64,000 nucleotides of DNA from Heterotrichella gracilis (taxonomy: Eukaryota; Sar; Xanthophyceae; Tribonematales; Xanthonemataceae). How positions within the stretch are numbered: position 1 is the first letter of the stretch; each line of letters starts with the position of its first letter. Under the pieces are notes generated by a model. The model had not been told where the DNA came from, searched no databases, and saw nothing but the letters and a program-made list of their open reading frames with translations. Below are positions 1 through 64,000 of this stretch, in pieces. The position numbers and the translations under genes were made by a program. The stretch covers positions 120,275-184,274 of the forward strand of contig JAULBX010030152.1 of assembly GCA_032358255.1 (NCBI GenBank), read 5' to 3'.

Positions 1-339
1 AACAAACTGGTAAGTCCGTTTGTCCGTCAGGATCGTCATGGACGTTTCCAGATCGTCATAGCGCGGCTTGATGAACATGTTGCGCCGATTCTTCGTTGGC
101 GTCAGCTCCCATGCCGACGTGTCACCAGCGGCAACCGACTGCAAGACCTCGTCTTGAGCGAACTGGATGTGCGTAACTGCCTTCGGCTTGGCTAGCACCA
201 GGTAGGTGTTGTCCTCGTCATAAGTGAACTGCACAAGACGGGAATCGCCCTGCAGTGGCGTTGCGACCAGCTCGGCGTTTACGGCGCTCAGGCTGCCCAG
301 GAGCAACGCGGTAGCGACCGCGAGTTGCTTGAGCTTCAT
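1..339 (-). CDS. virB9: VirB9/TrbG-like T4SS channel protein, N-terminal part (runs off the left edge)
   Basis: Only the first 113 codons are in the window. Residues 1-22 form a signal peptide (hydrophobic core AVATALLLGSLSAVNA), as expected for the outer-membrane-complex protein VirB9. The mature part has the beta-rich N-terminal style of the family (TPLQGDSRLVQFTYDED, then RRNMFIKPRYDDLETSMTILTDKR). The start codon overlaps the virB8 stop as ATGA, which supports the start and means translational coupling. The assignment rests on the motifs and on its place after virB8; virB10 would be expected just beyond the edge. Confidence 0.85.
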   Translation of the reverse strand, partial: MKLKQLAVATALLLGSLSAVNAELVATPLQGDSRLVQFTYDEDNTYLVLAKPKAVTHIQFAQDEVLQSVAAGDTSAWELTPTKNRRNMFIKPRYDDLETSMTILTDKRTYQFV

Positions 340-1121
340 CAGTTGACCCTCTCTTCGGATTCGTTGAAGAAAATTACGTAAAGACCCAGCGGGTTAGCAA
401 GCAGATCAGCCTCTTGCTTTGCGGGGTCAAGTTGATAGTGCAGGGTGAGGCGGTAGCGTTTTGCTGTCGCTTCACCAACACCGGTACCCGAATTGCGTTC
501 AATGACAGTAAGGAACACGAAAGCAATGCCTTCCTTGCTTGCATCCACAGATGTCACTTTGACTTCGCGGGACAGGCCGGGCTCGCGCTGCAAGCGCTCA
601 AAAGTGCGCTCGCGCAAACGGAATTCGGTGAACTGGTTGATCGCCTTATCGCGGGAACGGACGTTGGCGTATTTGTAGAGTTCCGGGGTGCGGATCTGGT
701 CGATTGAGTAGACCGCTTCGGCCCAGCGCGCCAACTCCGCCTTCACGACTGCGAGATTCGGCGCCACACGCTGGACTTCGACCGGCTTGTTGACCATTCC
801 AGTCTCAGGATTAACCTCCACTACCCAAGGACGGATTTCTTTAAGGGGGAGGATCATCACAAGCGCCGACAGGGCCAACAGTGCGCCCAGCGCGGCCAGC
901 ACCGTGATGATGAACATACGGTTCGAATTGACCATGGAGGACCCATAGATTTCAGCGAACTTATTTGCGCCTAGGCTGTAAGGGGACAGCGGGCTGTTTT
1001 CGTGATTGGCGATGGATGCTGGCTTTTTTGCCTCAACCTTCGCGGCCTGGCCGCCCAGGACGATCGAATCGCTGGGCTCGGCTGACTTGTCGGAGTGTTT
1101 CTTGAAGAGCTTCATAGACAT
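339..1121 (-). CDS. virB8: VirB8-like inner-membrane T4SS assembly factor
   Basis: This 260-residue protein has a cytoplasmic N-terminus, one membrane helix near residues 70-92 (IITVLAALGALLALSALVMI) and a periplasmic NTF2-like domain. VirB8 nucleates assembly of the secretion channel by contacting VirB9 and VirB10. The conserved VirB8 sequence style is visible in IRPWVVEVNPETGMV soon after the helix and in YRLTLHYQLDPAKQEADLLANPLGLYV near the end. It is the first gene after a 148-bp gap holding a terminator, so it may have its own promoter; TTGACT near 1200 is a possible -35 but no convincing -10 follows at normal spacing. Confidence 0.9.
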   Translation of the reverse strand: MSMKLFKKHSDKSAEPSDSIVLGGQAAKVEAKKPASIANHENSPLSPYSLGANKFAEIYGSSMVNSNRMFIITVLAALGALLALSALVMILPLKEIRPWVVEVNPETGMVNKPVEVQRVAPNLAVVKAELARWAEAVYSIDQIRTPELYKYANVRSRDKAINQFTEFRLRERTFERLQREPGLSREVKVTSVDASKEGIAFVFLTVIERNSGTGVGEATAKRYRLTLHYQLDPAKQEADLLANPLGLYVIFFNESEERVN

Positions 1122-1221
1122 TGACCTAGATTGGGTTCAATGCTATTGGTCGAGCGCGTTTCAATGTCCCGCTCTACACATCCCAATTGCCCCGTTGAGT
1201 CAACGGCCACCCCTGAGAAAC

Positions 1222-1250
1222 ACAAAAGCCCGCATAGAGCGGGCTTATTT
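1222..1250 (-). terminator. Rho-independent terminator after the 1270-1794 gene
   Basis: AAGCCCGC and GCGGGCTT form an 8-bp stem with a 5-base loop. On the minus strand it is followed by TTTTGTG. It separates the upstream transfer operon from virB8-virB9, though the weak T-run suggests partial read-through. Confidence 0.6.
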
Positions 1251-1269
1251 TTGGTGATTTCACTGCAGA

Positions 1270-1794
1270 CTAGAAAATCCGTTGCAGTATTGAGCCGCCG
1301 GCCATGTAAAGGACGCCGAGCAGCCCCAGCACGCCAGCCAAGGCAATGAAAGGATGCTCATAAGCATAGTGGGTCACAGAAGACTCAATGGCAAAAACGA
1401 CACTCTCGTTCTGGAGCTCGCCAATGGCGTCTCTTAGCATTTTTTCTTCCCAATCAAGGTCGGCTTCTGCCAAGGCGTTACGCAAAAGCGCCATCCGGGT
1501 GCGCCTCGGGTGCACTCGTGTGCCCTCAATGAACTTTGCCACGTCGGCGCGCCCCTGCTCCTGGGCGGCAGAATCTGCGGCTGCCTGCTCATCAGCTGAT
1601 AATTCCTCAGCGGCGAAATGACCGCCCTCCTGTTCAGGCGCGACAGAGATCACAACAGCCTGATCCATGGCCGACCAGGCCTGGTGTAAAGCCCGGCGAT
1701 CAGCCTCAGGGAGCGCCAATACTTGGCCTAACAGGGCTAACACCTTGGCGCGATCTGATTGGTGGCCGTCATCTGAAGGTTTGATCTCGTTCAT
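1270..1794 (-). CDS. Hypothetical tail-anchored protein of the transfer region
   Basis: The product has 174 residues. It is acidic and Ala/Glu-rich, with a single C-terminal membrane helix (FIALAGVLGLLGVLYMAGG) and no signal peptide, so it is probably inserted by its tail. The C-terminal layout (short helix, Tyr-Glu-His-Pro, then a Gly-rich membrane helix) recalls the DUF883/ElaB anchor, but the rest does not match, so no function is assigned. It overlaps virB1 by 4 bp and is co-transcribed with the secretion genes, which suggests a role in mating. Confidence 0.7.
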   Translation of the reverse strand: MNEIKPSDDGHQSDRAKVLALLGQVLALPEADRRALHQAWSAMDQAVVISVAPEQEGGHFAAEELSADEQAAADSAAQEQGRADVAKFIEGTRVHPRRTRMALLRNALAEADLDWEEKMLRDAIGELQNESVVFAIESSVTHYAYEHPFIALAGVLGLLGVLYMAGGSILQRIF

Positions 1795-2420
1795 TCCACA
1801 TCCAATGCAATAACGGTGTCTTTGGATTTCTGGCCTTTAGGCGTATGTGTGGCTGCTACGCTTTGAGGGCGGCAGGTATCCATGCTGTAGACCTTGAGCT
1901 TTTCGCCAGTTACGGCTCCCCACTCACGCATCGCGTTCCACACCAGCGCGGAATAGCGCCGGTTATAGCAGGGCGTTGCCGAATGGTAGGCTCCAATGGC
2001 AAACCAAGTGTTGCCGTAAGCATTGATCTGCTTTTTCAAGTGCCAGGCAGCTACATAGCTGCTCACACAGGCGTCCATCAGATCCTTTGGGGCGACGCCA
2101 TGACGTGCCAGTTCCTTGAAATGCATGGAGTTGATTTGTGCGATTCCAACGTCAACTGTTCCGTTCCGATTCTTGTTGATCGCGCCAGAGTTGAAATTGG
2201 ACTCAACCTTCATGATCCCACGCACGACCCACCCGTTGACACCGTGGTAATTTGCAGCTGCGGTCACGCAGTCGTTTGGCTGAAGCGGTTGTGGCAGGCC
2301 CTGCCCTGATGTGGCAACCGAGCCGGCCGGCACAGCAGATGGCTGACTTGCCGAAGCCAGCCCATGCCCAAACGAGGAAGCAGCCAGAGCCATGGCAGCA
2401 AGTGACCGGTACTTGGACAT
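1791..2420 (-). CDS. virB1: VirB1-like lytic transglycosylase
   Basis: This 209-residue protein has a signal peptide (residues 1-24, ending SASQ) and an SLT fold. The catalytic glutamate is in IMKVESNFN near residue 75, followed by VDVGIAQINSMHF and the late motif AIGAYHSATPCYNRRYSALVW. Such enzymes cut peptidoglycan locally so the secretion channel can cross the wall. The start overlaps the stop of the AAA+ ATPase gene by 1 bp (TAATG). Four cysteines suggest a disulfide-stabilised periplasmic enzyme. Confidence 0.9.
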   Translation of the reverse strand: MSKYRSLAAMALAASSFGHGLASASQPSAVPAGSVATSGQGLPQPLQPNDCVTAAANYHGVNGWVVRGIMKVESNFNSGAINKNRNGTVDVGIAQINSMHFKELARHGVAPKDLMDACVSSYVAAWHLKKQINAYGNTWFAIGAYHSATPCYNRRYSALVWNAMREWGAVTGEKLKVYSMDTCRPQSVAATHTPKGQKSKDTVIALDVE

Positions 2421-4471
2421 TAGCCGCGCCCCAGGACCGTGCTGATGCCGGTCTCAATGTCAGCCTGTGACACGACGATGCTGTCAGATGCGCTGTGGCT
2501 GATGGCGCGGTTCACTGCGTATTGCATGACTGCATCCACGTTGGCAATGCTTTCATCCCCGATCATGGAAGCAATCTCAGCAGGATTCAAGCCCGCGGCG
2601 ACCTTGACGCGGCGTTTGGCGATCCAGCCAGCAACGTGATTGCTGAGCTGGTCTCCAGAAGGCAGGCCAAACTCAACCTTCTCCGTGAATCGGCCGCCAC
2701 GCAGAAGTGCTGAGTCGATTTGGTCGGGATGGTTCGTAGCCGCCACCCACAGAACATCACGAGCACGGTCCGCTGCACCATCCATGAGGGTCAGCAGCTT
2801 ATTGGTGGACTCGGTGTTGTTCGAGTATTCGCGCGAACGCAGCAAGTCGTCAGCCTCATCAATGAAGATGATTGCAGGACGCAGTTCCTTGGCCTGGCCA
2901 TAGATCTTGTCCAGCGCCTTCGGGTCACGGGCCAGTTCGGCGCCAGAAGTGGTCAGGAACGCCCAACCAGCGGCCTTGGCCAGGGACTTGCATGCAGAGG
3001 TCTTGCCGGTGCCAGCTGGGCCATAGAACAGCACGCCAGTCGGCAGGGTGCCACCAAGACGCTCCACGCGAACCGGGTCAGCCAGACGGCCGGCAATCAT
3101 GGACAGGGCCTCGCGGGCATGCGGCTGAAGAATCAGCTGGTCCAGCGACATGGCCGAAGCAGTATCGGTGCCCTTGCGACCTTGCAGGCGGCGCAGAGCG
3201 GCCATGAAGTCATCGAACGTCACGGGACCGGTAGCCTTGCGGTCCGCGAGGTACGAAGGCATTTCCTCGGTCACGGCAAGGATGCGCTTCACGGAAAAGC
3301 CATTCCAGCGCTCAGCGACTGTCGCAATCAGGCTTTCCTCGACACTGTGACCGCGCATGTTGGACTTGACGCCCTGCTTGAGCAGGCCAACTCGGGCCTC
3401 CAGGTCGGGCGGCGTGATCTCCACCTTGAAGTCGAAGCGGCCTTCACGAACGGCAGCTGGGTCAAGACGGTCCATGTAGTTTGTAGCCGCGATCACGAGC
3501 ACCTTGTGCTTACGGATATCGACCAGAAGGGTCAGCAGCGCATTGACAACGTCGGTGTCTTCCTTGACCTGGTTGGAACCAGTGGTGCGATCGGGGATGA
3601 AGCTGTCGATTTCGTCAATGAACAGGACGCAAGGCTGCTGGCGTACGGCCTGCTGGAATGCGGTCTTGATTCGAACGGTACGCTCACCGACCCACTGGCT
3701 GGCCACATCAGAATGGGTCAGCTTGAGGAGCGGAAGCTTGAGTTCACCAGCCAGAGCCTCAGCAAAAACGGTCTTTCCGTTGCCGGGTTCGCCGTGCATC
3801 AGAATGCCATTGCGTGCTTCTTTGCCTTCGGCGCGCTTAGCCGTGATCGCCTTGCCAGCGGTCAGGAGACGTGCCTTGATATCGCTATTGCCGAAAATGT
3901 CAGCGAACTTGATGTTCGGAACTACGCGACGTGCGACAGCAGGCGCTTCTTCGGCCTTCTCACTGGTTGCATTGGCGCCGACTATCGACTTGGTACGTGC
4001 CACTTTCAGCTTGATTCCGTAGTTCCACTGGTACTTCACTGCAGCGTACGAAGCGCCCATGAGCGCGACCAGGGCCGGAACGGGCCAAAACCACTCGTTC
4101 TTAGCCTTGGTACCAAACAGCATCCAGATAACGAACGGCGCAGCGAAGTAGAAAAGGGTGGGCTTAACGATTTCAGTCAGGAGTTCGTCGCTCACAGAAT
4201 ATTGACGAGGCGTGTCCCAGTTCATTGCGCGGAACATGGCGCTGATAAAACGCGCAACGTGCACAACAATAATGATTAATGCGAGTGCCGCAACCAAGGC
4301 CAGAGGGGTCGAGAAATCCTTGCCGAACGGCCCGCGAAAATCGTTAGCCCAGAAGTACCCAGTCTGGTAGCCAAAGAATGAGCAAATCAACCATGCGGCA
4401 TGAAGGAGGGAGATCCCCTTCACGGCGATGATCGTGTACGTGGCGGCGTTGTATCGTGCGTTAAAAAGCAT
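2420..4471 (-). CDS. Membrane-anchored tandem AAA+ ATPase in the T4SS operon
   Basis: The product has 683 residues. The first 165 hold about four membrane helices. Two AAA+ modules follow: D1 with Walker A GEPGNGKT (about 230) and Walker B VLFIDEID (about 286), D2 with Walker A GPAGTGKT (about 487) and Walker B IIFIDEAD (about 540). Both have arginine-finger regions (REGRFDFK, RGGRFTEK). The arrangement resembles FtsH or Cdc48 remodelling ATPases, but there is no protease motif. It is not one of the usual VirB1-VirB11 parts. Its position between virB6 and virB1 suggests it remodels or recycles the mating apparatus. It has its own promoter at 4493-4520. Confidence 0.85.
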   Translation of the reverse strand: MLFNARYNAATYTIIAVKGISLLHAAWLICSFFGYQTGYFWANDFRGPFGKDFSTPLALVAALALIIIVVHVARFISAMFRAMNWDTPRQYSVSDELLTEIVKPTLFYFAAPFVIWMLFGTKAKNEWFWPVPALVALMGASYAAVKYQWNYGIKLKVARTKSIVGANATSEKAEEAPAVARRVVPNIKFADIFGNSDIKARLLTAGKAITAKRAEGKEARNGILMHGEPGNGKTVFAEALAGELKLPLLKLTHSDVASQWVGERTVRIKTAFQQAVRQQPCVLFIDEIDSFIPDRTTGSNQVKEDTDVVNALLTLLVDIRKHKVLVIAATNYMDRLDPAAVREGRFDFKVEITPPDLEARVGLLKQGVKSNMRGHSVEESLIATVAERWNGFSVKRILAVTEEMPSYLADRKATGPVTFDDFMAALRRLQGRKGTDTASAMSLDQLILQPHAREALSMIAGRLADPVRVERLGGTLPTGVLFYGPAGTGKTSACKSLAKAAGWAFLTTSGAELARDPKALDKIYGQAKELRPAIIFIDEADDLLRSREYSNNTESTNKLLTLMDGAADRARDVLWVAATNHPDQIDSALLRGGRFTEKVEFGLPSGDQLSNHVAGWIAKRRVKVAAGLNPAEIASMIGDESIANVDAVMQYAVNRAISHSASDSIVVSQADIETGISTVLGRG

Positions 4472-4481
4472 AGTCTTGATT

Positions 4482-4520
4482 CCTATGCTTCCAAATTAAC
4501 ATAGGTCTTGGGTCTGTCAA
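4482..4520 (-). promoter_or_regulatory. Promoter and inverted repeat upstream of the AAA+ ATPase gene
   Basis: On the minus strand TTGACA (4515-4520) lies 16 bp from TAATTT (4493-4498). The -10 box sits inside an inverted repeat, CCTATG-N12-CATAGG (4482-4505), which would suit a repressor. It lacks the CCATC element of the maintenance promoters. Confidence 0.65.
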
Positions 4521-4525
4521 CCCCA

Positions 4526-5953
4526 TTAAACAGAGACCGACATTAGGGCGCTCTTCTTGTCTTCCGCTGTGCTTCTTGATTGATTGGCGTAGCCCTGCAT
4601 GTATGCGCGATGCTGGGTCGGGCTCTTATACCTGCCGGTGGACGCTGAATATCCCATCTTCGCGTCCGCCGCGCCAGACCTGGCCGCAGCTATACGCCCG
4701 CCCGTTTGGTTCCATGCTCCTTGCGCCGCCTCACCAGCTGCTGCAGGGGCCTTTCCGCCAATAGAGTTAGTCACGGCCTTGGAGCCAGAGAACCCAACGC
4801 CACTTGCGGCACCGCTGATAAGGCCCGTCCCAATCGATGGGGCTTGAGCCATGAGGATCGCAGAAAGCATGGCCAGAAGGATGACCACACCGAACTGGAC
4901 AATATCAGCTGTCAGTAGCGAAAACGCGTCCTGTCCACCCATTTCTTTACCGATCTTCTCGGCAGCAACAACCATCTGAGCGAACAAGTTGTTCGAAATC
5001 CCAAGCATAAATGCGGCCACCAACTTGATCATGGATGTGCCCAGGAGAAAGTTTAACCAGGACTGGAATATGCCCTGAAGCGGCTTAAACAGCAGGAATG
5101 GGACCATTACCGGGGCAAGCGTGACAGCCAAACTTACACCAACCATTGCAAAGACCACGACGCACACGAATGTAATGCCCGCAAGCATAACGATGAATGT
5201 CGTGATAATTTTGGCGACAATGGAGTACACGGCCGAAATTAGCATTGCCGGCGCGCTCATCAAGTCAGACCACTCAAACTTGATCGACTTCGCTTCAATC
5301 TTCCAAATGTGATAGATCGACTTGAATGTGCCTTCAAGGCCCGCGCCGATTGCGTTCTCTAATTTCGACAGGTCGTACCCGGTAATAGCGGACCCGATCT
5401 TGTCGACGGTCATGCCAATTAGGTGAGCGCCTGTTGTTCTACCAGTTCCAGCGTTGTTGAAGCTCGGATAGTCCGTGAACGCAATCATGAAGACCACACC
5501 AAATGCCATGAACAGCGGCGTCCACTCACCAAAAAGTTCTCCCAGCCCCTTCCCGGCTGCCATCGTTTTAACTGCCCCCCAGATCATTCCTGTGGCAAGC
5601 AAGAACGTAGTGATGTACAGGCCAGTGTCACGGAGGCTTTGAAAAACGGAGGACTTGTCAATTGCTGTCCTTACGGCCGTGGCGAGTTGTTCAGCTACGC
5701 TGTCTGTGTCATACCCCATAGGTTGAACAGTTGTTGCATCCACTTCTTTCGCAGTAGTTTGAGCACCAGCATATGCCACGCCAAGTCCAACCACAACCGC
5801 AATGATCGCGATCGTCAGTCGCTTTCTCAACTTCTGATTGGTACGTACGTTTTCAACTAATCGAGCGAACCCTGCGACAATCGATGCGAGTGCTGAAGCG
5901 AACCACGCTCTGGCGGGGTTCTCGTAGAGTTGATAGTGAGGCAGTGATTCCAT
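4526..5953 (-). CDS. virB6: VirB6/TrbL-like polytopic T4SS membrane protein
   Basis: This 475-residue protein has a first membrane helix near residues 45-65 and a cluster of five or six more between about 110 and 370, including the long AMVGVSLAVTLAPVMVPFLL segment. This is the VirB6/TrbL pattern. The soluble C-terminal 90 residues are Gly/Ala/Ser-rich. VirB6 forms part of the inner-membrane pore through which DNA passes. It follows virB5 by 11 bp. Confidence 0.88.
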   Translation of the reverse strand: MESLPHYQLYENPARAWFASALASIVAGFARLVENVRTNQKLRKRLTIAIIAVVVGLGVAYAGAQTTAKEVDATTVQPMGYDTDSVAEQLATAVRTAIDKSSVFQSLRDTGLYITTFLLATGMIWGAVKTMAAGKGLGELFGEWTPLFMAFGVVFMIAFTDYPSFNNAGTGRTTGAHLIGMTVDKIGSAITGYDLSKLENAIGAGLEGTFKSIYHIWKIEAKSIKFEWSDLMSAPAMLISAVYSIVAKIITTFIVMLAGITFVCVVVFAMVGVSLAVTLAPVMVPFLLFKPLQGIFQSWLNFLLGTSMIKLVAAFMLGISNNLFAQMVVAAEKIGKEMGGQDAFSLLTADIVQFGVVILLAMLSAILMAQAPSIGTGLISGAASGVGFSGSKAVTNSIGGKAPAAAGEAAQGAWNQTGGRIAAARSGAADAKMGYSASTGRYKSPTQHRAYMQGYANQSRSTAEDKKSALMSVSV

Positions 5954-5964
5954 TTTAAGCTGCC

Positions 5965-6732
5965 TTAATTGATACCGAGAGCCGAACGCTGGCGCTTTTG
6001 AATCGCTTGCTGCCGCTTGTAGACCAGATCAAGTTGGGTTGCCTGTGTTGCGGCATCAGCTTTCGGCTCAACCTTACTCGCCCTGGCGCGCGACTCCTCC
6101 ACCATGAGTTCCAGCATTCTTCCGTTCTGCAGGATCACGCGGTTGATCTGCATGTTTAATCGCTGAATTGACTCGTGCTGTCCAAGGCTGTTCGGGATCT
6201 CTTGAGCAAACTGTTGGACAGCCTTTCCGTCATCAATCACCTGCTGCATGATCTCAGCTTCACGGGCTATGCGAGCCTGTTCAGATGCAACGCCTGATTC
6301 ATAGTCGGCAATCTTGCGCTGTCGGTAGACTTCCCAGGAAGGCCCCCCAACCTTGGCTTCTGTGACGCGGTTGTCCAATGCCTGTTGCTGCTGCTGGGTG
6401 GAGCCCATCAGCTTCTCCAGCTGACTCTTGTAATACTGAGCCCGCGAGATTTCCCAATTGATCTTGCTCAAGTCCTGCGTTGCAATACCAGGATCAATGC
6501 CCGTCGTGTTCTTGATGGTCATGCGCAGCTGCTCCATCTGAGTCAGCCAACCGTTTACGGCGCCCATGGCTGTAGTTGCACCATCCATTTGCACCATTAC
6601 CAGCTGAACAAAGTTCAGAATCTGTGTCCATTCAGATGCGCCGCCAGCCATCGCTCCAGCGTGGGCGGTTGGTGCAGTCACAGACGATATGGCAACCGTG
6701 ATGGCGGCTACAATTTTCTTAAACTTCAACAT
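5965..6732 (-). CDS. virB5: VirB5-like minor pilin / adhesin
   Basis: Starting at 6732 gives 255 residues with a clear signal peptide (LKFKKIVAAITVAISSV...AHA); a longer reading from 6777 would bury that signal, so it was not used. The mature protein is helical and Gln-rich, typical of VirB5, which sits at the pilus tip and contacts recipients. The start lies 14 bp inside the end of virB4. Confidence 0.85.
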   Translation of the reverse strand: MLKFKKIVAAITVAISSVTAPTAHAGAMAGGASEWTQILNFVQLVMVQMDGATTAMGAVNGWLTQMEQLRMTIKNTTGIDPGIATQDLSKINWEISRAQYYKSQLEKLMGSTQQQQQALDNRVTEAKVGGPSWEVYRQRKIADYESGVASEQARIAREAEIMQQVIDDGKAVQQFAQEIPNSLGQHESIQRLNMQINRVILQNGRMLELMVEESRARASKVEPKADAATQATQLDLVYKRQQAIQKRQRSALGIN

Positions 6733-9265
6733 GGAGTACTTCCTTTGCGAATCGGATTTCCCAACCGGAGCCGCCATTTGCAGCTGCAGCAGTCACGCTT
6801 TCACGCATGGCCGGTGACGAAGATGCTTCGTTAATTGCGATCAGCAGTGGCGGCATATTTGCACTCACCAGCCGCGTCACCGAAGGCTTGACAAGCAAAT
6901 AGTCTCGCTTGGGGATAGCTCTGCCAAGGATGTGCATTTGCTCATCATTAATTCCAAACACAGAGCGGTAGAGATCGGCTTGCTGGTGCACCGATGACTT
7001 GGCTGACGGCAAGAGAATCTGAGTAGGAATGTTCGTCACGAAACTGCCAATATTGGGCAGACGGGCGATTTCATCCAGCGACTGAGTCGCGAACATCAGG
7101 AAAGCGCGCTTCTTTCGGAAGGTACGGAGCCAGTCTTCCATCTTGTTCGCGAAGGTCGGGTTGGCGAGCATGTACCAGGCCTCCTCGACGTAGATCATGG
7201 TCGGCGTAGTCCCATCCAGGCGCTGTTCGATACACCAAAAAGCGTAGTCCATGAACGGGCTGGCCAGCTGCGGCGACTGGAGGATGCCACCACATTCCAT
7301 GCCTACCATTGTGGTCAGCTCGAAGTTGTCCTGGTCGTTATCGAAGTAGCCAGCGTAAGGGCCACGACCAATCGTATCCTCCTCATCATCAGTACGGTCG
7401 ACATAGGGAGCCAGCTTGGCAGCCAGTGTCTGATCGGTACCCGATATCAGGGCGTACAACGCCGATAGACGCCAGTTCGAAGCAGGCGACTTGCGCAGCG
7501 CTTGAATAGCGGTGTAGATCGTCTGCCCCTCAACGGATGAGACCGTGTTCCCACCGGCCCCAATCAGCACTTCAACCCACTGGCGAAGACGCAGGTCATC
7601 GTTTGCACTCAGCATCACCCGCACAGGATTCATGCCGATGTTTCGACCATTCTTAGTCGACAGGTCTATGTGCTTTCCGCCCATCAGAACCGTTGCAACC
7701 ATCAAAGAATGATCCTTGTCGAAGACGAACGTCTGCGACGGCTTGTACTTTTGAAACTGGGCCAGGAACAGCGTCACCAGCGACGTCTTACCAGAGCCGG
7801 AGCCGCCGACAATGGCCGTGTGACCTAGATCAGTCTCATGGGGGTTAAAGTCGTACGTGATCCCGTAGGGGGTCAGGAAGCGCGTCATTGGCGGCACTTC
7901 CTCCCCTGCCAGGCGTGAGAACAGCGGGTGACTCGATTCGCCACGGCTGATCGTGCGAATAGGCGCGAGGTCTGCAAGGTTCGCCGTAGAAGCCAGCTTC
8001 CAGCGCATGATCCCGTCTGCATTACCCGGGATAGATGCCATGATGGCCGACAAAAGGCCTTGGCGTTCCCGCAGAATCGTGAATCCATTTGCTCGAAGAT
8101 TGCTGGACATGAGGTCAGCTGCGTTTTCGGCTTCCTTCTGGGATTTGCCCAGGGCCAGAACGGTCATGTTGTAGTGGCCGTAACTGACATCGCCGGTCGT
8201 AAGTTCGATGAGCGCCTCCTGGGCGTCTTCTGCAAGCTTCACGTTACCGGTGTTGACTTTCTCGCTTTCTTGATCCGTCACACGCTCTGCAACCCGAGTC
8301 AGGACCGACTTGACTTCGGAGCGGTAGAACATTTCAGCGTCCTGAATCTCTTTCTCTGCTACTTGTCTGTCAAGGATACGGAAGCACTGCACGAGCACGT
8401 ACTCACAGTCAACCCCCATCAACTGATCCATGTGGCCACTAAAAGCTTCCGTCGGGGTTACAGTGGTCGAAAGAGCAGCGACAAACGTAGAGGTACTCGG
8501 TCCCTTGAATTCAAACTGGTCGTTGCGCCGCACCAGCATGTCATTCGCGAGATAGGTATTCAGGTAGGCGAGTTCAGACGGCTGCTTCACAGGGCCACGT
8601 GGAGATGCAAGGTTGGCGCGTGCGTGCAGTTCACCAAGCAGGTCATCGCCCTGCAGGCGCTTGAACCCCAGGTTGAGTTCAACTATTCCGGAGAAGGCCG
8701 CAAGCGTCTTTTCGAACTCATCTGCCATATCGGCCAGCTGCCCACGCACACGAGCAACTGCGCCCTTATCGGTAAACCGGCGTTTCAGCAGCTCTCGCAG
8801 TGCAGGGAGGACCTGGCCATCATTAGCCTCGATTTCAGTGCGGAGCGATTCGAAGAAGGCCTCACTCTTGTTCGGGAAATTGAACGACAGGTACATGCGC
8901 TGGTTGAGGACAGCATTCCGCTGACGAGTTAGCGTCTGCTCCCATTGCTTGTCGATTGCAGCGGCAATTGGACTGATGAAGTCTGCCTTGAGGTACCCCT
9001 CGACGAATCGACGCTCCTGAATCGTCCAGATCGTAACGCGGTCCCCCAAAGTGCGTAGCGCTGTCTGGAGTTGGTCGATCTTCTGGTCCGAATGGAAATC
9101 CTCGCGACCTTCCACGTCCGAGCCTTCGAACGTGTAGGCAGCCAAGAGCGAGCCGTCTTGGCACAGCACCAGGCCAGGCGAAACCATGCCGAACCACGGA
9201 AGAAGTTCAGCATAGGAGCTCGCCGCCTTACGCGGCTTGGAATAGAGGTCTTCGAAGGAAATCAT
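6719..9265 (-). CDS. virB4: VirB4/TrbE-like T4SS ATPase
   Basis: This 848-residue ATPase energises pilus assembly and substrate transfer. An N-terminal CagE/TrbE/VirB4 domain precedes Walker A in VGGSGSGKTSL (about residue 490). Walker B lies in TMIYVEEAW and the family motif FATQSLDEIARL follows near residue 750. The start is preceded by AAGGTG at good spacing. It follows virB3, 11 bp away. Confidence 0.95.
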   Translation of the reverse strand: MISFEDLYSKPRKAASSYAELLPWFGMVSPGLVLCQDGSLLAAYTFEGSDVEGREDFHSDQKIDQLQTALRTLGDRVTIWTIQERRFVEGYLKADFISPIAAAIDKQWEQTLTRQRNAVLNQRMYLSFNFPNKSEAFFESLRTEIEANDGQVLPALRELLKRRFTDKGAVARVRGQLADMADEFEKTLAAFSGIVELNLGFKRLQGDDLLGELHARANLASPRGPVKQPSELAYLNTYLANDMLVRRNDQFEFKGPSTSTFVAALSTTVTPTEAFSGHMDQLMGVDCEYVLVQCFRILDRQVAEKEIQDAEMFYRSEVKSVLTRVAERVTDQESEKVNTGNVKLAEDAQEALIELTTGDVSYGHYNMTVLALGKSQKEAENAADLMSSNLRANGFTILRERQGLLSAIMASIPGNADGIMRWKLASTANLADLAPIRTISRGESSHPLFSRLAGEEVPPMTRFLTPYGITYDFNPHETDLGHTAIVGGSGSGKTSLVTLFLAQFQKYKPSQTFVFDKDHSLMVATVLMGGKHIDLSTKNGRNIGMNPVRVMLSANDDLRLRQWVEVLIGAGGNTVSSVEGQTIYTAIQALRKSPASNWRLSALYALISGTDQTLAAKLAPYVDRTDDEEDTIGRGPYAGYFDNDQDNFELTTMVGMECGGILQSPQLASPFMDYAFWCIEQRLDGTTPTMIYVEEAWYMLANPTFANKMEDWLRTFRKKRAFLMFATQSLDEIARLPNIGSFVTNIPTQILLPSAKSSVHQQADLYRSVFGINDEQMHILGRAIPKRDYLLVKPSVTRLVSANMPPLLIAINEASSSPAMRESVTAAAANGGSGWEIRFAKEVLHVEV

Positions 9266-9276
9266 TCGGCACCTTG

Positions 9277-9582
9277 TTAGAGCGGGAGGCCTTTGCCCCA
9301 GCCCTTGGGTCGGTTATTGGTGTCAGTAAGACGTGGAGTGGTGTCGTAGATGTGGTCCTCGTTGAGGTAGCGCAGTGCAACCCCGATGAACTTGTCATCT
9401 TTCTTCGAGAGCCATCGTGCGAGTAAGTAGCACAGGACGAGAAGCGGAATGCCCCAATACGTCCGTGCCACCATCGCAAACGAGCCGGCCAGAGCAATTG
9501 CCCCGAATGCGGCTTTTTCCACCCCCAACATCAGCCGCGGCCTATGCAGCGACTGATGGAATGCGGATGAACGAGACGCCAT
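9277..9582 (-). CDS. virB3: VirB3-like T4SS protein
   Basis: The 101-residue product has one long hydrophobic stretch (about residues 22-60), often resolved as two helices, and the typical short VirB3/TrbD length. VirB3 works with VirB4 at the inner membrane. It sits between virB2 and virB4 in the canonical order with gaps of only 3 and 11 bp. Confidence 0.88.
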   Translation of the reverse strand: MASRSSAFHQSLHRPRLMLGVEKAAFGAIALAGSFAMVARTYWGIPLLVLCYLLARWLSKKDDKFIGVALRYLNEDHIYDTTPRLTDTNNRPKGWGKGLPL

Positions 9583-9585
9583 TGA

Positions 9586-9957
9586 TTAGGCACCCAGCAG
9601 GCAGCCCGGCAGACTGATGTTGCCGCTGCTCAGCATGATCGTGATCACGGCCTGGGCCACGCCAAAGAGGACAACCACGGTGATGATCTTGGACCAGTCC
9701 ATCTTGGAAATCATGCCGATCACCAGGGTGGCAACAGTCACGACGACGAAAATGATCACAGCCAGGGGGCCCTTCATCCAGCTCACAACTTGACAGCCAA
9801 CGCCGTCGATGAAGGGCATGCTGATAGCGGCCATCGCGTCCGTTGGTGCCAGAGCCAACACAGCTGCATAGCCCATGGCTGTGAGGGTTGCCTTGCTGGC
9901 GAAAGGCATTTTGATGGCGACCAGCTTGGCGCGCAGGGACTTGATGAAGTTCAACAT
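9586..9957 (-). CDS. virB2: VirB2-like pilin
   Basis: The start at 9957 gives 123 residues with a long pilin signal sequence ending at a likely cleavage site TDAMA-AIS. The mature pilin of about 75-80 residues has two hydrophobic helices separated by a short polar loop (SKMDWSK), as in VirB2/TrbC. Two cysteines (GVGCQV, LPGCLL) could close the pilin. A strong Shine-Dalgarno (AGGAGAGT-like) precedes this start. Confidence 0.88.
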   Translation of the reverse strand: MLNFIKSLRAKLVAIKMPFASKATLTAMGYAAVLALAPTDAMAAISMPFIDGVGCQVVSWMKGPLAVIIFVVVTVATLVIGMISKMDWSKIITVVVLFGVAQAVITIMLSSGNISLPGCLLGA

Positions 9958-9979
9958 AGGACTCTCCTGAAAAAAGGGT

Positions 9980-10978
9980 TTAAAAATGTTCCAGCTCGTA
10001 TTCGCCGGTTTTCCTGTCGTAGCCGTGTACGCGGCACACTTCAGAGACGCGACGAATCGCGCCATCCCGGTGGATGTAGAACATCCACTGCAGAGATTCA
10101 GAAATTGACATGCGGAGGGGCTCCAACGGAATGCCCATGTCCGCCATCAAAAGTAGGTTTTCCAGGCGGCTCAGTGCGCGAGCGGCGCCGTTGGCGTGGA
10201 TAGTTGCCCCAGAACCTGGATGACCAGTGTTCGCAGCATCCATCCAGTCGTATGCCTCAGGACCGCGCAATTCGCCAAGAATGATTCGCTTGGGCGCATA
10301 TCGCATTGCTGTACGCACGGCCTTTCGCGGAGTCATCCCGATTTCGTCATCGCACTCAACCAGCACCGCATTGGGCGACGTGATCTGCAGCTCGTGCACT
10401 GTTTCAATGACGAACAGGCGGTCCTCTCGGGGGAAGTTGTTGAGAACCGCGTTCATCAGCGTCGTCTTGCCTGAACCAGTACCCCCGACGATCAGGAAAT
10501 TCTCATGGCTGTTGATCGACTGCATCAGGAGTTCGGCGTATTTCTCAGACAACACACCGTTCTTGATGTATTCCTCGATTGTGAACACGCGAGCTGCGTG
10601 ACGACGAATACACATAGACGGGCCTTTGATGGCCACAGGAGGAAGAATTGCCTCGACTCGGAACCCGGGCAAACGGGCTGACAACACTCGCTGCTTCGAC
10701 TTGTCGCCTACTTCCTTGTCGGCTAGGCCGGCGATAAGCGTGATCGCGGCTCGAATGCTGCCTGAGCTGACGTTGACCTTGACAGGCACTTCCTTGCCTC
10801 CCTTGGCAATGAAGACGTCATTCGGGCCGTTGACCATGATTTCGTTGATGTCCGGATCAGCGAAATACGGGCGCAGGTCTTCCAGCGTGTCCATTAATTG
10901 ATTGAGAACGCGCTGGGTATTCCCAAGGCGCCCGTCAATGGGAGCCGCCGAGGCCTGCAGTGGAGATTGAATAACCAT
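9980..10978 (-). CDS. virB11: VirB11-like hexameric ATPase
   Basis: This 332-residue secretion ATPase has Walker A GGTGSGKTTLMNAV (about residue 165), the Asp box ETVHELQI, Walker B RIILGELRGPEAYDW and the His box TGHPGSGATIHANG. VirB11 switches the machine between pilus biogenesis and DNA transfer. It precedes virB2 here, as in several non-Ti plasmids. Confidence 0.93.
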   Translation of the reverse strand: MVIQSPLQASAAPIDGRLGNTQRVLNQLMDTLEDLRPYFADPDINEIMVNGPNDVFIAKGGKEVPVKVNVSSGSIRAAITLIAGLADKEVGDKSKQRVLSARLPGFRVEAILPPVAIKGPSMCIRRHAARVFTIEEYIKNGVLSEKYAELLMQSINSHENFLIVGGTGSGKTTLMNAVLNNFPREDRLFVIETVHELQITSPNAVLVECDDEIGMTPRKAVRTAMRYAPKRIILGELRGPEAYDWMDAANTGHPGSGATIHANGAARALSRLENLLLMADMGIPLEPLRMSISESLQWMFYIHRDGAIRRVSEVCRVHGYDRKTGEYELEHF

Positions 10979-11080
10979 GCAGAGAATTCTGAAGTTTCAC
11001 GCCTTCTGCATGTCCCGAGCAACGAGCCGTGATTGCCGCGTTGAACCCCCAGCGCGGTAGGTTATGACCCAGAATGAAAG

Positions 11081-11100
11081 AGGCCCGGTTTCCCGGGCCT
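11081..11100 (-). terminator. Hairpin terminator after the DUF4400 gene
   Basis: AGGCCCGG and CCGGGCCT form an 8-bp stem with a 4-base loop, followed on the minus strand by TCTTTC. The T-run is poor, so it may only reduce transcription into virB11. Confidence 0.5.
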
Positions 11101-11105
11101 ATCTG

Positions 11106-11744
11106 TCATCGCCCGAAAAGGGGCTGCATGTTCGATATCAATATCTTGAGCGGGATTGCCACAAGAACAGCCCAAAGTGGCGCCAAAAGCGGGGAAAGGC
11201 TAAACGGCAGAACCAGGAACAGCAGCGGCAGAGCCATCATCGGGATGACGATAAGCCCCATAAGGGTGAAAGTGGCCGGCCGAATGGCGCCAAACTCAGA
11301 CCGCTTAATTTTTCGCTCCATGAAACCATCGTAGGCCGCAGCCCAGAGAAGGGGCGCCAGGATGAGGATCCAGACCAAAGCGATCGCAAACCGCATCGCC
11401 GCGACGAACGACTGGAGTATCAGCCCCTGCATGTAGCTGTTGAAGATGGACGACATGATGCGACCGCCCTCCCCGGCTGCACGACTGGACAATTCGAGGT
11501 CCTTTTGGCTCAGTTTCCCTGCACTTGCGGCCTGGGCGGTAAGGCCAACTGGAGATGTCCGGTAGACAACAGAAGCGAAGTCAACGACCTGTGAAGTCAC
11601 TTTTTCACCAAGAGCGGACCTGGTCGCAGCAATTTCTTCGAGAACAAATTGCTCCATGCTGGCGCCGCTGCGGATAAGAGGGCCCAGGAAGAAGGCGACC
11701 ACGGCCAGCCCCAGCCAAAATCCAAAATGCTGTTTGTTCTGCAT
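11106..11744 (-). CDS. DUF4400 family conjugation membrane protein
   Basis: The 212-residue product has an N-terminal membrane helix, a helical periplasmic segment, and a C-terminal membrane block with FAIALVWILILAPLLWAAAY then DGFMERKIKRSEFG. This layout and the D-G-hydrophobic-R/K-R sequence fit DUF4400. DUF4400 proteins are regularly found beside TraD in SXT/R391-type and other MOBH conjugative elements, as here. Its exact role is unknown. Confidence 0.7.
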   Translation of the reverse strand: MQNKQHFGFWLGLAVVAFFLGPLIRSGASMEQFVLEEIAATRSALGEKVTSQVVDFASVVYRTSPVGLTAQAASAGKLSQKDLELSSRAAGEGGRIMSSIFNSYMQGLILQSFVAAMRFAIALVWILILAPLLWAAAYDGFMERKIKRSEFGAIRPATFTLMGLIVIPMMALPLLFLVLPFSLSPLLAPLWAVLVAIPLKILISNMQPLFGR

Positions 11745-11746
11745 GC

Positions 11747-12361
11747 TTATCCCCTTGGGGCGTGAAATTCAAGGTAGCCAACGTCCTGCGGATCGGCGAT
11801 GCGGGCCAGTAGATGCGTTCGAAGGCCTGCGATGGTCTCTTTGGATGGCGTATCACCCGAAAGGTAGGCACGCAATTCCGTCATCCCATGCCGGCTTGTC
11901 CACTGCGACAAGGGCTCCGAGAAGTACTTCCACGTTTTGCACTCGCCAGAGGCGGTTTCGCCAACGACTTGCACTCTGGCAATGTCCTCGACGCAGCTGG
12001 CCAGCCAGTAGAGGTAAACGCCCACGATACGGGCTTCGTAGGAAGCGCCGGCGTCAACGGCACGCTGGACTTCTGCGACAGCCTTTTGGATCGTCTGACT
12101 AAGCAGAGAGCCACCTTCCGAGCTGGGCCACATTGGCGTGAGAAAGTTCCCAAGACGCTCGGTAGCTATGCGCAGGTTGGGATGGTGCATCCACAGAGAA
12201 AGCGCAATGCTCTCGTAGGCTGCGCCTTCAATAGTGCTTTTGAGCCATGCGGACGGGGTTGCGGGGGCCAGCTGGTCAAGAGGCCACGTTACGGAAGCGT
12301 CAGTCTCCGCGCTTCGCTCTCGGCGTCGCAGTCCGGGCTGGAAATTGATGACGATGCTCAT
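11747..12361 (-). CDS. Hypothetical protein between TraD and the DUF4400 gene
   Basis: This 204-residue soluble, helical protein is not recognised. It overlaps the traD stop by 4 bp (ATGA) and ends 2 bp before the DUF4400 gene, so all three are translationally linked. SXT/R391-type elements also carry a small gene between traD and the next membrane gene, so an accessory coupling role is possible but unproven. Confidence 0.75.
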   Translation of the reverse strand: MSIVINFQPGLRRRERSAETDASVTWPLDQLAPATPSAWLKSTIEGAAYESIALSLWMHHPNLRIATERLGNFLTPMWPSSEGGSLLSQTIQKAVAEVQRAVDAGASYEARIVGVYLYWLASCVEDIARVQVVGETASGECKTWKYFSEPLSQWTSRHGMTELRAYLSGDTPSKETIAGLRTHLLARIADPQDVGYLEFHAPRG

Positions 12362-14316
12362 TTTGCTTTCAGGAGCTTGGAGTCTTCAAGGATCACAGGG
12401 ATACGGCCCTTGACCAGTTCGCCTCGGTTGAAGAATCCCAGATAGTGGAGGTCCGGCAGCGACGGCAACAGGCTGCGCGGGAAGATCTCGACGGTCTTTT
12501 CCGACACGGACTCGCTCTGGTTCGCGGAGAACTCCAGGCCGACGTCTTCGGTCTTGGACCCCATGCCCGAGGACTGTGAGCGAACGGTAATGTTCGTTTC
12601 GCCAAGCTTCTCGATGATGAGTTTCATCGTGTCCGGGTCTTGGGTGGCCCCCACGATCATGTTGTTCATATTGCCGATGAACCGGCGCGCGCGCGGGGCG
12701 TTACCAGCGAACTTGTCGACCAGGTCGGAGAAGGTCTGGCCGAGCGCCCAGATGAAGAAGCCGGCACCCCGGCCCTTGTTGGCCTGCTGGATGAGCGGTG
12801 CGCAGGCAGCGTCGCCCCACTCGTCCACCACGACGTGAACGCGACGGGGTTCATCACCCGTGTCAGTGTCCAGACCGTGGTTGTAGATCTCTGCGGCGAC
12901 AGAGGACATTTCAGCGAGCGCCATCGTGGACATGGCCTTGCCCACTGACTCATCGGCCAGCGTGTCTGTACCGATGTACAGGATGTGGTTACCTTCGACC
13001 AGACGTTTGCCGTCCATGATCGGGCGCGTGTCGTTGATGTCCTCGTAATCGGGCGACAGCAGGCCGCGCAGGTCATCAGTGGTCAGCTTGGTCAGCATCG
13101 GCGTGATGCTCACAATCATCTTGCCGAACCATTCTTTGTTCGCTTCAAGAATCGAAACAAGGCCTCGCAACTCCTCCGGCTTCATTGGGAGGCCGCTCAG
13201 TTCAGCATCGCGACTGCTCTCGGGCACGTTGACCTGGAACACCTTGATCATGGCCGTCAGCTCTGGTGAGTTCGTCTCAACAGCGTTCTTCGCCGGGGCC
13301 TTGCGGGCTGCTGCTCCCGCTGCGTTTATTTCCTTGTCGATCAGCTCCAGAAGCTGCGGAGCCTCTTCCTTGAAAAACTTCTGCAGAGCCTCTTCGGTCA
13401 GCTTCTCGACGGAATTTCGGTTTTCCATCGCGTTCTTGAGCCCGTATAGGCTCACCCGACGACCGATGTACTTCATCCCGTTGGTGATCCGGTGCACGGC
13501 CATCCAGCAGAACTCCTTGAAGTTGTCTGATTCCTGCGAGTCCAGAACCATCGTGATGCGCGAAGCAACCTGGGACACCTGATCCCAGTTCTTAATCAGG
13601 TCCAGACGGACCGACTCAGAGGCGAACGCCGGATGCAGCATCAGGAAGCGCTCGGGGTGGCCGGAAAGAATCGCGGCCTGGCGGCAGATCTCGCGCAGGT
13701 CCTTGTCGCCCTTCGGGTCGATCACGATCACCGCATCACCTCGCAAGGCCAGTTGGAAGATGACCAACGCAGCCAGACGCGTCTTGATCGCGCCGGTCGT
13801 AGCGATGATCGCGCAATGCCCCTTGAGGGAATCGAACGGCAGCATCACGTCGCTCTCACCCATATCCAGACCGTGGACCCAGGGCAGGCCCTTGGCTGTC
13901 ATCGGGTCGTGCTTGATACCGGCGAGTTTCATCCACCAGCTGGGCGGGTAGACATCGGTCAGATCCCGCTTCATCACTTCATATGCGCGCTGTGTGTGGC
14001 GAGGTTCCCAACGGTAGCCCCAGCCCAACCAAAGGTTCTCGCCCATGGCCGGCATGGCCGCACGCAGGGCGCCTGTTCCGATCAGGGACGTAGGCTTTCC
14101 AGCGAGGGCCAGTTTGTAGTTCAGGAGGCGCCGAGCACCGAATGCACGCATCAACCCCATGACAAGCGCAAGCACTGAGGCGGCTAGCAGGGTCATCTTC
14201 GGGGCATTGAGGACGAGCGCGCACCCGAGCATCCAAATGGCGGCAATGCCCCAGCCAATGGCAGCGCGGGCCTCAAATGCGGGCCGCAGGAGTTGTTCAA
14301 ATCGCTTTTCTGACAC
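12358..14316 (-). CDS. traD: TraD-like type IV coupling protein (MOBH type)
   Basis: This 652-residue coupling ATPase has two N-terminal membrane helices (residues 20-55). Walker A is degenerate (CAIIATTGAIKTRLA, about 190, lacking the usual GSGK), Walker B is AVIVIDPKGD and the late helicase-like motif is HVVVDEWGDAA, then RGAGFFIWALGQTFSD. It brings the relaxase-DNA complex to the channel. It starts directly after the relaxase gene. The divergent P-loop is seen in several TraD proteins of SXT/TOL type. Confidence 0.9.
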   Translation of the reverse strand: MSEKRFEQLLRPAFEARAAIGWGIAAIWMLGCALVLNAPKMTLLAASVLALVMGLMRAFGARRLLNYKLALAGKPTSLIGTGALRAAMPAMGENLWLGWGYRWEPRHTQRAYEVMKRDLTDVYPPSWWMKLAGIKHDPMTAKGLPWVHGLDMGESDVMLPFDSLKGHCAIIATTGAIKTRLAALVIFQLALRGDAVIVIDPKGDKDLREICRQAAILSGHPERFLMLHPAFASESVRLDLIKNWDQVSQVASRITMVLDSQESDNFKEFCWMAVHRITNGMKYIGRRVSLYGLKNAMENRNSVEKLTEEALQKFFKEEAPQLLELIDKEINAAGAAARKAPAKNAVETNSPELTAMIKVFQVNVPESSRDAELSGLPMKPEELRGLVSILEANKEWFGKMIVSITPMLTKLTTDDLRGLLSPDYEDINDTRPIMDGKRLVEGNHILYIGTDTLADESVGKAMSTMALAEMSSVAAEIYNHGLDTDTGDEPRRVHVVVDEWGDAACAPLIQQANKGRGAGFFIWALGQTFSDLVDKFAGNAPRARRFIGNMNNMIVGATQDPDTMKLIIEKLGETNITVRSQSSGMGSKTEDVGLEFSANQSESVSEKTVEIFPRSLLPSLPDLHYLGFFNRGELVKGRIPVILEDSKLLKAK

Positions 14317-16152
14317 TTAAAGCCCCAGTTTCTTGCATCCGTAACGGGAAATCACAATCGAGTCCCGTGGCTTGGCGCCCTCAGGGATCGCCACTTTCTG
14401 TACCTTCAAACCTGGCGTGGCACGCGGGGAGTAGATCAGCCCCGCCTCAGCAACTTCATTGACCCAATCAGGCACGCTGCGCATCAGCGTGGCCAAATAG
14501 TCGTAGCTGATCGCCGCGCCGTTGTCCGTCATACGCATAGTCGAACTGTTTGCGCCACGCTCACGCCATGCCTTCACCACTTTGCCCAGCAGCTCAACTG
14601 CAAGTCCACTGCGCATGTCTTTGCGCACGTCGTCGGGCACCAGGTCGCTGAAACGCACTTCCGCGCCCTCGCGCAGCTTTGTCGGAGCGCCTGAGTTTTC
14701 CTCGACGACCTGCTCATCTTCGGCCGCATCTGTCTGAGCGACACCTTCTTGATGTTCTCCCTGCTCTTCTGCCACATCAGGCATAGCTGGTTCTTCTGCA
14801 GCAGGTGATTTCTGAACAGATCCAGCAGGAGTAACGGATGCAGGTTCGTCGGTTTTCGTTTCGGTCGCGTCACTCTCCATGCGTGCCAAAGGATCGCTAT
14901 CCAGGACCTGCTCCAAGGCCTTCGGCGCGACGGCTGCGTACTGGTGAGGCTCATATTCGGGCATCACGCCATTGGGGTTGGCGATCTTGTAACCAGACAG
15001 GATCTGGCCATCAGCATCCACGATCTGGGTCATCCCCATATCGTTGACGGTCGAGGTATCCAGAAGGCCGGACGCCTTCATCAGCTCAGCCAGGATCGCA
15101 GGGGAATTCGGTATGCCGGGAGTGTTGTCACGGCCGGCCTGCTCAATGATGCTGGTTGCGGCATCCGGCCACACCAGATAGATACCCGTGGAATCCACGA
15201 AGAACGGTGCAACATTGGGCGTCCACGCGCCTTTGTCGACCAGATGGCGCATGGTCCCCACCAAATAGGGGGCCATGTGCGTACCGATGGTCAGACGGCC
15301 GTAGTTCTGGGGCATGCGGCTGCGCTCACGTTCTTTGGCCTTGCCCCACATCGTCTTGATCAGTTGGGCCGCGATCATCGTCGGAGTGTCGTGTCCAGCC
15401 ACAATCTCATAAAGAGCACGGGTCAACTCAGGGGATCCCTGCTCCAGCCAGTCCAGGTTTTCTGCGCCGATGATCGTGCGAACCAGAGCCGCGGAAGACG
15501 GTGCGGGCCCGAGATCTACATCGCCCAGGTTGGCGATTTCAGTAGGCCATGCGACGTAGTACCGATCTGCATTCAACCCAGCAGCCCACGCAGTCAGTGA
15601 TTTTTGATGCTTGGACCACGTGTCGCCCTTTCGGGTGGAAACAGTCATGCGCCCAAGTGACTTTCCAATCGGATAAAGCAGGCCAGCCGCGAAACAGATA
15701 TAGCGCCAGCGAGGCTCCAGATTGTGGCGGACTTCGACAGTCGCGCCGCCAGTGAAGATGCGGCCATCAGAGGCCTGGAAAGATAGGAAGGCCAGCTCAA
15801 TACAGGCGTGAATCAGTCCGCCCTCCCCAGAGTACAGATCTGCAGGGGTAGCCGGAACAGTGTTGACATGCTCAGCAAGCCGCTCAATGGGAGCCAAATA
15901 CCGGGCCTGGAACTTCTCGGGCAGCGTAGCTGCGTGCACACGCAGGCGCTTGATGAACTCGGTGTTGCCTTCGATGAGCTCCTGGACCGTGCGAACCCGT
16001 AGGCCGGGGTCAGAGGGAGGGTAAATATTGGAAACCTCAGCAGGCACTTGGGTAGGTGCGACGACGGCTGTAGCCGTAGCCGGCAATGACGCCTGGACCA
16101 GCGGCATCGTCGGTTTTGTGCTGAAAAGATTACTGACCCAGGTGTAATTCAT
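14317..16152 (-). CDS. traI: TraI-like MOBH relaxase
   Basis: Starting from ATG at 16152 gives 611 residues; GTG at 16170 is an alternative, but AGG lies at better spacing from the ATG. The N-terminal TraI_2 domain shows the HD-like MOBH signature (GEGGLIHACIELAFLSFQAS, about residues 100-120; then a Trp-Arg-Tyr region and GKSLGRMTV). An acidic, Glu/Pro-rich linker (about 400-480) leads to a C-terminal winged-helix-like domain. It would nick at oriT, which I could not locate. A 14-codon frame from ATG 16174 overlaps the start. Confidence 0.88.
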   Translation of the reverse strand: MNYTWVSNLFSTKPTMPLVQASLPATATAVVAPTQVPAEVSNIYPPSDPGLRVRTVQELIEGNTEFIKRLRVHAATLPEKFQARYLAPIERLAEHVNTVPATPADLYSGEGGLIHACIELAFLSFQASDGRIFTGGATVEVRHNLEPRWRYICFAAGLLYPIGKSLGRMTVSTRKGDTWSKHQKSLTAWAAGLNADRYYVAWPTEIANLGDVDLGPAPSSAALVRTIIGAENLDWLEQGSPELTRALYEIVAGHDTPTMIAAQLIKTMWGKAKERERSRMPQNYGRLTIGTHMAPYLVGTMRHLVDKGAWTPNVAPFFVDSTGIYLVWPDAATSIIEQAGRDNTPGIPNSPAILAELMKASGLLDTSTVNDMGMTQIVDADGQILSGYKIANPNGVMPEYEPHQYAAVAPKALEQVLDSDPLARMESDATETKTDEPASVTPAGSVQKSPAAEEPAMPDVAEEQGEHQEGVAQTDAAEDEQVVEENSGAPTKLREGAEVRFSDLVPDDVRKDMRSGLAVELLGKVVKAWRERGANSSTMRMTDNGAAISYDYLATLMRSVPDWVNEVAEAGLIYSPRATPGLKVQKVAIPEGAKPRDSIVISRYGCKKLGL

Positions 16153-16177
16153 GGAACCTATTTTCGGCACTCATGGG

Positions 16178-16187
16178 CCTATATAGG
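16178..16187. promoter_or_regulatory. Palindrome CCTATATAGG at the traI promoter
   Basis: This perfect 10-bp palindrome contains a possible -10 box (TATATA) 26 bp upstream of the traI ATG. No good -35 lies 17 bp upstream, which would fit an activator-dependent promoter. The half-site CCTAT also occurs in the inverted repeat at 4482. Confidence 0.4.
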
Positions 16188-16247
16188 TCTGGGCAACGGG
16201 GCGGTTCCGGGTCGTTGAACCACCGGCCCGTCCGGGCGTCTATCGGT

Positions 16248-16928
16248 TTAGCCGACGGACTGGCGCTTTTGAGTGTCGCTGAACTTCTGTTGCTGGCGCT
16301 GGGCCAGCAGATCGTCCAACTTGCGTTTGGCCTCGGCCACATCGATCTGCATGTGGGCGCAGACGGGGCAATACGGACGGGTTGCGGTGGCCACGGTCCA
16401 GAGGTAGCGCGACGAGCAGTCGCCGCAGTTATGGATGCTGACTTCGCGATTACGGATGCCTTCCAGCATAACGATGTAGGTTTCGAAAGAGATGCGAGCG
16501 TCTTCAGGGTTTTCGTACAGATCGCTGCGGTAGCGGATGTAGACCTCCAGACGCTTGTCCAGTGCGGTTCCCAGGTTCGTTTCAGCTACGGCGGCAGCAC
16601 CGGGGCCGTTGGCACCGAAGTGCAGGTTCATTAGGTAAGCGGCGTCGAACTTGTCTGACACCTTGCTCAGGAAACCTTTGGCGTTGTAGGATTGGCCCAC
16701 ACCCCGCGGACGGGCCACAGTGCCGCCCATTTGCTTGATCCGGCGATCAATCACGTCCTTCAGGCGCTGGGCGCTCACGTCAGTCCCCGTCAGCTCCTGA
16801 ATGAGTTGGGTGCGCTGCGTCAGTCGAATCAGAACCTCGAAACGGTCCTCCCAGCGTGGGTCTTCAAACAGCGCGGTCTTTTCCGTGGCGCCGACTGCGC
16901 GGCCGGTCATGGGTTTCTGCAGGCTCAT
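16248..16928 (-). CDS. FlhC-like (SetC/AcaC-like) transcriptional activator subunit
   Basis: Starting at 16928, with GGAG in front, gives 226 residues. The FlhC signature is present: VLIRLTQRTQLIQELTG near the N-terminus, then a C-terminal zinc-binding site with NCGDCSSRYL and YCPVC (two Cys-x2-Cys pairs). In SXT/R391 and IncC elements FlhDC homologues (SetCD, AcaCD) are the master activators of transfer genes; its place directly upstream of the relaxase and T4SS genes suggests the same. It follows its FlhD-like partner by 40 bp, the flhDC order. Confidence 0.8.
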   Translation of the reverse strand: MSLQKPMTGRAVGATEKTALFEDPRWEDRFEVLIRLTQRTQLIQELTGTDVSAQRLKDVIDRRIKQMGGTVARPRGVGQSYNAKGFLSKVSDKFDAAYLMNLHFGANGPGAAAVAETNLGTALDKRLEVYIRYRSDLYENPEDARISFETYIVMLEGIRNREVSIHNCGDCSSRYLWTVATATRPYCPVCAHMQIDVAEAKRKLDDLLAQRQQQKFSDTQKRQSVG

Positions 16929-16968
16929 CTTCTTTCTCCGGGGATTCGTTGCGGCGTGTGACAGACGA

Positions 16969-17556
16969 TCAGAACGGGCGGCTGCGACGGGTAGTCGTGC
17001 CCAATACGGTGCGCTCACGAGAATTCATCACCGACATTGCTGCCGTAGTGAAATACTCGTCCGACACTGCGGGGATCAGCAGCACCGAGGGGTCGGCCGC
17101 AAGAGCGCTGAGCTCGCGAGGCCCGAAACGGGAAATGTAGCTTGCGTGCTGGCTGGACAGGTCATACAGGGCCAGTGCCTGGGTGTAAGCGGAGCGCAGA
17201 GCGTCCAGGCGCTCCAGCAGGCACAGAAAAGCTTCTTCAACGCAGGAAGCCTCGAAGGAATCGGACGGTTTGGCAGCTTGGAAGGCGCTGTCGGCATTGA
17301 CAGCCGGCAGGCGAACGGAGAACAGCGGCACGGCACAATCAGCCATCTGCAGCGCCTGCTCGCGGGGGATAACCGACATAATCTGGAAAAGTTGCTTCTG
17401 GCCGGGAAACCATCGATCCGCGTTTTTTACGGAATCCAGGGCACCGGAGTTCACCAGTTCCCAGCGGCGCTCGATGATCGCCATGTTCTCGGCCAAAATG
17501 CCTCGATCCACGGTGGGCAGATGCATACGAGATTTCTGTGTTGCGACGGCTTGCAT
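16969..17556 (-). CDS. FlhD-like (SetD/AcaD-like) activator subunit
   Basis: This 195-residue protein is longer than flagellar FlhD. The segment ALRSAYTQALALYDLSSQHA followed by helices resembles the FlhD core, and the N-terminal half adds a region not seen in FlhD. Sequence similarity alone is weak; the call depends mainly on being first in a two-gene operon with a convincing FlhC homologue and beside a CI-like repressor, as in SXT/IncC regulation. The promoter lies at 17608-17635. Confidence 0.65.
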   Translation of the reverse strand: MQAVATQKSRMHLPTVDRGILAENMAIIERRWELVNSGALDSVKNADRWFPGQKQLFQIMSVIPREQALQMADCAVPLFSVRLPAVNADSAFQAAKPSDSFEASCVEEAFLCLLERLDALRSAYTQALALYDLSSQHASYISRFGPRELSALAADPSVLLIPAVSDEYFTTAAMSVMNSRERTVLGTTTRRSRPF

Positions 17557-17607
17557 AGCTAGGTCTGGTTGGTGTGTAAGTAGATGTATGAATCATGCCG
17601 GGGGTCC

Positions 17608-17644
17608 AAAATACCGGCAAACTGCCACCTGTCAAAAGTGACAG
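17608..17644 (-). promoter_or_regulatory. Promoter and operator of the flhD/flhC-like activator operon
   Basis: TTGACA (17630-17635) and TATTTT (17608-17613) are 16 bp apart on the minus strand. The perfect palindrome CTGTCAAAAGTGACAG (17629-17644) covers the -35, so a bound repressor would block RNA polymerase. The divergent CI-like protein is the obvious candidate. A second palindrome, GCGCAATGCGC, lies near 17674. Confidence 0.75.
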
Positions 17645-17696
17645 GCTTCCTTGATAGATTTTCCCTATCGTCCGCGCAATGCGCCTTTTTTCATCT

Positions 17697-17725
17697 TTGA
17701 CTCGTTACAAACAGGCCTCTCGTAT
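17697..17725 (+). promoter_or_regulatory. Promoter of the CI-like repressor gene
   Basis: TTGACT (17697-17702) lies 17 bp from TCGTAT (17720-17725). The ATG is 15 bp beyond the -10, giving a very short leader. AGGA precedes the ATG by 7 bases. Confidence 0.5.
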
Positions 17726-17740
17726 GGTTAGGATGCCGGC

Positions 17741-18610
17741 ATGACCCGCCACGAAGTCCCGTCTAGCCGACAGCTGAGCAGGCGCTTTGCCAGCCAGTTG
17801 AATATCGCGCTGGACGCCATTGGCTACCCTGCTAGCCCCACGCCCCGCGCCAACGCTTTGGCAGCCGCGGTTGGGGTCGATCTGGGCACGGCAAAAGGAT
17901 TTCTGAGCGGCTTTGCCATCCCTGAGTGGGATGCCTTTGCGGTGCTGTGCGAACTCACTGGAAAACAACCTGGCTACTTCCTTGATTGGGTACCACAACA
18001 GTTTCCCCTAGATACCGAGCTTGTCAAGCCAGTTGGACCGGGTGATGTACTTGTCATGCGCTTGCCCGAAGCGATGGCAGGTCCGATTACGCGCGTGACC
18101 TCTGAAAAGGAGTATCTCGTTGCAAAGACTGACCTAGGCTACGGAATCGTTAAGGGCGATATCGTTGTCATGGCCAGCCTTTTGGACGGAACGATGCCGA
18201 TGACGGCCGGCGACCTGTACCTGGTCGGAACGAAGACCCGCTACTACGCACTGGAATGCACTGATGTCCACGACCACGTTGCGACACTGGAGCCGCAGTC
18301 TGACGATGATTCAGCCACCATCACGATCCGCTTGACCCCGGAAGGAATGCCGGAGCCCGGCGCCCTGCAGCGGTTCGGCATCGTGCAGTTGGGGGTGATC
18401 GTCGCGAGCGTCAAGTCGGCCCATGTTCTGACCACGCTGGAGCAGCGCCCAAAGGGTACAGACGAAAAAAAACGCCAACCCCCGAAGGAGTTGGCGTCGT
18501 CAGGCAGGAATGTTATCCCGTTGCCTTCTGCAGCGAATAGGACAAAGACCACTGCGAAGCAGTCTGTCCCTGTGCCTTCCAGTTCTGGAGACTCTGGCCC
18601 AGACGCTTGA
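17741..18610 (+). CDS. CI/LexA-type repressor (HTH plus S24-like domain)
   Basis: The 289-residue product has an N-terminal helix-turn-helix (ANALAAAVGVDLGTAKGFLSG, about residues 35-55) and a C-terminal S24-like beta-rich domain (KGDIVVMASLLDGTMPMTAGDLYLVG). A Ser-Lys catalytic dyad is not obvious, so self-cleavage is uncertain. It is divergent from the FlhD/C-like operon, as expected of a SetR-like transfer repressor. The last 40-50 residues are basic and low in complexity, cross the methyltransferase terminator, and overlap the end of that gene by 98 bp. Confidence 0.8.
   Translation: MTRHEVPSSRQLSRRFASQLNIALDAIGYPASPTPRANALAAAVGVDLGTAKGFLSGFAIPEWDAFAVLCELTGKQPGYFLDWVPQQFPLDTELVKPVGPGDVLVMRLPEAMAGPITRVTSEKEYLVAKTDLGYGIVKGDIVVMASLLDGTMPMTAGDLYLVGTKTRYYALECTDVHDHVATLEPQSDDDSATITIRLTPEGMPEPGALQRFGIVQLGVIVASVKSAHVLTTLEQRPKGTDEKKRQPPKELASSGRNVIPLPSAANRTKTTAKQSVPVPSSSGDSGPDA
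18465..18496 (-). terminator. Terminator of the methyltransferase operon
   Basis: CGCCAAC and GTTGGCG form the stem, followed by eight T on the minus strand. It lies inside the C-terminal codons of the convergent repressor gene. Confidence 0.8.
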
Positions 18611-19931
18611 ACAGCGCCTTGACCGGTGCATAGGCAATGCCCTGGCCCAGCAGGATGTGACCATCCGTCTTGCTGAGGCCTTGAGCTAGATGCTCAGGCA
18701 CTTCCTTGATCCTTGCGTGCTCCGTCACCGTGAGCTGCCGAAGCAGATCAGGGTTCGTCGGATGCGCCAGGAGCGGGTCGGTGCTACCCGCTTTCTGGTA
18801 CCCGGCCCGAATTGTTGGGCACGAAGTTGAGTCCGGCGTCACGACTTGCATCGCGAAGCAGTTACCCTTCTCAGCATCCCGGACCTCCTTTACCTTGAGG
18901 TAATCGAAGGTTCGCCAATCCTCAGCGTCAGGGCCAATCGGCTCAAGCACTTCACGCAGCGACTTCACAGGCCGCGCCACAGGGGCGAGGTTCTGCAAGT
19001 CCACTTCAATGCCGCGAGTTGACGCGACTAGGAACCAGCGAGAACGAGCTTCCAGACTTCCGAAGTCCGATGCGGTAAGCACCGTCTCCTGCACGTCGTA
19101 GCCGCAGTCACGCAGATGGTTACGCAGAATGTCAGCCGAGCCCGTCTCCGCATACTGCGGCACGTTCTCGATGACGCAGATCGCGGGTTGAACGCGATTG
19201 ATCACCATCAACGCACTGGCCACCAGGTGGCCCACCTCGGGGTGTGCTTCCATGTTCGCCAGCTTGCGCTTCGATTTGCCGGCCTGGCTTGCTCCGCTGC
19301 ACGGAATGCCAGCAGCGAAAATGTCGACCTTGGGCAGTCGATGCATTGCTGCATAGTCCTGCACCAGTTCCTGCATCGGGGCAGACACAGCGACAGTGTC
19401 CTTGCGCCAGATGTCGTTTGCTTCCATCGCATGCTCCAGCAGGTTGCCGTCGATCTCGTTGGCCAGAGCCAACCGCGATTTGACGCCCGCTTCCGCGAGG
19501 CCTGCATGTGCAGCGTGATCCAGAACGCCGCCACCGAACGAAACCGCACCGGTGGTCACTTCGCCCTGCTCCATGTTGTGGCTCAGGCGGTCGAGGCGCG
19601 CCTTGCGGTTCGCTTCGCTGGCCAAAGGCAGGATGGAGATCTTGCGATCCTCGACAACAATGCGAACTGCGTCCATGCCCTCGAAGGGCTTGAGCAACTC
19701 GGAGTTGGCGATGTCGATGACAGGAATCTTGCGGCCGTTGCGCTCTTTGCTGCTAACGAGATGGGTCCCGTTGGATTCAGCAATGAGCTCGATGCGCGCC
19801 TTCTCGACGTTCACTGTCCGTTTGTAGGTCTTGCCGGGGATGAACCCTGCGTCTTCCAGACCAAGAAAGTCCAGATACACACGGGTACTTCCTTTGTTAC
19901 TGCTAACCTTGCGAACGAGATATCGTTGCAT
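18513..19931 (-). CDS. C5-cytosine DNA methyltransferase with an N-terminal extension
   Basis: The start at 19931 (SD GGAG) gives 472 residues. Catalytic motif IV is GIPCSGAS (Cys about 211), motif VI is VIENVPQY and motif VIII is LEARSRWFLVAS; motif I is SFGGGVLDHA. The first 110 residues are an extra basic domain not typical of compact Dcm-type enzymes. There is no restriction enzyme nearby, so it is probably an orphan methylase for protection or regulation. It is downstream of the primase gene with a structured leader between them. Confidence 0.9.
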   Translation of the reverse strand: MQRYLVRKVSSNKGSTRVYLDFLGLEDAGFIPGKTYKRTVNVEKARIELIAESNGTHLVSSKERNGRKIPVIDIANSELLKPFEGMDAVRIVVEDRKISILPLASEANRKARLDRLSHNMEQGEVTTGAVSFGGGVLDHAAHAGLAEAGVKSRLALANEIDGNLLEHAMEANDIWRKDTVAVSAPMQELVQDYAAMHRLPKVDIFAAGIPCSGASQAGKSKRKLANMEAHPEVGHLVASALMVINRVQPAICVIENVPQYAETGSADILRNHLRDCGYDVQETVLTASDFGSLEARSRWFLVASTRGIEVDLQNLAPVARPVKSLREVLEPIGPDAEDWRTFDYLKVKEVRDAEKGNCFAMQVVTPDSTSCPTIRAGYQKAGSTDPLLAHPTNPDLLRQLTVTEHARIKEVPEHLAQGLSKTDGHILLGQGIAYAPVKALFKRLGQSLQNWKAQGQTASQWSLSYSLQKATG

Positions 19932-19981
19932 TTGAATTCTCCAAAAGAAAAACCCGCACCAGCCTCTCGGCCAGTACGGGT
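19932..19981 (-). promoter_or_regulatory. Leader hairpin of the methyltransferase gene
   Basis: ACCCG/CGGGU closes an inner CUGGCC/GGCUGG stem with a GAGA loop (19952-19981). Five U follow, then the Shine-Dalgarno. It looks like an intrinsic terminator placed directly before the ribosome site, so it may attenuate. There is no clear H2, so membership in the leader family is uncertain. Confidence 0.55.
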
Positions 19982-20019
19982 CTGTGGATTGCGTAGCTCC
20001 TATCCGTGAGGACAGAGTG

Positions 20020-21075
20020 CTATGCGGCTTTTGATCTCTCCCAGTAGTCCGCAATGTCATCACCAACCTTTGCGGGCCGAATGATGAGGGTGCGAAGCCC
20101 TTGGAGTCTCGCGCGCTGCGCTAACTTTTCTGCGTAGACGCTGCCAGGTCGGCTCATTCGAGACGAACCATCTGCGTTGCGCCCGGAGCTTTTCAGCTCG
20201 TCGGAGTCGGCAAAGATGATCAGTTTCTTGACCACACCATGCAGATCCTCCGGAAGCGTGAACTCCGACAGCGCGGGCCCGTTAAGGCACGGCCAGATCG
20301 GAATACGCTTGAGCATCGCTGATGCCCAGCCTGTCTCCATCCCTTCGCATACGCCCAGCGTGTCGCCTTGCGGCTCCATCATCTGAACAGAGAAGGAATT
20401 GATTCCAACGCCCAGGTCCGTCTTCTTGGCAATTGGCACATTGGCCTTTTGCCCTTCTGCGGTCAGGTACGTCTTGTGCAGCTGCACCACCTGTCCATCC
20501 ACGCCTTGGGCGAGTGACAGCATGGCCGGGAACTTGCCCAGCAGCACTGGTCGATCCTGCCCATCGGGTGGCGGCGCCCAGTACTCCAGCGCCGGATGAA
20601 AACGGACGTTCAGCGGTGTGAAGTCCATTCCGGGCACTCGATTAAGCATGTAGCGATGCACAGGGTCACCAGTGGTGATCTCACGCGCCTCATTCCACAT
20701 CTTCAGCATGCGAGCGCGATTGCGCTCAACTTTCTCAGGGGTCCACTCGTTGGACATGGATTGCCGCGCAGCCAGCGGAATCGGCTTGATGTTGGAGTTT
20801 CCGAAGAAATCTCGCACATCGTCAGCCGCGTCCTTGAACTGCGAATATCCCATGTGGCGCATGAGCATTCCAAAGCCCGAAGAGTACTTACCCTCCGTGC
20901 ACTGATTGCACACCCACACGCCCCCGTGCTTCTTACCAGCCCAGCGGTACCGGTCACGACCCCCACAGAAGGGGCACGGACCGGGCTTGCCGTTGAAGAA
21001 GCTCGGATCCATCCCCCTTGCGGTCAGGATATCCGGCCAGCGGCCGAAAGCTAGATCCTCTGCTTTTTCGTTCAT
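20020..21075 (-). CDS. P4-alpha-like DNA primase (zinc finger plus TOPRIM)
   Basis: This 351-residue protein opens with a zinc-ribbon (CPFCGGRDRYRW near residue 33, then CNQC near 57) and carries a TOPRIM domain (VCEGMETGWASAML; IIFADSDEL). It matches the primase half of P4-like proteins but lacks the helicase half. It would prime plasmid replication or the transferred strand. The start at 21075 is set by GGAGGGA, which is part of leader hairpin H2. Confidence 0.88.
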   Translation of the reverse strand: MNEKAEDLAFGRWPDILTARGMDPSFFNGKPGPCPFCGGRDRYRWAGKKHGGVWVCNQCTEGKYSSGFGMLMRHMGYSQFKDAADDVRDFFGNSNIKPIPLAARQSMSNEWTPEKVERNRARMLKMWNEAREITTGDPVHRYMLNRVPGMDFTPLNVRFHPALEYWAPPPDGQDRPVLLGKFPAMLSLAQGVDGQVVQLHKTYLTAEGQKANVPIAKKTDLGVGINSFSVQMMEPQGDTLGVCEGMETGWASAMLKRIPIWPCLNGPALSEFTLPEDLHGVVKKLIIFADSDELKSSGRNADGSSRMSRPGSVYAEKLAQRARLQGLRTLIIRPAKVGDDIADYWERSKAA

Positions 21076-21161
21076 GATCCCTCCAAAGGAATAGAGGGAC
21101 CGACTACCCCTTGGGGCAGGAGGCCCCTCAGGGTTGAAATGTCGGCAGCCTTGACGGCTGC
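21076..21161 (-). promoter_or_regulatory. Structured 5' leader of the primase gene (leader A)
   Basis: H0 pairs GCAGCC with GGCUGC (21145-21161). H1 is closed by CCC/GGG with inner GGGGC/GCCCC. H2 pairs GGUCCCUC with GGAGGGAUC, hiding the whole Shine-Dalgarno. The alternative pairs GAGGGGCC with GGUCCCUC. No U-tract follows. Confidence 0.7.
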
Positions 21162-21189
21162 GTGTCCGCAATACTGCGAAAACGCCCTA

Positions 21190-21232
21190 ATTTTCCTGCA
21201 AATCTTTCTTATCGTCCAACGATGGCGCACAG
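21190..21232 (-). promoter_or_regulatory. CCATC-type promoter of the primase operon
   Basis: TTGGAC (21214-21219) lies 18 bp from GAAAAT (21190-21195). It is preceded by GCGCCATCG, the shared element. It is among the weaker members because of its spacing. Confidence 0.55.
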
Positions 21233-21283
21233 TCCATCAAATCTTGAAAAAGTGGCTTTTTGCAGGAGCCCGTAGGCCCCTGT

Positions 21284-21311
21284 AAAAAACCCCCGCCCCG
21301 GATGGGGCAGG
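21284..21311 (-). terminator. Terminator after the CobT-like gene
   Basis: GCCCC/GGGGC stem with six T following on the minus strand. A second hairpin (AGGGGCC...GGCUCCU-like) lies just beyond. Confidence 0.75.
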
Positions 21312-21319
21312 AGTAAGGG

Positions 21320-23494
21320 TTAAGCGGCAAGCCGGTCCACCATGTGGCCCTTGAACAGCTGTTCAAGAGCGTCTGGCAGATCGTCTATGCCCTCTACGCA
21401 CACCGAGTAGGGAACCAGAGCTGGCAGCACTTTGGCTGCAATCTCTCCCAACCCGATGCCCATGAATTCGATCCCCTTCGCTTCTGCGTTGGCAATCTCC
21501 TTCTTGGCGAGTTCGACGTCATCCGGGCATCCGTCCGTCACAATCAGCATCAGCCTACGGCTGACCCGTTGTTGCAACAGGCCGGGAGTGACCTCACGAA
21601 TTGCCTCACCCAGGGGGGTGAAGCCATCAGCTGTCACTTCATTGACCTTTGCCGCAAGGGCTCGGGTCGATGCACCGAACGGTTTGAACTCGTAGGCGTA
21701 TTTGCCAGCGTCCTGGTCCTCGGGGAACATCGCAATCGATGTCCGCACCTTGGCAATTCGCTCCAGCGCCTGGGCGCAAGCCAGCGTGATCTGGGTGGCC
21801 ACGACGATGTGCTCATCCATCGAACCAGAGCGGTCCAACAGCAGCTTCACCGCGGCATCCGTACCGCTCGCCGGCGCAGGCCTGCGAAAGATGTTCGTGT
21901 CGCCCAATTTCTTGAGACGCCACGCCAGTTCCGTCGCGACCACGCCGCCAGCAACCGTCAGCCTGCGAGGGCCGTTGCGCTTGCCAGCGAGCTCCCGGAG
22001 GAACACACGAGTCAACTTGCTCACGACACCCGTCAGCCTCAAGCCGGCATTGAATGCCAGGCCGATTGCATCTTTCGGAGCGCCGCCGCCGGCAGCTGCT
22101 ACAGCATGAACCAGCTCTTCGCCGTCCCCGCCCTGCTCTGCTGCCTCAAGGACTTGCAACTGACGCTGCGCCTCCTGCAGAACGACTTCCAGGTCCGCGC
22201 CCGTTTCCTCGGCCTGCGCAAGCGCACGCTCGATGATCTGGATCGCCTCGTCGGAGGGAGTCGTTTGCTCAGCCTGATCGCCTGCATTCACAGACATCGG
22301 GCCGAACTGTGCCTCGTAAGACTGCTCCAGCACAGACCCCATATCGAAGTCCGCTGCTGATGCCATGTCCATCGGTGCATCTGCCTGTGCCTCAGACCCG
22401 CCGCCAGTGTTGCCACCACCGCCAGATTGAGTTGCGCTGCCGTCTCCGGCCTCGCCGCCTTGTTGCCCAGAGTTATCGCCCTGGGCTGCATCTGCCTGCT
22501 CTTGCTGACCCCCCGACTCAGCCCCTTCGGGCTGGCCTGCAGACTCCGTAGAGCCGCGTGGATCTGCTTGAGCGTCGCTGGACTCACCCTCCTGATCGGA
22601 AGGCTCACCACCGGGTGCATTGCCTTGTTGGCCTGGCTCATTCGGTTCAGCATTCGCTTCACCGTCTGCACCTTGACCCTGCGGTTGCCCGTCAGCAGTA
22701 GTGGGCTCGCTTTCTTCGCCGTTCTTGGACGAAGACTCGTCTTGCGACGCTTCGTTCTGTCCGTCATGAGGCGCTTCTGGCTGAGCTTGGTCCTGCTGTT
22801 GGGAGTGCTCATCTTGCGCCCCGGCCTCGGGTTGCGCTTGCTGCTGCGGCTGCTCTTCAGGAGCGGGCGGCTGCATGTTCTGCCAAAGTGACTTGGCAAT
22901 TGCCAGCGTGTCGGCTGTGCTGGTGGCGTGAACCATCTGCTCAGCTGCAACACGGATGGCCGCGTTGACGAACTCAGGGCAAACGGCCTCGGCTGCATTC
23001 ACAACCTCATGGCCACGCTTGAGGAAGGTCGCCTTGGGGGCAATCTTCACAGCGGTTTGCACCAGTGCACTCAGCGAAGCAAGCTTTGCCGGAGAAATCA
23101 CTCCCTCCTGCGCTTGCTTGACGATTGCTTCAAGGTCCTTTTCAACACCTCGGTCGAGGATCAATTTGGCACCCTTGAAGGTTTTCATCTGCTGGGCTTC
23201 GATGCGGGGATCCTCAAGCGCGTTGAGGAGAGCGTGGATGTTCAAGTCCACGTCTTCAGGAATGTCCGCCCAGCTGGTGTGCGTGGCGTGTCCCGCTTCG
23301 TGCATCGCAACGCGAGTGAGGATCGCTATTTCAGCCAGGCTCCCCACTTTGGGGTCCGGCAGATTCAGATCACCGTCGCGCGTCATCGACGCTTTCTGTC
23401 CCCACTTGACGTTGACCTTGCGGCCGACCAGCATGGAGACGAATCCGGCGATGACCTGGCGGGCAGTCGCGGGATTTTCAATCAGTTTGCTCAT
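21320..23494 (-). CDS. CobT-like VWA-domain protein
   Basis: The 724-residue product has an N-terminal region with the metalloprotease-like HEAGHATH motif (about residue 66), a long acidic Gln/Glu/Ser/Gly-rich linker (about 225-400) and a C-terminal VWA domain with the MIDAS motif DRSGSMDEH and TPLGEA. This is the CobT layout (cobaltochelatase subunit), and CobT-like proteins pair with CobS-like MoxR ATPases. A CobS-like gene is at 31919-32902 but no CobN is seen, so a remodelling role fits better than cobalt chelation. It is second in the operon after the DUF3150-like gene. Confidence 0.85.
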   Translation of the reverse strand: MSKLIENPATARQVIAGFVSMLVGRKVNVKWGQKASMTRDGDLNLPDPKVGSLAEIAILTRVAMHEAGHATHTSWADIPEDVDLNIHALLNALEDPRIEAQQMKTFKGAKLILDRGVEKDLEAIVKQAQEGVISPAKLASLSALVQTAVKIAPKATFLKRGHEVVNAAEAVCPEFVNAAIRVAAEQMVHATSTADTLAIAKSLWQNMQPPAPEEQPQQQAQPEAGAQDEHSQQQDQAQPEAPHDGQNEASQDESSSKNGEESEPTTADGQPQGQGADGEANAEPNEPGQQGNAPGGEPSDQEGESSDAQADPRGSTESAGQPEGAESGGQQEQADAAQGDNSGQQGGEAGDGSATQSGGGGNTGGGSEAQADAPMDMASAADFDMGSVLEQSYEAQFGPMSVNAGDQAEQTTPSDEAIQIIERALAQAEETGADLEVVLQEAQRQLQVLEAAEQGGDGEELVHAVAAAGGGAPKDAIGLAFNAGLRLTGVVSKLTRVFLRELAGKRNGPRRLTVAGGVVATELAWRLKKLGDTNIFRRPAPASGTDAAVKLLLDRSGSMDEHIVVATQITLACAQALERIAKVRTSIAMFPEDQDAGKYAYEFKPFGASTRALAAKVNEVTADGFTPLGEAIREVTPGLLQQRVSRRLMLIVTDGCPDDVELAKKEIANAEAKGIEFMGIGLGEIAAKVLPALVPYSVCVEGIDDLPDALEQLFKGHMVDRLAA

Positions 23495-23538
23495 GGGAGC
23501 TCCAGACGCCCCGACGCGCAATGCGCCGGGGTTGGGTT
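23495..23538 (-). promoter_or_regulatory. Short leader hairpin before the CobT-like gene (leader Q)
   Basis: CCCCG/CGGGG closes an inner GCGC/GCGC stem (23509-23531). The GGAG ribosome site can pair with the CUCC that directly follows it. It is a reduced version of the leader family, inside an operon. Confidence 0.5.
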
Positions 23539-23545
23539 GGAAAGA

Positions 23546-24646
23546 TCAGAACAGGGCCACGAGTTCAGGCTCGGCCGTTTCCGTCGTCTCAGCCTCAGGC
23601 ATAAAGCCCTGGTCCTCGATGACAGTCACAGTGGCCTGCACAGGCTGTTGGGCCACTGCAGGTTGCGACGACACAGGCTCAGCAGCGGCAGCTACTGGCG
23701 CTGCCGTTTGGTTCAGCATCTGCTCGAAAGCATCTGCTGCGCTGTTGCTCTGGTACGCCATCGCGGCGACTTTCATCGCCTCACGCGGATCGCTCAGCAG
23801 ACGGCTGATCGACCACACATGCATCAGGCTGGCGCCCTCGATGGGGCCGTCCTTCGGCAGGAGGTTGATGACGTGCTGGATCATGCTTGCCATGGGCTCA
23901 CACGTCGCATCGAGGAACGAGAAGCTTTGGAACTTCTCACCGATGCGAACCAGCGGTCGCAGTGTCTTCCAGGTGACCTTCTCACGCTTTTGCACGACCC
24001 CGTTGGGGCCGGCACCAGTGAGGTACTTGGTCATCAGGATTTCCGCCTCGCGTGCAGCGTCAGCAAACAACTCGCCTTTGAGGCCAGTCATCTGCTTTGC
24101 ATACATCGAATTGGCACCGTTGTGCTCGTCTTCGCTCGGGGCGTTCACGCGGCACAAGTGGAAACCGAAGGAAAGGCGTCCGCCAACGTGTTCCGGTGTC
24201 GGAATATCGCTGATCAGGTTAGCCCACTCCGCGTTCTCCGGCTGCGCTTGCCACTTCTCGATTGCGTCGTTGAAACGCTGCTCGAAAGCGGCCTTGCGCG
24301 CGTCAAACTCGGCCTTGATTTTCACCAGTTCTTCGAACACCTTGTTCAGCTTGGCATCGGGGATGCCCATCGTGCCAAGCACGGGAAGGCCGTTGATCAG
24401 CAGGAGCTTTTCAGCGCGGCGCTTGAGCTGCAGGAAAGGTGCGAGGTCGTCGGTGTCACAGATCTTGATAGATCCGAGAGTGGCCAGCGACTCGGGGGGG
24501 AGGTTCGCGAACTCCGGGTTCTTGGCGATGAGCTGCTCCTTGCGGAGACGCTTCTTACCAGACCAGAGGTGAACATCCAGGGTCACGCAAACAAGGCCAT
24601 CGACCTTCTTGTGCTTGACTGCTTCGGTGACGTTGGAATTCGTCAT
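23546..24646 (-). CDS. DUF3150-like protein
   Basis: The start at 24646 gives 366 residues. The N-terminal 300 residues (opening VDGLVCVTLDVHLWSGKKRL) resemble DUF3150, a family found with CobS/CobT-like pairs on plasmids and phages; this is from memory and not searched. The C-terminal 70 residues are Ala/Gln/Pro-rich with a short acidic end. It is first in the operon with the CobT-like gene, so the two probably act together. Confidence 0.7.
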   Translation of the reverse strand: MTNSNVTEAVKHKKVDGLVCVTLDVHLWSGKKRLRKEQLIAKNPEFANLPPESLATLGSIKICDTDDLAPFLQLKRRAEKLLLINGLPVLGTMGIPDAKLNKVFEELVKIKAEFDARKAAFEQRFNDAIEKWQAQPENAEWANLISDIPTPEHVGGRLSFGFHLCRVNAPSEDEHNGANSMYAKQMTGLKGELFADAAREAEILMTKYLTGAGPNGVVQKREKVTWKTLRPLVRIGEKFQSFSFLDATCEPMASMIQHVINLLPKDGPIEGASLMHVWSISRLLSDPREAMKVAAMAYQSNSAADAFEQMLNQTAAPVAAAAEPVSSQPAVAQQPVQATVTVIEDQGFMPEAETTETAEPELVALF

Positions 24647-24732
24647 TGGGTTCTCCAAAAAAAAGCGGGAACCCAACCCCCAGCGGGATTGAATTCCCGC
24701 ATGGGTTGATATTGATGCAGCCGTAAAGCTGC
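24647..24732 (-). promoter_or_regulatory. Structured 5' leader of the DUF3150-CobT operon (leader C)
   Basis: H0 is GCAGC/GCUGC (24717-24732). H1 pairs AACCC/GGGUU and GCGGGA/UCCCGC. H2 pairs UUGGGUU with AACCCAA, which abuts the AUG. The alternative is the longest seen: GCGGGAAUUCAAUCCC pairs over 16 positions with GGGGUUGGGUUCCCGC (three G-U) and is followed by eight U, a textbook intrinsic terminator. It is the best example of the family. Confidence 0.78.
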
Positions 24733-24757
24733 GCACGACGGAAAGTCGAACGTTGTC

Positions 24758-24799
24758 ACTATAGGGGAATCCAGCTCCCCGGGCAAATGATGGCGACCA
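24758..24799 (-). promoter_or_regulatory. CCATC-type promoter of the DUF3150-CobT operon
   Basis: TTGCCC (24781-24786) is 17 bp from TATAGT (24758-24763). GTCGCCATCAT directly precedes the -35. Confidence 0.8.
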
Positions 24800-24843
24800 A
24801 CGCCAGAACCCACGGCTGGCGTGGCCTGGCGGCCTGTAGAAGC

Positions 24844-24881
24844 CAAAAAAAAGGCACCCCCCATTACGGGAGGTGCCTTTG
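24844..24881 (-). terminator. Terminator after the 24895-25479 gene
   Basis: AAGGCACC pairs with GGUGCCUU and nine T follow on the minus strand. It isolates the next promoter. Confidence 0.9.
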
Positions 24882-24894
24882 ACTGACCTTGGGG

Positions 24895-25479
24895 TCAGAG
24901 TTCGGTGACTTTGAAGTCGGTTTCGATTGCAGACCCTTCCTTCTTCAGTTCCTTCTTGATCGATGCATCGGTGGGCCGGCCCTTCGCGTGCATGACCAGT
25001 TGGTAGTCGTCGCCGCCGCCCTTCGGATGAATCAAGGCCACCACCTTGTGGGTGAAGCCTTTGGCTTTCATCTTGGCGTCACGTTCGGCTGCTTTCTTCT
25101 TTTCCTTTTCCTCCACTTTCGCGAAGTCAGCGTTGAGCTTATCCATGAAGCAGACTTCGCACTTGCCGTCACGGTTTGTGCTCACGGTCGCCTTGTCGAA
25201 TGCCATGCGCTTGCAGCCCCGTTTGGAGCACTTGCACAGTCCGACCTTGCTGAACAGGACCATGACCTGCTCCTCGGTGGGCTTGCGGCCGTCAACGGAT
25301 TTGTCGTTGAGGTAGGCATCGCCGCCATTGGCGCTGTCTCCAGCGTCCTCAAGCGTCACGCGCAGCTGCAGACCATAGCCCTCGTACATCCAGGATGCCG
25401 GGGAGATCACAGCCGTCAGTTCGCGGCCGTCGACCACGCGCGTGAACGTCCGTTCTTTCAGATTGGTGTTCTCGCTCAT
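24895..25479 (-). CDS. Hypothetical zinc-binding protein
   Basis: The 194-residue product is not recognised. Its middle holds a cysteine cluster (KCSKRGCKR near 84, then KCEVCF near 105) likely to bind zinc, followed by a Lys/Glu-rich coiled-coil (EKEKKKAAERDAKMKAKG). It is second in a two-gene operon, overlapping the upstream gene by 4 bp (ATGA). Confidence 0.75.
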   Translation of the reverse strand: MSENTNLKERTFTRVVDGRELTAVISPASWMYEGYGLQLRVTLEDAGDSANGGDAYLNDKSVDGRKPTEEQVMVLFSKVGLCKCSKRGCKRMAFDKATVSTNRDGKCEVCFMDKLNADFAKVEEKEKKKAAERDAKMKAKGFTHKVVALIHPKGGGDDYQLVMHAKGRPTDASIKKELKKEGSAIETDFKVTEL

Positions 25480-25886
25480 TCCATGGGCCCCTTCATGTCT
25501 TCGCGCTGGATCCGGATTTCCAGAGCCACATAGCGAATCATCAGGTTGTTGTACTGCTCAGACGCATCGCCCGAGAAGTACTGGCCAGCCCAGTCGCCGG
25601 TCTTCACGCCCAGCAGATCCTGCAGCGCGCGAACGCTGTCGTTCAGGCATTCTTCGATCATCTCGCCAACACGGGTGTTGAGTTCGATGATCGCGTCAGC
25701 TTCCTTCTCAGACAGTCCGTAGCTCGACGGGGGCACTTCGAAGCGACCGCAGTCGCTCAGACGCGGCTCAAAGATGTCGAAGCCGTTGCGAGTCACGCCA
25801 AACTTGAGGCGGTTCGCGGAGGCGTCCAACACCAACTTGAGATCGCTGGGGAGGTCTTTCAAACCAGCAAGCGGTTTGATTTTCAT
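25476..25886 (-). CDS. Hypothetical protein, first gene of a two-gene operon
   Basis: This 136-residue soluble protein is not recognised. The N-terminal half looks beta-rich and the C-terminal half helical and acidic. GGAG precedes the ATG but lies in the loop of leader hairpin H2. Confidence 0.75.
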   Translation of the reverse strand: MKIKPLAGLKDLPSDLKLVLDASANRLKFGVTRNGFDIFEPRLSDCGRFEVPPSSYGLSEKEADAIIELNTRVGEMIEECLNDSVRALQDLLGVKTGDWAGQYFSGDASEQYNNLMIRYVALEIRIQREDMKGPME

Positions 25887-25960
25887 TGGTGGTCTCCAAA
25901 AAAGAGAGGGACCACCCCCGCAACGGGAAGTTGGTCCCGTTGGGGTATGGGCGTATGCCC
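25887..25960 (-). promoter_or_regulatory. Structured 5' leader (leader D)
   Basis: H0 is short (GGGC/GCCC, 25949-25960). H1 pairs CCCC/GGGG and AACGGGA/UCCCGUU. H2 pairs GGUGGUC with GACCACC directly before AAUG. The alternative GGGACCA/UGGUCCC is followed by UCUCUUUUUU, so it could end transcription. Confidence 0.75.
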
Positions 25961-26016
25961 GTTAAGGTGAATGCTGCCCAGGGGTAGCTAGCCTGACAAA
26001 CGTCAATGCAGCCGCT

Positions 26017-26058
26017 ATGCTAAGGCCTGGTCAGTGAGCGGTCAAAAGATGCGGCACA
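26017..26058 (-). promoter_or_regulatory. CCATC-type promoter of the 25886-24895 operon
   Basis: TTGACC (26040-26045) is 17 bp from TAGCAT (26017-26022), preceded by GCCGCATCT. The upstream part overlaps the 5' region of the divergent gene at 26106. Confidence 0.75.
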
Positions 26059-26105
26059 ACTTCCTGCGCTGGCCTCCTCACCCTTTTTACTTGTCTGGAG
26101 CGCCC

Positions 26106-26486
26106 ATGAGTTCGGTGATCTGCCCTACCTGCCGCGGCATCGGAAGTCGCCACGCGTGCCCGCAATGCGGTGGTACCGGTGTTGTCTACCTGGCGCCGCC
26201 ATCGGCTGCCGGCCGCCCAGAAGTCGAGCCTGCGAAATCGGTCGATGCCTTTGCCAAGGAGTTACGCAAACCCTTGGATCGCTTGATTCAGCAGCTACAG
26301 GACGCTGGTTGCGGCCTACTAGGCCCAAAAGATGAGTTGACCGACATGCACAAGGTGGTTCTTTTGACTCATCTTGAAAGATGCGAGCCGATCCCAGCAG
26401 TGGATGAGAAGCATGAGACGCGACGGGCCGAAATAGGGAAGTCAATTGACGAAGCTTTAAGAAATGTCCGCCATCGGGAAAAGTGA
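26106..26486 (+). CDS. Small protein with DnaJ-type zinc-finger repeats
   Basis: The start at 26106 (SD GGAG) gives 126 residues. Two Cys-x2-Cys-x-Gly-x-Gly repeats (CPTCRGIG, CPQCGGTG) match the DnaJ cysteine-rich motif. The remaining 95 residues are helical and unrecognised. It is a lone plus-strand gene, divergent from the D operon, and its plus-strand promoter was not recognised. Confidence 0.7.
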   Translation: MSSVICPTCRGIGSRHACPQCGGTGVVYLAPPSAAGRPEVEPAKSVDAFAKELRKPLDRLIQQLQDAGCGLLGPKDELTDMHKVVLLTHLERCEPIPAVDEKHETRRAEIGKSIDEALRNVRHREK

Positions 26487-26536
26487 CTTTACGATGGGTT
26501 GGCGAGTCACCGTCAATTGGCATGTTTCGCCAGGCC

Positions 26537-26571
26537 AAAAAAAAACAGCCCCCCCGAAGGGAGCTGTTTGA
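26537..26571 (-). terminator. Terminator of the ribonucleotide reductase gene
   Basis: AACAGCUCCC pairs with GGGGGCUGUU-like bases and nine T follow on the minus strand. The stem could also serve the convergent plus-strand gene. Confidence 0.85.
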
Positions 26572-26598
26572 AATGCTGGGGTCCAGCAATTTTAAGTT

Positions 26599-28830
26599 TT
26601 AGGCGAAACTGATTTCGCAGGCGCCGCCGGCACAGGCCTGGGAGGCCAGCGTATCGACTTCGACAAACTTCTTGACGCTCAGAGCGCTGAAGTCCACCTC
26701 AGCCATGCCGTTCACGATACCCATCCACTTGTGCAGCAGATAGACATCTTTCAGGCAGTGCGACGTTTTGTTCTTGTCACCACCGAAGTAGTTGTCCGCG
26801 AACTTGTTGAAACGACGCACCCAGTCACGCTTGAACAGATCATTCACATGATCTGACAGGCCCTTGCCGCCTGTTTCTGCAATCGCACATGCCTGCCACA
26901 GGTTGTCGCCAAAGGCATGGATGCCATCGACTACCAGCCCTGATGCAAACATGCTTGCAACGCCGTAGATCCGCAGGTTTTCTTCAGCGGAGCGCACTTC
27001 TTGGAACGGAGCCTGGAAATACGCCTTGTCGCCTTGTGCCGCCAGCAGGGAAATGCCGGCAAACCACTGGCGGTTGTCATAGATGTACTGCTCGACAGCA
27101 GTCCAGTCATCGACATCGATCGTGTTGGACACGTTGTGACGCAGACGGTTGTCCACGCACAGTTCCACGTTCGTCCCGTTCTCCACCCAGTGTTGCTGGG
27201 CAAGTTTGACGTACTCCAGTTGGCTCACGCCGCGCAGGTCACGCTTGTAGTTGGAGCCTTCCTTGGCGACCACCGGATAGCAGACAACGAAGTCAGCACC
27301 CGTTGCCGAATAGGCCGATTGCTCGATCATCTTCGGGTTGGTCTTCTGGATCAGCTGCGCAACCTCGGACTGCTTGTTCATCTGAACATGCCGGAAGTAC
27401 ATGGGAGCATGCTCGCCATGAATACCGGAAGCCGTCTTCAGCAGAACCGACGCGTTGCCCGAGGGCTTCACGCAGGTAGTACGCGCCGCCTGGTTGATGC
27501 CCAGCAGTGCAGCGATGCGCTTGTTCGTGGCTTTCACGATTTCAGCGCCGCGCTTGAGCACGTCTGGCGTGAACAGCAGGTCAGGATTGTTCATCCAACC
27601 CGTGATCGACACACCGATAAGCGCTTCGCGCTCGGTGATGCGTCGTGTTGCATCGCTCAGGTACTTGAAGTCCGTGTAGCCTGCCTGCAGCGTGCCCAGG
27701 ATTGCTCCGGCCTCGCACGCACGATAGAAGGTCTCTTCGGAAGTGCAAGCACCACCGTTGATCTCCGTCAGGTTACAGAACTGGAAGCCGGACTCCCCGT
27801 CTTCAGCGACCGGCAGCATGCCGATCTCCACGCACGGGTTGTACGCGAATTCCTTGTTATCCACAAACACGAAGCCGGGCTCACCGTAGTCACGCACCGA
27901 CTTCATGATCGCCGCCCATTCATCACGGGTCAGCTTGTTTCGCTCGATCACGACGCTGTTGTTGGAGCGGCCGCGCTGGGGGTTGTCTTGCCACCAATTG
28001 CCGGTCTTCGCAGACAGCATTTCCTTGTCGTCCTTGTCGAACAGACAGATCGTCGCGCTTCGGCGCACGCCACCGGACAGAACCGCATCGCTCATGTGCA
28101 TGACAAAGTCATACGCCACGATCGGACGAATCTTACGGTGACCACGACCGAGGTCACGGTTCAGAAGCGCTTCGCAGCGCTCCAGCGCCAGGCGCAGGCC
28201 GTCAGGCCCGGGAGCCTTGAAGCCGCCGCTGATCAGCGACCCCTTCGGGCGTACTTGCGAAAAGTCGAAGTGCACGGTGTGGCCGCGATACTCCGGGAAC
28301 TTGCCGCCTTCAACGAAGAAGGAGCTCAGCAAGACCGCGAATGCATCCGCCCAACCCTCGATGCTGTCAGGCACAGTGAAGGCCTTGATCTCGGTGGTCG
28401 AACGCTCGGCGATTTCGGGCAGCTTTTCCACGTGGTGGCGCTGGACAGAGAAACCAACACCGCAACCGCATAGCAGCAGGTACATGGCTTCATTGAAGAA
28501 TGCCGGCCGGTCCGCGTGGGACACGGAGCAGTTGTACATCTTCGCCTCGTGTTTGCGCAGCTGCGCGCCGCCAAACTGGAGGGCGCGCTGAGCACCCAGA
28601 ACGAGCTTTTCGCTGTACGCGGCCTTCGCAAAGCGAATGGCCTGGTCCAGTTCCGTGCCCATCTTGCCGGCGTACTTTTCTCGGTGCATGTCGAAGACAC
28701 GCCCGACGGATTCGTGCCACGTCTCGTAACGCTGCTCTTCCTCCAGGTAGCGGCTGTAACCCATGAAAAACTGGGCATCAGCCATCGTTTGAGTGGCAAT
28801 ATTCTTACCACTTTCTTGATTCAAAGTCAT
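26599..28830 (-). CDS. Adenosylcobalamin-dependent (class II) ribonucleotide reductase, RTPR type
   Basis: The start at 28830 gives 743 residues, close to the monomeric Lactobacillus RTPR length. Family motifs include YSRYLEEEQRYETW near the start, CGCGVGFSVQ, the active-site NPCVEIG with the radical cysteine, and the C-terminal redox pair in QACAGGACEISFA. The enzyme converts ribonucleotides to deoxyribonucleotides using coenzyme B12, so it works with or without oxygen. It gives the plasmid, or its host on transfer, independent dNTP supply. No cobalamin riboswitch is visible upstream. Confidence 0.93.
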   Translation of the reverse strand: MTLNQESGKNIATQTMADAQFFMGYSRYLEEEQRYETWHESVGRVFDMHREKYAGKMGTELDQAIRFAKAAYSEKLVLGAQRALQFGGAQLRKHEAKMYNCSVSHADRPAFFNEAMYLLLCGCGVGFSVQRHHVEKLPEIAERSTTEIKAFTVPDSIEGWADAFAVLLSSFFVEGGKFPEYRGHTVHFDFSQVRPKGSLISGGFKAPGPDGLRLALERCEALLNRDLGRGHRKIRPIVAYDFVMHMSDAVLSGGVRRSATICLFDKDDKEMLSAKTGNWWQDNPQRGRSNNSVVIERNKLTRDEWAAIMKSVRDYGEPGFVFVDNKEFAYNPCVEIGMLPVAEDGESGFQFCNLTEINGGACTSEETFYRACEAGAILGTLQAGYTDFKYLSDATRRITEREALIGVSITGWMNNPDLLFTPDVLKRGAEIVKATNKRIAALLGINQAARTTCVKPSGNASVLLKTASGIHGEHAPMYFRHVQMNKQSEVAQLIQKTNPKMIEQSAYSATGADFVVCYPVVAKEGSNYKRDLRGVSQLEYVKLAQQHWVENGTNVELCVDNRLRHNVSNTIDVDDWTAVEQYIYDNRQWFAGISLLAAQGDKAYFQAPFQEVRSAEENLRIYGVASMFASGLVVDGIHAFGDNLWQACAIAETGGKGLSDHVNDLFKRDWVRRFNKFADNYFGGDKNKTSHCLKDVYLLHKWMGIVNGMAEVDFSALSVKKFVEVDTLASQACAGGACEISFA

Positions 28831-28935
28831 TGGACTCTCCATTTGCAAATGTGGATCTCCCGCGAGACCCGCCAATGCACACCCGCAAGGGAGCACATTG
28901 ACTGGCCCCTTCGAGGGACTGTTGATGAACAACAG
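28831..28935 (-). promoter_or_regulatory. Divergent structured leader of the ribonucleotide reductase gene (leader E)
   Basis: H0 is CUGUUG/CAACAG (28919-28935). An H1-like hairpin pairs AAUGUGC with GUGCAUU. CAUUGG can instead pair with CCAAUG, burying the start codon. The family pattern is looser here and an extra CCC/GGG hairpin is inserted after H0. Confidence 0.5.
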
Positions 28936-28956
28936 GGGAGAAGGACCCCAAGGGGA

Positions 28957-29169
28957 TCATTTCGCCCCCGAGGTTGGTTGAATGCTGGGTTTGTCACGAC
29001 TTGCGTCATAACCACGGCTTACCAGCTCCGTGTACTTGCTCGTAGAGCAAAGAAAGTCGAAGGCTTCGGCAGCCTTTACCAAGCCCACTGTCCCAATGAC
29101 TGCTTGACAAAGGTCGCCGAGCGACTTCGCGGCCAATTGCTGGCCAGGTGGTTCTGCTGGGTTTGCCAC
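28957..29169 (-). CDS. Small hypothetical protein upstream of the reductase
   Basis: This GTG-started frame has 70 codons. The C-terminal half (VKAAEAFDFLCSTSKYTEL) looks protein-like but the N-terminal part is weak. Upstream, an overlapping frame has better codon use to about 29100, so either the true gene carries a frameshift or the start is unusual. It is downstream of the promoter at 29263. Confidence 0.4.
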   Translation of the reverse strand: MANPAEPPGQQLAAKSLGDLCQAVIGTVGLVKAAEAFDFLCSTSKYTELVSRGYDASRDKPSIQPTSGAK

Positions 29170-29262
29170 TGTGCGGCCACGGCTTCCAGCTCCGTGCGGG
29201 TGTCTGCTGACGCCCTCAGGTAAATGCCCAAAGGGGACTTACCAAAAGACTCAACGGGTCGT

Positions 29263-29300
29263 ATTTTCCGGGTTCTCCCGGGGTCGTGCAAGCGATGGAG
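29263..29300 (-). promoter_or_regulatory. CCATC-type promoter of the reductase operon
   Basis: TTGCAC (29286-29291) is 17 bp from GAAAAT (29263-29268), preceded by CTCCATCGC. Confidence 0.6.
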
Positions 29301-29332
29301 AACAGCCTTGCGGCTGTCCTCCGTCCTTGTCT

Positions 29333-29566
29333 TCAATGCAGAACGGCTGGCGCCCATTCCATGGGATGGAATTCCTCAGCCTCCTGATGCCACTTGATCG
29401 ACGGCGGTTTGCCATCGACCAGCAGCCCGGTGCTGGGCTCATACCCCACTTTGTGGACTCCCATGGACCCATCGCACTTTTCAATGACGATAAGCATGGT
29501 CTCGTTGCCTGTTGCTGCCTGGAAGCGCTTCACCTTGTCGATGAGTTGCTCTCCCACACTTTGCAT
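29333..29566 (-). CDS. Small hypothetical protein downstream of SSB
   Basis: This 77-residue protein is not recognised. It has an ordered look (MLIVIEKCDGSMGVHKVGYE, beta-rich). It is 56 bp downstream of ssb with only leader F between, so it is probably the last gene of the SSB operon. Confidence 0.65.
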   Translation of the reverse strand: MQSVGEQLIDKVKRFQAATGNETMLIVIEKCDGSMGVHKVGYEPSTGLLVDGKPPSIKWHQEAEEFHPMEWAPAVLH

Positions 29567-29620
29567 GGCGTCTCCTTTGGAGGAGGCCAGCCCCTAGGGG
29601 GACAGGCCCCCTAGGGTTGG
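29567..29620 (-). promoter_or_regulatory. Structured intergenic leader after ssb (leader F)
   Basis: H1 is a perfect 10-bp stem, CCCUAGGGGG/CCCCCUAGGG. H2 pairs UGGC/GCCA (GCCAUG holds the start) with an inner CUCCU/AGGAG covering the Shine-Dalgarno. The alternative is GGGGGCC/GGCCUCC. There is no H0 because the ssb stop lies directly upstream. Confidence 0.68.
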
Positions 29621-29622
29621 TT

Positions 29623-30126
29623 TCAGAAGAACGGTTCGTAGTCCCCGCCGCCCATTCCACCGTCTTGCGACGGCGGGACGGGTCGGCTAGAAGATTGACC
29701 TCCTTGGTCACGGCCACCCTGTGGCTCGTTACCAAAGCTTCGCGCGACACGCGGCGCGCTTGCGCGGGCCGGTTGTGCGTCTCCGTTTCGCGGCTGCGAA
29801 GCCGAGTCCTGACGTTCCGAGCGGGGCTTGAAGCCCAGCTCGTACCAGGTCATCTTGTACTTCGTCGTGTAGACCTTCGTCTCACCCTTGAGGTAACTCG
29901 ATGTTTCCTGCGTGCCAGTGGCGCGAACCTCTTGGCCTTTCACAGCCTTACTTGCGAACTGCTCGGCCATCTCGCCGAAGCAAAAGAAGGTCACCGCCTC
30001 AGTCACCTCGCCGTCCCGCGTGAAGCGGTTGGACAGGAGTCTGAATTCGCAGACCGACAGGTTGTTGCCAACCAGTCGGACTTCAGGCTGGGCCGCCAAT
30101 CGGCCCACAGCTGTAATGATGATCAT
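29623..30126 (-). CDS. ssb: Single-stranded DNA-binding protein
   Basis: The start at 30126 gives 167 residues. The OB-fold N-terminus (ITAVGRLAAQPEVR; VCEFRLLSNRF; VTFFCFGEMAEQFA) is typical of SSB, followed by a Pro/Gln/Gly-rich tail. The C-terminal tip GGDYEPFF is acidic with a double Phe, close to the partner-binding DDxxF tip. It protects single strands during replication and after conjugative entry. It follows the upstream gene by 10 bp. Confidence 0.92.
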   Translation of the reverse strand: MIIITAVGRLAAQPEVRLVGNNLSVCEFRLLSNRFTRDGEVTEAVTFFCFGEMAEQFASKAVKGQEVRATGTQETSSYLKGETKVYTTKYKMTWYELGFKPRSERQDSASQPRNGDAQPARASAPRVARSFGNEPQGGRDQGGQSSSRPVPPSQDGGMGGGDYEPFF

Positions 30127-30136
30127 CGTTGCTCCT

Positions 30137-31186
30137 TCAGTTGACGCGTTGAACACGGTACATGTTCTTCGCGCCTTCTTCGCCACTAGGCAGCGTCACA
30201 GGGACTTTACCAAGCGGTGTAACGTCAATCATCTCACCGATCTTGACTTGATTCGATGAAATTTCGCGCTCCAGTTCAGCACCGCGCAGAGGGATCTCCA
30301 CGCCGTTCTGCACCCGAAGTTTGGCTTCGTACGTCTCGTAAGGCGGACGACCAGGGGGCGTGAAGCGCCTGCTGCCTGCCGACACCAGCACACCCCGGAA
30401 GGTGACGCCAACGGTCGGCTTAGGAGCAAAGGTCCGGCCCGGCTGGGCAGGTGCTTGCTTCGACTTCTCAGCCGGGGCAGGCGCAGGAGCCGCGATCTGT
30501 TGTTGGACAGTCTTGGTCGCTTTCGCTTGCTTCTCAGCACGAGTCACTTCCGGCTTAGCTGTGCGCTTGGCCGGCATCTGGTCGCGTTCACTGGTCTTTT
30601 CTTTGACCGAGATCTTGCCCAGACTGTTGATCATCTTTTCAGCCAACACCACGGTTTCGTCCTTGATGTCGCTCAAGCCCTTATTGGGCTCAAACTTCGC
30701 ATCAGGGAACGAATGTCGGCGGCCGTTCATGAGTGATCGCAGCTTCGGCTCAGTGATGATCATGTCACGGCGCACCACCTTTTCAGAATAGTACACACGC
30801 AGATGAATCACAGCGACCGAAGGGTCCAGGCGAATCGGAACGATTCTGTCAGCGACTGGGTAGTCGGCGGTCTGGTACCGGGGTTCGTCCAAGAAGACGG
30901 TGGGTTTGAAGTCACCTTCCTCAGCCTTGACGATGCGTTCACGAACCTCCTTCTTGACCGTTGCTGCTTCGCTCTTCGCAGTGTTGCGACGAGCGATCAG
31001 CGCGCCTACCGCCTGAGCGAAAAGACCTGCCAAAAAGATGATTGCATGGAAGCACAAGCGAATAGCCCAAATGAGGCTTTTCGCAATGGTGACGACTACA
31101 AACAGCGGGAGCGCCAGGTACCACTCTTCGGGGTACACGACGCCAGTGCGTTTGGTCGTTGATTTCGAATTTGCTTTCGAGTTCAT
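30137..31186 (-). CDS. Hypothetical membrane-anchored protein with a C-terminal beta domain
   Basis: This 349-residue protein has a hydrophobic region near residues 24-62 (one or two helices), a charged middle with a Lys/Ala/Pro linker (about 200-245), and a C-terminal domain (VTFRGVLVSAGSRRFTPPG to the end) that recalls the short beta domains at the end of some plasmid relaxases and KfrB-like proteins. That comparison is tentative. It sits directly upstream of ssb. Confidence 0.65.
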   Translation of the reverse strand: MNSKANSKSTTKRTGVVYPEEWYLALPLFVVVTIAKSLIWAIRLCFHAIIFLAGLFAQAVGALIARRNTAKSEAATVKKEVRERIVKAEEGDFKPTVFLDEPRYQTADYPVADRIVPIRLDPSVAVIHLRVYYSEKVVRRDMIITEPKLRSLMNGRRHSFPDAKFEPNKGLSDIKDETVVLAEKMINSLGKISVKEKTSERDQMPAKRTAKPEVTRAEKQAKATKTVQQQIAAPAPAPAEKSKQAPAQPGRTFAPKPTVGVTFRGVLVSAGSRRFTPPGRPPYETYEAKLRVQNGVEIPLRGAELEREISSNQVKIGEMIDVTPLGKVPVTLPSGEEGAKNMYRVQRVN

Positions 31187-31196
31187 TGATTACCTG

Positions 31197-31910
31197 TTAA
31201 AAGGCCGCTGCGGATTGAGCACTCCACTCAGATTCCGATTCAGCGTTGGTTTGGGTTGAAATGGATGTGTCCAGCAGCATTTGCCGCAGTGACCATCCCA
31301 GCTGCTCTAAGGCTCGTGCAACGGTTTGTTCGTCGCACATTTGGCTGAGCCAGTCTTTCCACTCGATGGGCGCTTGTCGTGGCGTCTTTCCGGGCAGGCC
31401 CGGGTAACGCGACAACAGGAGTCGTCCATTCGTAATTGCCCAGTCGGAGAGCACCAGCGCGAATGCTGGATGCATCTCTGTAGCAGCCACATAGCTCTCT
31501 GCGGATTTAACGCGCTCAATCCACGGGTCGTAGATGTAGGGCGCGATTGCGGCAGCGTCGAAGATGGTTTCCCATTCCTTTGCTAGTCCATTGCAATCAT
31601 CCGAGTTAGACAGTGCGGCGTAGCAGACGATGTTGTCACCCCCGATTTCTGGGTGCGACTCTTGGAAGGCTGCTTTCGCAACTCCACCGTCTTGCTGAAG
31701 GATGCTCAGGTAGCGCGGCTTTTTAGACCGCATATACCCCTGCCGAACTCGCTTGGAGATTTCAGCAGCTACGACGTGGTGCCGAAGCACACCCTTGGCC
31801 AGCAAGACACCGTCACTCGCAATTTCTGCGAATTTCGGTGCCGAGCTTTCCAAGCACACGCCCCAGGAGCCCTTCTTAGCATGCTCATAAACGTCATAGG
31901 CAGATGCCAT
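31197..31910 (-). CDS. Hypothetical protein of the CobS-SSB operon
   Basis: The product has 237 residues and is soluble, with no motif I recognise. Its Trp-rich C-terminal half (EWKDWLSQMCDEQ) looks helical. It lies between the CobS-like gene (8 bp) and the membrane protein (10 bp), so it is co-expressed with them. Confidence 0.7.
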   Translation of the reverse strand: MASAYDVYEHAKKGSWGVCLESSAPKFAEIASDGVLLAKGVLRHHVVAAEISKRVRQGYMRSKKPRYLSILQQDGGVAKAAFQESHPEIGGDNIVCYAALSNSDDCNGLAKEWETIFDAAAIAPYIYDPWIERVKSAESYVAATEMHPAFALVLSDWAITNGRLLLSRYPGLPGKTPRQAPIEWKDWLSQMCDEQTVARALEQLGWSLRQMLLDTSISTQTNAESESEWSAQSAAAF

Positions 31911-31918
31911 ACGTTCGC

Positions 31919-32902
31919 TCAGGACTGCATCGCAGCGTCATAACCGGCCACAGCCGTGATCATTTCGCTGACAGCAGCAGACATCGTGTCGGGCATCTTC
32001 AGCGCAAGCTGCATCGTGTAATGCAAGGCGCTGCGCTTTTGCTGCGCCAGCACCGGTTGGTACATGGCGGTGAGCTTTGCCCAACGGATGACAGCACGCG
32101 TCGAGAACGGCTTTTCAATGGCAGGGGCGTTCTCGCGAAAGGCCTTGCGCACTTCATTTGCCACTCGGACGGTGATCAGGGCGATGTTGGCGGCGTTGTC
32201 TTTGGAGACTTTGCCACCCACCAGGACGCGCTCAACAACCGCTTGCTCCAGTTCGGGCTCGAGGTAGTCGACGGTCATCGTCATGAAGCGGTCTTCATTG
32301 GCGACGTCGAGGACGTTGCGGCCTGCCACGGCCGCGGCACTGTCTTCCGGGTTTTGCGTAGCAAAGAACCTGGTCGTCGGTGCCGGCTTGATCACTTCAC
32401 CCGTTTCCGGGATTGTGAAGGTATAGCCCTCCAAGATCATGTTGAGACCGTTGGCCTCGCCTTGATCAAGGACGTTGAACTCATCGAGCAGCACCGAAGT
32501 GCCGTTGCGACAAGCTTTTGTCACCGGGCCGTCATGCCATTGAAGGCTTCCGTCCGTGGTGGGCATCATCTGGCCAAAAAGGTGATGGTGCATCGTGGTT
32601 GGGCTGCACGCAACACTGTCCAGAGGGACATTGAGGCGGGCATGCCACTGCGCAACAAACGATGTTTTGCCCGCTGCCGGGTCACCCTCGATCAGAAGGG
32701 CTTTGAAGCCCCCGACCCAGAACATCGTCAAATTGCGCAGTCGTTCGGTTTCAAACACGTAGTGCGGATCGACCGGCGGCACGCCGGGCAAGCCCGGCGC
32801 CATTCCCGTGATCATCGCTTTGTCCGAGACCTCGGGCATGTTGAATGCGTGTTTGATGCTGTAGCTTTTCGCTTCGTGAGCGAAGATCGCTTTCTCTTGC
32901 AT
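31919..32902 (-). CDS. CobS-like MoxR-type AAA+ ATPase
   Basis: The start at 32902 is chosen for AAGGAAA upstream and gives 327 residues. Walker A is EGDPAAGKTSF (about 95), Walker B is TSVLLDEFN (about 155) and sensor 1 lies in RFFATQNP. Like cobaltochelatase CobS it has a conserved N-terminal region before the AAA+ core. CobS works with CobT as a chaperone-like complex, and the CobT-like partner is at 21320-23494 in another operon. Its first 152 bp are inside the end of the upstream gene, in another frame. Confidence 0.85.
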   Translation of the reverse strand: MQEKAIFAHEAKSYSIKHAFNMPEVSDKAMITGMAPGLPGVPPVDPHYVFETERLRNLTMFWVGGFKALLIEGDPAAGKTSFVAQWHARLNVPLDSVACSPTTMHHHLFGQMMPTTDGSLQWHDGPVTKACRNGTSVLLDEFNVLDQGEANGLNMILEGYTFTIPETGEVIKPAPTTRFFATQNPEDSAAAVAGRNVLDVANEDRFMTMTVDYLEPELEQAVVERVLVGGKVSKDNAANIALITVRVANEVRKAFRENAPAIEKPFSTRAVIRWAKLTAMYQPVLAQQKRSALHYTMQLALKMPDTMSAAVSEMITAVAGYDAAMQS

Positions 32903-33530
32903 TTTCAATTTCCTTGAAAAGTGCATCCAGGCCCAGCTCTTTCAAAACTGGTACCAAACCCTCGCGTACTCGTTCGGGGTTGTAGCCGGCAATCCGGCAG
33001 CACAACTCGAAGCTAAACGGGGTATTGGATGCGTCAATTAGTTTCCAATCCTTGTTTCCTGCGGCATCCTCGGTCTGACAGACCATGGACTCTGGAGCGT
33101 AGATCCAGCGCAGGATTTCCTTCTTTTCTCGGCCGTTTCCGCGTGCCTTCAACAGGCGCAGGGAATACATCACGAGACCTTCGTGCATCTGCTCGATGGC
33201 AGCTTCACTCCACGACTCCGTGTCCGCTTCACTTGCCGGTTCAATTTCTTGATCCGGGGTGTCGCTTTCGTAGGGGTCGCCAAGGTCGCTCAACTCCTTG
33301 TCGGAGTTGGCGCCAAACGGTCTGTCCAGCACCGAATCGCTAATGAGATCGATCGCGAGCTGCGCAGCCGGATTCTTTTGAATCCAGGTGCGAGCCACTT
33401 TCGCCTTTCGCTTTTCGGCGCGTTCTTGACGCTTGGCTTCGTGCTGTGTCCAAGCCGCAATTTCGTGCGGTGTGAACAAGTCGAGGAAGGGTTGAACGAA
33501 TGTCGCGGGCAAGCCCGCTTCACTCGTCAT
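32751..33530 (-). CDS. Hypothetical acidic protein, first large gene of the CobS-SSB operon
   Basis: The 259-residue product is acidic in the middle (ESDTPDQEIEPASEADTESW) and otherwise unrecognised. The last 50 codons overlap the start of the CobS-like gene, an unusually long overlap; the basic end may be genuine or the result of a lost stop. Its start overlaps the end of a 16-codon leader frame (33520-33570), which suggests coupled translation. Confidence 0.65.
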   Translation of the reverse strand: MTSEAGLPATFVQPFLDLFTPHEIAAWTQHEAKRQERAEKRKAKVARTWIQKNPAAQLAIDLISDSVLDRPFGANSDKELSDLGDPYESDTPDQEIEPASEADTESWSEAAIEQMHEGLVMYSLRLLKARGNGREKKEILRWIYAPESMVCQTEDAAGNKDWKLIDASNTPFSFELCCRIAGYNPERVREGLVPVLKELGLDALFKEIENARESDLRSRSEKLQHQTRIQHARGLGQSDDHGNGAGLARRAAGRSALRV

Positions 33531-33570
33531 CGCAGACCTCTAAGGGACTGCATACAAGGTATATCTTCAT
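33520..33570 (-). CDS. 16-codon leader peptide overlapping the next start
   Basis: ATG at 33570 follows AAGGTG at suitable spacing and encodes MKIYLVCSPLEVCDDE. Its TGA overlaps the first codons of the 33530 gene. The Shine-Dalgarno is the 3' strand of leader hairpin G, so this frame, not the long gene, is what the hairpin controls directly. Confidence 0.45.
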   Translation of the reverse strand: MKIYLVCSPLEVCDDE

Positions 33571-33658
33571 CAGGTCACCTTATTGCAGACGGCAAAGGCA
33601 ACCCCCAGCAGGGAGATGCTCCCTGCCGGGTTGATGAAAAAGGGGCAATTGCTGCCCC
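33571..33658 (-). promoter_or_regulatory. Structured 5' leader of the CobS-SSB operon (leader G)
   Basis: H0 is GGGGC/GCCCC. H1 pairs AACCC/GGGUU and GCAGGGA/UCCCUGC. H2 is nine pairs, GGUUGCCUU/AAGGUGACC, covering the Shine-Dalgarno of the leader peptide. Confidence 0.7.
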
Positions 33659-33674
33659 TCAGTTAAATGCGAAC

Positions 33675-33749
33675 ATTAAAGTCCGCGCTTTTCGATTTGC
33701 ATCGAGAAGTGCTCACAGCGCTGCATGCAACGCGGTCAGCAGTTCTGAC
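33675..33749 (-). promoter_or_regulatory. Duplicated promoter/operator region, copy 1
   Basis: GATGCA and TTTAAT are 17 bp apart (33698-33703 and 33675-33680). The inverted repeat GTCAG-N5-CTGAC (33735-33749) lies upstream. The same layout recurs 392 bp away. The -35 is poor, so an activator may be needed. There is no CCATC element. Confidence 0.5.
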
Positions 33750-33814
33750 GCTGAATGATGGAAAGTGTTGTGAATATTTAGTAACGGTGGAGGGCCCGAA
33801 GGCCTTCCACACGA

Positions 33815-33946
33815 TTACTGCGCTTCGTCAAGAATCTTTTCGATCTTGGCGTTGTGCTTGACAGAGACGTCCTTGGCCGACGACATAGCGCCGGATGCGA
33901 ACACGCCAACCACGATAGCGAAAATGACAACGAGAGCAGCTTTCAT
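33815..33946 (-). CDS. 43-residue membrane or secreted peptide, copy 1
   Basis: AGGAG precedes the ATG. The peptide has a hydrophobic N-terminal helix (ALVVIFAIVVGVFASGAM) and a basic-acidic tail (KDVSVKHNAKIEKILDEAQ). It may be a bitopic membrane peptide or an exported peptide with an Ala-type cleavage site. A near-identical copy lies at 34211-34342, and the differences are mostly conservative, so both appear to be under selection. Function unknown. Confidence 0.75.
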   Translation of the reverse strand: MKAALVVIFAIVVGVFASGAMSSAKDVSVKHNAKIEKILDEAQ

Positions 33947-34019
33947 GAATAACTCCTAGGGGATGATGATTCACGGAACGCTCCTTGCCCATACGGACAA
34001 GAAGTGCCCGTATGGGGTT
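33947..34019 (-). promoter_or_regulatory. Structured 5' leader of peptide copy 1 (leader S)
   Basis: H1 is a perfect 9-bp stem CCCAUACGG/CCGUAUGGG (33987-34016). H2 pairs CGUGAAU with AUUCAUG, burying the start codon while the Shine-Dalgarno sits in the loop. Confidence 0.65.
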
Positions 34020-34066
34020 GCGAAAGGTGTCGACCGAAGTAAACGACCTTCTCTGGTAATGCGGAC

Positions 34067-34142
34067 GTTAAAGTCCACTCGACTCGATCTGCATCGAGAA
34101 GTGCTCACAGCGCTGGGTGGCAACGCGGTCAGCAGTTCTGAC
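34067..34142 (-). promoter_or_regulatory. Duplicated promoter/operator region, copy 2
   Basis: GATGCA (34090-34095) and TTTAAC (34067-34072) are 17 bp apart, with the same GTCAG-N5-CTGAC repeat at 34128-34142. It drives peptide copy 1. Confidence 0.5.
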
Positions 34143-34184
34143 GCAAAAACTGACTTTTTAATTGACTTGGTGGGATGTAACGGC

Positions 34185-34204
34185 GAGGAACCCGAAGGTT
34201 CCTC
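34185..34204 (-). terminator. Hairpin after peptide copy 2
   Basis: GAGGAACC/GGUUCCUC stem with a four-base loop and no T-run. An equivalent hairpin (33787-33810) follows copy 1. Confidence 0.5.
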
Positions 34205-34210
34205 ACGCGA

Positions 34211-34342
34211 TTACTGCGCCTCTTCCAGGATCTTTTCGATCTTGGCGTTGTGCTTGACGGAAATGTCTTTGGCCGACGACAGAGCGCCAGACGCGAACAC
34301 ACCAGCAACGATAGCGGCGACGATGACGAGAGATGCTTTCAT
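34211..34342 (-). CDS. 43-residue membrane or secreted peptide, copy 2
   Basis: GGAG precedes the ATG. The sequence matches copy 1 in length and layout: hydrophobic helix (SLVIVAAIVAGVFASGAL), then SSAKDISVKHNAKIEKILEEAQ-type tail. About 400 bp separate the two copies and the downstream regions are also duplicated, so a tandem duplication produced them. Confidence 0.75.
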   Translation of the reverse strand: MKASLVIVAAIVAGVFASGALSSAKDISVKHNAKIEKILEEAQ

Positions 34343-34411
34343 GATGACTCCAAAAAGGAAAGATCACGAAGCACTCTGCCCTACAGGCAAAAATGCCCGT
34401 GAGGGTTGGTT
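34343..34411 (-). promoter_or_regulatory. Structured 5' leader of peptide copy 2 (leader T)
   Basis: H1 pairs CCCU/AGGG and CGGGC/GCCUG. H2 pairs CGUGAU with AUCAUG, burying the start codon. Its sequence differs from leader S but its H2 logic is the same. Confidence 0.65.
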
Positions 34412-34923
34412 GTATTGACGAGTTCCCCGGAGGTACATCGCCACATTAATGCGTACACACGGCACGCAACCTTGCATTGCTGCAAAGTCTTTTCGACTAC
34501 GTCGAGAAAGACGACACAAGTCTTTTACTAACCTGTCTCGTCTTGCCCGAAGCATTGGATGTCGGGGGGCAAGGCCCCCTTCCATCAGATGCGGCATTCG
34601 CCGTATCTCTTCTATCTGTTAACCCTTGCGGGCTGCCTTACGCCGTCGCGCCTGGCTGCTCGTGATCGGAATGTTTACGTGTCCCAGCTCCACGACCGTC
34701 CGCTCAGCGGGCGATGGCGTGAATTATGTCAGACCGCTATGGCCGGTCAACTGATCCGCACCACCACCCTCCTTTCCCGCCATGAACCGCTCTCCAGGCC
34801 CATGTTTTAGCCGGATTCTGGGCGAAATCGGTTCAACGCAGGGTTTATGCCTCGTTGCGCGGGGCATCTTGGAGGCCCTGGGGCATAAATTTCACCTTGT
34901 GTTTTAACCAAGGAGTTCCCTAC
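34412..34923. other. Gene-poor stretch between divergent genes
   Basis: No convincing gene is present. It must hold the promoters of peptide copy 2 (minus) and of the 34924 gene (plus). A GGGGGC/GCCCCC hairpin lies near 34568. A 42-codon plus-strand frame from 34783 ends just before the next gene, without a clear ribosome site. The palindrome-like GACCG-N7-CGGTC lies near 34733. Confidence 0.4.
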
Positions 34924-35781
34924 ATGGCTACTGATCAAGCGAAAGCAGTTGATAAGGCAGGCGCCGATCAGCTGCCCGCCCACCAACGCAAGGCGATCAA
35001 CGAGATCTTCGGTGACGAGTTCATCGCCAACTTCCAAGGCCCGATCCTGTTTCTGGACAACCAGAAGCTGTACTCGCCGGCCGCAATCAACTTTTTCCGT
35101 CGCGACTTCAAGCACATCTCGAAGATCCTGAACTACGAATACCAGTTCCGTTCCTGGAATGGGTTCAACCAGGACCTGCTGGACCGTTACGCCGAGATCA
35201 TCACCAAGAAGCTCGGCAGCGTGAGCATGCTGCTGGAGAACTGGACGAACCGGTTCAACAAGCTCATGGAGCAGAACGGCGTCAAGATGGAGAGCACGCT
35301 GTACCCCAACCAAGTGAACCTGTCCGTGCCGATCATCCACGGCCACGCCCGCGGCTATTTCAGCCTGCTGCAGGAACTGGATCGCGTGCACCTGGTCGCC
35401 GGCGCCGCCAACATGCTGGGCGTGATCGACTCCAAGATCCGCGCCGAATCCGAATTCATGTGCAAGAAGGCTGTGCGCGCCTTTGCCGCCGCACTGCGTA
35501 ACGAGGTTGTGCGCCTGTATCGCGAAGCCGAGCGCCTGAAGAACAAGGATGCTCCCGACGCCGCCAAGGATGCCGTTCTGGCCGCCCAAGGCAAGCAGCT
35601 GACCGAGATGGGCAACGCCATCGCCGCTGACGGCAAGACCGACCGCTCCCTGGATCTGGGCCAAGTTGACCCCTCCACCGTGATCGACACCGCCGCCGCC
35701 GCTACGGCCGCTGCCGCTACTGCCGCCGCCGCAAAGCCCAAGCGCACGACGAAGAAGGCTGCTGAAGCCGTCGCCAGTTAA
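34924..35781 (+). CDS. AcaB/DUF1845-like protein (tentative)
   Basis: The start at 34924 (AAGGAG upstream) gives 285 residues. The core (FFRRDFKHISKILNYEYQF, then helical repeats to LRNEVVRLYREAERL) recalls the DUF1845/PFL_4669 family of integrative and IncC elements, one member of which (AcaB) activates transfer genes. The match is from memory and partial. The C-terminal 45 residues are an Ala-rich run with a basic tail (KPKRTTKKAAEAVAS). Codon use is very GC-biased, as in a highly expressed gene. Confidence 0.5.
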   Translation: MATDQAKAVDKAGADQLPAHQRKAINEIFGDEFIANFQGPILFLDNQKLYSPAAINFFRRDFKHISKILNYEYQFRSWNGFNQDLLDRYAEIITKKLGSVSMLLENWTNRFNKLMEQNGVKMESTLYPNQVNLSVPIIHGHARGYFSLLQELDRVHLVAGAANMLGVIDSKIRAESEFMCKKAVRAFAAALRNEVVRLYREAERLKNKDAPDAAKDAVLAAQGKQLTEMGNAIAADGKTDRSLDLGQVDPSTVIDTAAAATAAAATAAAAKPKRTTKKAAEAVAS

Positions 35782-35798
35782 TCTCCAACCCCTCCTGA

Positions 35799-35822
35799 GG
35801 CCGCTTCGCGCGGCCTTTTTTT
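35799..35822 (+). terminator. Intrinsic terminator abutting the helicase start codon
   Basis: GGCCGC/GCGGCC stem followed by seven T. The next base begins the codons of the helicase gene (ATG at 35823). Confidence 0.85.
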
Positions 35823-37580
35823 ATGGCATTCACCCCAGCGCAGCACGAAGCAATCCACCACGACGGACACATGCTTATCGTCGCGGGTCCGGGAAGCGGC
35901 AAGACGACCACTTCGGTTGCCAAGGCTCGCCGCATCCTTGCTGACCCGAATCGGTCGCTCATCATGGTCACCTTCACAAAGGAAGGTGCCGAGGAAATGC
36001 GCCGTCGTCTGGACAAGGCGCAGGAGGAAGCCGGGCAGAAGCCATTCCCGAAGGAGCGCCTGCGGGTTGGCACTTTCCACAGCATTGCGCTGCAGCACCT
36101 GTTCGACAACCGCCCAAAGGAAAAAGTGCTCAGCCCCGCTCAGCAGAACATCCTGATGAACGAGGCCATGATGCCGTGGGTCGAGGACCTTGAGGAAGCA
36201 AAGGAAATTCGCAAGGAGTTTGAGTCCTACATGTACGCCATCGATCAAGATGCCGTACCCCTCAGCTCGAAAGGCCAGGTGGTGGTTCGCCGCTATCTTG
36301 ACCGCCTGAAGGCCTCCAGGGCGACAGACCTCTACCATGTCATGCGTGACTGCGCGATTGCCGCTGACGCCAAGACCATCCCGCCCATGCGTTACACCGA
36401 CATGCTGGTCGATGAAGGTCAGGACACGGACGAGTTGCAACGGGTCTGGATCTTTGCGCACGCAACGGCAGGACTGCGGGTCACCATCGTGGGTGACGAT
36501 GACCAGTCCATCTACGAGTGGCGGCATGCTCTGGGATATACCGGCATGAAGTCATTCATGGACACGTTCAAGGCAAAGCGAATCGAGCTGGGCGACAACT
36601 TCCGCTGCCGTGAGGAAATTCTGGCCCATTCTGTGACGCTGGTGCAGAACAACAAGAACCGCCTTGCCAAGAAGCTCGTGGCACGGCGTGGGCGCGGTGG
36701 CAAGATCACAGCGTTTGTTACCGCGACCCCGGAAACTCAGTGCGACGAACTGGCCGAGTTGATTGCGAACACGCCTGAGGTTCACGCGAATACCGCCGTC
36801 CTGGCCCGCAAGAATCGGTCGCTGAACGACTTGGAAATGGCCCTGACGGAGCGTGGTGTCTCGTACATCCGACTCGGGAAATCGATCTGGGACGACACGT
36901 GGGTTGCTGCCTACCTATCCCTGCTCCAATCCCTGCTGGACGCATCCCCCGTTGGCATTTTTGGGTGCCTGGGCGCTCTTGGGCTGGACGACCAGGTCAA
37001 GGCTGAGCTGCTGCAGAAGATGTACGGCTCAGCCAACGACTTCATTGACGGGAACCTGCCTGACATCGACTGCGCCACCAAGGCCGACATGGAGATCATC
37101 AAGGAATTCTCTGGCTCCTGTAAGTACTGGCGCAAGCAGCTGCGCGCAGGTAGCGTCACCGAAGTGGTGTTGGACGTTGGAAGCTGGGTCGCCGGCAAAC
37201 AGAAGTCTCGCCGTGGACAGGAAATGGTGCGCCGAGCCGCCGCGATTCTGGGCCGCCTGAAGGGAAGTGTCTCGTCGCGCCTGAACTTTGTAAACCAGAA
37301 CAAGAAGAAGACTGGAGAGGCGCCGGTCACGCTTATGACGATGCACGCCTCCAAGGGTCAAGAGTTTGAGTCCGTCCACATCATCGACGCCACCAAGCCA
37401 GAGGACGGCTCCAACCTTGTTCACGACGAAGCGGAGCGGCGGCTGATGTACGTGGCCCTGACGCGCGCGAAGAATCAGTGCGTGGTCTGGTATAGCGGCA
37501 AGCCCCATCCGACGATTCTGGAGGCTATGCTGCCCTCCATGAGCAAGTTTCAGGATCTAGTTAGCCTGATGCGCAAGTAA
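35823..37580 (+). CDS. UvrD/PcrA-like superfamily 1 helicase
   Basis: This 585-residue helicase has the Q motif (FTPAQHEAI), motif I AGPGSGKTTT, motif II VDEGQDTD, motif III GDDDQSIYEWRHA, motif V MTMHASKGQEF and motif VI RRLMYVALTRAKNQ. It is shorter than chromosomal UvrD. The Q motif needs the ATG at 35823, yet that codon follows the terminator T-run with no Shine-Dalgarno. It may therefore be translated from read-through or leaderless RNA at a low level. Confidence 0.9.
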   Translation: MAFTPAQHEAIHHDGHMLIVAGPGSGKTTTSVAKARRILADPNRSLIMVTFTKEGAEEMRRRLDKAQEEAGQKPFPKERLRVGTFHSIALQHLFDNRPKEKVLSPAQQNILMNEAMMPWVEDLEEAKEIRKEFESYMYAIDQDAVPLSSKGQVVVRRYLDRLKASRATDLYHVMRDCAIAADAKTIPPMRYTDMLVDEGQDTDELQRVWIFAHATAGLRVTIVGDDDQSIYEWRHALGYTGMKSFMDTFKAKRIELGDNFRCREEILAHSVTLVQNNKNRLAKKLVARRGRGGKITAFVTATPETQCDELAELIANTPEVHANTAVLARKNRSLNDLEMALTERGVSYIRLGKSIWDDTWVAAYLSLLQSLLDASPVGIFGCLGALGLDDQVKAELLQKMYGSANDFIDGNLPDIDCATKADMEIIKEFSGSCKYWRKQLRAGSVTEVVLDVGSWVAGKQKSRRGQEMVRRAAAILGRLKGSVSSRLNFVNQNKKKTGEAPVTLMTMHASKGQEFESVHIIDATKPEDGSNLVHDEAERRLMYVALTRAKNQCVVWYSGKPHPTILEAMLPSMSKFQDLVSLMRK

Positions 37581-37695
37581 CCGTGGCTTAGCCCTGTTTC
37601 TTACAAACCCGTTCAGCGATCTCCCTGTGGTAACCACTGGGCCCAATAGGAATCACTGCCGGCCTGCTTGACCAATCACTGACCGACAAAGAAAA

Positions 37696-37723
37696 AGCCC
37701 ACCCCCTTTTCAGGGGATGGGCT
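37696..37723 (-). terminator. Bidirectional terminator between helicase and ThiF genes
   Basis: AGCCCA and UGGGCU with inner CCCC/GGGG; five T follow on the minus strand and TCTTCT on the plus. It serves convergent genes. Confidence 0.8.
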
Positions 37724-37734
37724 CTTCTACTATC

Positions 37735-38601
37735 TCACGCCGTGACAGGCTCAGCTTTCGCCTTGCTTGCCTTGCGCTTGGCTGCCACCGTTGGGCGCTC
37801 AACCTTGTGTCGCCGGCCATCACGGACAACGCCGAAGCGTTCCCAGACAGCCGGATCCACACGTAGAGGCATCACGGTATTGCGCGTCAGGTTCACAAAC
37901 ACGCCGTGCGTGTCGATCTCCCCCTTCGTGAACAACAGCCACAGCAGATTTCCAGCGAAGTCCGACAATGTCGGGTTAATGAACAAGGACTGCTTCTCCA
38001 GTGCCTCGGCCAGCGAGCAGGAAGGCGTGTTGTCCACATCCTCCAACTTCGGGTCGATCAGCTCCGGGTAAAGCTCAGCCACATGCGGCAGTCGTTCCAT
38101 GGAATCGGTTTCCCGCTTCCGGGACGGTACCTGTCCGAGGATCACTTGCCCGTCCTCTCGACGGTTGCCTAAGTCGAGCCAGTAACGAACACCGCTCATC
38201 GCGTTCTCCAGCCCCCGAAGGATGCCAAGACGCGCAGAACGGTTGTCCACTGCCCCGATGACCATGTCGAACTTACCAAGATCAGCACGGGTATCAACCA
38301 GTGCAACCTGGGAAGTCCAGACCGCCTCACCTAGCGCCATGTTCGCCCGGTTCACAAGCACATGCGCTTTGTAGCTACCCACGTCGCCGTGATAGAACGC
38401 CTGGCGACCAATGTTGGCCGGCGAGACGGTATCAGGATCGACCACCATCACCTTCAGCCCGTAGGGATGCCCCTTGGCCTTCAGCGCCCGGTGGAGAGCT
38501 ACCAGTTTCTCAAGCACCCGGCTGCCTGTGCCGCCGGCGCCCACCAAGAGAATCTCGATGGGATTTGCCAGCAGATCTGCCGGCACTTTATGCTTCATCA
38601 T
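37735..38601 (-). CDS. PRTRC system ThiF-family protein
   Basis: Starting at 38601 (GGAGGTG upstream) gives 288 residues. The E1-like nucleotide-binding motif is LLVGAGGTGSRVLEKL, with VVDPDTVSPANIGRQAF after it. ThiF/E1 proteins adenylate C-termini of partner proteins. It is the last gene of the F-B-A-ThiF half of a PRTRC cassette (ParB-related, ThiF-related cassette), whose function is unknown. It overlaps protein A by 14 bp. Basic C-terminal tail. Confidence 0.9.
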   Translation of the reverse strand: MMKHKVPADLLANPIEILLVGAGGTGSRVLEKLVALHRALKAKGHPYGLKVMVVDPDTVSPANIGRQAFYHGDVGSYKAHVLVNRANMALGEAVWTSQVALVDTRADLGKFDMVIGAVDNRSARLGILRGLENAMSGVRYWLDLGNRREDGQVILGQVPSRKRETDSMERLPHVAELYPELIDPKLEDVDNTPSCSLAEALEKQSLFINPTLSDFAGNLLWLLFTKGEIDTHGVFVNLTRNTVMPLRVDPAVWERFGVVRDGRRHKVERPTVAAKRKASKAKAEPVTA

Positions 38602-39217
38602 TGAACACCTCCAGATGTCCAGTCGCCGTGAATTCTGCGACCATCGTTTTTCCTGCAAGGTTCAGTCGCATGCAGCTGGAGATCTGGCTTTCACCAAGAG
38701 ACCCAACCACCGCGCTGAATTTCATCGAGCCACGATCATCCTCATCGTCTTGCGACGAAAAGAAAGCCTCGTATTGCCCGTGGCTGTGCACATCGACCAC
38801 CAGGTGTTCACCGTCGGTCAACTGCACTTCTTTGAACACAACGTGTCCGCGGCCTGCTGAGGTGCTTTCGCGAGCCTCGTAACGCCATTGGTCAGTTGCT
38901 TCATTCCAGATCATTGCTCCAGCCATTTCGTTGGGAAACGACTGGCGCGCATGCTTCAGGAACGCCTGGCGAACTTCCTTGGGAACCGCGCTACACAGCA
39001 CAATCACCTCCTGTTGCACACCACCATATGGCAGCGGCAGGCTGGAAGCGGCAATGCGGTGCAGGACGCGAATCCAAGGCAGCTTGATTTCGCGCCAGAG
39101 GCCATCTGCAGCAGCGACGTATCGAACGCCGGCCTTCTGCAGAGTCTCAAGCACGCGGCCCTTGGGGGCCATCACGGTAGGGAACATGCCCTGAATGACT
39201 TCATCATGTGTTGTCAT
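38588..39217 (-). CDS. PRTRC system protein A (JAMM/JAB-like)
   Basis: The 209-residue product carries a JAMM-type metalloprotease motif: VVDVHSHGQYEAFFSSQDD contains His-x-His and the later Ser-x2-Asp. JAMM peptidases cleave ubiquitin-like tags, and pairing with an E1-like ThiF protein hints at a conjugation-deconjugation pair. Overlaps protein B and ThiF genes by short ATGA-type overlaps. Confidence 0.88.
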   Translation of the reverse strand: MTTHDEVIQGMFPTVMAPKGRVLETLQKAGVRYVAAADGLWREIKLPWIRVLHRIAASSLPLPYGGVQQEVIVLCSAVPKEVRQAFLKHARQSFPNEMAGAMIWNEATDQWRYEARESTSAGRGHVVFKEVQLTDGEHLVVDVHSHGQYEAFFSSQDDEDDRGSMKFSAVVGSLGESQISSCMRLNLAGKTMVAEFTATGHLEVFNDEA

Positions 39218-39996
39218 CAGAACTGCCCCTGCGCTGTCATACGCCGTGCGCGCGAACAGAAGTCCAGCTGCAGCAAGTCGCCAGTCGTCAGCCCAACATC
39301 CACCAACACATCTTCAGGGAAGACGGCCGATGGACTGCTAACCATCTTTTCCCAGAACTTCACAGGGTTTTGGCCCTTGACCAGGCGGTCCTGTTCCGAA
39401 AAGTTCGGATGCGTGAAGTGCGAAGCGAAGAAGAATTGCTCCCACGCTATCGGATCAGATGATTGATCGCTCTTCGGCATGGATGCGTTACCAACGCAAA
39501 CTTGCCCAGAGGCCCAGACGTTGAACATAGGGCATTGGTAGAGCGCGGTTTGCTTTGTCGGCCGCGAAGCTCCCTTGAACGCATACACGTACAGGCTGCT
39601 TTCCATGGCTACCCACACCATTGCTGGCACAGGACACATACCCTTTCCATCGAAGGTCTTGGCGATCATGCTCGACTTCTTGAAGAACATGGGTCTCTCC
39701 ATCGGAGGCGTCCACCAGATCATGCGGCCCATCCCTTTGGCCAGGATGCGGTCATCGATCCATTCGACCTTCGGCTGCGCCTTAGGGGTCAGGGCGCGAA
39801 CGAGGTTGGCGAAGTCATCCTCCGTCATCGGGCGGCCAGGCCCGATCAAAGGCTTGCCGTTTGCGTCATCTACGGAGTGAACCGTTGCGATGGCCGCTTT
39901 CTCATTTGACCAGTAGTCCCCGTTCTTCTGTTGGTACAGCAAAACGGCGGCCCCCAGTTGGAAGTGACTTCCTTCTTTGGAGACGTTGATTTCCAT
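39217..39996 (-). CDS. PRTRC system protein B
   Basis: This 259-residue protein opens MEINVSKEGSHFQLGAAVLLY and contains WWTPPMERPMFF, QCPMFNVWASGQVCVGNA and a late HFTHPNFSEQ segment that fit PRTRC protein B. It has no known enzymatic motif. It follows protein F by 2 bp and overlaps protein A by 1 bp, so the four proteins are made together. Confidence 0.85.
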   Translation of the reverse strand: MEINVSKEGSHFQLGAAVLLYQQKNGDYWSNEKAAIATVHSVDDANGKPLIGPGRPMTEDDFANLVRALTPKAQPKVEWIDDRILAKGMGRMIWWTPPMERPMFFKKSSMIAKTFDGKGMCPVPAMVWVAMESSLYVYAFKGASRPTKQTALYQCPMFNVWASGQVCVGNASMPKSDQSSDPIAWEQFFFASHFTHPNFSEQDRLVKGQNPVKFWEKMVSSPSAVFPEDVLVDVGLTTGDLLQLDFCSRARRMTAQGQF

Positions 39997-39998
39997 GA

Positions 39999-41075
39999 TT
40001 ACTCCTCAACCTGGGGGAACCGGCTGACCAGTGAGGTCAGTGCGCTCCACACCTGGAAGTAGGCCTTCAAATCGAAGGCCAGTTTGTTGAATTCGTCCTG
40101 TGAGGACGTCGCATCGATTTGTGTGTAGCCGATCATCTCGACACACATTCCACCGTTGTATGTTCCTTCTTCATAGTGCTGGACCAGTTCGTAAGTGAAC
40201 TCCGGGTTATCCCAGACCATGAAGCATGCTGCGCCGATTGGCTCGACTTCGTTCTCGTACTGAAAGTCCACGAACCGAGTCGTGTTCTTTTTCAGGTAGA
40301 GGTCGTCAAGCTTTACAGCGTCGTTCAAGACCGCCTGCAGATCTGCGCTCAACACGTTGCCCTTGAGCATGCGCTTTGCGGCTTTCAGGTTTATGGTCTT
40401 GCGCTTCTCCTTCGTTGGCGACCGCCACCCCAAGAGGTGGTGATGGCCGCCAACATCGGCAAGCAAGTCGGAAGGAAGGAACATGAACTGCTCGCGCAGC
40501 TCAGCCCGTCGCTCCTCTGTGATTTCCCCGTCAGGCGCGTCCTGCCCTTCATTGGCGAAGTGCTCGTCGCTCAGCTCCTTGTCCGTAGTAGCGCCGTAGA
40601 AATAGGCGTCTGCGTACTGGGCTGCAGCTAAGGGGTTGTAGAGGTTGATCCCATGACCTGTGGCCATAGACATGACGTTCGTGACATACCATCCCAGCCC
40701 CTCGCAATTACGCTCAAGGGCTTCGATGACCGGCTTGAGCCGGAAGGCATTCAGATGCGACCGAGCGTTGATGCGCACGACGAAATGACTGTCAGTTGCC
40801 ACGATTTCCGGTCCAGCGTTCAGCATGGGCTCACCGCTGGGCAGTGTTGCCTGAACATAAGCCTGCCACTGTTGCTGCAGAACCGTCTTGATGTCCGTGA
40901 AGTTGCCACCGGGAAGCTCGATGCCCGCCGCCTCAGTCGCCAAGGCGAACTTGGCGAGGCAGCGATCAAGGGAAGATTCCGTGCCGATGACGACAGGAAT
41001 CTCGGGGCTTAGGTCCGGGAGAACGAACGTGCCGGCCCCAATCAGGGGCGGTCGCTCGAAAACTGTTGATTCCAT
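39999..41075 (-). CDS. PRTRC system protein F
   Basis: The start at 41075 gives 358 residues. The position at the head of the F-B-A-ThiF operon and the general sequence (LPDLSPEIPVVIGTESSLDRCLAKF; GLGWYVTNVMSMATGHGINLYNP) fit PRTRC protein F. Its start codon lies within leader hairpin H2. Confidence 0.82.
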   Translation of the reverse strand: MESTVFERPPLIGAGTFVLPDLSPEIPVVIGTESSLDRCLAKFALATEAAGIELPGGNFTDIKTVLQQQWQAYVQATLPSGEPMLNAGPEIVATDSHFVVRINARSHLNAFRLKPVIEALERNCEGLGWYVTNVMSMATGHGINLYNPLAAAQYADAYFYGATTDKELSDEHFANEGQDAPDGEITEERRAELREQFMFLPSDLLADVGGHHHLLGWRSPTKEKRKTINLKAAKRMLKGNVLSADLQAVLNDAVKLDDLYLKKNTTRFVDFQYENEVEPIGAACFMVWDNPEFTYELVQHYEEGTYNGGMCVEMIGYTQIDATSSQDEFNKLAFDLKAYFQVWSALTSLVSRFPQVEE

Positions 41076-41158
41076 GGGTTTCCTTTTTGCAGGACCCATG
41101 ACCCTTGCGGGAAATGAATCCCGCCGGGGTTGAAGATTGCGCGCCGGCAGTGAGCCGG
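41076..41158 (-). promoter_or_regulatory. Structured 5' leader of the PRTRC F-B-A-ThiF operon (leader B)
   Basis: H0 is CCGGC/GCCGG (41144-41158). H1 pairs ACCC/GGGU and GCGGGA/UCCCGC. H2 pairs CAUGGGU with ACCCAUG, burying the start codon; the Shine-Dalgarno is in the loop. The alternative pairs GCGGGAUUCAU with AUGGGUCCUGC (11 pairs). No U-tract follows, so control must be translational. Confidence 0.78.
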
Positions 41159-41187
41159 GCACGAAAGGCTAGAAGCCAAACAGTTCG

Positions 41188-41232
41188 AATCTACCGGAAA
41201 TGAGGGGGGTGGACAAACGATGGCGCCCAGTT
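41188..41232 (-). promoter_or_regulatory. CCATC-type promoter of the PRTRC F operon
   Basis: TTGTCC (41211-41216) is 17 bp from TAGATT (41188-41193), preceded by GCGCCATCGT. Confidence 0.78.
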
Positions 41233-41287
41233 GCCGGGGCCGAGGGGGCCTGCTGCCGGGGCCGAGGGGGCCTGCTGCCGGGGCCTA
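41233..41287. repeat. 22-bp GC-rich tandem repeat upstream of the PRTRC F promoter
   Basis: Two full and one partial copies of GCCGGGGCCGAGGGGGCCTG-type units start at 41233, 41255 and 41277. They abut the CCATC element and could be a binding array or a slippage expansion. Confidence 0.75.
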
Positions 41288-41354
41288 AAAGTGACTTTTT
41301 AACGTCCAGCTGGGCAGGATTTCAGATGCACTCGAATGGAGCGCATCTGGAATC

Positions 41355-41372
41355 CCCCGACCGAAGTCGGGG
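41355..41372 (-). terminator. Hairpin after the adenine/N4-type methyltransferase gene
   Basis: CCCCGAC/GTCGGGG stem with a four-base loop. No T-run. Confidence 0.45.
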
Positions 41373-41382
41373 TACCAGAGCG

Positions 41383-42276
41383 TCAGGCCAACGCCCAAAC
41401 GCCACGTTGAACTGGAGCGAACTCCGCAGGGTGCTGGTTGAGCACCTGGCGAACCTTTTCCTTCCAGTGTTCGTTCGTCTCGACACGTTCATAGCCACTG
41501 CTGGCCACTTTCTTGTAGAGACTCTCGAGATCGGCCTTGCCGCCAAGCTCCATCAGCGACTGGCGCACGACGTTACGCCATGTGCCGGTCAGACGGGCCT
41601 GGGCCTGTTTCGCAACAGACTTGAGCACGCCGATGATGGTCATTTCCTTCCGCTTCCAGAGCAAGATGTACTCATGGAGGATGTAAGGCAACGCCATCTT
41701 GCCGTAGCTTTGACGACCTGACTGCGTGTTGTGCTGCTGCTTGATCAGCACCGCGGCCAGCTCGTCGGCTGGCATGCGCGCGATCATCTCAGCCTGGTAC
41801 GACACGTAGCGACCGTTCTGACGAAGGTCACCAATAATCGTCCCATAAAAGCCGCCCGAAGTCGTGGCCTCTCGCTGGTTGAGCAGGGCCAGCTGCATCT
41901 TGCGATGAAAGTCTTCATCATCAATGCAGTGCGACAGATCCTCCGGATGCGCAGCTTCACCCCACATGCCGCCAGGACCAGAATATTTGATCATGGGGCC
42001 GTACGGCGGGTGCGAGACAACTAGATCGGCAGGCTTTCCAACGGTTTCCAGAATGGAGTCGCGCAGGATGTTGAAGCCGGCAAACAAATCGAGGCCATAA
42101 GCCTCGATCTGCAGGTCACGGGCTACCTCAATCGAAGTGCCGGAACCCATCATGGGGTCCACAAACACTTTCGGCTTGAGGCGCTCAAAGAGCTCCTTGT
42201 AGACATGGCCACTGCAGTTGCCACGCCAACTGGCTTGCCCCCAAGGGCCGCGGTCAGGATAGGAGAGGATGCTCAC
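41383..42276 (-). CDS. DNA methyltransferase (N6-adenine or N4-cytosine type)
   Basis: This 297-residue enzyme has motif I DPMMGSGTSIEVA (about 40) and motif IV SHPPYGP (about 88), a SPPY/DPPY-like variant with His in the second position. The C-terminal 80 residues look like a helical DNA-binding domain. There is no cognate nuclease, so it is likely an orphan methylase. It overlaps the upstream gene by 4 bp and ends the H operon. Confidence 0.85.
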   Translation of the reverse strand: MSILSYPDRGPWGQASWRGNCSGHVYKELFERLKPKVFVDPMMGSGTSIEVARDLQIEAYGLDLFAGFNILRDSILETVGKPADLVVSHPPYGPMIKYSGPGGMWGEAAHPEDLSHCIDDEDFHRKMQLALLNQREATTSGGFYGTIIGDLRQNGRYVSYQAEMIARMPADELAAVLIKQQHNTQSGRQSYGKMALPYILHEYILLWKRKEMTIIGVLKSVAKQAQARLTGTWRNVVRQSLMELGGKADLESLYKKVASSGYERVETNEHWKEKVRQVLNQHPAEFAPVQRGVWALA

Positions 42277-42785
42277 AGGACCACCTCCGCAATGCGGGGG
42301 GTCTGCAGTACCTTCTTCACCTTGCGCGGCAGGTCCTTGAACGGGACGTTGCCAGCTACGACGGCATCACGATCAGACTGACGCACGGTTGCACGGCGGT
42401 CGCCGCGTTTCCATCCATCCGTCTGCGCGATACGATCCAGCGCGCCCTTGTCGAGCACGGTATAGATCGCAGTCATCGCTTGGACAGCTTCATCCAGCGT
42501 GTTGAAGCCCAGATGGCCTGTGAAGCCACGCGGACCGAACATGCGAACTCGCCAAAGAGCTCCGCCATCACCGGGCACGCCCGGGACAACGAAAGCCCAA
42601 CGCTCGCCGCCTTGGTTGCGCATTTCAATGCCAACAGGATCGCCGTCGCCGGCGGTCATCAGTGCATTGAATGCGACCTGGCTGGGCAGCGCCATGGTCA
42701 TCAGATGCCGACGGTAAGCCGGATCGAAGTTGCGGGTTGGATCGGTGACTTGCAGCCAGCGGGTGGACGAGAACTTGAAATTCAT
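42273..42785 (-). CDS. Hypothetical protein of the methyltransferase operon
   Basis: The start at 42785 (GGGGTGAG upstream) gives 170 residues. It is soluble and basic at the C-terminus (LPRKVKKVLQTPRI), with no recognised motif. ATGA overlaps on both sides place it firmly between the 99-residue protein and the methyltransferase. Confidence 0.75.
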   Translation of the reverse strand: MNFKFSSTRWLQVTDPTRNFDPAYRRHLMTMALPSQVAFNALMTAGDGDPVGIEMRNQGGERWAFVVPGVPGDGGALWRVRMFGPRGFTGHLGFNTLDEAVQAMTAIYTVLDKGALDRIAQTDGWKRGDRRATVRQSDRDAVVAGNVPFKDLPRKVKKVLQTPRIAEVVL

Positions 42786-43081
42786 CTCACCCCCCCGCTC
42801 AGCAGTTGCACGCCAGGCGCGTTCACGCCATCCGTACCGAATTGTTGACGCAGCGGGGAGTAGTCCACAGACCACATCGCCGCGTCAGCCTCATTGGTCA
42901 CTTCGTCCGGGCTGAGGGTGTCATCCACCTCCAGATTGAACCGGGTGATCGTGTCCGTGCGCAGGTCCGGATCTGCACAGTAGGCCTCATACGCCTTGTC
43001 AGCGTCTTCAGCTTTCGTGTGCCAGTTGACCATGCCAGAGTTCAGAGACTCGGCAGCCACGCAGTAAACGAGAGTTTTCAT
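42782..43081 (-). CDS. Hypothetical 99-residue protein, first gene of the methyltransferase operon
   Basis: It opens MKTLVYCVAAESLNSGMVNW and is acidic in the middle (KAEDADKAYEAYCADPDL). It is not recognised. Its start codon lies within leader hairpin H2. Confidence 0.72.
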   Translation of the reverse strand: MKTLVYCVAAESLNSGMVNWHTKAEDADKAYEAYCADPDLRTDTITRFNLEVDDTLSPDEVTNEADAAMWSVDYSPLRQQFGTDGVNAPGVQLLSGGVR

Positions 43082-43185
43082 GTGAATCTCCAAAAAAAAG
43101 GGAGACCACATGCCCTGGTGGGGATGTGATCCCCACAGGGTTTGCCGCAAAGGGCAGGTGTTGAAAATGTCGCTACGAGAGCGAC
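43082..43185 (-). promoter_or_regulatory. Structured 5' leader of the methyltransferase operon (leader H)
   Basis: H0 is GUCGCU/AGCGAC (43169-43185), with an extra UGCC/GGCA hairpin before H1. H1 pairs CCCU/AGGG and GUGGGGA/UCCCCAC. H2 pairs CAUGUG with CACAUG, burying the start, plus UCUCC with GGAGA, burying the Shine-Dalgarno. The alternative pairs GGGGAUCACAU with AUGUGGUCUCC (11 pairs) and is followed by CUUUUUUUU. Confidence 0.78.
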
Positions 43186-43212
43186 GTTTTGGCAAGAGCC
43201 AAGAACGCGCCA

Positions 43213-43254
43213 ATCCTACCGGTTTAGGCCTTGTCAGACAAACGATGGCGACCA
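43213..43254 (-). promoter_or_regulatory. CCATC-type promoter of the methyltransferase operon
   Basis: TTGTCT (43236-43241) is 17 bp from TAGGAT (43213-43218), preceded by GTCGCCATCGT. Confidence 0.8.
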
Positions 43255-43286
43255 CCCCGGCAATGCCCTTTTTGGGCCCGTACAGG

Positions 43287-43316
43287 CAAAAAAAACCCGC
43301 AGCGTAGTGCTGCGGG
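43287..43316 (-). terminator. Terminator of the 44533-43329 operon
   Basis: ACCCGCAGC/GCUGCGGGU stem followed by eight T. Confidence 0.9.
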
Positions 43317-43328
43317 TCGGGGGTCTTC

Positions 43329-43583
43329 TCAGACCTTGTAGAGGTTTCGAACGATCTTACGACGCTCCGGGAAGGTTCGGCCGTTGACCAGCTTCTTGGG
43401 AGCTTTGGCAACGAGATTGCGCATTGCGGCCGCCCGGCACTCTACCGAGTAGCTGGGCTGTCGCAGGAGGCAGACCAGCTGGGGTGGCTGAAGGGCTTCC
43501 GTCTTCCGCAGGTACCAGAAGAACCGCCAACGCTTGGCGCGACGACTCTCCTGGTGCTGCAGCGGCTCATAGGAACTGGGCAT
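43329..43583 (-). CDS. Small basic hypothetical protein
   Basis: The 84-residue product is strongly basic (RRAKRWRFFWYLRK; PERRKIVRNLYKV), which would suit nucleic-acid binding. It overlaps the upstream stop by 1 bp and is the last gene of a three-gene operon. Confidence 0.65.
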   Translation of the reverse strand: MPSSYEPLQHQESRRAKRWRFFWYLRKTEALQPPQLVCLLRQPSYSVECRAAAMRNLVAKAPKKLVNGRTFPERRKIVRNLYKV

Positions 43584-43837
43584 CAGACAACCTTGCCGTC
43601 GTCGCCTACCTCGATGGCCATGCCGGCCATCAGGGGTTCCATGCTGCGGATATCCTGGAAGGCAACTTCACAGCACACGAGCTTGCCGCGGCTATTCATG
43701 ATGCCCACCTCTTTCCACAGGTTCGGGTGCTGGCGGTACAGGAGCGCAGCATCGTGGGCCTTGCCCTCGACACTGTAAATCCGGCACTGCCCGGCCTGAT
43801 CGGTAATCGCGGGTGCGATGTACAGCGTTTGAGGCAT
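43583..43837 (-). CDS. Small hypothetical protein
   Basis: This 84-residue protein looks beta-rich (TLYIAPAITDQAGQCRIYSV; MAIEVGDDGKVV) and is not recognised. It is the middle gene of the operon, 0-1 bp from both neighbours. Confidence 0.65.
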   Translation of the reverse strand: MPQTLYIAPAITDQAGQCRIYSVEGKAHDAALLYRQHPNLWKEVGIMNSRGKLVCCEVAFQDIRSMEPLMAGMAIEVGDDGKVV

Positions 43838-44533
43838 TTATGCGCCCTCGGCTACCATGGCCATCTCGTCGCGGCGTTCCTCAGCCTTGCTGTAGGCCCA
43901 CTGGTAGTAGCTCTGCAGCGTGTAGTCACTTGCAACAGCTTTGACCCAGTGGTCGACCGGGAAAATGGTACGCATAGCGTTTACCGCAGCGCCTTCGATG
44001 TTGTCGTACACAGCCGTCGCCTGCTTCTCCAGCGCCATCCACGACCAGTAGATTCCTCCCGGTACATCGGACTTGATCAGCTTGATGCCGGCCACTTCAG
44101 CGATTGCCAGGGCCGCAGAGGCTTCGTTGTCCAGGATCAACGAAAGCGGCAGATCCTTCTTTCCATGAAGGGTCTCGTTCACGACCTGGTCGTACAGCTC
44201 AGCGACGCTATCAACGCAGTCGGCGCCGTTGATTTCGTCATCGGAGCCGAAGCCGATTTCGCTCAGGCCATGCAAGAGCATGTTCAGAGCGAGTTCACGG
44301 TCCTGGGCCAGCAACTGAATGCGGGACCAGGCGGGATCGAAGTCATCAAAGGAGATGACGGGGTCATATCCATCGGAGACTGCGCGGCGCTCAGCCTCGT
44401 CATAGTGGCGGCCTTCGTCACGGTCAGTCTTGGAGCAGCTGATGTCGTAGAACACCAGGTCGGGTGCGCCATTGCTGTCGCGCGCCAGAACTGCGACCTT
44501 ACCGGTCACGATGGGGTTGATTGCTTGATTCAT
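43838..44533 (-). CDS. Hypothetical acidic protein
   Basis: The start at 44533 gives 231 residues, acidic and without recognised motif. It begins with a beta-rich segment (GKVAVLARDSNGAPDLVFYD) and becomes helical. It is first in the operon and preceded by leader I. Confidence 0.7.
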   Translation of the reverse strand: MNQAINPIVTGKVAVLARDSNGAPDLVFYDISCSKTDRDEGRHYDEAERRAVSDGYDPVISFDDFDPAWSRIQLLAQDRELALNMLLHGLSEIGFGSDDEINGADCVDSVAELYDQVVNETLHGKKDLPLSLILDNEASAALAIAEVAGIKLIKSDVPGGIYWSWMALEKQATAVYDNIEGAAVNAMRTIFPVDHWVKAVASDYTLQSYYQWAYSKAEERRDEMAMVAEGA

Positions 44534-44621
44534 GTGTGATTCCTTGATGCGGGACCACACAAGCCCAGACGGGACATTGAATAGTCCCTGTTGGGTGAAG
44601 ATTAATGCTGGCAGAGCCAGC
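44534..44621 (-). promoter_or_regulatory. Structured 5' leader (leader I)
   Basis: H0 is GCUGGC/GCCAGC (44607-44621). H1 pairs CCCA/UGGG and GGGAC/GUCCC. H2 pairs UGUGUG with CACACA, ending on the A of the AUG. The alternative is GGGACUAU/GUGGUCCC. No U-tract. Confidence 0.72.
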
Positions 44622-44649
44622 GTTTATGGCAAAGGCCAATAACCCCCCC

Positions 44650-44690
44650 ATGCTATCTGCGGCCCGGGGGCGTGGCAAATGATGCGGCAC
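44650..44690 (-). promoter_or_regulatory. CCATC-type promoter of the 44533 operon
   Basis: TTGCCA (44673-44678) is 17 bp from TAGCAT (44650-44655), preceded by GCCGCATCAT. Confidence 0.78.
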
Positions 44691-44774
44691 AGCCCGATCA
44701 ACGAGCTGGCGGCGATGGTTGGGCTGTAGGTTCGAGCTGGTGAACTTTGCGCCTGAGCAGTCGCGGACAGGCAA

Positions 44775-44810
44775 GAAAAATCCCCCTACCGCATAGCGAT
44801 AGAGGGATTC
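44775..44810 (-). terminator. Terminator after the DndC-like gene
   Basis: AUCCCUCUAUCGC pairs with bases of GCGGUAGGGGGAU, then UUUUU. Confidence 0.88.
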
Positions 44811-44821
44811 AGGGGTCGGAG

Positions 44822-46528
44822 CTAGATCAGCTCCATTTGGGTCTCAAACAGCACGTCGCAACGCTTTTCCAGTTCTTCCCTTGTGCGCTGGCCATGCAGG
44901 TTGTGAGCCTGGCGCCACTGAGAGCGCTGCAGGATTTCGTGCGTTTGGCTGCTGCGGCCCTTGTAGAGCTCCAGCACACCGTATTGCAGGTATGTCTTGA
45001 AGCCCCAGGTCCAGTCGCTGCAGTCCTCACGGCAGTACTCCTTTATCTTCTCTTCGGCGATGAACTCGATGAAGTCCGATGCGCCTTGAGCGTCGATGGT
45101 CATTTCGTTGTCCGACTCCACGTCCACCACGAGGCTACCATCGTTGAGCGTTCGCAGGTCAAACCCGCAAGACTCGTGGTGCAACTCCATGGCCACATGG
45201 CGCAAACCGCTCACATTGCCGCGCATGGCAGCGTTGTAGGACGGAGCCCCGACGAACACCTTGCCGATCTTCGGCGTGGGCGTCTTCGGGTAGCGCGGCA
45301 CCTTTGGGGCGTGCGTCAGATTCCCGCTCATGACTTCGAACCAGATTTTCAAAGCCGTAAACGGTGGCGCGATGGCGTATTGCGACCAGCGAGCGTCGAT
45401 GCCTATCAGCTGCTCAATGGAAATGATCGGCACACCCGATTCAATTTCCGCTGACAGCGTGTAGCGCAGCAGTTCCTGCAGCATGTCCGGGGAGTAGGTA
45501 TCGGCGCCGATGGCAATGAAGCCCTCAGCGTCAATCGTCCTGCCCACGAACGTGCGACGGTTCCAGTCGAACTGCGTGTGCGAGATGAAGTCACGCAGAT
45601 CCGCCAGTCGCTGAAGACGGCCATAACGCTTCGGATCGGACTCGATCATCGACTTCATGGATTTGTCTTCGCCCACTCGGACGCAGGCCCAACAGCCAGT
45701 TCTCGTGCCACAAGGTTTTGAATTCCCCTGCGACTTCATGTCCGCAACGATGACGCAACTGTCTCCACCGCCAGATTGATAGATCCTCATGACATCTTCG
45801 AAGGTCGAGTAGGAGTCATAGATTCCGGCGTTAGCCATGCCTATAAATTCCCAGACGTCATCAGCGGATTCCCAGTCGAGAAGCGGCGAAAGACGCAATG
45901 CGCCCATCTCGTTTTCCCAGATACCTTCAGCTACTTCACCGCGCTTTGCAATCTTCTGATCGCGAGCAATCGATTCAGTCTTACGAACACCGGTCATCAC
46001 AACTGGCTTGTTCCACTGGCCGGTTCCTTCAAGCTCTTCGAACACTTCTTTCTGTGCACGCGAGTTTGGCAACACCTTCCATGACACGCTACAGTCGCCG
46101 TTGCCGCCAGGAAATGACGGCAGCGCGCGACCACCGATAACACGGACAGGAAACGAGTCTGCAAGTGATGGGTGCGAGATGCGCGTCTGCAGCGGAATGT
46201 TATGTTCCTTCGCATAGGCACGCATCTTTGCCAGCTCCTGCGTGGCCAGGTCGACCATCTCAGGCTGCTCCACACCCGTATTACCGTGTAAGACGACGAT
46301 GGGTGGGCACTTGCCGCCATTGGCGACAAACATGCGTGCTGCGCTCAGAGCGATCGCAGCAAGCGTGCTCGAGTCCTTACCTGAGGAGAATGCGATGACC
46401 GCAGGATGACCGGCCTCAAGGACGGCCGTCACGCGGCGCATCGCCCTGTCGACTGGTAGCTCGTTCAGGCGAATTTTGATCTGCCGCTCGGGAGCATGCT
46501 CGATCACGGCATCTTCGAAAAGATCCAT
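44822..46528 (-). CDS. DndC-like PP-loop (PAPS reductase family) protein
   Basis: This 568-residue protein has the PP-loop AFSSGKDSSTLAA (about 47), LHGNTGVEQPEM, MTGVRKTESIARD and cysteines in GTRTGCWACVRVG that could hold an Fe-S cluster. The layout matches DndC, the sulfur-handling enzyme of DNA phosphorothioation, but no dndB, dndD, dndE or IscS-like dndA is near, so a complete Dnd system is not present. The C-terminal 200 residues are extra. It may alter DNA or tRNA, or use another cofactor. Confidence 0.75.
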   Translation of the reverse strand: MDLFEDAVIEHAPERQIKIRLNELPVDRAMRRVTAVLEAGHPAVIAFSSGKDSSTLAAIALSAARMFVANGGKCPPIVVLHGNTGVEQPEMVDLATQELAKMRAYAKEHNIPLQTRISHPSLADSFPVRVIGGRALPSFPGGNGDCSVSWKVLPNSRAQKEVFEELEGTGQWNKPVVMTGVRKTESIARDQKIAKRGEVAEGIWENEMGALRLSPLLDWESADDVWEFIGMANAGIYDSYSTFEDVMRIYQSGGGDSCVIVADMKSQGNSKPCGTRTGCWACVRVGEDKSMKSMIESDPKRYGRLQRLADLRDFISHTQFDWNRRTFVGRTIDAEGFIAIGADTYSPDMLQELLRYTLSAEIESGVPIISIEQLIGIDARWSQYAIAPPFTALKIWFEVMSGNLTHAPKVPRYPKTPTPKIGKVFVGAPSYNAAMRGNVSGLRHVAMELHHESCGFDLRTLNDGSLVVDVESDNEMTIDAQGASDFIEFIAEEKIKEYCREDCSDWTWGFKTYLQYGVLELYKGRSSQTHEILQRSQWRQAHNLHGQRTREELEKRCDVLFETQMELI

Positions 46529-46596
46529 TTGATGTCCCTTTCAGAAAGGGACGGCCACCAGCCCCCACGGGCAGTTGATGCCCGTCTGGGTTGGTG
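46529..46596 (-). promoter_or_regulatory. Structured intergenic leader before the DndC-like gene (leader J)
   Basis: H1 pairs CCC/GGG and ACGGGC/GCCCGU. H2 pairs GUCCCUUU with AAAGGGAC, burying the Shine-Dalgarno AAGGGA. No H0, because the upstream gene ends 10 bp away. Confidence 0.68.
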
Positions 46597-46605
46597 TTTA
46601 GCTGT

Positions 46606-46905
46606 TCACTCGACGTTGCTGATCCACACCAGGATGTGGACTCCGCGCGAGACGACAGCGTTTTTATAGTGCTCACGACATGCGTTCACGATCTGTTCCC
46701 AGATGTGTTCGGGCATGTCAGAGTCAGTCCCTTCCCCGTTGAGGGAGGGATCTACGCCGACAACAACGTCTGACCACTCGTCAGGGTTGCCCCCGCTGTG
46801 CCAAGTGAACTTGGTTGAGTCGTTGTTGAGCCAGTTGATGAACGCGTGGTCCTTGAAGTACTCAGGAGCGTTGATGCGCAGGCTTACGCCCTGCTCGATT
46901 TTCAT
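46606..46905 (-). CDS. Hypothetical 99-residue protein upstream of the DndC-like gene
   Basis: The start at 46905 gives a small acidic, Trp-containing protein (FINWLNNDSTKFTWHSGG; MPEHIWEQIVNACREHYKNA). It is not recognised. It is first in the K operon, so it may be a partner of the DndC-like protein. Confidence 0.7.
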   Translation of the reverse strand: MKIEQGVSLRINAPEYFKDHAFINWLNNDSTKFTWHSGGNPDEWSDVVVGVDPSLNGEGTDSDMPEHIWEQIVNACREHYKNAVVSRGVHILVWISNVE

Positions 46906-46993
46906 GGTGATTTCCTGTGAAGGAGGCACCATGGCCCCGATCGGGCATGTGGCGCCCGTAGGGGTAAGTGAAGAGTGCTGACAGATGGTCAGC
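46906..46993 (-). promoter_or_regulatory. Structured 5' leader (leader K)
   Basis: H0 is GCUGAC/GUCAGC (46977-46993). H1 pairs CCCC/GGGG and CGGGC/GCCCG. H2 pairs CAUGGUG with CACCAUG, burying the start codon. The alternative is GGCGCCA/UGGUGCC. Confidence 0.76.
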
Positions 46994-47020
46994 AAATCAG
47001 CATTGCGCCGAAGTGGGTCA

Positions 47021-47063
47021 ATTTTATGGCCCTGGTGGCGACGTGTCATTCGATTGCGCCCAA
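47021..47063 (-). promoter_or_regulatory. CCATC-type promoter of the DndC-like operon
   Basis: ATGACA (47044-47049) is 17 bp from TAAAAT (47021-47026), preceded by GCAATCGA, a divergent form of the element. TTGACC at 47016 was considered instead but would start transcription inside H0. Confidence 0.6.
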
Positions 47064-47077
47064 CCCTCCCCACAAAC

Positions 47078-47112
47078 GAAAAAAGGCCCCCAGATTGCTC
47101 TAGGGGCCTTTT
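47078..47112 (-). terminator. Terminator after the 47123-47560 gene
   Basis: AGGCCCC and GGGGCCU stem with an 11-base loop and six T. Confidence 0.88.
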
Positions 47113-47122
47113 CGGGCAGGTT

Positions 47123-47560
47123 TTAGGCCGGTTCCATCTCGGGGTGAGCCAAGTCGAAAGCGACGCAAAATTGATCTGTCAGTTGCCAAACTTCCAGCGA
47201 GGCGAACCCGGACTGAATCCGCTTTCCGGTGTCACGGAAGAAGCCCTGGGCAAGCATTTGCTCGCGCAGATGCTCGTTTTCGTCGTAGGTCTTGACGATG
47301 ATCTCGCCCGGCTTACAGTCGTTTGGCCGGACGTTTTTCGTGAGGTCAGTGTACGGCTCCCAGAAGGGGAGCTCGTCCTTTACCCACAGCTCAAGGCAGA
47401 GCGGGGAGCCGACGTAGGCGTATCGGTTGGCAGAGAAGGCCAATCGAATCGGCTGGCCGTCGTAACCCTTGGCGTCAAAGGCGCCGAAGAGTCGCTGGTC
47501 AATCGGACGATCCATCGAATGCTGCGCACGCAGCGCCAGGTCGAAGGTCTGAATGGTCAT
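47123..47560 (-). CDS. Hypothetical protein, single-gene operon
   Basis: The start at 47560 gives 145 residues (TIQTFDLALRAQHSMDRP...). It contains an aromatic, Pro-rich middle and is not recognised. It has its own CCATC-type promoter, leader and terminator, so it is an independent cargo unit inserted in the PRTRC cassette. Confidence 0.72.
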   Translation of the reverse strand: MTIQTFDLALRAQHSMDRPIDQRLFGAFDAKGYDGQPIRLAFSANRYAYVGSPLCLELWVKDELPFWEPYTDLTKNVRPNDCKPGEIIVKTYDENEHLREQMLAQGFFRDTGKRIQSGFASLEVWQLTDQFCVAFDLAHPEMEPA

Positions 47561-47616
47561 GGGTTTCCTTTCGGGCCCAAGCACCCAACGGGCCGATTGG
47601 GCCCATGTGGGTTGAT
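47561..47616 (-). promoter_or_regulatory. Structured 5' leader (leader L)
   Basis: H1 pairs ACCCA/UGGGU and GGGCC/GGCCC. H2 is short, UGGG/CCCA touching the AUG. The alternative UGGGCCCAA/UUGGGCCCG is nine pairs and stronger. Confidence 0.62.
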
Positions 47617-47668
47617 GTATGCAATGCCGTTTCCAGCCTGCCGTCTCGCACTAAGCGAAAGTGTGAGC

Positions 47669-47712
47669 ACTTTACTTGTCCCCTTTTTGAACGTCAAACG
47701 ATGAGAACCATA
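47669..47712 (-). promoter_or_regulatory. CCATC-type promoter of the 47560 gene
   Basis: TTGACG (47692-47697) is 17 bp from TAAAGT (47669-47674), preceded by TCTCATCGT. Confidence 0.75.
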
Positions 47713-47729
47713 GGCCCTCATAAATAGCA

Positions 47730-47759
47730 AAACCCACCGTCCTTTCGGGCGGTGGGTTT
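47730..47759 (-). terminator. Terminator after the PRTRC C gene
   Basis: AAACCCACCG/CGGUGGGUUU stem followed by TGCTATTT. It marks the end of the ParB-E-C half-cassette. Confidence 0.85.
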
Positions 47760-47790
47760 GCATGGTCACTTGAAGGTGTGACCTACCTTG

Positions 47791-48201
47791 TCAGCCAAAA
47801 ATGCCAAAGGCCTCAGAGGGCATGTGCATGGGCTTGCCAGACGGCCTGCTCGTAGCGAGCGCCATCAGGGATTTGGCGAAGCGCGCTTCAACCGGTCCTT
47901 GCTGCAGGAGCAGCGAGCCGGCCTTGGAAGCCGCCTTGTCCTGGCCCGCCGCAATGGAAGTCACTTCGGCGCGAACCAAAGCAGACGCATCACCACGGCC
48001 CTTGGCGCCAGCGGCACGAACAAACTTGTAGGTCTGCTCGGTGCCCTTGGTCACGGGGCCTTCAACCACGGCGTTCGTCAGTTCAGGGAACTGCGTCGAG
48101 TAGAACTCGCGCACAGCTTCGGGCTGCATTGCCGGGCCGGGATCCATGAGATCCACGCCGTTGTAGTTGAACTTGCGGTTGAAAGTGATTTCTTTGATCA
48201 T
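47791..48201 (-). CDS. PRTRC system protein C
   Basis: The first 70 residues (KEITFNRKFNYNGVDLMDPG...AVREFYSTQFPELTNAVVEGP) match the short PRTRC protein C, thought to be ubiquitin-like in size. This version has 136 residues, about twice the usual length, because of a C-terminal Ala/Ser-rich tail. It is the last gene of the ParB-E-C unit. Confidence 0.85.
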   Translation of the reverse strand: MIKEITFNRKFNYNGVDLMDPGPAMQPEAVREFYSTQFPELTNAVVEGPVTKGTEQTYKFVRAAGAKGRGDASALVRAEVTSIAAGQDKAASKAGSLLLQQGPVEARFAKSLMALATSRPSGKPMHMPSEAFGIFG

Positions 48202-48210
48202 GCTTTCACC

Positions 48211-48714
48211 TCACAGGCTGAACAGCGACGGTGCGCCGGTTTCGGCGGCCAGCTCGGTGCTGACGCCACCGCCACCTTCATCCGAACCGCCCTGCGACTC
48301 ATCGTCGGACTCTTCAATGAAGCCCGCGTTGGGGTCGCGCTTTGCCGGAGTGCTCGTAGCGCGCTTGGGAGCGCTGGACGTGGCATTCGCAGCTGGGGCC
48401 TTCTTCGGCTCGGCGGCTTTCACCGTCGTGGCCTTGGCATCAGCTTCCGCCTTCTGCATCACGGCAGCGCACACGGCGATCTGCTCGTTCAAGCTGGTAG
48501 CGGACGAGATGTACTTCGCGAGGAAGTCCGGCACTGCGGCATCCAACTCTTCGGCAGAACCCACCAGGGCGCGCGGAGGAATCGAGATGCCAGTCTTGGC
48601 CGTATCCGTGACGGGCAGCACCTCGAACTGAATGCCGTCGCCGGCAGGACGCAGAGTGAGGTGCACCGTGACCCCGGCCTTGACGAGCGGGGCGAATTGT
48701 TGAAACAGGTTCAT
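48211..48714 (-). CDS. PRTRC system protein E
   Basis: The start at 48714 gives 167 residues. The N-terminal half (NLFQQFAPLVKAGVTVHLTLRPAG) fits PRTRC protein E; the second half is Ala/Pro/Lys-rich with an acidic, Gly-rich end. It lies between ParB and C. Confidence 0.82.
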   Translation of the reverse strand: MNLFQQFAPLVKAGVTVHLTLRPAGDGIQFEVLPVTDTAKTGISIPPRALVGSAEELDAAVPDFLAKYISSATSLNEQIAVCAAVMQKAEADAKATTVKAAEPKKAPAANATSSAPKRATSTPAKRDPNAGFIEESDDESQGGSDEGGGGVSTELAAETGAPSLFSL

Positions 48715-48795
48715 AGCATTTCCTAGGAGAAATGCGGGTGAACTGCCGTGCGGGCAGAACACCCGCAGGTTTTGAGACTGGCTGGGATTACCAGC
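48715..48795 (-). promoter_or_regulatory. Structured intergenic leader of the PRTRC E gene (leader M)
   Basis: H0 (GCUGG/CCAGC, 48781-48795) contains the ParB stop codon. H1 pairs UGCGGG with CCCGCA. H2 pairs GCAUUUC with GAAAUGC and covers the Shine-Dalgarno. The alternative pairs UGCGGGUG with CACCCGCA. Translation of ParB would open H0, which offers coupling. Confidence 0.68.
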
Positions 48796-50500
48796 GCATG
48801 AACGAGGGCAGTTTGCCCTTGTATTCGAAGCCCTCGATGGAGGTCGCCGACTTGATGAAATCGGCCTTGCTGCCGTTCTTCACCTTGTCGTAGTCCTTGC
48901 CCATCGCCTTGTCGATCCCGAGCTCAACGCACACGGCGTCGATCTCGTTCTTCGTGAGCACATCCAGAAAGTCAGGGTTGACCATCCAGTAGTTCTCGAT
49001 TTTCATCTCCAGCGCCTTGGCCATCGTTTTGACGGCGCTCAGTTCCAGAGTCGCACTCACATGCGCAGGCACTTGCAACAATGCAGTTGCCAAGCCTTGT
49101 TGGTCGAGTTGCAGAATGAACTGCATGAGCTCGCCAGCGTCGTGGGTGTTGATGCTTTCGAAACCCAGCGCCTTGGCAATTGCCTTGGAACTGGTATGCG
49201 AATCCAACGAGCCAGGCCGGTAGAGGCACAACCCGATGAGCAACGCACGGCTCTTTTCGACCGGGAGACGTTTGGCAGCGCGGTTGAACACGCCACGCCA
49301 GATCTTCTCGCGATACTCCTTGAGCACATTTCGAACTTCTGCAAAGGCCTGCTTCTGGTTTTCACCAGCGTCAGGTTTCTCTGCGCCTTCGCTCGGAGCT
49401 GCGACCTGGCCCTTGGGGGCGGCAGCAGCTGCGTTGCGTTGCGGCTGTTTGGCATCCTTCACAGCGGGCTTGGACGGCGTTTCGCCAGCCTCGACCTTCT
49501 GTGCCTTCGCATTGGCCTGCACCTTCTCGGTATTGCAGGTCACGTTGAAGCAGATGTCCGTGAACGTCATGCCCAGCTTGTCCGGCACTGCTGAAACGCA
49601 GGCACCGAAATCACCGCACATGCGGCAGGCCTTGGCCTGCTCCTCGCCGACACCCTTGGGCCCTTCCGCACGAAGCGGGGTCAGGCTCAACTTGTCGTCG
49701 GGACGCACGATTCGCACGACCTGGTAGGACTCGGCAAGCGCCTTGCGGCGGTTTTCGAGCTCAGCCTCGGTCTTGGACTTGAAGCACTCGTCGTTGGTAC
49801 AACGGACACCATCAAAGGACGTTTCGAACATCCCCTGCTGGGTTTGGGTGTTGTACTGACAGCCGGCGCAGTCGGTCTTGTCGAAGATGGCTTTGTCCAG
49901 ATTCAGGAGAACCTGTTCGGCCATCGACTTCAACTGCGCAACGCTGGGCACGCCGTTCTTGAGGATCATGCCAAGGACATGATCCTGGACTGCGCGGCGC
50001 ATTGCTGCGAGCACTTCCAGATGTCCCAGCTCGATCTTCTCCTCGATGTACGCGTCACGCACTTGGTCGCTTGCGTTCATCAGGGCCAGACGGCGACTCA
50101 GCGTTGCAGGGCTCCAGCCCAGACGGCGCGCTGTTTCAGCACGGTCGCCATTGAGCAGGCCCAGCATACGAGCAGCCGCCTCGGCATCCTCGATTGCTGT
50201 TGTGTCCTCGCGAACCTTGTTTTCACTGATCATCAGGGCCGTGGCTTCGGCATCGCTCAGCACTCGAACGAGCGCCGGGATCTCTGCCTGGTCGCCAAAC
50301 GCCTCTTTGAAGGCGCGCACACGACGGTGGCCGGCGATGATCTGGTAATTACCGTCCTCTTTCGGGCGAACCAAAATCGGGGTACTCAGACCGTTTCTGC
50401 GGACATCATCGGTCAGCAGTTCCATCGCTGCTGCATTGAAGCGGCGGCGATAGTTCCACGTGTCCGAAAGCTTCCATACGGGGACTTTGAGTTGATCCAT
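48788..50500 (-). CDS. PRTRC system ParB-family protein
   Basis: The start at 50500 gives 570 residues. The N-terminal ParB/Spo0J domain shows IIAGHRRVRAFKEAFG (about 60) and a helix-turn-helix (RAETARRLGWSPATLSRRLAL, about 140). A middle region has two Cys clusters (CAGCQYNTQT, RCTNDEC, ACRMCGDFGACV) that could bind metal, and the C-terminal part is unique to PRTRC ParB. It is distinct from the partition ParB at 60561. Confidence 0.9.
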   Translation of the reverse strand: MDQLKVPVWKLSDTWNYRRRFNAAAMELLTDDVRRNGLSTPILVRPKEDGNYQIIAGHRRVRAFKEAFGDQAEIPALVRVLSDAEATALMISENKVREDTTAIEDAEAAARMLGLLNGDRAETARRLGWSPATLSRRLALMNASDQVRDAYIEEKIELGHLEVLAAMRRAVQDHVLGMILKNGVPSVAQLKSMAEQVLLNLDKAIFDKTDCAGCQYNTQTQQGMFETSFDGVRCTNDECFKSKTEAELENRRKALAESYQVVRIVRPDDKLSLTPLRAEGPKGVGEEQAKACRMCGDFGACVSAVPDKLGMTFTDICFNVTCNTEKVQANAKAQKVEAGETPSKPAVKDAKQPQRNAAAAAPKGQVAAPSEGAEKPDAGENQKQAFAEVRNVLKEYREKIWRGVFNRAAKRLPVEKSRALLIGLCLYRPGSLDSHTSSKAIAKALGFESINTHDAGELMQFILQLDQQGLATALLQVPAHVSATLELSAVKTMAKALEMKIENYWMVNPDFLDVLTKNEIDAVCVELGIDKAMGKDYDKVKNGSKADFIKSATSIEGFEYKGKLPSFMRW

Positions 50501-50598
50501 GGATCCTTTTTCCTTGCAAGAAAAAAAGCGGGGACCCATGAGCCCCAGACGGGGGATAGGTCCCCGCCAGGGTTGAATGATGCGCGCCGTAGGCGCGC
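50501..50598 (-). promoter_or_regulatory. Structured 5' leader of the PRTRC ParB operon (leader N)
   Basis: H0 is GCGCGCC/GGCGCGC (50582-50598). H1 pairs CCC/GGG and CGGGG/CCCCG. H2 is nine pairs, CAUGGGUCC/GGAUCCAUG, including the start codon. The alternative pairs GCGGGGACCUAU with AUGGGUCCCCGC (12 pairs) and precedes seven U. Confidence 0.78.
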
Positions 50599-50626
50599 GA
50601 AACCTCAAATTGAGGAAACGGAGGGG

Positions 50627-50668
50627 ATATTACCAACCCAGCCGTGATGCGGCAAATGATGGCGACCA
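50627..50668 (-). promoter_or_regulatory. CCATC-type promoter of the PRTRC ParB operon
   Basis: TTGCCG (50650-50655) is 17 bp from TAATAT (50627-50632), preceded by GTCGCCATCAT. It has the best -10 of the set. Confidence 0.82.
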
Positions 50669-50707
50669 GCCCCCGCCCGGGACCGAAAAGTCGCTTTTTC
50701 CCGGTGT

Positions 50708-51964
50708 TTAGGCGGCTGCCTTGGCCTTGGGCCTGTTTTCGGCGCGCAGGTAGCTGCGCTGGAACAGCTTGGCCATCCCCATTGAATGCATGGTCTGCAC
50801 ATGCGCCGCGGCCGGCGACTGGGCGGCCCAGGTATTGGCCATCGCCACCACCACGTTGAAATCGTCCCGTGCTTCGTCTAGCAAGGCAAACAGAGGCATG
50901 TATTCCTCATAGCAGAAGACCAGCCGCGCCCGGATTCCTCGATTGAGCGGCACCACGGATGCGCGCGTCCAGTCCGGCTCATACGAGAACTTCTTGCTCC
51001 ACGGCGTCCAGAGGGCGATGGGCACGGACTGGCGAGCCACCACGGTTTCAGTCTTTCCGTCCGGGTAGAAAACGATCGCGGCGTTTTGCATGGTCTGATC
51101 TGGCAAGGTCAAATCAGCCCCCAGAACAACCACTTGTCCGGCAGCTTCAGCGCCGGAGAGGATGTTGTGATCGAGGAACGTGAACATATCGGGCGTGTAG
51201 GTCTGCAGAATGCTTTCCGGGTAGATCACAGCCTTCGCAACGCCATCCACGGCCAGCGCCTTCGTGGTCCTGCCAATGCGCTCAATCCGGTCGAGGACCT
51301 CGTTGTAGTCCTTCGCGGTCCCCCACTTGGTCGATACGGCCACAACATCGCCCACATAACGGGTTTCCTCATTCTTGTAGGCGAACCCTGTCACAGCCAG
51401 AACCACCGCAGCAGCAGAGACGAACCCAGCAACTTGCTTGCTGCTGGGCTTGAACTTGGCGATGATGAACGTGAAGTAGAACGGGATAACCAGACTGGCC
51501 GCAACACCGACCCAGCCCCAGCCCTGAGTGACGAAGCCCCAGGCCGGCAGCACATGGCCGTTGGTCAGGAAGTTCATTGGCGGCAGGAGCATGACCAGCC
51601 ACGCAAGCGCCGTCGCGCTGGCCTTGCGCCAGGGCTTCTCTGACTTTGTCCAAGCAAGAGACCACCCCAGGCCACCGAGCAGCGCAGCTCCAAGCCAAAT
51701 ACCCAGCAACGCGAAAAAGTTCCCATCGAACCACGACTGCGTGAAGGACAGGCTGTAATGCGTGACAGCAAGCGAGTACCCCAGCGCCAAAAGCGTAGCC
51801 TTCATGCGGCTGGGACTCAGCGCCACCAGTAGCGGAAGCATCACAGCCAGGTGCGGCGCCCTACCCTCACCCCACGCGCCCAGCCCCACGGCAATGCCGA
51901 TCAGCAAGGCTGCCACGAAAGGAGCGGCAGTTCGGAGTTTCTGTTTCAGTTCTTCAGTCTTCAT
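50708..51964 (-). CDS. traB: TraB/Lnt-like membrane protein with a nitrilase-type domain
   Basis: The product has 418 residues. The first 200 hold six or so membrane helices. The C-terminal half is a carbon-nitrogen hydrolase domain: Glu in IYPESIL (about 252), then LGADLTLPD, and the nucleophile Cys in RLVFCYEEYMPLF (about 355). This is the layout of apolipoprotein N-acyltransferase and of plasmid TraB, which aids conjugation in Ti-type plasmids. The catalytic Glu and Cys are present, so it may be active. It ends the 55111-50708 operon. Confidence 0.8.
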   Translation of the reverse strand: MKTEELKQKLRTAAPFVAALLIGIAVGLGAWGEGRAPHLAVMLPLLVALSPSRMKATLLALGYSLAVTHYSLSFTQSWFDGNFFALLGIWLGAALLGGLGWSLAWTKSEKPWRKASATALAWLVMLLPPMNFLTNGHVLPAWGFVTQGWGWVGVAASLVIPFYFTFIIAKFKPSSKQVAGFVSAAAVVLAVTGFAYKNEETRYVGDVVAVSTKWGTAKDYNEVLDRIERIGRTTKALAVDGVAKAVIYPESILQTYTPDMFTFLDHNILSGAEAAGQVVVLGADLTLPDQTMQNAAIVFYPDGKTETVVARQSVPIALWTPWSKKFSYEPDWTRASVVPLNRGIRARLVFCYEEYMPLFALLDEARDDFNVVVAMANTWAAQSPAAAHVQTMHSMGMAKLFQRSYLRAENRPKAKAAA

Positions 51965-52724
51965 TCTTCTTGCCAGCGTTGTGCAGCTCAGCGACCCGCT
52001 TGAGCATTGCCATCTGCATGTCAGCGCCGATATGGGGAGCGTTTTTGTGCATAGCCAGCATCAAAAGGCTGGTCCAGCCGTACAAGTCGCTCGGCCCCAC
52101 GGGCACCGCATGCAGGGTCTTGCCCTGCGACAGCTTCACGAAAATTCGATCACTCTGGTTCTCGATCTCCAGCGCCTTGTCGGCACCCTGGCCGTGATTC
52201 GCTAACCTGAGTGGCTTGTCCAGCAGGCCGAGAAGCGCGCAAGCCAGCAAAGGCAACTCACGCTTCATCAGCTGGAAAGGCAGCTTATGCTCCCAGTCAT
52301 ATTCCATGCGACCAAGAGCCTTTGCCGCCTCGACCTGCACGGTATGCACAGGTTCGCCGGACTCATACTTTTTTAGCACATCAAGCTCAACCGTCAAGGC
52401 CGCTTTGGTCGCGTAGATGTGAATCTTCTGGCGCTTGGGGCCAGCGTGAGTAACTGGCTCTGGGGAGGGATTTGGCGTAAGGGCGGCAGCCCGTTTGCGA
52501 GGCTGCTCTTCTGGCGCCCCAGACGCAAGCAGCTGTTGGACCCATTCAATCTCCCCTGGCTTGTCCACTCCGGCGGCTATGCCTCGGACGGCAAGGTCGA
52601 GTTTTAGCTTTTGATCCTCGTCACACGCTGCAAGTGCGGATGCGATGACGCTGATCGGCGGGCGTGGAATCCCGCGATCCTCTAGCACCTGGTTCAGCCA
52701 TTTGTGACTGAGCGGTGCGTTCAT
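51954..52724 (-). CDS. Hypothetical protein upstream of traB
   Basis: The 256-residue product is soluble and helical, with a Pro-rich linker around residues 70-95. No motif is recognised. It overlaps both neighbours, by 4 bp with the bactofilin gene and 11 bp with traB. Confidence 0.72.
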   Translation of the reverse strand: MNAPLSHKWLNQVLEDRGIPRPPISVIASALAACDEDQKLKLDLAVRGIAAGVDKPGEIEWVQQLLASGAPEEQPRKRAAALTPNPSPEPVTHAGPKRQKIHIYATKAALTVELDVLKKYESGEPVHTVQVEAAKALGRMEYDWEHKLPFQLMKRELPLLACALLGLLDKPLRLANHGQGADKALEIENQSDRIFVKLSQGKTLHAVPVGPSDLYGWTSLLMLAMHKNAPHIGADMQMAMLKRVAELHNAGKKNED

Positions 52725-53143
52725 TGAACTGGCGTTTCCTGCTGCTGCTGTTGCTGATCGTTCGGGCGGATCGAGCGGAAGCGGCCGTCAACCTGTGCGC
52801 CGGTATAGAGCTTGAAGTCCGTCGCGGTGACGTTCATCTTCGCATCCAGCGTCTCCGCGAGGAAGGCCGAACCACGACAGAAAAATTCGCACGGCTCCCC
52901 GTTTTCAAGCAGATGAACTTTGCCGAACAGGAAGGCGTCGGACTCTACGGTGATGTTCCCCCGAATCTCACCCTCTTGCATGAGGACCAGAGGTCCGCTC
53001 TTGACAATGAGATCTCCATGCACGACGCCCTGGATGAGAATGCCACCCTCACACTCCAGATTGCCCCGAACCACCGTCCCCTTGGCCACCCGGTTCACGA
53101 TATTCATCCCCACCGGGTCGATAACAATTTGCTCGTCGTTCAT
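52721..53143 (-). CDS. Bactofilin (polymer-forming cytoskeletal protein)
   Basis: This 140-residue protein has the repeated beta-helix pattern of bactofilins: GTVVRGNLECEGGILIQG, VVHGDLIVKSGPLVL, GEIRGNITVESDAFLFG. Bactofilins polymerise without nucleotide and often scaffold envelope complexes. In this operon it could organise a mating or membrane structure. Gln-rich C-terminal tail. Confidence 0.82.
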   Translation of the reverse strand: MNDEQIVIDPVGMNIVNRVAKGTVVRGNLECEGGILIQGVVHGDLIVKSGPLVLMQEGEIRGNITVESDAFLFGKVHLLENGEPCEFFCRGSAFLAETLDAKMNVTATDFKLYTGAQVDGRFRSIRPNDQQQQQQETPVQ

Positions 53144-53147
53144 TCTC

Positions 53148-54092
53148 TTACTCCAGTCTGTATTCTTTAGCGTCGGTGATGACCTTGCCGGCCTTCACGT
53201 CGATGGTCTTGATCGTTTCTCCCGAAGGCAACTTGTCGCCTACCTTGAACTGCTCAGGCAGGCGGGATTTCGGGTTGGTAAACAGCGCGGTCTTGCCATC
53301 GGGCGGAATTGCAACCAGGCCAAACTGAGCGGGCTTCTGCGTTGGCGTCTGGGCGGCAGCAGGAGTGGCCGGAACAGCGGCGGCTGGCTTTTGCGCTTGG
53401 GGTGTCTCCTTGTGTTCTTCGGCATCAAGGATCACGGCCGGGGGAACCGCGCCCTTTTGCTCACCAGCTGCAGGCGCATTGGCAGGGGCGGCGGCCGGGA
53501 CTCCAGCCGGAGGCTGCACGCGGTTGGCCGGGGCAGCGGCTGGGCTCGGGGCCTGCCCGATCGGCACCGGAGGCTGCAAACCAAGACCGCCCGGGGCGAT
53601 CACAGGCTGAACAGTGCCCCCTTCGACGCCTTCTACAGGCTGGATTGCGCCGGCGGGCAGCGGGTACGGTGCGTCGACAGAGCGCAGCGCGTTCGTATCC
53701 CCCTTTGAGGAGGCGGAAGCAGCCGGATCAAGGGGAAGGTCAACACCGCGAGACGAACCGCCTGCAATGGTCTTGTACAGCCCGAAGAGCAAAGCCAGGA
53801 TGGCAATACCGCCTGTCGCCCAATAGAGCACCGGGCCCCTGGGGAGGTAGACGACTTCCTGCCCTTTGCCTGCAGCTCGGGTCATGGCCAGCTTGAGGGT
53901 GTTGCTACGGGCGCTGGTCTTCGCCAGAGCCTTGTCCAGCAGGCCGGTATTGCCCCCTTCCCAGCGGCCATCCTTCCAACGAATGGTGATGGAAGACTGA
54001 TGCTCCGGGGTGCCGGCTTGCCGCACCGCTTTACCGAGCGTCAAGGGGTACTTTTCACCGACGACCAGTCTTGTGATGTTGCTGTCACTCAT
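53148..54092 (-). CDS. TraP/PilP-like single-pass membrane protein
   Basis: The product has 314 residues: an N-terminal cytoplasmic part, one membrane helix (YWATGGIAILALLFGLY, about 90-106), a long Pro/Ala-rich periplasmic linker (about 150-245), and a C-terminal domain (FKVGDKLPSGETIKTIDVKAG) similar to PilP/GspC homology regions. Plasmid TraP proteins have this layout. It is flanked by bactofilin (4 bp) and the RDF-like gene (4-bp overlap). Confidence 0.65.
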   Translation of the reverse strand: MSDSNITRLVVGEKYPLTLGKAVRQAGTPEHQSSITIRWKDGRWEGGNTGLLDKALAKTSARSNTLKLAMTRAAGKGQEVVYLPRGPVLYWATGGIAILALLFGLYKTIAGGSSRGVDLPLDPAASASSKGDTNALRSVDAPYPLPAGAIQPVEGVEGGTVQPVIAPGGLGLQPPVPIGQAPSPAAAPANRVQPPAGVPAAAPANAPAAGEQKGAVPPAVILDAEEHKETPQAQKPAAAVPATPAAAQTPTQKPAQFGLVAIPPDGKTALFTNPKSRLPEQFKVGDKLPSGETIKTIDVKAGKVITDAKEYRLE

Positions 54093-55111
54093 TGATTATC
54101 GGCTCCAGAGGTAGCGGTTTCAGGTGTGGACATTTTGGAGCTAGCCAGCGACTGGCGAAGCAGATTAGCAGCCAAATTGTCGTTCACTGGGCGCTTATTG
54201 CCCAGAGCCTGTTGCGCTACGGATTCAGTTCCCGCGCGACGGCCTGAACGGCCTTCCAGAGGGCCATAGAAAGCCTCGACCATGGGGAAGTCATCGGCGG
54301 CTTGGGTGAAGGTGTTATTGGCAATCAGCCCGGAGTAGGCTTCGTCCGGTGCGTCCTGCAGTCCAGCGTCTTCTCTTGCTTTGCGCTTTTCGGTGGCTTC
54401 TTTCATTGCTGCGATTTCCGACTCGGCGTCCAGCTCCAGGCGCAGCAGGTCAAAGGCCTCGTACTCACTGGCCTTGTTCGATGCCTGCCACAGCTTGAGT
54501 TTGAGCGGGACATGGCGCAGGCCTTTGAAACGATGTTCGATCAGCTCCAGCTGCGCGCGCAGCGTTTTGAAGGAGTTGTAGGAGGAGCTTCGGACCTCGA
54601 AAGCAGACAGGCCCTGCTCTTCTCCCTTGATGTTCACAGACATGGCCACTTGGCGGCGGCAGATCACAGACGGGGAGCGAGCAAACTCGCAGGCTTCGGC
54701 TCCAGCGCAGGGCACAGACGCTGAGACGGTGACCATATGCTCATTGGTCGAAAGGCGCGTGGCTTTCTCTCCGTCGCCCGTGCAGATCGGTCGGTTGCTG
54801 CTGTTGTCGTAGGCCTGATACTTGGCCGTGATCGCATTGGCCGTCTTGTTGAAGAACATGCGGATCGGAATCTCGACCAGCTTGCCAGAGTCCTTGTTGG
54901 CAGGGAGGTCCATCAGCTTTGTCATGGCCGGATGCGCGGACAGCTTCGGCAAGCCGCCCTCTTCTGCCGGGGCCTCGTGGGTTCGGCCAACGATTTCCAT
55001 CTCTCCCTTGAATCGGATGCGATCCTCCCCCTGGGTGTCTCCCCTGGGTTCGGTGGCGATTCGGATCACGCCTTCGACGTGCGGGCCAAATGAGATTTTG
55101 TTCAATTCCAT
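54089..55111 (-). CDS. Gp3-like recombination directionality factor family protein (tentative)
   Basis: The 340-residue protein has a central zinc-site pattern (PICTGDGEKATRL; SVPCAGAEACEFA; VICRRQVAMSVNI) followed by GLSAFEVRSSSYNSFKTL. The order of cysteines and the ending resemble the gp3-like directionality factor family of phages and their plasmid relatives, but I could not search. No integrase is present in the window. The C-terminal half is helical and Ala/Glu-rich. The start is fixed by GGAGAG; it is first in its operon. Confidence 0.5.
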   Translation of the reverse strand: MELNKISFGPHVEGVIRIATEPRGDTQGEDRIRFKGEMEIVGRTHEAPAEEGGLPKLSAHPAMTKLMDLPANKDSGKLVEIPIRMFFNKTANAITAKYQAYDNSSNRPICTGDGEKATRLSTNEHMVTVSASVPCAGAEACEFARSPSVICRRQVAMSVNIKGEEQGLSAFEVRSSSYNSFKTLRAQLELIEHRFKGLRHVPLKLKLWQASNKASEYEAFDLLRLELDAESEIAAMKEATEKRKAREDAGLQDAPDEAYSGLIANNTFTQAADDFPMVEAFYGPLEGRSGRRAGTESVAQQALGNKRPVNDNLAANLLRQSLASSKMSTPETATSGADNQ

Positions 55112-55163
55112 GGACTCTCCAATTCTTTGCAGTTGTGCGCCAAGCGGCGCGTGCTTCCGTACT

Positions 55164-55191
55164 ATCTCAACACAGAAACAACCGTTGTCAA
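55164..55191 (-). promoter_or_regulatory. Promoter of the RDF-like/TraP/bactofilin/TraB operon
   Basis: TTGACA (55186-55191) is 16 bp from TGAGAT (55164-55169). The 12-mer TGTTGAGATAGT around the -10 recurs in the promoter at 56280. The -35 overlaps the stop codon of the upstream gene. Confidence 0.7.
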
Positions 55192-56147
55192 TGGCCCCCG
55201 GAAGATGTAGTTGCGTGCTCGCTCAGTGAATCCAGCGGAGATTCCATGCAGGGGGCGAGGCTGGTCAGCATGGCAACGATGTCGTGCAGTCCCTGCATTC
55301 CAACCTGGTGCATACGGACGAAGAACTGGGTCAGCGGTGTCGCCTTGTCATTGAGAAGCAGGTTTACCTTGACGATGTCCGGGTGGCCCTCTGCCGGCAC
55401 CACCATCCAGCCGTTGATACCTACGCTTTGGTGCATCTGCGCCATCCACTTGCAAACCCCGTCAGCGACGGCAAACATCACTCGCTCAGGAGTAATAACT
55501 TCAGGCACGGATGCCATGTACCCACTTGGCGCATCGGCGCCGATCTGGAAGGCGTATTTCAAAACGTCGACCAAGCGCATGTCCATTTCCACGCTCTTTT
55601 CACGCAGCTTGGGCCAGCCATTGCGTGCGGTTCTGGCTGAAACGATAAATCCCAACCGGGGCGCGTTGCGCGGCAGGTCCAGATCTGAGGCCTTGAAGTC
55701 CAACGCAAGGTCCGGTCCTCCCGGTACGGTGGCCAGAAGATGCTGGCGCAGGGCTGCGGGCCCCCAGGCCGAGATGTAGTCGTACGGAATGATGTGCTGA
55801 TAGTGGATGTTGTACGCGCCGTCTCCGTACCACAGGTCTAGTGCCTTGCGGGTTGTCTCCCCCACACTGGTCCACAAATCAGGGTTGTTAATTGCCGGGC
55901 ATGCCGGGCCGGCAATCACCGGCAGCATGAAAAGCTCTGCGTACAGGGTGATGTCGTTTGTTTGGTAGGCAAGGCGACTCACCATCGACGCCAGGATGTC
56001 GTGGGCGCGGCCGTTCTCATACTGCTCAGCCATGACCTTTGCCAGCGCGTCATAGTCAGCGTGGAGCAAAGCGTCGTCCAGATCGCGGATCCAATAATCT
56101 CCCGGAGGCACGACCTTGGCGGGTTTAGTGAGTTCTTCGTAGTTCAA
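55188..56147 (-). CDS. Hypothetical protein with probable TTG start
   Basis: TTG at 56147 is the only start downstream of the promoter at 56188-56215 that retains the conserved-looking N-terminus (NYEELTKPAKVVPPGDYWIRD); a longer reading would begin upstream of that promoter. The 319-residue product is soluble and not recognised. It contains aromatic-rich segments (LWYGDGAYNIHYQHIIPYDY) and lies between the RecE-like nuclease and the RDF-like operon. Confidence 0.6.
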   Translation of the reverse strand: MNYEELTKPAKVVPPGDYWIRDLDDALLHADYDALAKVMAEQYENGRAHDILASMVSRLAYQTNDITLYAELFMLPVIAGPACPAINNPDLWTSVGETTRKALDLWYGDGAYNIHYQHIIPYDYISAWGPAALRQHLLATVPGGPDLALDFKASDLDLPRNAPRLGFIVSARTARNGWPKLREKSVEMDMRLVDVLKYAFQIGADAPSGYMASVPEVITPERVMFAVADGVCKWMAQMHQSVGINGWMVVPAEGHPDIVKVNLLLNDKATPLTQFFVRMHQVGMQGLHDIVAMLTSLAPCMESPLDSLSEHATTSSGGH

Positions 56148-56187
56148 GTGTTGCTTCTTTTTCTGGGCCCCACGGCCCGACCTACCT

Positions 56188-56215
56188 AAGCTAACACGCA
56201 AGTCCCCCCCGTCAA
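56188..56215 (-). promoter_or_regulatory. Promoter of the 56147 gene
   Basis: TTGACG (56210-56215) is 16 bp from TAGCTT (56188-56193) on the minus strand. It does not carry the CCATC element. Confidence 0.6.
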
Positions 56216-56279
56216 CCCCGCCAACAAGTGACTTTCCGCGCATAGATCCCCTGCCCTGCTCTTTTTTGCCGCCCAGGGG

Positions 56280-56312
56280 TTGACGGATGGCCGATCCGTG
56301 TTGAGATAGTTG
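56280..56312 (+). promoter_or_regulatory. Promoter of the RecE-like nuclease gene
   Basis: TTGACG (56280-56285) is 16 bp from TGAGAT (56302-56307), embedded in TGTTGAGATAGT. It is divergent from the promoter at 56188 by about 65 bp. Confidence 0.68.
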
Positions 56313-56333
56313 GGACAACACGCGAAAGACGCT

Positions 56334-57269
56334 ATGGATATGTTTGCAATCGACCCCGACGTTCTGGCCTTTGCTGCCGGCGCCGACCCCAGCTTTACCC
56401 CCACTGCCGGGGCGGCTGGTCGCGCTGAGCTTTTCAAGGACATGCCTGCCCACCTGTACCACGCTGACCGGGAAGCGCTGAGCTGCAGCATGATCAAACC
56501 CCTGCTGGTATCTCCCGCTCACTTCCAGGCATCGCTACTGGCGTCGATGGGCTCGACACGCGCCATGGACTTCGGCAGCCTGGTCCACATCCTGGTTCTT
56601 GAGCCTCATGCGGCCTCGCGCGAAGTTGCCGTCTACCCTGGGCTGGCAGATGGCCGCTCCAAGGACTACAAGGCTTTTCTGGAAAGCAACATTGGGCGCC
56701 TGATCGTTGACGAGCCCACGTTCAGCCGCGGCCGCCGCTTGTCTGAGCGCATCCTTGAGCGCAAGGTTCGAGGACGCCCGTTTGGCGACTATGTTCGGGA
56801 AGGCATGCCCGAGGCCTCGATCTATTTCACCGAGCCCACCACTGGCCTACGCCTGCGCCTCCGGATGGATCTCTATCACCCCGAGGTCACTTTCGACTTG
56901 AAGACCACGCGACACTCAAGCGTCAATGCCTTCGTGCGAGACGGTGTGGACATGGGGTATGACCTGCAGGCGTTCATGTACACGTTGGGCCGCTCACTGT
57001 ACGAGGGCAAGGACGTTGGGGCTGATTTCATCTTCATCGCCACTGAGTCCGAAGAGCCCCACTCCATCAACGTCGTGACGGCCGGTCAGACCTTCATGAA
57101 CAACGGGGCGCTGAAGTTCCAAGAGGCTATGAGCGTCTACGCGGCCTGCACCCAAGCGAACTATTGGCCCGACTCCAGCTGCGACAGCGTGGCCGAGATT
57201 GAGCACTGGCACGCTTACAAGCCGGCGACCGACTGGCGATCTATGCTGGTTGGGCAACCCCAGCGCTGA
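56334..57269 (+). CDS. RecE-like PD-(D/E)XK exonuclease
   Basis: The start at 56334 gives 311 residues. The sequence MDFGSLVHILVLEP, the nuclease core RMDLYHPEVTFDLKTT (Asp ... Asp-x-Lys) and YDLQAFMYTLG match the exonuclease VIII-type/PDDEXK family. Such enzymes chew 5' ends to prepare DNA for annealing. A single-strand annealing partner was not found in the window. The initiation site lacks a strong Shine-Dalgarno. Confidence 0.82.
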   Translation: MDMFAIDPDVLAFAAGADPSFTPTAGAAGRAELFKDMPAHLYHADREALSCSMIKPLLVSPAHFQASLLASMGSTRAMDFGSLVHILVLEPHAASREVAVYPGLADGRSKDYKAFLESNIGRLIVDEPTFSRGRRLSERILERKVRGRPFGDYVREGMPEASIYFTEPTTGLRLRLRMDLYHPEVTFDLKTTRHSSVNAFVRDGVDMGYDLQAFMYTLGRSLYEGKDVGADFIFIATESEEPHSINVVTAGQTFMNNGALKFQEAMSVYAACTQANYWPDSSCDSVAEIEHWHAYKPATDWRSMLVGQPQR

Positions 57270-57290
57270 TGGCGCCTGGGCGGTGCTGAG

Positions 57291-58892
57291 TTACCTCACT
57301 CCCGGCTCGGAGGCCAGTGCGGCCATCTGGTCTGCTGATGGAGGGCCCCATAGATCTCCATGATCTTCGGTGGCGTAGAACTTGAGAAGTGACCCTCGCA
57401 CTATTGGAGACTTCCAGTCCCTGTCTTTCAAGCGGCGGATCGACTGTGCAGTCGTTGGGCCGACTTCAAGAGTCGCCAAGTAACGGTCAATCACTTCCGC
57501 CCTTTCAAGGTCCGTAAGCTCCTTGAACTCTGCCTCATATCGGTCGAGACGTCGCTTCTCGAACAAGCTGATGATCTTTTGTCGCTGGGCGACCTTATTC
57601 ACTGCTTGAGCCGCAACCTCTCCCGACCCTCGTGACTCGTTTGCGCCCTTCGCATCCTCAACGTCTGCGAGGTTCTCAAGTGTGGTGGTGAAGTAAATCC
57701 CCGGCTTTCCAATGGCCTGAAGGCTCTTATTGCGCGACCGTATTTCCATCTGGGCGAGTGCGCGGGCCACGCGAGCTTCACCATATTGCTCCAGCGCCTG
57801 GTCCAGCTCGCGCTCTCGAATCCCAACGCTGGCCGCGCGGTGCAGAAGCGTCAAATCGACCGGGTCTGTTGATTGCGGGACCAAGTTGGGTTTTCTTACC
57901 ACCTTGAACTGGGCGTCGATCACCTTGCGGCCGCCGTACTTGTGTTCAATCAACTCGATGTTGTACTCAGACTTCTGGTTGATTTCCTTGATCGCCGGCG
58001 TAAGTGTGTCGTACTTGAACTTGCGCCATTCACGGTCAGCAGATTCTGTATTGCTGCGCAGGATCTCCATCCAATCCTCGACCGGGCGTTTGCCTGTGAG
58101 TTGAGCGGGATGGTCGCGATAGCGGGAGATGATGCCGTAGAGCACCACAGACGCGTAGGTGCTCAAATTCATGATCACATCGAGGCTCGCTTGCCCCCAG
58201 CGTGATGGGTTTTGGATCTTTTCCTCAAGAGTCGGTGGATACCACCAGGTCAGCCAGACATCACCGCCGCGCTTCCAGAACCTTGCTTCCGACAGGAGGG
58301 TGAAGATTCGATCCGTGGATTTCTCTGGACTATCGGCGTCTACCGTTGGGGCCGGCAATTCCGACAGCAAGAGCAGCTGCTCTTTGTCCGATAGTGGGCG
58401 GGTTTCAATGGCCGTACTACACATCTGCTTGATGTAGTTGCGGACGTCGCGCGCCTGCTTTTCGTGTGTTCCAGAGCCCTGCACGATGAGCTTCAGCGGG
58501 GCGCTGTAGCCCTTCGCGCCTCCATGCTGGCCAGAGCTCGCCATCCTCTGCGCCAGGAACATCAAGCCTATGCTGACCTTGCGCCCGATGTACGTCAGCG
58601 AGCCTTCTTGCAGGGTATAGGCGAACAATGAGTATTCAATGCGGACGCTCTCCCCGCGAAAACCGGCAGGAAGTTGGACAGGTGCAGTCTGTTTTGCCAT
58701 GTAGTGTCCGAGCGCTTTGGACACATTATATGGACGACCCAGCGGTTCGAAAACAGCGCTTGCTTTGGACGGAGCCCCCTGAAATCCCGGACGGTTCGAC
58801 GCGCCCTGCCCCTGATCGCTAACCAGACGGTTGCCGTCCAACATACGCGGACTGATGCGGCGCAGCATCTGGCGCGCTTTGTCTACCGCCAT
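57291..58892 (-). CDS. Rep_3-family plasmid replication initiator
   Basis: Starting at 58892 gives 533 residues. The winged-helix Rep_3 signature is visible: LYGIISRYRDHPAQLTGKRP then KFKYDTLTPAIKEINQKSEY and ELIEHKYGGRKVIDAQFKVV. Iterons begin 2 bp upstream of the start. GTG at 58949 would extend the frame through the first iteron, so it was not used. The protein is long for the family, with a C-terminal extension of about 170 residues. No Shine-Dalgarno is clear. Confidence 0.82.
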   Translation of the reverse strand: MAVDKARQMLRRISPRMLDGNRLVSDQGQGASNRPGFQGAPSKASAVFEPLGRPYNVSKALGHYMAKQTAPVQLPAGFRGESVRIEYSLFAYTLQEGSLTYIGRKVSIGLMFLAQRMASSGQHGGAKGYSAPLKLIVQGSGTHEKQARDVRNYIKQMCSTAIETRPLSDKEQLLLLSELPAPTVDADSPEKSTDRIFTLLSEARFWKRGGDVWLTWWYPPTLEEKIQNPSRWGQASLDVIMNLSTYASVVLYGIISRYRDHPAQLTGKRPVEDWMEILRSNTESADREWRKFKYDTLTPAIKEINQKSEYNIELIEHKYGGRKVIDAQFKVVRKPNLVPQSTDPVDLTLLHRAASVGIRERELDQALEQYGEARVARALAQMEIRSRNKSLQAIGKPGIYFTTTLENLADVEDAKGANESRGSGEVAAQAVNKVAQRQKIISLFEKRRLDRYEAEFKELTDLERAEVIDRYLATLEVGPTTAQSIRRLKDRDWKSPIVRGSLLKFYATEDHGDLWGPPSADQMAALASEPGVR

Positions 58893-59346
58893 GGGTAAGA
58901 AAACCCGGACAGTTGCTTGATTTGCAGCACATGGGGCCCGCGGGCTCACGGTAAGGAAACCTGGACAGTTGTCAGCCCATGCGCAGCCCAGCTGAACTCA
59001 TGAGTGAGAAAGAAAAGCCGGACAGTTGCCCTTCGTGCGCAAGACGCGCCTGGCCGAGACAGGAGGGAAGTTTTCCCTGACAGGTGTGCCAGCTTTTCTG
59101 TACGAGTCCGCCGTGAAGTCAGTACGGATCTGATAGTTTCCCCGGACGAATTGTCCAAGGTTCCCGGACACTTGCACTCATAACCCTATGTTTCTTATAG
59201 AGAAACCGCTACCGTAAGTCCTAAAGGCCTAAATTTACTTAAGAGACAGACGTTTCGCAGACAACAGAACCCATTGCATTTCGGGATTTTTCGTCGGACA
59301 ATGCAATAAATCCCAAATTCATTGCTTATCAGAAAGGAACGAGTCT
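58893..59346. repeat. Probable replication origin: iterons and AT-rich segment between rep and parA
   Basis: Six copies of a repeat with core CCGGACAGTTGC occur at 58894-58916, 58950-58972, 59007-59029, 59075-59089 (degenerate), 59132-59155 and 59160-59175. The first three share about 23 bp and are spaced 56-57 bp apart. The AT-rich block 59190-59335 follows. This is the normal arrangement of a Rep_3 origin. No perfect DnaA box was noticed. Confidence 0.75.
59273..59314. promoter_or_regulatory. Interleaved inverted repeats upstream of parA
   Basis: ATTGCATT (59273-59280) pairs with AATGCAAT (59300-59307), and GGGATTT (59283-59289) with AAATCCC (59308-59314). The position suits a ParA autoregulation operator. 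Confidence 0.55.
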
Positions 59347-60564
59347 ATGGTTGAGCATGTGGCAAAACAGCGTGAAGTTAGTATCAAAGGCCTACAGGAC
59401 CAAACAAAGCGTTTGCAGAAGGTTTACTCCCAAGTCCGGGGTTCTATTCTGGCTCCTCTTGGTCTGAAGCAGCCGCCCAGCTTCAACGTCACGCAACTGT
59501 CCGCGTTTACTGGGCTGGATTCCAGCCAGATCGACTATCGCATTCGCCGCCAGGAAAGCGGCTTCCCCCAGGGCGTCAAGGCTCAGGGTAGCACACGAAG
59601 AATGTTCTCAGTTGCTGATCTCCAGCAGTGGATGAAGATGCTGCGGCCAGAGGCGCAGCGGCCGGTCGAGGCAGAGGCTATTGTCATCGCCATGGCCAAC
59701 CTCAAGGGTGGTGTTTCCAAATCCACCATTACGATCAATCTGGCTCACGCCTTGAGTCTTCGTGGGTATCGCATCCTTCAGATTGATCTGGATCCCCAGG
59801 GGTCGCTGACAACCTTCAACGGACTGTCGCCTGAAGCGAAAGTCACCGATGAGGAAACACTCCTCCCCTTGTTCCTTGGCGAGGAGGAATCGATCAATTA
59901 CGCCATTCAGCCAACGTACTGGCCAGGCATTGACATCATCCCGGCCAACAGTGGCCTGTACGGTGCTGACTTTGCTCTCCCAGCTCGCCAGCAGCGCGAG
60001 GCTAACCTGGAGTTCTGGAACGTCTTGCGCTACGGCATTGAATCTCTGCGCCAAACGTATGACGTCATCCTCATCGACACCCCCCCTTCCCTCACCTACA
60101 CGTCCATCAACGGGCTGTTTGCAGCTGACGGCCTGATCATCCCGATGCCTCCCAAGGCTCTAGACTTTGCGGCTTCGACGCAGTTCTTGGATCTGTTCAC
60201 CCAGCTTATGGAAACCTGTCGTCGTGACGGAGCTGCTGACAAGAAGTTTGCTTTTATCGATGTTGTTCTGTCGATGGTGGACGGTTCAGTGCGTGATACG
60301 GCTACTGTCCGCGAATGGATTCAGGCCGCTTACGATCAGAAGGTCCTCCCGGTTGAGATCCCCAAGACCTCTATTGCCGACACAGCGTCGAAGAACTTCG
60401 GCTCTGTCTACGACCTTATTACTCCTGGCACAAAGGAGGACAAGTCGATTGCGAGCACCGCAACATTCCGCCGCGCATTTCAGGCCTACGATCGTTTGGC
60501 CGAGTGCATCGAAGGGCAGATTCGTGATCACTGGGATATGCAGAAAGCAGGAGTACAAGCATGA
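59347..60564 (+). CDS. parA: ParA-family partition ATPase
   Basis: The 405-residue protein has an N-terminal helix-turn-helix domain (about 1-110) and the deviant Walker A NLKGGVSKSTITINLAHAL (about 120), then LQIDLDPQGSLTTFNGL and VILIDTPPSLTY. This is the type Ia plasmid partition ATPase, which moves plasmid copies and represses its own operon. AAAGGA precedes the start. Confidence 0.93.
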   Translation: MVEHVAKQREVSIKGLQDQTKRLQKVYSQVRGSILAPLGLKQPPSFNVTQLSAFTGLDSSQIDYRIRRQESGFPQGVKAQGSTRRMFSVADLQQWMKMLRPEAQRPVEAEAIVIAMANLKGGVSKSTITINLAHALSLRGYRILQIDLDPQGSLTTFNGLSPEAKVTDEETLLPLFLGEEESINYAIQPTYWPGIDIIPANSGLYGADFALPARQQREANLEFWNVLRYGIESLRQTYDVILIDTPPSLTYTSINGLFAADGLIIPMPPKALDFAASTQFLDLFTQLMETCRRDGAADKKFAFIDVVLSMVDGSVRDTATVREWIQAAYDQKVLPVEIPKTSIADTASKNFGSVYDLITPGTKEDKSIASTATFRRAFQAYDRLAECIEGQIRDHWDMQKAGVQA

Positions 60565-61568
60565 GCACCACAGCTGGAAAGAAGGGCGCAGGCATCAAGT
60601 TCGATCTTGGGCCTGATCCAGAGCCGACATCAACCGAAGCGTCCCCCCCCGTGGTTGAGGCGAAGCCGCCTCGCGGTCTTGCGATGGTGGCCAGCGCGAT
60701 CGGCATGTCCAAGGACGTGCAACTTCAACTGGACGACGCTCGCGCTCGGCTGGCGTTGATGGAGACCGGCACTGTCCTGATTAAGCTGGCGCCAGGCCGG
60801 ATCAAGCACAGCGCCTATGCCAACCGTCACCCCTCCACGTTCTCGACGGATGAGTTCATCAGCCTCAAGGCGGACATCAAAGAGGCCGGAGGGAATCTGA
60901 TACCCATCAAGGTTCGCCCAGTCGTTGGGGCGAAAGAAGGGTCGGCTGACTACGAACTGGTTTACGGTCATCGTCGTCACCGAGCCTGCTCCGATCTTGG
61001 CCTTGAGCTGTTGTGTTCGGTTGAAGCGGTTGATGACCAAAAATTGTTCATCCAGATGGACAGAGAGAACCGCGACCGCGCGGGGCTTTCGATCTGGGAG
61101 CAGGGCGCCATGTACTTGCGCGGCATTCAGGGCGGCCTCTTCCAAAGCGTGGAAGATCTCGCAGAGCAAGCCGACCTGACGGCTCGGCACGTTAATCGCG
61201 CTATCCGTATTGCGAAGATTCCTTCGGAAGTTGTTGGCTGCTTCACGTCCCCACTGGAGATTTCTTTCCGCATCGGCGAGATTCTTGCTGAAGCGGCCGA
61301 GAAGGACCTCCCAGGCCTCCTCAAGCGGGCGGCCAAGATAGCAGGCAACTCCGAGCCTCGCGATGCTGCGGTGACCTTGAAGGCGCTTCTCCCGCCTGTA
61401 TCTGCGGCACCGCAATCATTGGCAATCAGCGTCGGGGATAAGACGTTCGGCAAGATGAGCATTGATCGGAAGGGCGCAGCAAAGGTTGCCGTAACCATCC
61501 CTCCCATGGATGCTGCCAAACGAGATCAGTTTGTTGCCGGCCTGCAAGCCCTTTTGAAGCGGCTGTAG
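60561..61568 (+). CDS. parB: ParB-family centromere-binding protein
   Basis: The 335-residue protein has the ParB box (VYGHRRHRACSDLGLELL, about 135), the IQMDRENRDRAGLSIWEQG segment, and a helix-turn-helix (VEDLAEQADLTARHVNRAIRI). It overlaps parA by 4 bp (ATGA). The palindrome array just downstream is the natural binding site. Confidence 0.92.
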   Translation: MSTTAGKKGAGIKFDLGPDPEPTSTEASPPVVEAKPPRGLAMVASAIGMSKDVQLQLDDARARLALMETGTVLIKLAPGRIKHSAYANRHPSTFSTDEFISLKADIKEAGGNLIPIKVRPVVGAKEGSADYELVYGHRRHRACSDLGLELLCSVEAVDDQKLFIQMDRENRDRAGLSIWEQGAMYLRGIQGGLFQSVEDLAEQADLTARHVNRAIRIAKIPSEVVGCFTSPLEISFRIGEILAEAAEKDLPGLLKRAAKIAGNSEPRDAAVTLKALLPPVSAAPQSLAISVGDKTFGKMSIDRKGAAKVAVTIPPMDAAKRDQFVAGLQALLKRL

Positions 61569-61587
61569 TCGAACTCAAACTTCCCAA

Positions 61588-61615
61588 AGCCCGGGCGATG
61601 TCCCGGGTTTTTTTT
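61588..61615 (+). terminator. parAB terminator
   Basis: CCCGGG/CCCGGG stem (AGCCCGGG...CCCGGGTT) followed by eight T. Confidence 0.88.
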
Positions 61616-61664
61616 CGTCAATGGGGGCAATCTGTCCCGGGCCACGGGGCAGGGCAGTAACTTA

Positions 61665-61815
61665 GGACACGCGTGTCCCGAGCGGCCGAGGGCCAGCCAA
61701 AACTGATGCAAACAGGGTGTCGTGGCAGTTCAGGACACGCGTGTCCTGAAAGGCCTGAGGACCGTCAAAGCAGCCCCAAGCTGGGTGCCCGCGAGAACTT
61801 AGGACACGCGTGTCC
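61665..61815. repeat. Palindrome array, candidate parS cluster (left)
   Basis: GGACACGCGTGTCC occurs at 61665-61678, 61733-61746 and 61802-61815, 68-69 bp apart, extending to 16-18 bp palindromes at two sites. Two alternating longer units (one with CGAGCGGCCGAGGGCC, one with AGGCCTGAGGACCGTC) fill the gaps. Position next to parB and the CGCG-centred palindrome fit a centromere. The 61569-61909 stretch holds no gene otherwise. Confidence 0.75.
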
Positions 61816-61864
61816 TCAACGAGGTTGCACTCAGCAAACGCGGGCGAATTAAGGTTGTCGGTGC

Positions 61865-61892
61865 AAAAAAAACCCCGGCACTTGGCCGGGGT
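61865..61892 (-). terminator. Terminator after the second PP-loop gene
   Basis: ACCCCGG/CCGGGGT stem followed by eight T. Confidence 0.9.
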
Positions 61893-61909
61893 CGAGGAGG
61901 GGAGGGCGG

Positions 61910-62974
61910 TCAGGTCGGACCAGCAGACTCACCAAATGCGCCAGGAGGCAGCACCCAGTCGTCTGTGATGATCGGATGATCAAAGGTCTTTCCGTTCGCC
62001 ACGCCGACCCAGTAAGGGTCGACAGGGTAGGGCGTTCCCGCGTTCGCACGTGTGATCACGTCTTCTTTGCGGTGGATGGTCACTCCGAACTCGCGTTCGT
62101 AGTTAGCCACCTGGTTGAACTGCGCTGGGGCAATCAGCCGGTTTGTGGCCAACTGATTCTTCGATGCGAAGATACAGGATCTGCAGGACACGCGCCCATA
62201 GAAAAGCCAGTAAGCCGGGTGAGGGACCACACCGAACTCCTTGATGATTCGCCACACTTGAGCCTCAGACCAGCCGTGAACGGCTCGCCAGTGGTCGATG
62301 TGACGCTGCACCTTCTTGCCTTCACGCAGATCTGCCCGGTGAGGCTCGAAGCGCTTGTAGTTCGCACGCGCCGTGCTTTCCTCTGCGCGCTCGCCCGTGA
62401 GCACCAGGGTCTTGCCGTTTGTGAACTTGGGGTGGTTGCAAAGGTAAGACGAGAAGACGCCGATCTTCGCTGCACTGGAGCACCAGCGAACGCTCAAGTC
62501 GGCACTGCACTGAGGGAATTTGCGACGAGTGCCCAAAGGGCCTTCACCGCCAACCTCGATGTAGCCACTCGGTCCTGGAACGATGCTGGGTGCCGTCGAA
62601 GAGTTGTCTCGCAGCATTTCTGCCTCGATCCCGCCCTTGCGCCAGCTGTACGTCAGCTCCACGTTGAAGGCCCGGCTGAGCGCTTCGCAGTACCCTTCGG
62701 TAATCGGCCAATCCATCAGCGTCGAACCCTCGCCGCCATCCACTCTGTGGTGATGCATTTCGATTCGGTGCGCCGGGATGCCAAGCTTCAGCAGCACCAG
62801 GAGCAGAGCCAAGGAGTCCTTGCCGCCGCTCATGGCCACGATGTAGCGGTCGTACGTGAATACGTCCAAGCCTTCCGGGATCTCGATATCGACCTCGGGT
62901 GGCTTGACGCCAAACGCAGACAGCAGTGCGCCATTGACCAGGTCGTCTGGTATTGGCCGTTCTTCCTTGCTCAT
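61910..62974 (-). CDS. PP-loop (PAPS reductase-like) protein, second type
   Basis: Starting at 62974 gives 354 residues. The PP-loop is VAMSGGKDSLALLLVLL (about 48). Further signatures are HHHRVDGGEGSTLMDW, KFPQCSADLSVRWCSS, LVLTGERAEESTARA and SCRSCIFASKNQ, giving three or four conserved cysteines. This group is common on phages and plasmids and resembles enzymes that adenylate or sulfurate, but has no proven role. It is distinct from the DndC-like protein and shares its operon with the 62971 gene by a 4-bp overlap. Confidence 0.78.
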   Translation of the reverse strand: MSKEERPIPDDLVNGALLSAFGVKPPEVDIEIPEGLDVFTYDRYIVAMSGGKDSLALLLVLLKLGIPAHRIEMHHHRVDGGEGSTLMDWPITEGYCEALSRAFNVELTYSWRKGGIEAEMLRDNSSTAPSIVPGPSGYIEVGGEGPLGTRRKFPQCSADLSVRWCSSAAKIGVFSSYLCNHPKFTNGKTLVLTGERAEESTARANYKRFEPHRADLREGKKVQRHIDHWRAVHGWSEAQVWRIIKEFGVVPHPAYWLFYGRVSCRSCIFASKNQLATNRLIAPAQFNQVANYEREFGVTIHRKEDVITRANAGTPYPVDPYWVGVANGKTFDHPIITDDWVLPPGAFGESAGPT

Positions 62975-63411
62975 GCGAGACTCCCTTCGGTGAGAAGCTC
63001 GCGAGCCCATGCGGCCAGATCAGCTTTCCGCTTCTCACGGTCAGGGGTGACGGACGGCTGTTCGCTGATGGTCATTGCCTCGGGGACGAGGTAAGGACCG
63101 TGCCACGTGTAGCCAGCCGTCAGATGGGGAAGTACGGCGCCTTGCTGAGACAGGGCGACGTCACGCAGTTCCAGTAACGTGCGACCGTAGTACCTGGTTG
63201 GGACCGTTGAGTCCTCCTTGGCGCCACTGGTGCGGTAGTAGGTCACTGCGTGCTGATGCACCGATTGGCGCCCGGTCGGTGATGTAGCGAACCACACCAA
63301 GCTGACGGATTTATGTCTGTGGTCGACCTTGACGGCCTTCTGCAGACGGAACGCAGTTTCCTTGAGCGAGAGCAGGGGTGCTGCACTCGCTTTCGCGGTA
63401 AGTTGGTTCAT
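62971..63411 (-). CDS. Hypothetical protein, first gene of the second PP-loop operon
   Basis: The start at 63411 gives 146 residues. It has a beta-rich central region (KSVSLVWFATSPTGRQSVHQ; YTWHGPYLVPEAMT) and is not recognised. The start codon is inside leader hairpin H2. Confidence 0.7.
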   Translation of the reverse strand: MNQLTAKASAAPLLSLKETAFRLQKAVKVDHRHKSVSLVWFATSPTGRQSVHQHAVTYYRTSGAKEDSTVPTRYYGRTLLELRDVALSQQGAVLPHLTAGYTWHGPYLVPEAMTISEQPSVTPDREKRKADLAAWARELLTEGSLA

Positions 63412-63503
63412 GGGGAAGGTTCCAAAAAACCCGGGCCCATGACCCCCTTCCGGGCGTATGAGCCCGGTAGGGTGAATAAAGCGCGCCGCGAAGAAGCGGG
63501 CGC
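63412..63503 (-). promoter_or_regulatory. Structured 5' leader of the second PP-loop operon (leader O)
   Basis: H0 is GCGC-C-CGC with GCG-G-CGC (63483-63503). H1 pairs CCCU/AGGG and CGGGC/GCCCG. H2 pairs UCAUGGG with CCCAUGA, burying the start codon. The alternative pairs CCGGGCUCAU with AUGGGCCCGG (10 pairs), followed by GUUUUUU. Confidence 0.77.
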
Positions 63504-63529
63504 ATAGCGTCAGTAGACGATATGCCGGT

Positions 63530-63575
63530 ATTTTCGCGGAGGAGGGCGGTGGAGTCCACCGATGCCGACCAGCTG
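63530..63575 (-). promoter_or_regulatory. CCATC-type promoter of the second PP-loop operon
   Basis: GTGGAC (63554-63559) is 18 bp from GAAAAT (63530-63535), preceded by GTCGGCATCG. The -35 is weak, but the element is clear. Confidence 0.58.
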
Positions 63576-63599
63576 CTGGCAGGGTGGCCAGGACAGGGT

Positions 63600-63798
63600 G
63601 GTGTACGGTGCACCAGACGCGAGTCAGACCGACCGTGTCACGCGTGACACGGTGCTCGCGCACCGCCAAAGGCAGGGCGAAAAGGGCAGGGTGCCATGCT
63701 CTACTGGCCGACAGTGTCACGCGTGACACGGTACTCGCCCGCAGCCAACGGCAAGTCTCAAAGGGCAGCGCAGGGCGGGAGGTGGTGTACGGTACACC
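63600..63798. repeat. Two GGTGTAC-G-GTACACC palindromes
   Basis: A near-perfect copy lies at 63600-63614 (GGTGTACGGTGCACC) and a perfect one at 63784-63798 (GGTGTACGGTACACC). They bracket the other palindrome pair and look like operator sites. Confidence 0.6.
63633..63729. repeat. Two GTGTCACGCGTGACAC palindromes
   Basis: Copies at 63635-63650 (within the 20-bp palindrome CCGTGTCACGCGTGACACGG) and 63714-63729. They share the CACGCGTG core with the parS-like array but have different arms, so a second DNA-binding protein, possibly the PRTRC ParB, may read them. Confidence 0.65.
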
Positions 63799-63826
63799 AC
63801 AGGGGAGGGAGCCGATCAGCGCTTCG

Positions 63827-64000
63827 GGACACGCGTGTCCTGAAAGGCCTGAGGACCGTCAAATCAGCCCCAAGCTGGATGCCCGCGCGAACTTAGGACA
63901 CGCGTGTCCCGAGCGGCCGAGGGCCAGCCAAAACTGATGCAAACAGGGTGTCGTGGCAGTTCAGGACACGCGTGTCCTGAAAGGCCTGAGGACCGTCAAA
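63827..64000. repeat. Palindrome array, candidate parS cluster (right, runs off the edge)
   Basis: GGACACGCGTGTCC is at 63827-63840, 63896-63909 and 63964-63977, again 68-69 bp apart, with the same two alternating filler units as the left array. The sequence is nearly identical to 61665-61800. It continues past the window. The 63412-64000 stretch holds no gene besides these sites, leader O and its promoter. Confidence 0.75.

Follow-up and report, generated by a model that had tools for sequence, protein, structure and literature searches.

Mutually exclusive pairings, in which strands 1:2 and 3:4 pair in one fold and another combination pairs in the other, underlie attenuators and translational riboswitches, and metastable hairpins with competing helices at the ribosome site are known from the hok and MS2 maturation leaders. 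Transcription factors are the usual topic where the control of conjugative elements is discussed. Competing helices at the ribosome site, with a folding order that matters, are also described for the aapA toxin mRNAs of Helicobacter (PMC6733600), and repeated hairpins on one strand before leading-region-type genes for Frpo/ssi (PMC11541004).

The leaders analysed here, from a 64-kb stretch of DNA (the window), share mutual exclusion with attenuators and riboswitches, the alternative pairing here being 1:3, but differ in that we noticed in them neither an aptamer-like core nor a leader peptide or T-box. Whereas aapA, hok and MS2 are single genes, the leaders put a common design before many unrelated genes of an element, and the proposed transient fold would free the ribosome site rather than hide it. 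We propose, with a probability of about 60%, that the leaders are a translational RNA switch common to conjugative elements, in which A:B plus C:D is the OFF state and A:C the ON state; each would be an mRNA's 5′ untranslated region, with four strands (A-B-C-D) and two states.

Leaders of the window and their parts

A sequence-only reading of the window had counted about eighteen leaders outside the transfer region; we accept 16, all on the minus strand, namely the 15 leaders of our within-window strand-swap test (which came from an H1 scan) and leader 48714. No accepted leader lies in the transfer region, as that reading had said, and model R1 has no window match (E<=1) in bases 1-20,000. The nine leaders it had singled out are all present where it placed them, with the pairs it named, and it saw the layout of H1 (A:B) and a start-hiding stem (C:D) correctly; what it overlooked is the third helix, A:C, in which strand A, made up of the 5′ arm of H1 and its loop, pairs with C, mostly over 7-16 bp, and which is the strongest helix in many leaders. 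Left out of the set were 23531 (VWA gene), which has H1 only, and 19980, which is just a hairpin and a T-run.

21073..21135, minus strand: leader of primase-like gene; A:C GAGGGGCC/GGTCCCTC; C:D GGTCCCTCTA/TGGAGGGATC, covers ribosome site
24644..24707, minus strand: type leader, DUF3150 gene; A:C, A GCGGGAATTCAATCCC / C GGGGTTGGGTTCCCGC, 16 bp, 3 G-U; C:D, C GTTGGGTTC / D GAACCCAAT; T8 after C
24717..24732, minus strand: H0 of type leader, GCAGC-TTTACG-GCTGC, 9 nt linker to AACCC
24758..24786, minus strand: sigma70-like promoter of type leader, TTGCCC-17-TATAGT
25884..25947, minus strand: leader; A:C GGGACCA/TGGTCCC; C:D GGTGGTC/GACCACC, abuts AUG
29564..29618, minus strand: leader of 77-aa gene; A:B 10 bp; A:C AGGGGGCC/GGCCTCCT; C:D weak (5 bp)
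33568..33632, minus strand: doubtful leader (33570); A:B strong (12 bp), then an ORF of just 16 codons
33944..34019, minus strand: leader of 43-aa gene; A:B 12 bp; A:C weak (6 bp); C:D CGTGAAT/ATTCATG
34340..34407, minus strand: leader of 43-aa gene similar to that at 33944..34019; A:C weak, several G-U; C:D TTCGTGAT/ATCATGAA
41073..41131, minus strand: leader of PRTRC protein F gene; A:C GCGGGATTCAT/ATGGGTCCTGC, 11 bp; C:D CATGGGT/ACCCATG
43079..43142, minus strand: leader; A:C GGGGATCACAT/ATGTGGTCTCC, 11 bp; C:D CATGTGG/TCACATG and GGTCTCC/GGAGATT
44531..44596, minus strand: leader (44533); A:C GGGACTAT/GTGGTCCC; C:D TGTGTGGT/ATCACACA
44607..44621, minus strand: H0 of 44533 leader, GCTGGC-TCT-GCCAGC
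46526..46592, minus strand: leader (46528) of PAPS-reductase-domain gene; C:D strong, GTCCCTTT/AAAGGGAC; A:C weak (5 bp)
46903..46965, minus strand: leader (46905); A:C GGGCGCCA/TGGTGCCT; C:D CATGGTG/CACCATG
46976..46994, minus strand: H0 of 46905 leader, TGCTGAC-CATCT-GTCAGCA
47558..47613, minus strand: leader (47560); A:C TGGGCCCAA/TTGGGCCCG, 9 bp; regular C:D absent
48712..48771, minus strand: leader (48714) of PRTRC E-like gene (Pfam match slightly under cut-off); A:C TGCGGGTG/CACCCGCA; D hairpin GCATTTC/GAAATGC
50498..50574, minus strand: leader of PRTRC ParB-like gene; A:C GGCGGGGACCTAT/ATGGGTCCCCGCT, 13 bp; C:D CATGGGTCC/GGATCCATG, covers AUG; T7 after C
50582..50598, minus strand: H0 of ParB leader, GCGCGCC-TAC-GGCGCGC
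63409..63473, minus strand: leader; A:C CCGGGCTCAT/ATGGGCCCGG, 10 bp; C:D TCATGGG/CCCATGA

Our three-helix scanner found all three helices in 12 of the 16, the others being 47560, 46528, 33570 and 48714. In 47560, A itself is able to pair with the start (CATGGG/CCCATG); in 48714, A:C and the D hairpin can coexist, an exception to mutual exclusion. Of the window's start codons 646 have a ribosome-site-like motif, and ten of these reached a three-helix score of at least 54, all on the minus strand. Nine of the ten belong to leaders, the remaining one, at 29559, being an overlapping GTG; one dinucleotide shuffle of each upstream part left a single such start. Folded alone, the nine singled-out leaders and 44533 reach MFE z-scores between -2.8 and -5.7 (200 dinucleotide shuffles each).

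The 5′ hairpin H0, also proposed earlier, is real in aggregate: across 45 leaders the best hairpin scores 13.5, where shuffled letters give 8.7 (sd of mean 0.67), and a further 71 leaders score 12.1, their shuffled letters 8.3 (sd 0.59). In two of the 45, one of them 46528 of the window, no hairpin was found. Both sides of H0 are changed in 3/5 pairs of the type leader (alignment A3). In the profiled columns CAACC(C) and the GG of A are conserved and nothing else is prominent; no larger aptamer-like core was seen in alignments A1 and A4.

Concerted change in the competing helices

That pairing is kept where sequence differs had been claimed for C:D, and a strand-swap test, in which strands are exchanged between leaders so that composition and shared motifs are kept, bears this out (native 17.3, swapped 12.3 in the window; 0/20,000 permutations). 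The same is true of A:C, at 20.8 against 13.5 in the 15 window leaders, 20.1 against 12.7 in 39 leaders identified from H1 and start codon alone, and 20.0 against 14.9 in 74 distinct leaders that a covariance model lacking A:C picked out, at least three of these (L074, L075, L111) having been seen earlier (0/20,000 permutations in each case). Swapping likewise destroys C:D complementarity in the 39- and 74-leader sets (0/20,000 each). These figures bear on a rival explanation, namely that the leaders are static start-hiding hairpins (for weak translation, or as thermometers), with A:C arising incidentally from the purine richness of A and D; the MFE fold does usually hide the start (of the final 15 nt a mean of 10.1 are paired, 71 leaders), but swapped leaders are equally purine-rich and yet A:C falls, and the window has no match to Rfam thermometers (ROSE, fourU), so that we consider this improbable.

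A MAFFT alignment of 27 leaders has two-sided changes in 8/12 pairs of A:C and 7/8 of C:D, with covariation of 0.282 against 0.220 ± 0.019 and 0.214 against 0.123 ± 0.020, respectively (0/500 shuffles for each). The true register ranks highest for covariation and paired cells; in two-sided cells one slid A:C register has 22 against its 20. The type leader is kept in 11 further plasmids or genomes. In the DUF3150 orthologues alone A:C covariation is weak (score reached in 89/500 shuffles) because A:C hardly varies there. In PRTRC F orthologues A, C and D change in concert: the window leader has A GGGATTCAT, C ATGGGTCC and D ACCCATG, while L072 has A GGGACCTGC, C GCAGGTTCC and D GAACCTG, all three strands having changed together. 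Orthologues of the primase-like leader occur in JS666, PBL-H3 and BPS33, and annotated ones of the ParB-like leader in JS666 and PBL-H3, with BPS33 329901 probably a further one. At our thresholds at least one helix is missing in 23/71 model-found and 6/45 curated leaders.

Exceptions to pairing in A:C are G-U rather than A-C, at 61 to 4 in 45 leaders (background 432:146) and 62 to 5 in the second set of 71 (background 1433:376, p = 0.005; both sets pooled, Fisher p = 8e-6), and therefore the sense RNA appears to be the working molecule. This matters for the idea that the leaders are single-stranded-DNA promoters of the Frpo kind, folding on the entering strand in conjugation. The transfer-operon strand carries 35/38 leaders of the set identified from H1 and start codon (window, JS666, PBL-H3, BPS33), and among the genes that leaders precede are primase-, ParB-, ArdC- and methylase-like ones, kinds reported from leading regions too (PMC11541004). 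However, Frpo requires a folded template strand, against which the G-U excess speaks; the leaders differ from Frpo/ssi (PMC11541004) in their sense-strand signature, in stems that end on the ribosome site and AUG, and in promoter boxes lying mostly outside the stems; and the leader at PBL-H3 310067 faces the other way. In 24/45 curated leaders, about half, the best sigma70-like -35/-10 boxes sit not inside template-strand stems but 5′ of H0, the -10 ending 40-61 nt ahead of AACC; 100 shuffles gave a mean of 8.3 such leaders and at most 13. We regard such promoters as very improbable here.

A candidate translational switch

Comparison of sequences shows the three helices, their concerted change, the sense-strand RNA nature, the position at gene starts and the spread over conjugative elements; covariation argues for the alternative folds, while their polarity and trigger are what we infer. 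In fold 1 (OFF) A:B would be paired, the 5′ CCC of CAACCC closing the stem on GGG, and C:D would hold the Shine-Dalgarno and/or AUG in D. In fold 2 (ON) C would be taken by A and its loop, the CCC of B would re-pair with GGG inside the A:C hairpin, and D would be set free together with the 5′ UCAACCC run; A resembles D, and so would rival the ribosome site for C. Pairing of D presumably blocks initiation, and A:C is read as ON because it is the sole fold leaving D largely free. Constrained folding leaves 10.5 of the last 15 nt paired in fold 1 against 4.6 in fold 2. The earlier picture of a one-way hairpin that buries the start thus keeps its C:D, but the start-freeing A:C is equally well supported. 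Position and pairing suggest translational control, and an ORF of at least 40 codons directly follows 71/74 distinct model matches.

The fold may be chosen during leader transcription, or by a shared factor that recognises H0 and the conserved, pyrimidine-rich UCAACCC, which would be fully single-stranded in fold 2 only; the T-run after C, where present, could be a pause giving A time to capture C. No ProQ/FinO protein is encoded by the three related plasmids examined. A ligand-free timer, in which nascent A:B passes to A:C and then to A:B plus C:D so that the message is translated just while young, is possible though unlikely; the MS2 maturation gene reportedly works in this way, and aapA mRNAs are said to do so in mirror image. 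While D is still missing, 22/39 leaders have A:C as the lower fold, the complete leader favours fold 1 in 36/39 (43/48 of the second set), and the saddle from A:C to the final fold has a median of 16 kcal/mol (path heuristic estimate), i.e. is slow; but the order is not followed in 17/39, and the conserved UCAACCC and H0 are left unexplained.

Attenuation of transcription is a serious rival to the translational switch, if a rather less probable one: A:C with the T-run would be an intrinsic terminator and A:B the antiterminator, C:D being relevant just for transcripts that escape. A terminator scan selects A:C of the type leader (16 bp, 9 G-C, then T8), and a run of at least five T lies upstream of the ribosome site in 14/45 and 28/71 leaders (shuffled 3.3 and 5.5), yet that leaves 31/45 and 43/71 lacking one; similarly, 15/40 leaders have at least six T within 8 nt after C, against at most two in 11/40. 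Moreover, if expression depended on A:B, C:D could form as well and the start would be hidden.

Spread over elements and likeness to Rfam classes

A covariance-model search, as the sequence-only reading had advised, matched 49/399 family genomes with the model lacking A:C, 26 of these having two or more matches; the leader family that reading called plasmid-wide is upheld but not restricted to one plasmid, and some matches sit on chromosome-sized contigs. Orthologues of the leaders are present in Polaromonas, Hydrogenophaga, Caenimonas and Ramlibacter. More tentatively, the translational switch might be a regulon-wide module of conjugative plasmids and integrative elements, placed on many establishment and maintenance genes of one element, with A:C set by one H0-UCAACCC factor and translation opened jointly, e.g. 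upon arrival in a new cell; this would be a switch without a shared target sequence. A translational switch shared by many genes would be a second, element-wide layer of control. Its design is unusual, three-strand co-variation preserving mutual exclusion while the switch sequence drifts, and ordinary homology search therefore misses the leaders.

The earlier view that no named RNA class has this layout is right at threshold, no Rfam family reaching it among the leaders tested and no Rfam riboswitch matching the window, but the 3′ end of RF02959 (DUF3085 RNA), a candidate cis-regulatory RNA, resembles the 5′ part of the leaders. Freshwater-2 RNA (RF02980) aligns weakly at full length, over hairpins, T-run, AAGGAG and AUG, to one leader, which precedes a DUF3577 (ICE) gene; its best score is however 19.4 bits against a cut-off of 49.9, and it matches 0/60 genomes at E<=0.1. 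RF02959 has no hit at or above its cut-off of 40.6 bits in the window or in 399 genomes (best 40.1), nor any match at E<=5 in window positions 18000-64000. Its 3′ consensus, GuCC..GGaC-acauCAACCCacCGGG, corresponds to H0, linker, CAACCC and the start of A when set against the leader profiles, ending H0-CAACCC-nn-CGGG; its two 5′ hairpins (CGGuAGCUGG..., gcuc..gagc) are unmatched in the window, and the model ends short of B, C and D. The tested window genes behind leaders are DUF3150, PRTRC-like, primase-like and others rather than DUF3085. In relatives, the three proteins encoded downstream of two RF02959-like loci and of one R1 locus had no Pfam hit, and hence no DUF3085. RF02959 is probably the 5′ half of a leader sub-class, and the switch reading may give DUF3085 RNA a function. 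Ten RF02959-like loci were inspected: CAACCC is nearby in seven, R1 matches two at E<1e-4, and four have a three-helix score, one counted from an upstream CAACCC. Full-length sub-threshold matches were found at L104 and on a 295-kb contig (G195:C77), which carries four sub-threshold RF02959 matches and six R1 leaders.

A common leader with two exclusive folds

In the window, sixteen minus-strand gene starts, all outside the transfer region (window bases 1 to about 18,000, which hold a TraI_2 relaxase and TraD, as assigned partly by comparison with relatives), carry a common 5′ untranslated leader. Usually this consists of a hairpin (H0), a pyrimidine-rich linker running to UCAACCC, a second hairpin (H1, strands A and B) and then a stem (strands C and D) over the Shine-Dalgarno sequence and/or AUG. 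The 16 initial candidates were picked by eye, for AACCC and a start after it, from 34 H1-like minus-strand sites in a CCC-stem-GGG scan of the window; the plus strand gave 29, many being mirror images of minus-strand hairpins, and three Markov sequences of equal length, scanned on one strand, gave 18, 8 and 15. The sequence-only reading had proposed H1 and a start-hiding stem, and inspection of the window sequence, with a listing of helices, bore out all nine of its best cases. Separate leaders stand before two minus-strand genes, window 33815-33946 and 34211-34342, whose 43-aa products are nearly identical (MKAxLV...VFASGAxSSAKDxSVKHNAKIEKILxEAQ), and one like them lies ahead of an ORF of 48 codons in Polaromonas JS666, at 191591.

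Listing the best perfect helices in each leader revealed a third helix, in which A (the H1 5′ arm plus loop) pairs with C (the 5′ arm of the start-hiding stem), over 16 bp at 24646, 13 at 50500, 11 at both 41075 and 43081, and 10 at 63411. In this A:C fold most of D is unpaired, as is the 5′ CAACCC, and the CCC of B often re-pairs with the GGG that had closed H1. Thus there are two exclusive folds, A:B with C:D (fold 1) and A:C (fold 2); leader 48714 is an exception to this exclusion, and 23 of 71 leaders found with a covariance model lack one helix at the thresholds used.

Pairing between strands and the selected molecule

To compare the pairing with chance, strands were exchanged between leaders, keeping common motifs, in 20,000 permutations. 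For 15 window leaders (23531 having been removed beforehand, and A:C having already been spotted by eye in nine) native pairing exceeded swapped pairing for both A:C (20.8 vs 13.5) and C:D (17.3 vs 12.3), none of the 20,000 permutations reaching the native means. A set of 39 leaders, identified from H1 plus a start codon with no other criterion, comes from the window, from three relatives and from a stretch of a fourth plasmid; it includes probable chance matches (38926, 46559 and 147910 in Hydrogenophaga BPS33) and gave 20.1 vs 12.7 for A:C and 15.8 vs 12.2 for C:D. Covariance model R1, built with A:B and C:D but without A:C from 27 hand-picked sequences, gave 87 matches. Of these, 81 were used (L115, L126, L086:226, L122, L095:2145 and L107:8 being left out as duplicates or low rows); they comprise 74 distinct leaders, 71 of them followed by an ORF of at least 40 codons. 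The 74, from other genomes, scored 19.95 vs 14.94 for A:C and 15.97 vs 12.6 for C:D, at least three of them (L074, a Hydrogenophaga PBL-H3 leader, L075 and L111) having been seen already, as repeats of, or very close to, training-set leaders. The 39- and 74-leader sets are usable as tests of A:C; a further list, selected on its three-helix score, cannot serve as one. Swap scores depend on the helix scoring chosen, and the permutations ignore descent among leaders, a kinship that lifts swapped scores too.

When 27 leaders were aligned with MAFFT, both sides had changed in 8 of the 12 A:C pairs and in 7 of the 8 C:D pairs, and none of 500 shuffles reached the covariation score. The true register is highest in score and in share of paired cells, with one slid A:C register having 22 two-sided cells vs 20 in the true one. 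For the 10 distinct rows of DUF3150 orthologues taken by themselves, 0 of 500 shuffles reached the score of H0 plus A:B combined, 17 that of C:D and 89 that of A:C, the last result being weak because A:C hardly varies there.

Exceptions to Watson-Crick pairing bear on which molecule is selected, since G-U on the sense strand is A-C on the template strand. With helices seeded on Watson-Crick pairs only and exceptions then tallied, A:C has 61 G-U and 4 A-C in the 45 curated leaders (432 and 146 when swapped); the 71 leaders of the second set have 62 G-U and 5 A-C (1433 and 376 when swapped), and the two sets pooled give p = 8e-6. C:D tends weakly in the same direction (13 vs 6), and A:B shows no such trend (11 vs 10). 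From this base-pair asymmetry, the selected molecule is the sense strand, most simply mRNA. In 24 of the 45, the -10 of the top-scoring sigma70-like site ends between 40 and 61 nt before AACC (shuffled 8.3, maximum 13 in 100), and H0 would therefore be part of the transcript; the 71 model-found leaders show no excess at that position (19; shuffled 20.8). A single-stranded DNA promoter like Frpo has its genomic setting in common with the leaders but not its anatomy (PMC11541004), and the G-U/A-C asymmetry and promoter position make that reading unlikely.

Seven window leaders have in common a box near the promoter -35 that reads GCCATCRTTTG or nearly so and lies 143-168 nt ahead of the start codon, the variants having been selected after the sequences had been inspected.

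Sites of the GCCATCRTTTG-type box in the window, from sequence inspection
50663, minus strand, GCCATCRTTTG-type box
47703, minus strand, GCCATCRTTTG-type box
44685, minus strand, GCCATCRTTTG-type box
43249, minus strand, GCCATCRTTTG-type box
41224, minus strand, GCCATCRTTTG-type box
24794, minus strand, GCCATCRTTTG-type box
21226, minus strand, GCCATCRTTTG-type box
28781, plus strand, GCCATCRTTTG-type box

A shared transcription factor may use the box as its operator. Two related plasmids encode an FlhC-like regulator next to the relaxase.

Fold energies and a proposed switch

Energies were tabulated for 39 of the 45 leaders, six lacking one helix. By constrained folding, fold 1 has the lower energy in 36 of the 39, by 6.3 kcal/mol on average, and in 43 of 48 leaders of the second set; of the last 15 nt, 10.5 positions are paired in fold 1 and 4.6 in fold 2 (39 leaders). 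In an RNA cut off immediately ahead of D, A:C becomes the more stable fold in 22 of 39; a path heuristic puts the saddle between A:C and the final fold at an estimated median of 16 kcal/mol. These modelled energies make it plausible, without proving it, that the choice of fold is made during transcription. A:C should be the expressing state, because only there is D largely free, with A:B and C:D as the silent state; UCAACCC with H0 would be a natural site for a predicted factor holding the ON state, because UCAACCC is wholly free in A:C only.

Runs of at least five T, found in 14 of 45 and 28 of 71 leaders, may pause polymerase in such a switch; a main rival explanation is that they terminate transcription in a subset of leaders. 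The aapA toxin mRNAs show that metastable leader hairpins can govern translation; those hairpins hide the ribosome site early, unlike the leaders as proposed here (PMC6733600).

As to the common factor, a plasmid-encoded ProQ/FinO protein was rejected, PF04352 matching none of three related plasmids; five whole genomes have one match each, on either plasmid or chromosome. A boxA-type signal in the linker scored a best-match mean of 5.76 vs 5.16 shuffled (sd 0.07) and stays a weak lead, the conserved letters being UCAACCC and not boxA.

Distribution and relation to known RNA families

The leader of the DUF3150 gene is kept in plasmids of JS666, PBL-H3 and BPS33, and an alignment search found it in eight further genomes (Polaromonas 3, Burkholderiales bacteria 2, Caenimonas 1, Hydrogenophaga 1, Ramlibacter 1). 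PRTRC F leaders occur at 7 of 8 loci of the DUF3150-leader genomes, with A, C and D changing together; the leader scan found none at the eighth, L069. The ParB, PRTRC E and primase leaders also have counterparts in relatives. At E<=0.01, R1 matched 49 of 399 genomes of the taxonomic family, 26 of them two or more times, and 13 of 369 genomes of the class (two, G001 and G122, also being in the family set), its E-values being rough, with about four genomes of either set expected by chance on E-value alone. By Pfam, the genes behind leaders include ArdC-like, exonuclease-like, DUF3577, DUF932 (just below cut-off), AAA and methylase genes, kinds that are at home on conjugative elements.

Near-identity plasmid searches gave no match with window 40-60 kb and one record, traD of BPS33, with 1-20 kb; single-protein searches of viral and genome contigs gave no relative. 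In 41 kb scanned of CJ2, no leader had a three-helix score of at least 44, and an H1-only scan gave one. At 68.5 Mb in 903 contigs, the assembly holding the window is far larger than one bacterium; a bacterium in or next to a larger organism, or a mixed assembly, may be the source of the plasmid contig.

No Rfam family reached its cut-off in the window, and none lay over the leaders at 20 related loci at E<=1. The model of RF02959 (DUF3085 RNA) ends as H0-acauCAACCCacCGGG, like the 5′ part of the leaders, and has four sub-threshold matches (30.0 to 40.1 bits; cut-off 40.6) on a contig with six R1 leaders. Among RF02959-like loci, H1 lies downstream in some and a three-helix leader in three or four; 3 of 10 lack CAACCC in the stretch inspected, and one, L168, does not look like a leader. 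L167 and L174 were measured from an upstream CAACCC. Since its end matches the leader start and leaders share its contig and loci, the DUF3085 model is probably the 5′ part of one leader sub-class. RF02980 (freshwater-2) aligns weakly over one leader. A 2017 paper on 224 candidate RNAs is reportedly the source of these Rfam motifs. No title or abstract in the literature searches described such leaders; as far as these searches go, the switch, its second half and its spread are undescribed.

Another structured leader precedes B12-dependent ribonucleotide reductase genes in two relatives (L002 near 2280; L003 near 5069); the two share CCAATGTGCATC and GTGCATT-CGGGTCTCGC-like stretches, unlike the three-helix family. 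The window has its own copy of this gene, starting near 28896. Within one genome (G037), the leaders at L083:2303-2376 and L128:363-434 have the same 42 nt upstream and the same first 50 nt and diverge from the T-run onward, as though a second gene had acquired a copy of the leader.
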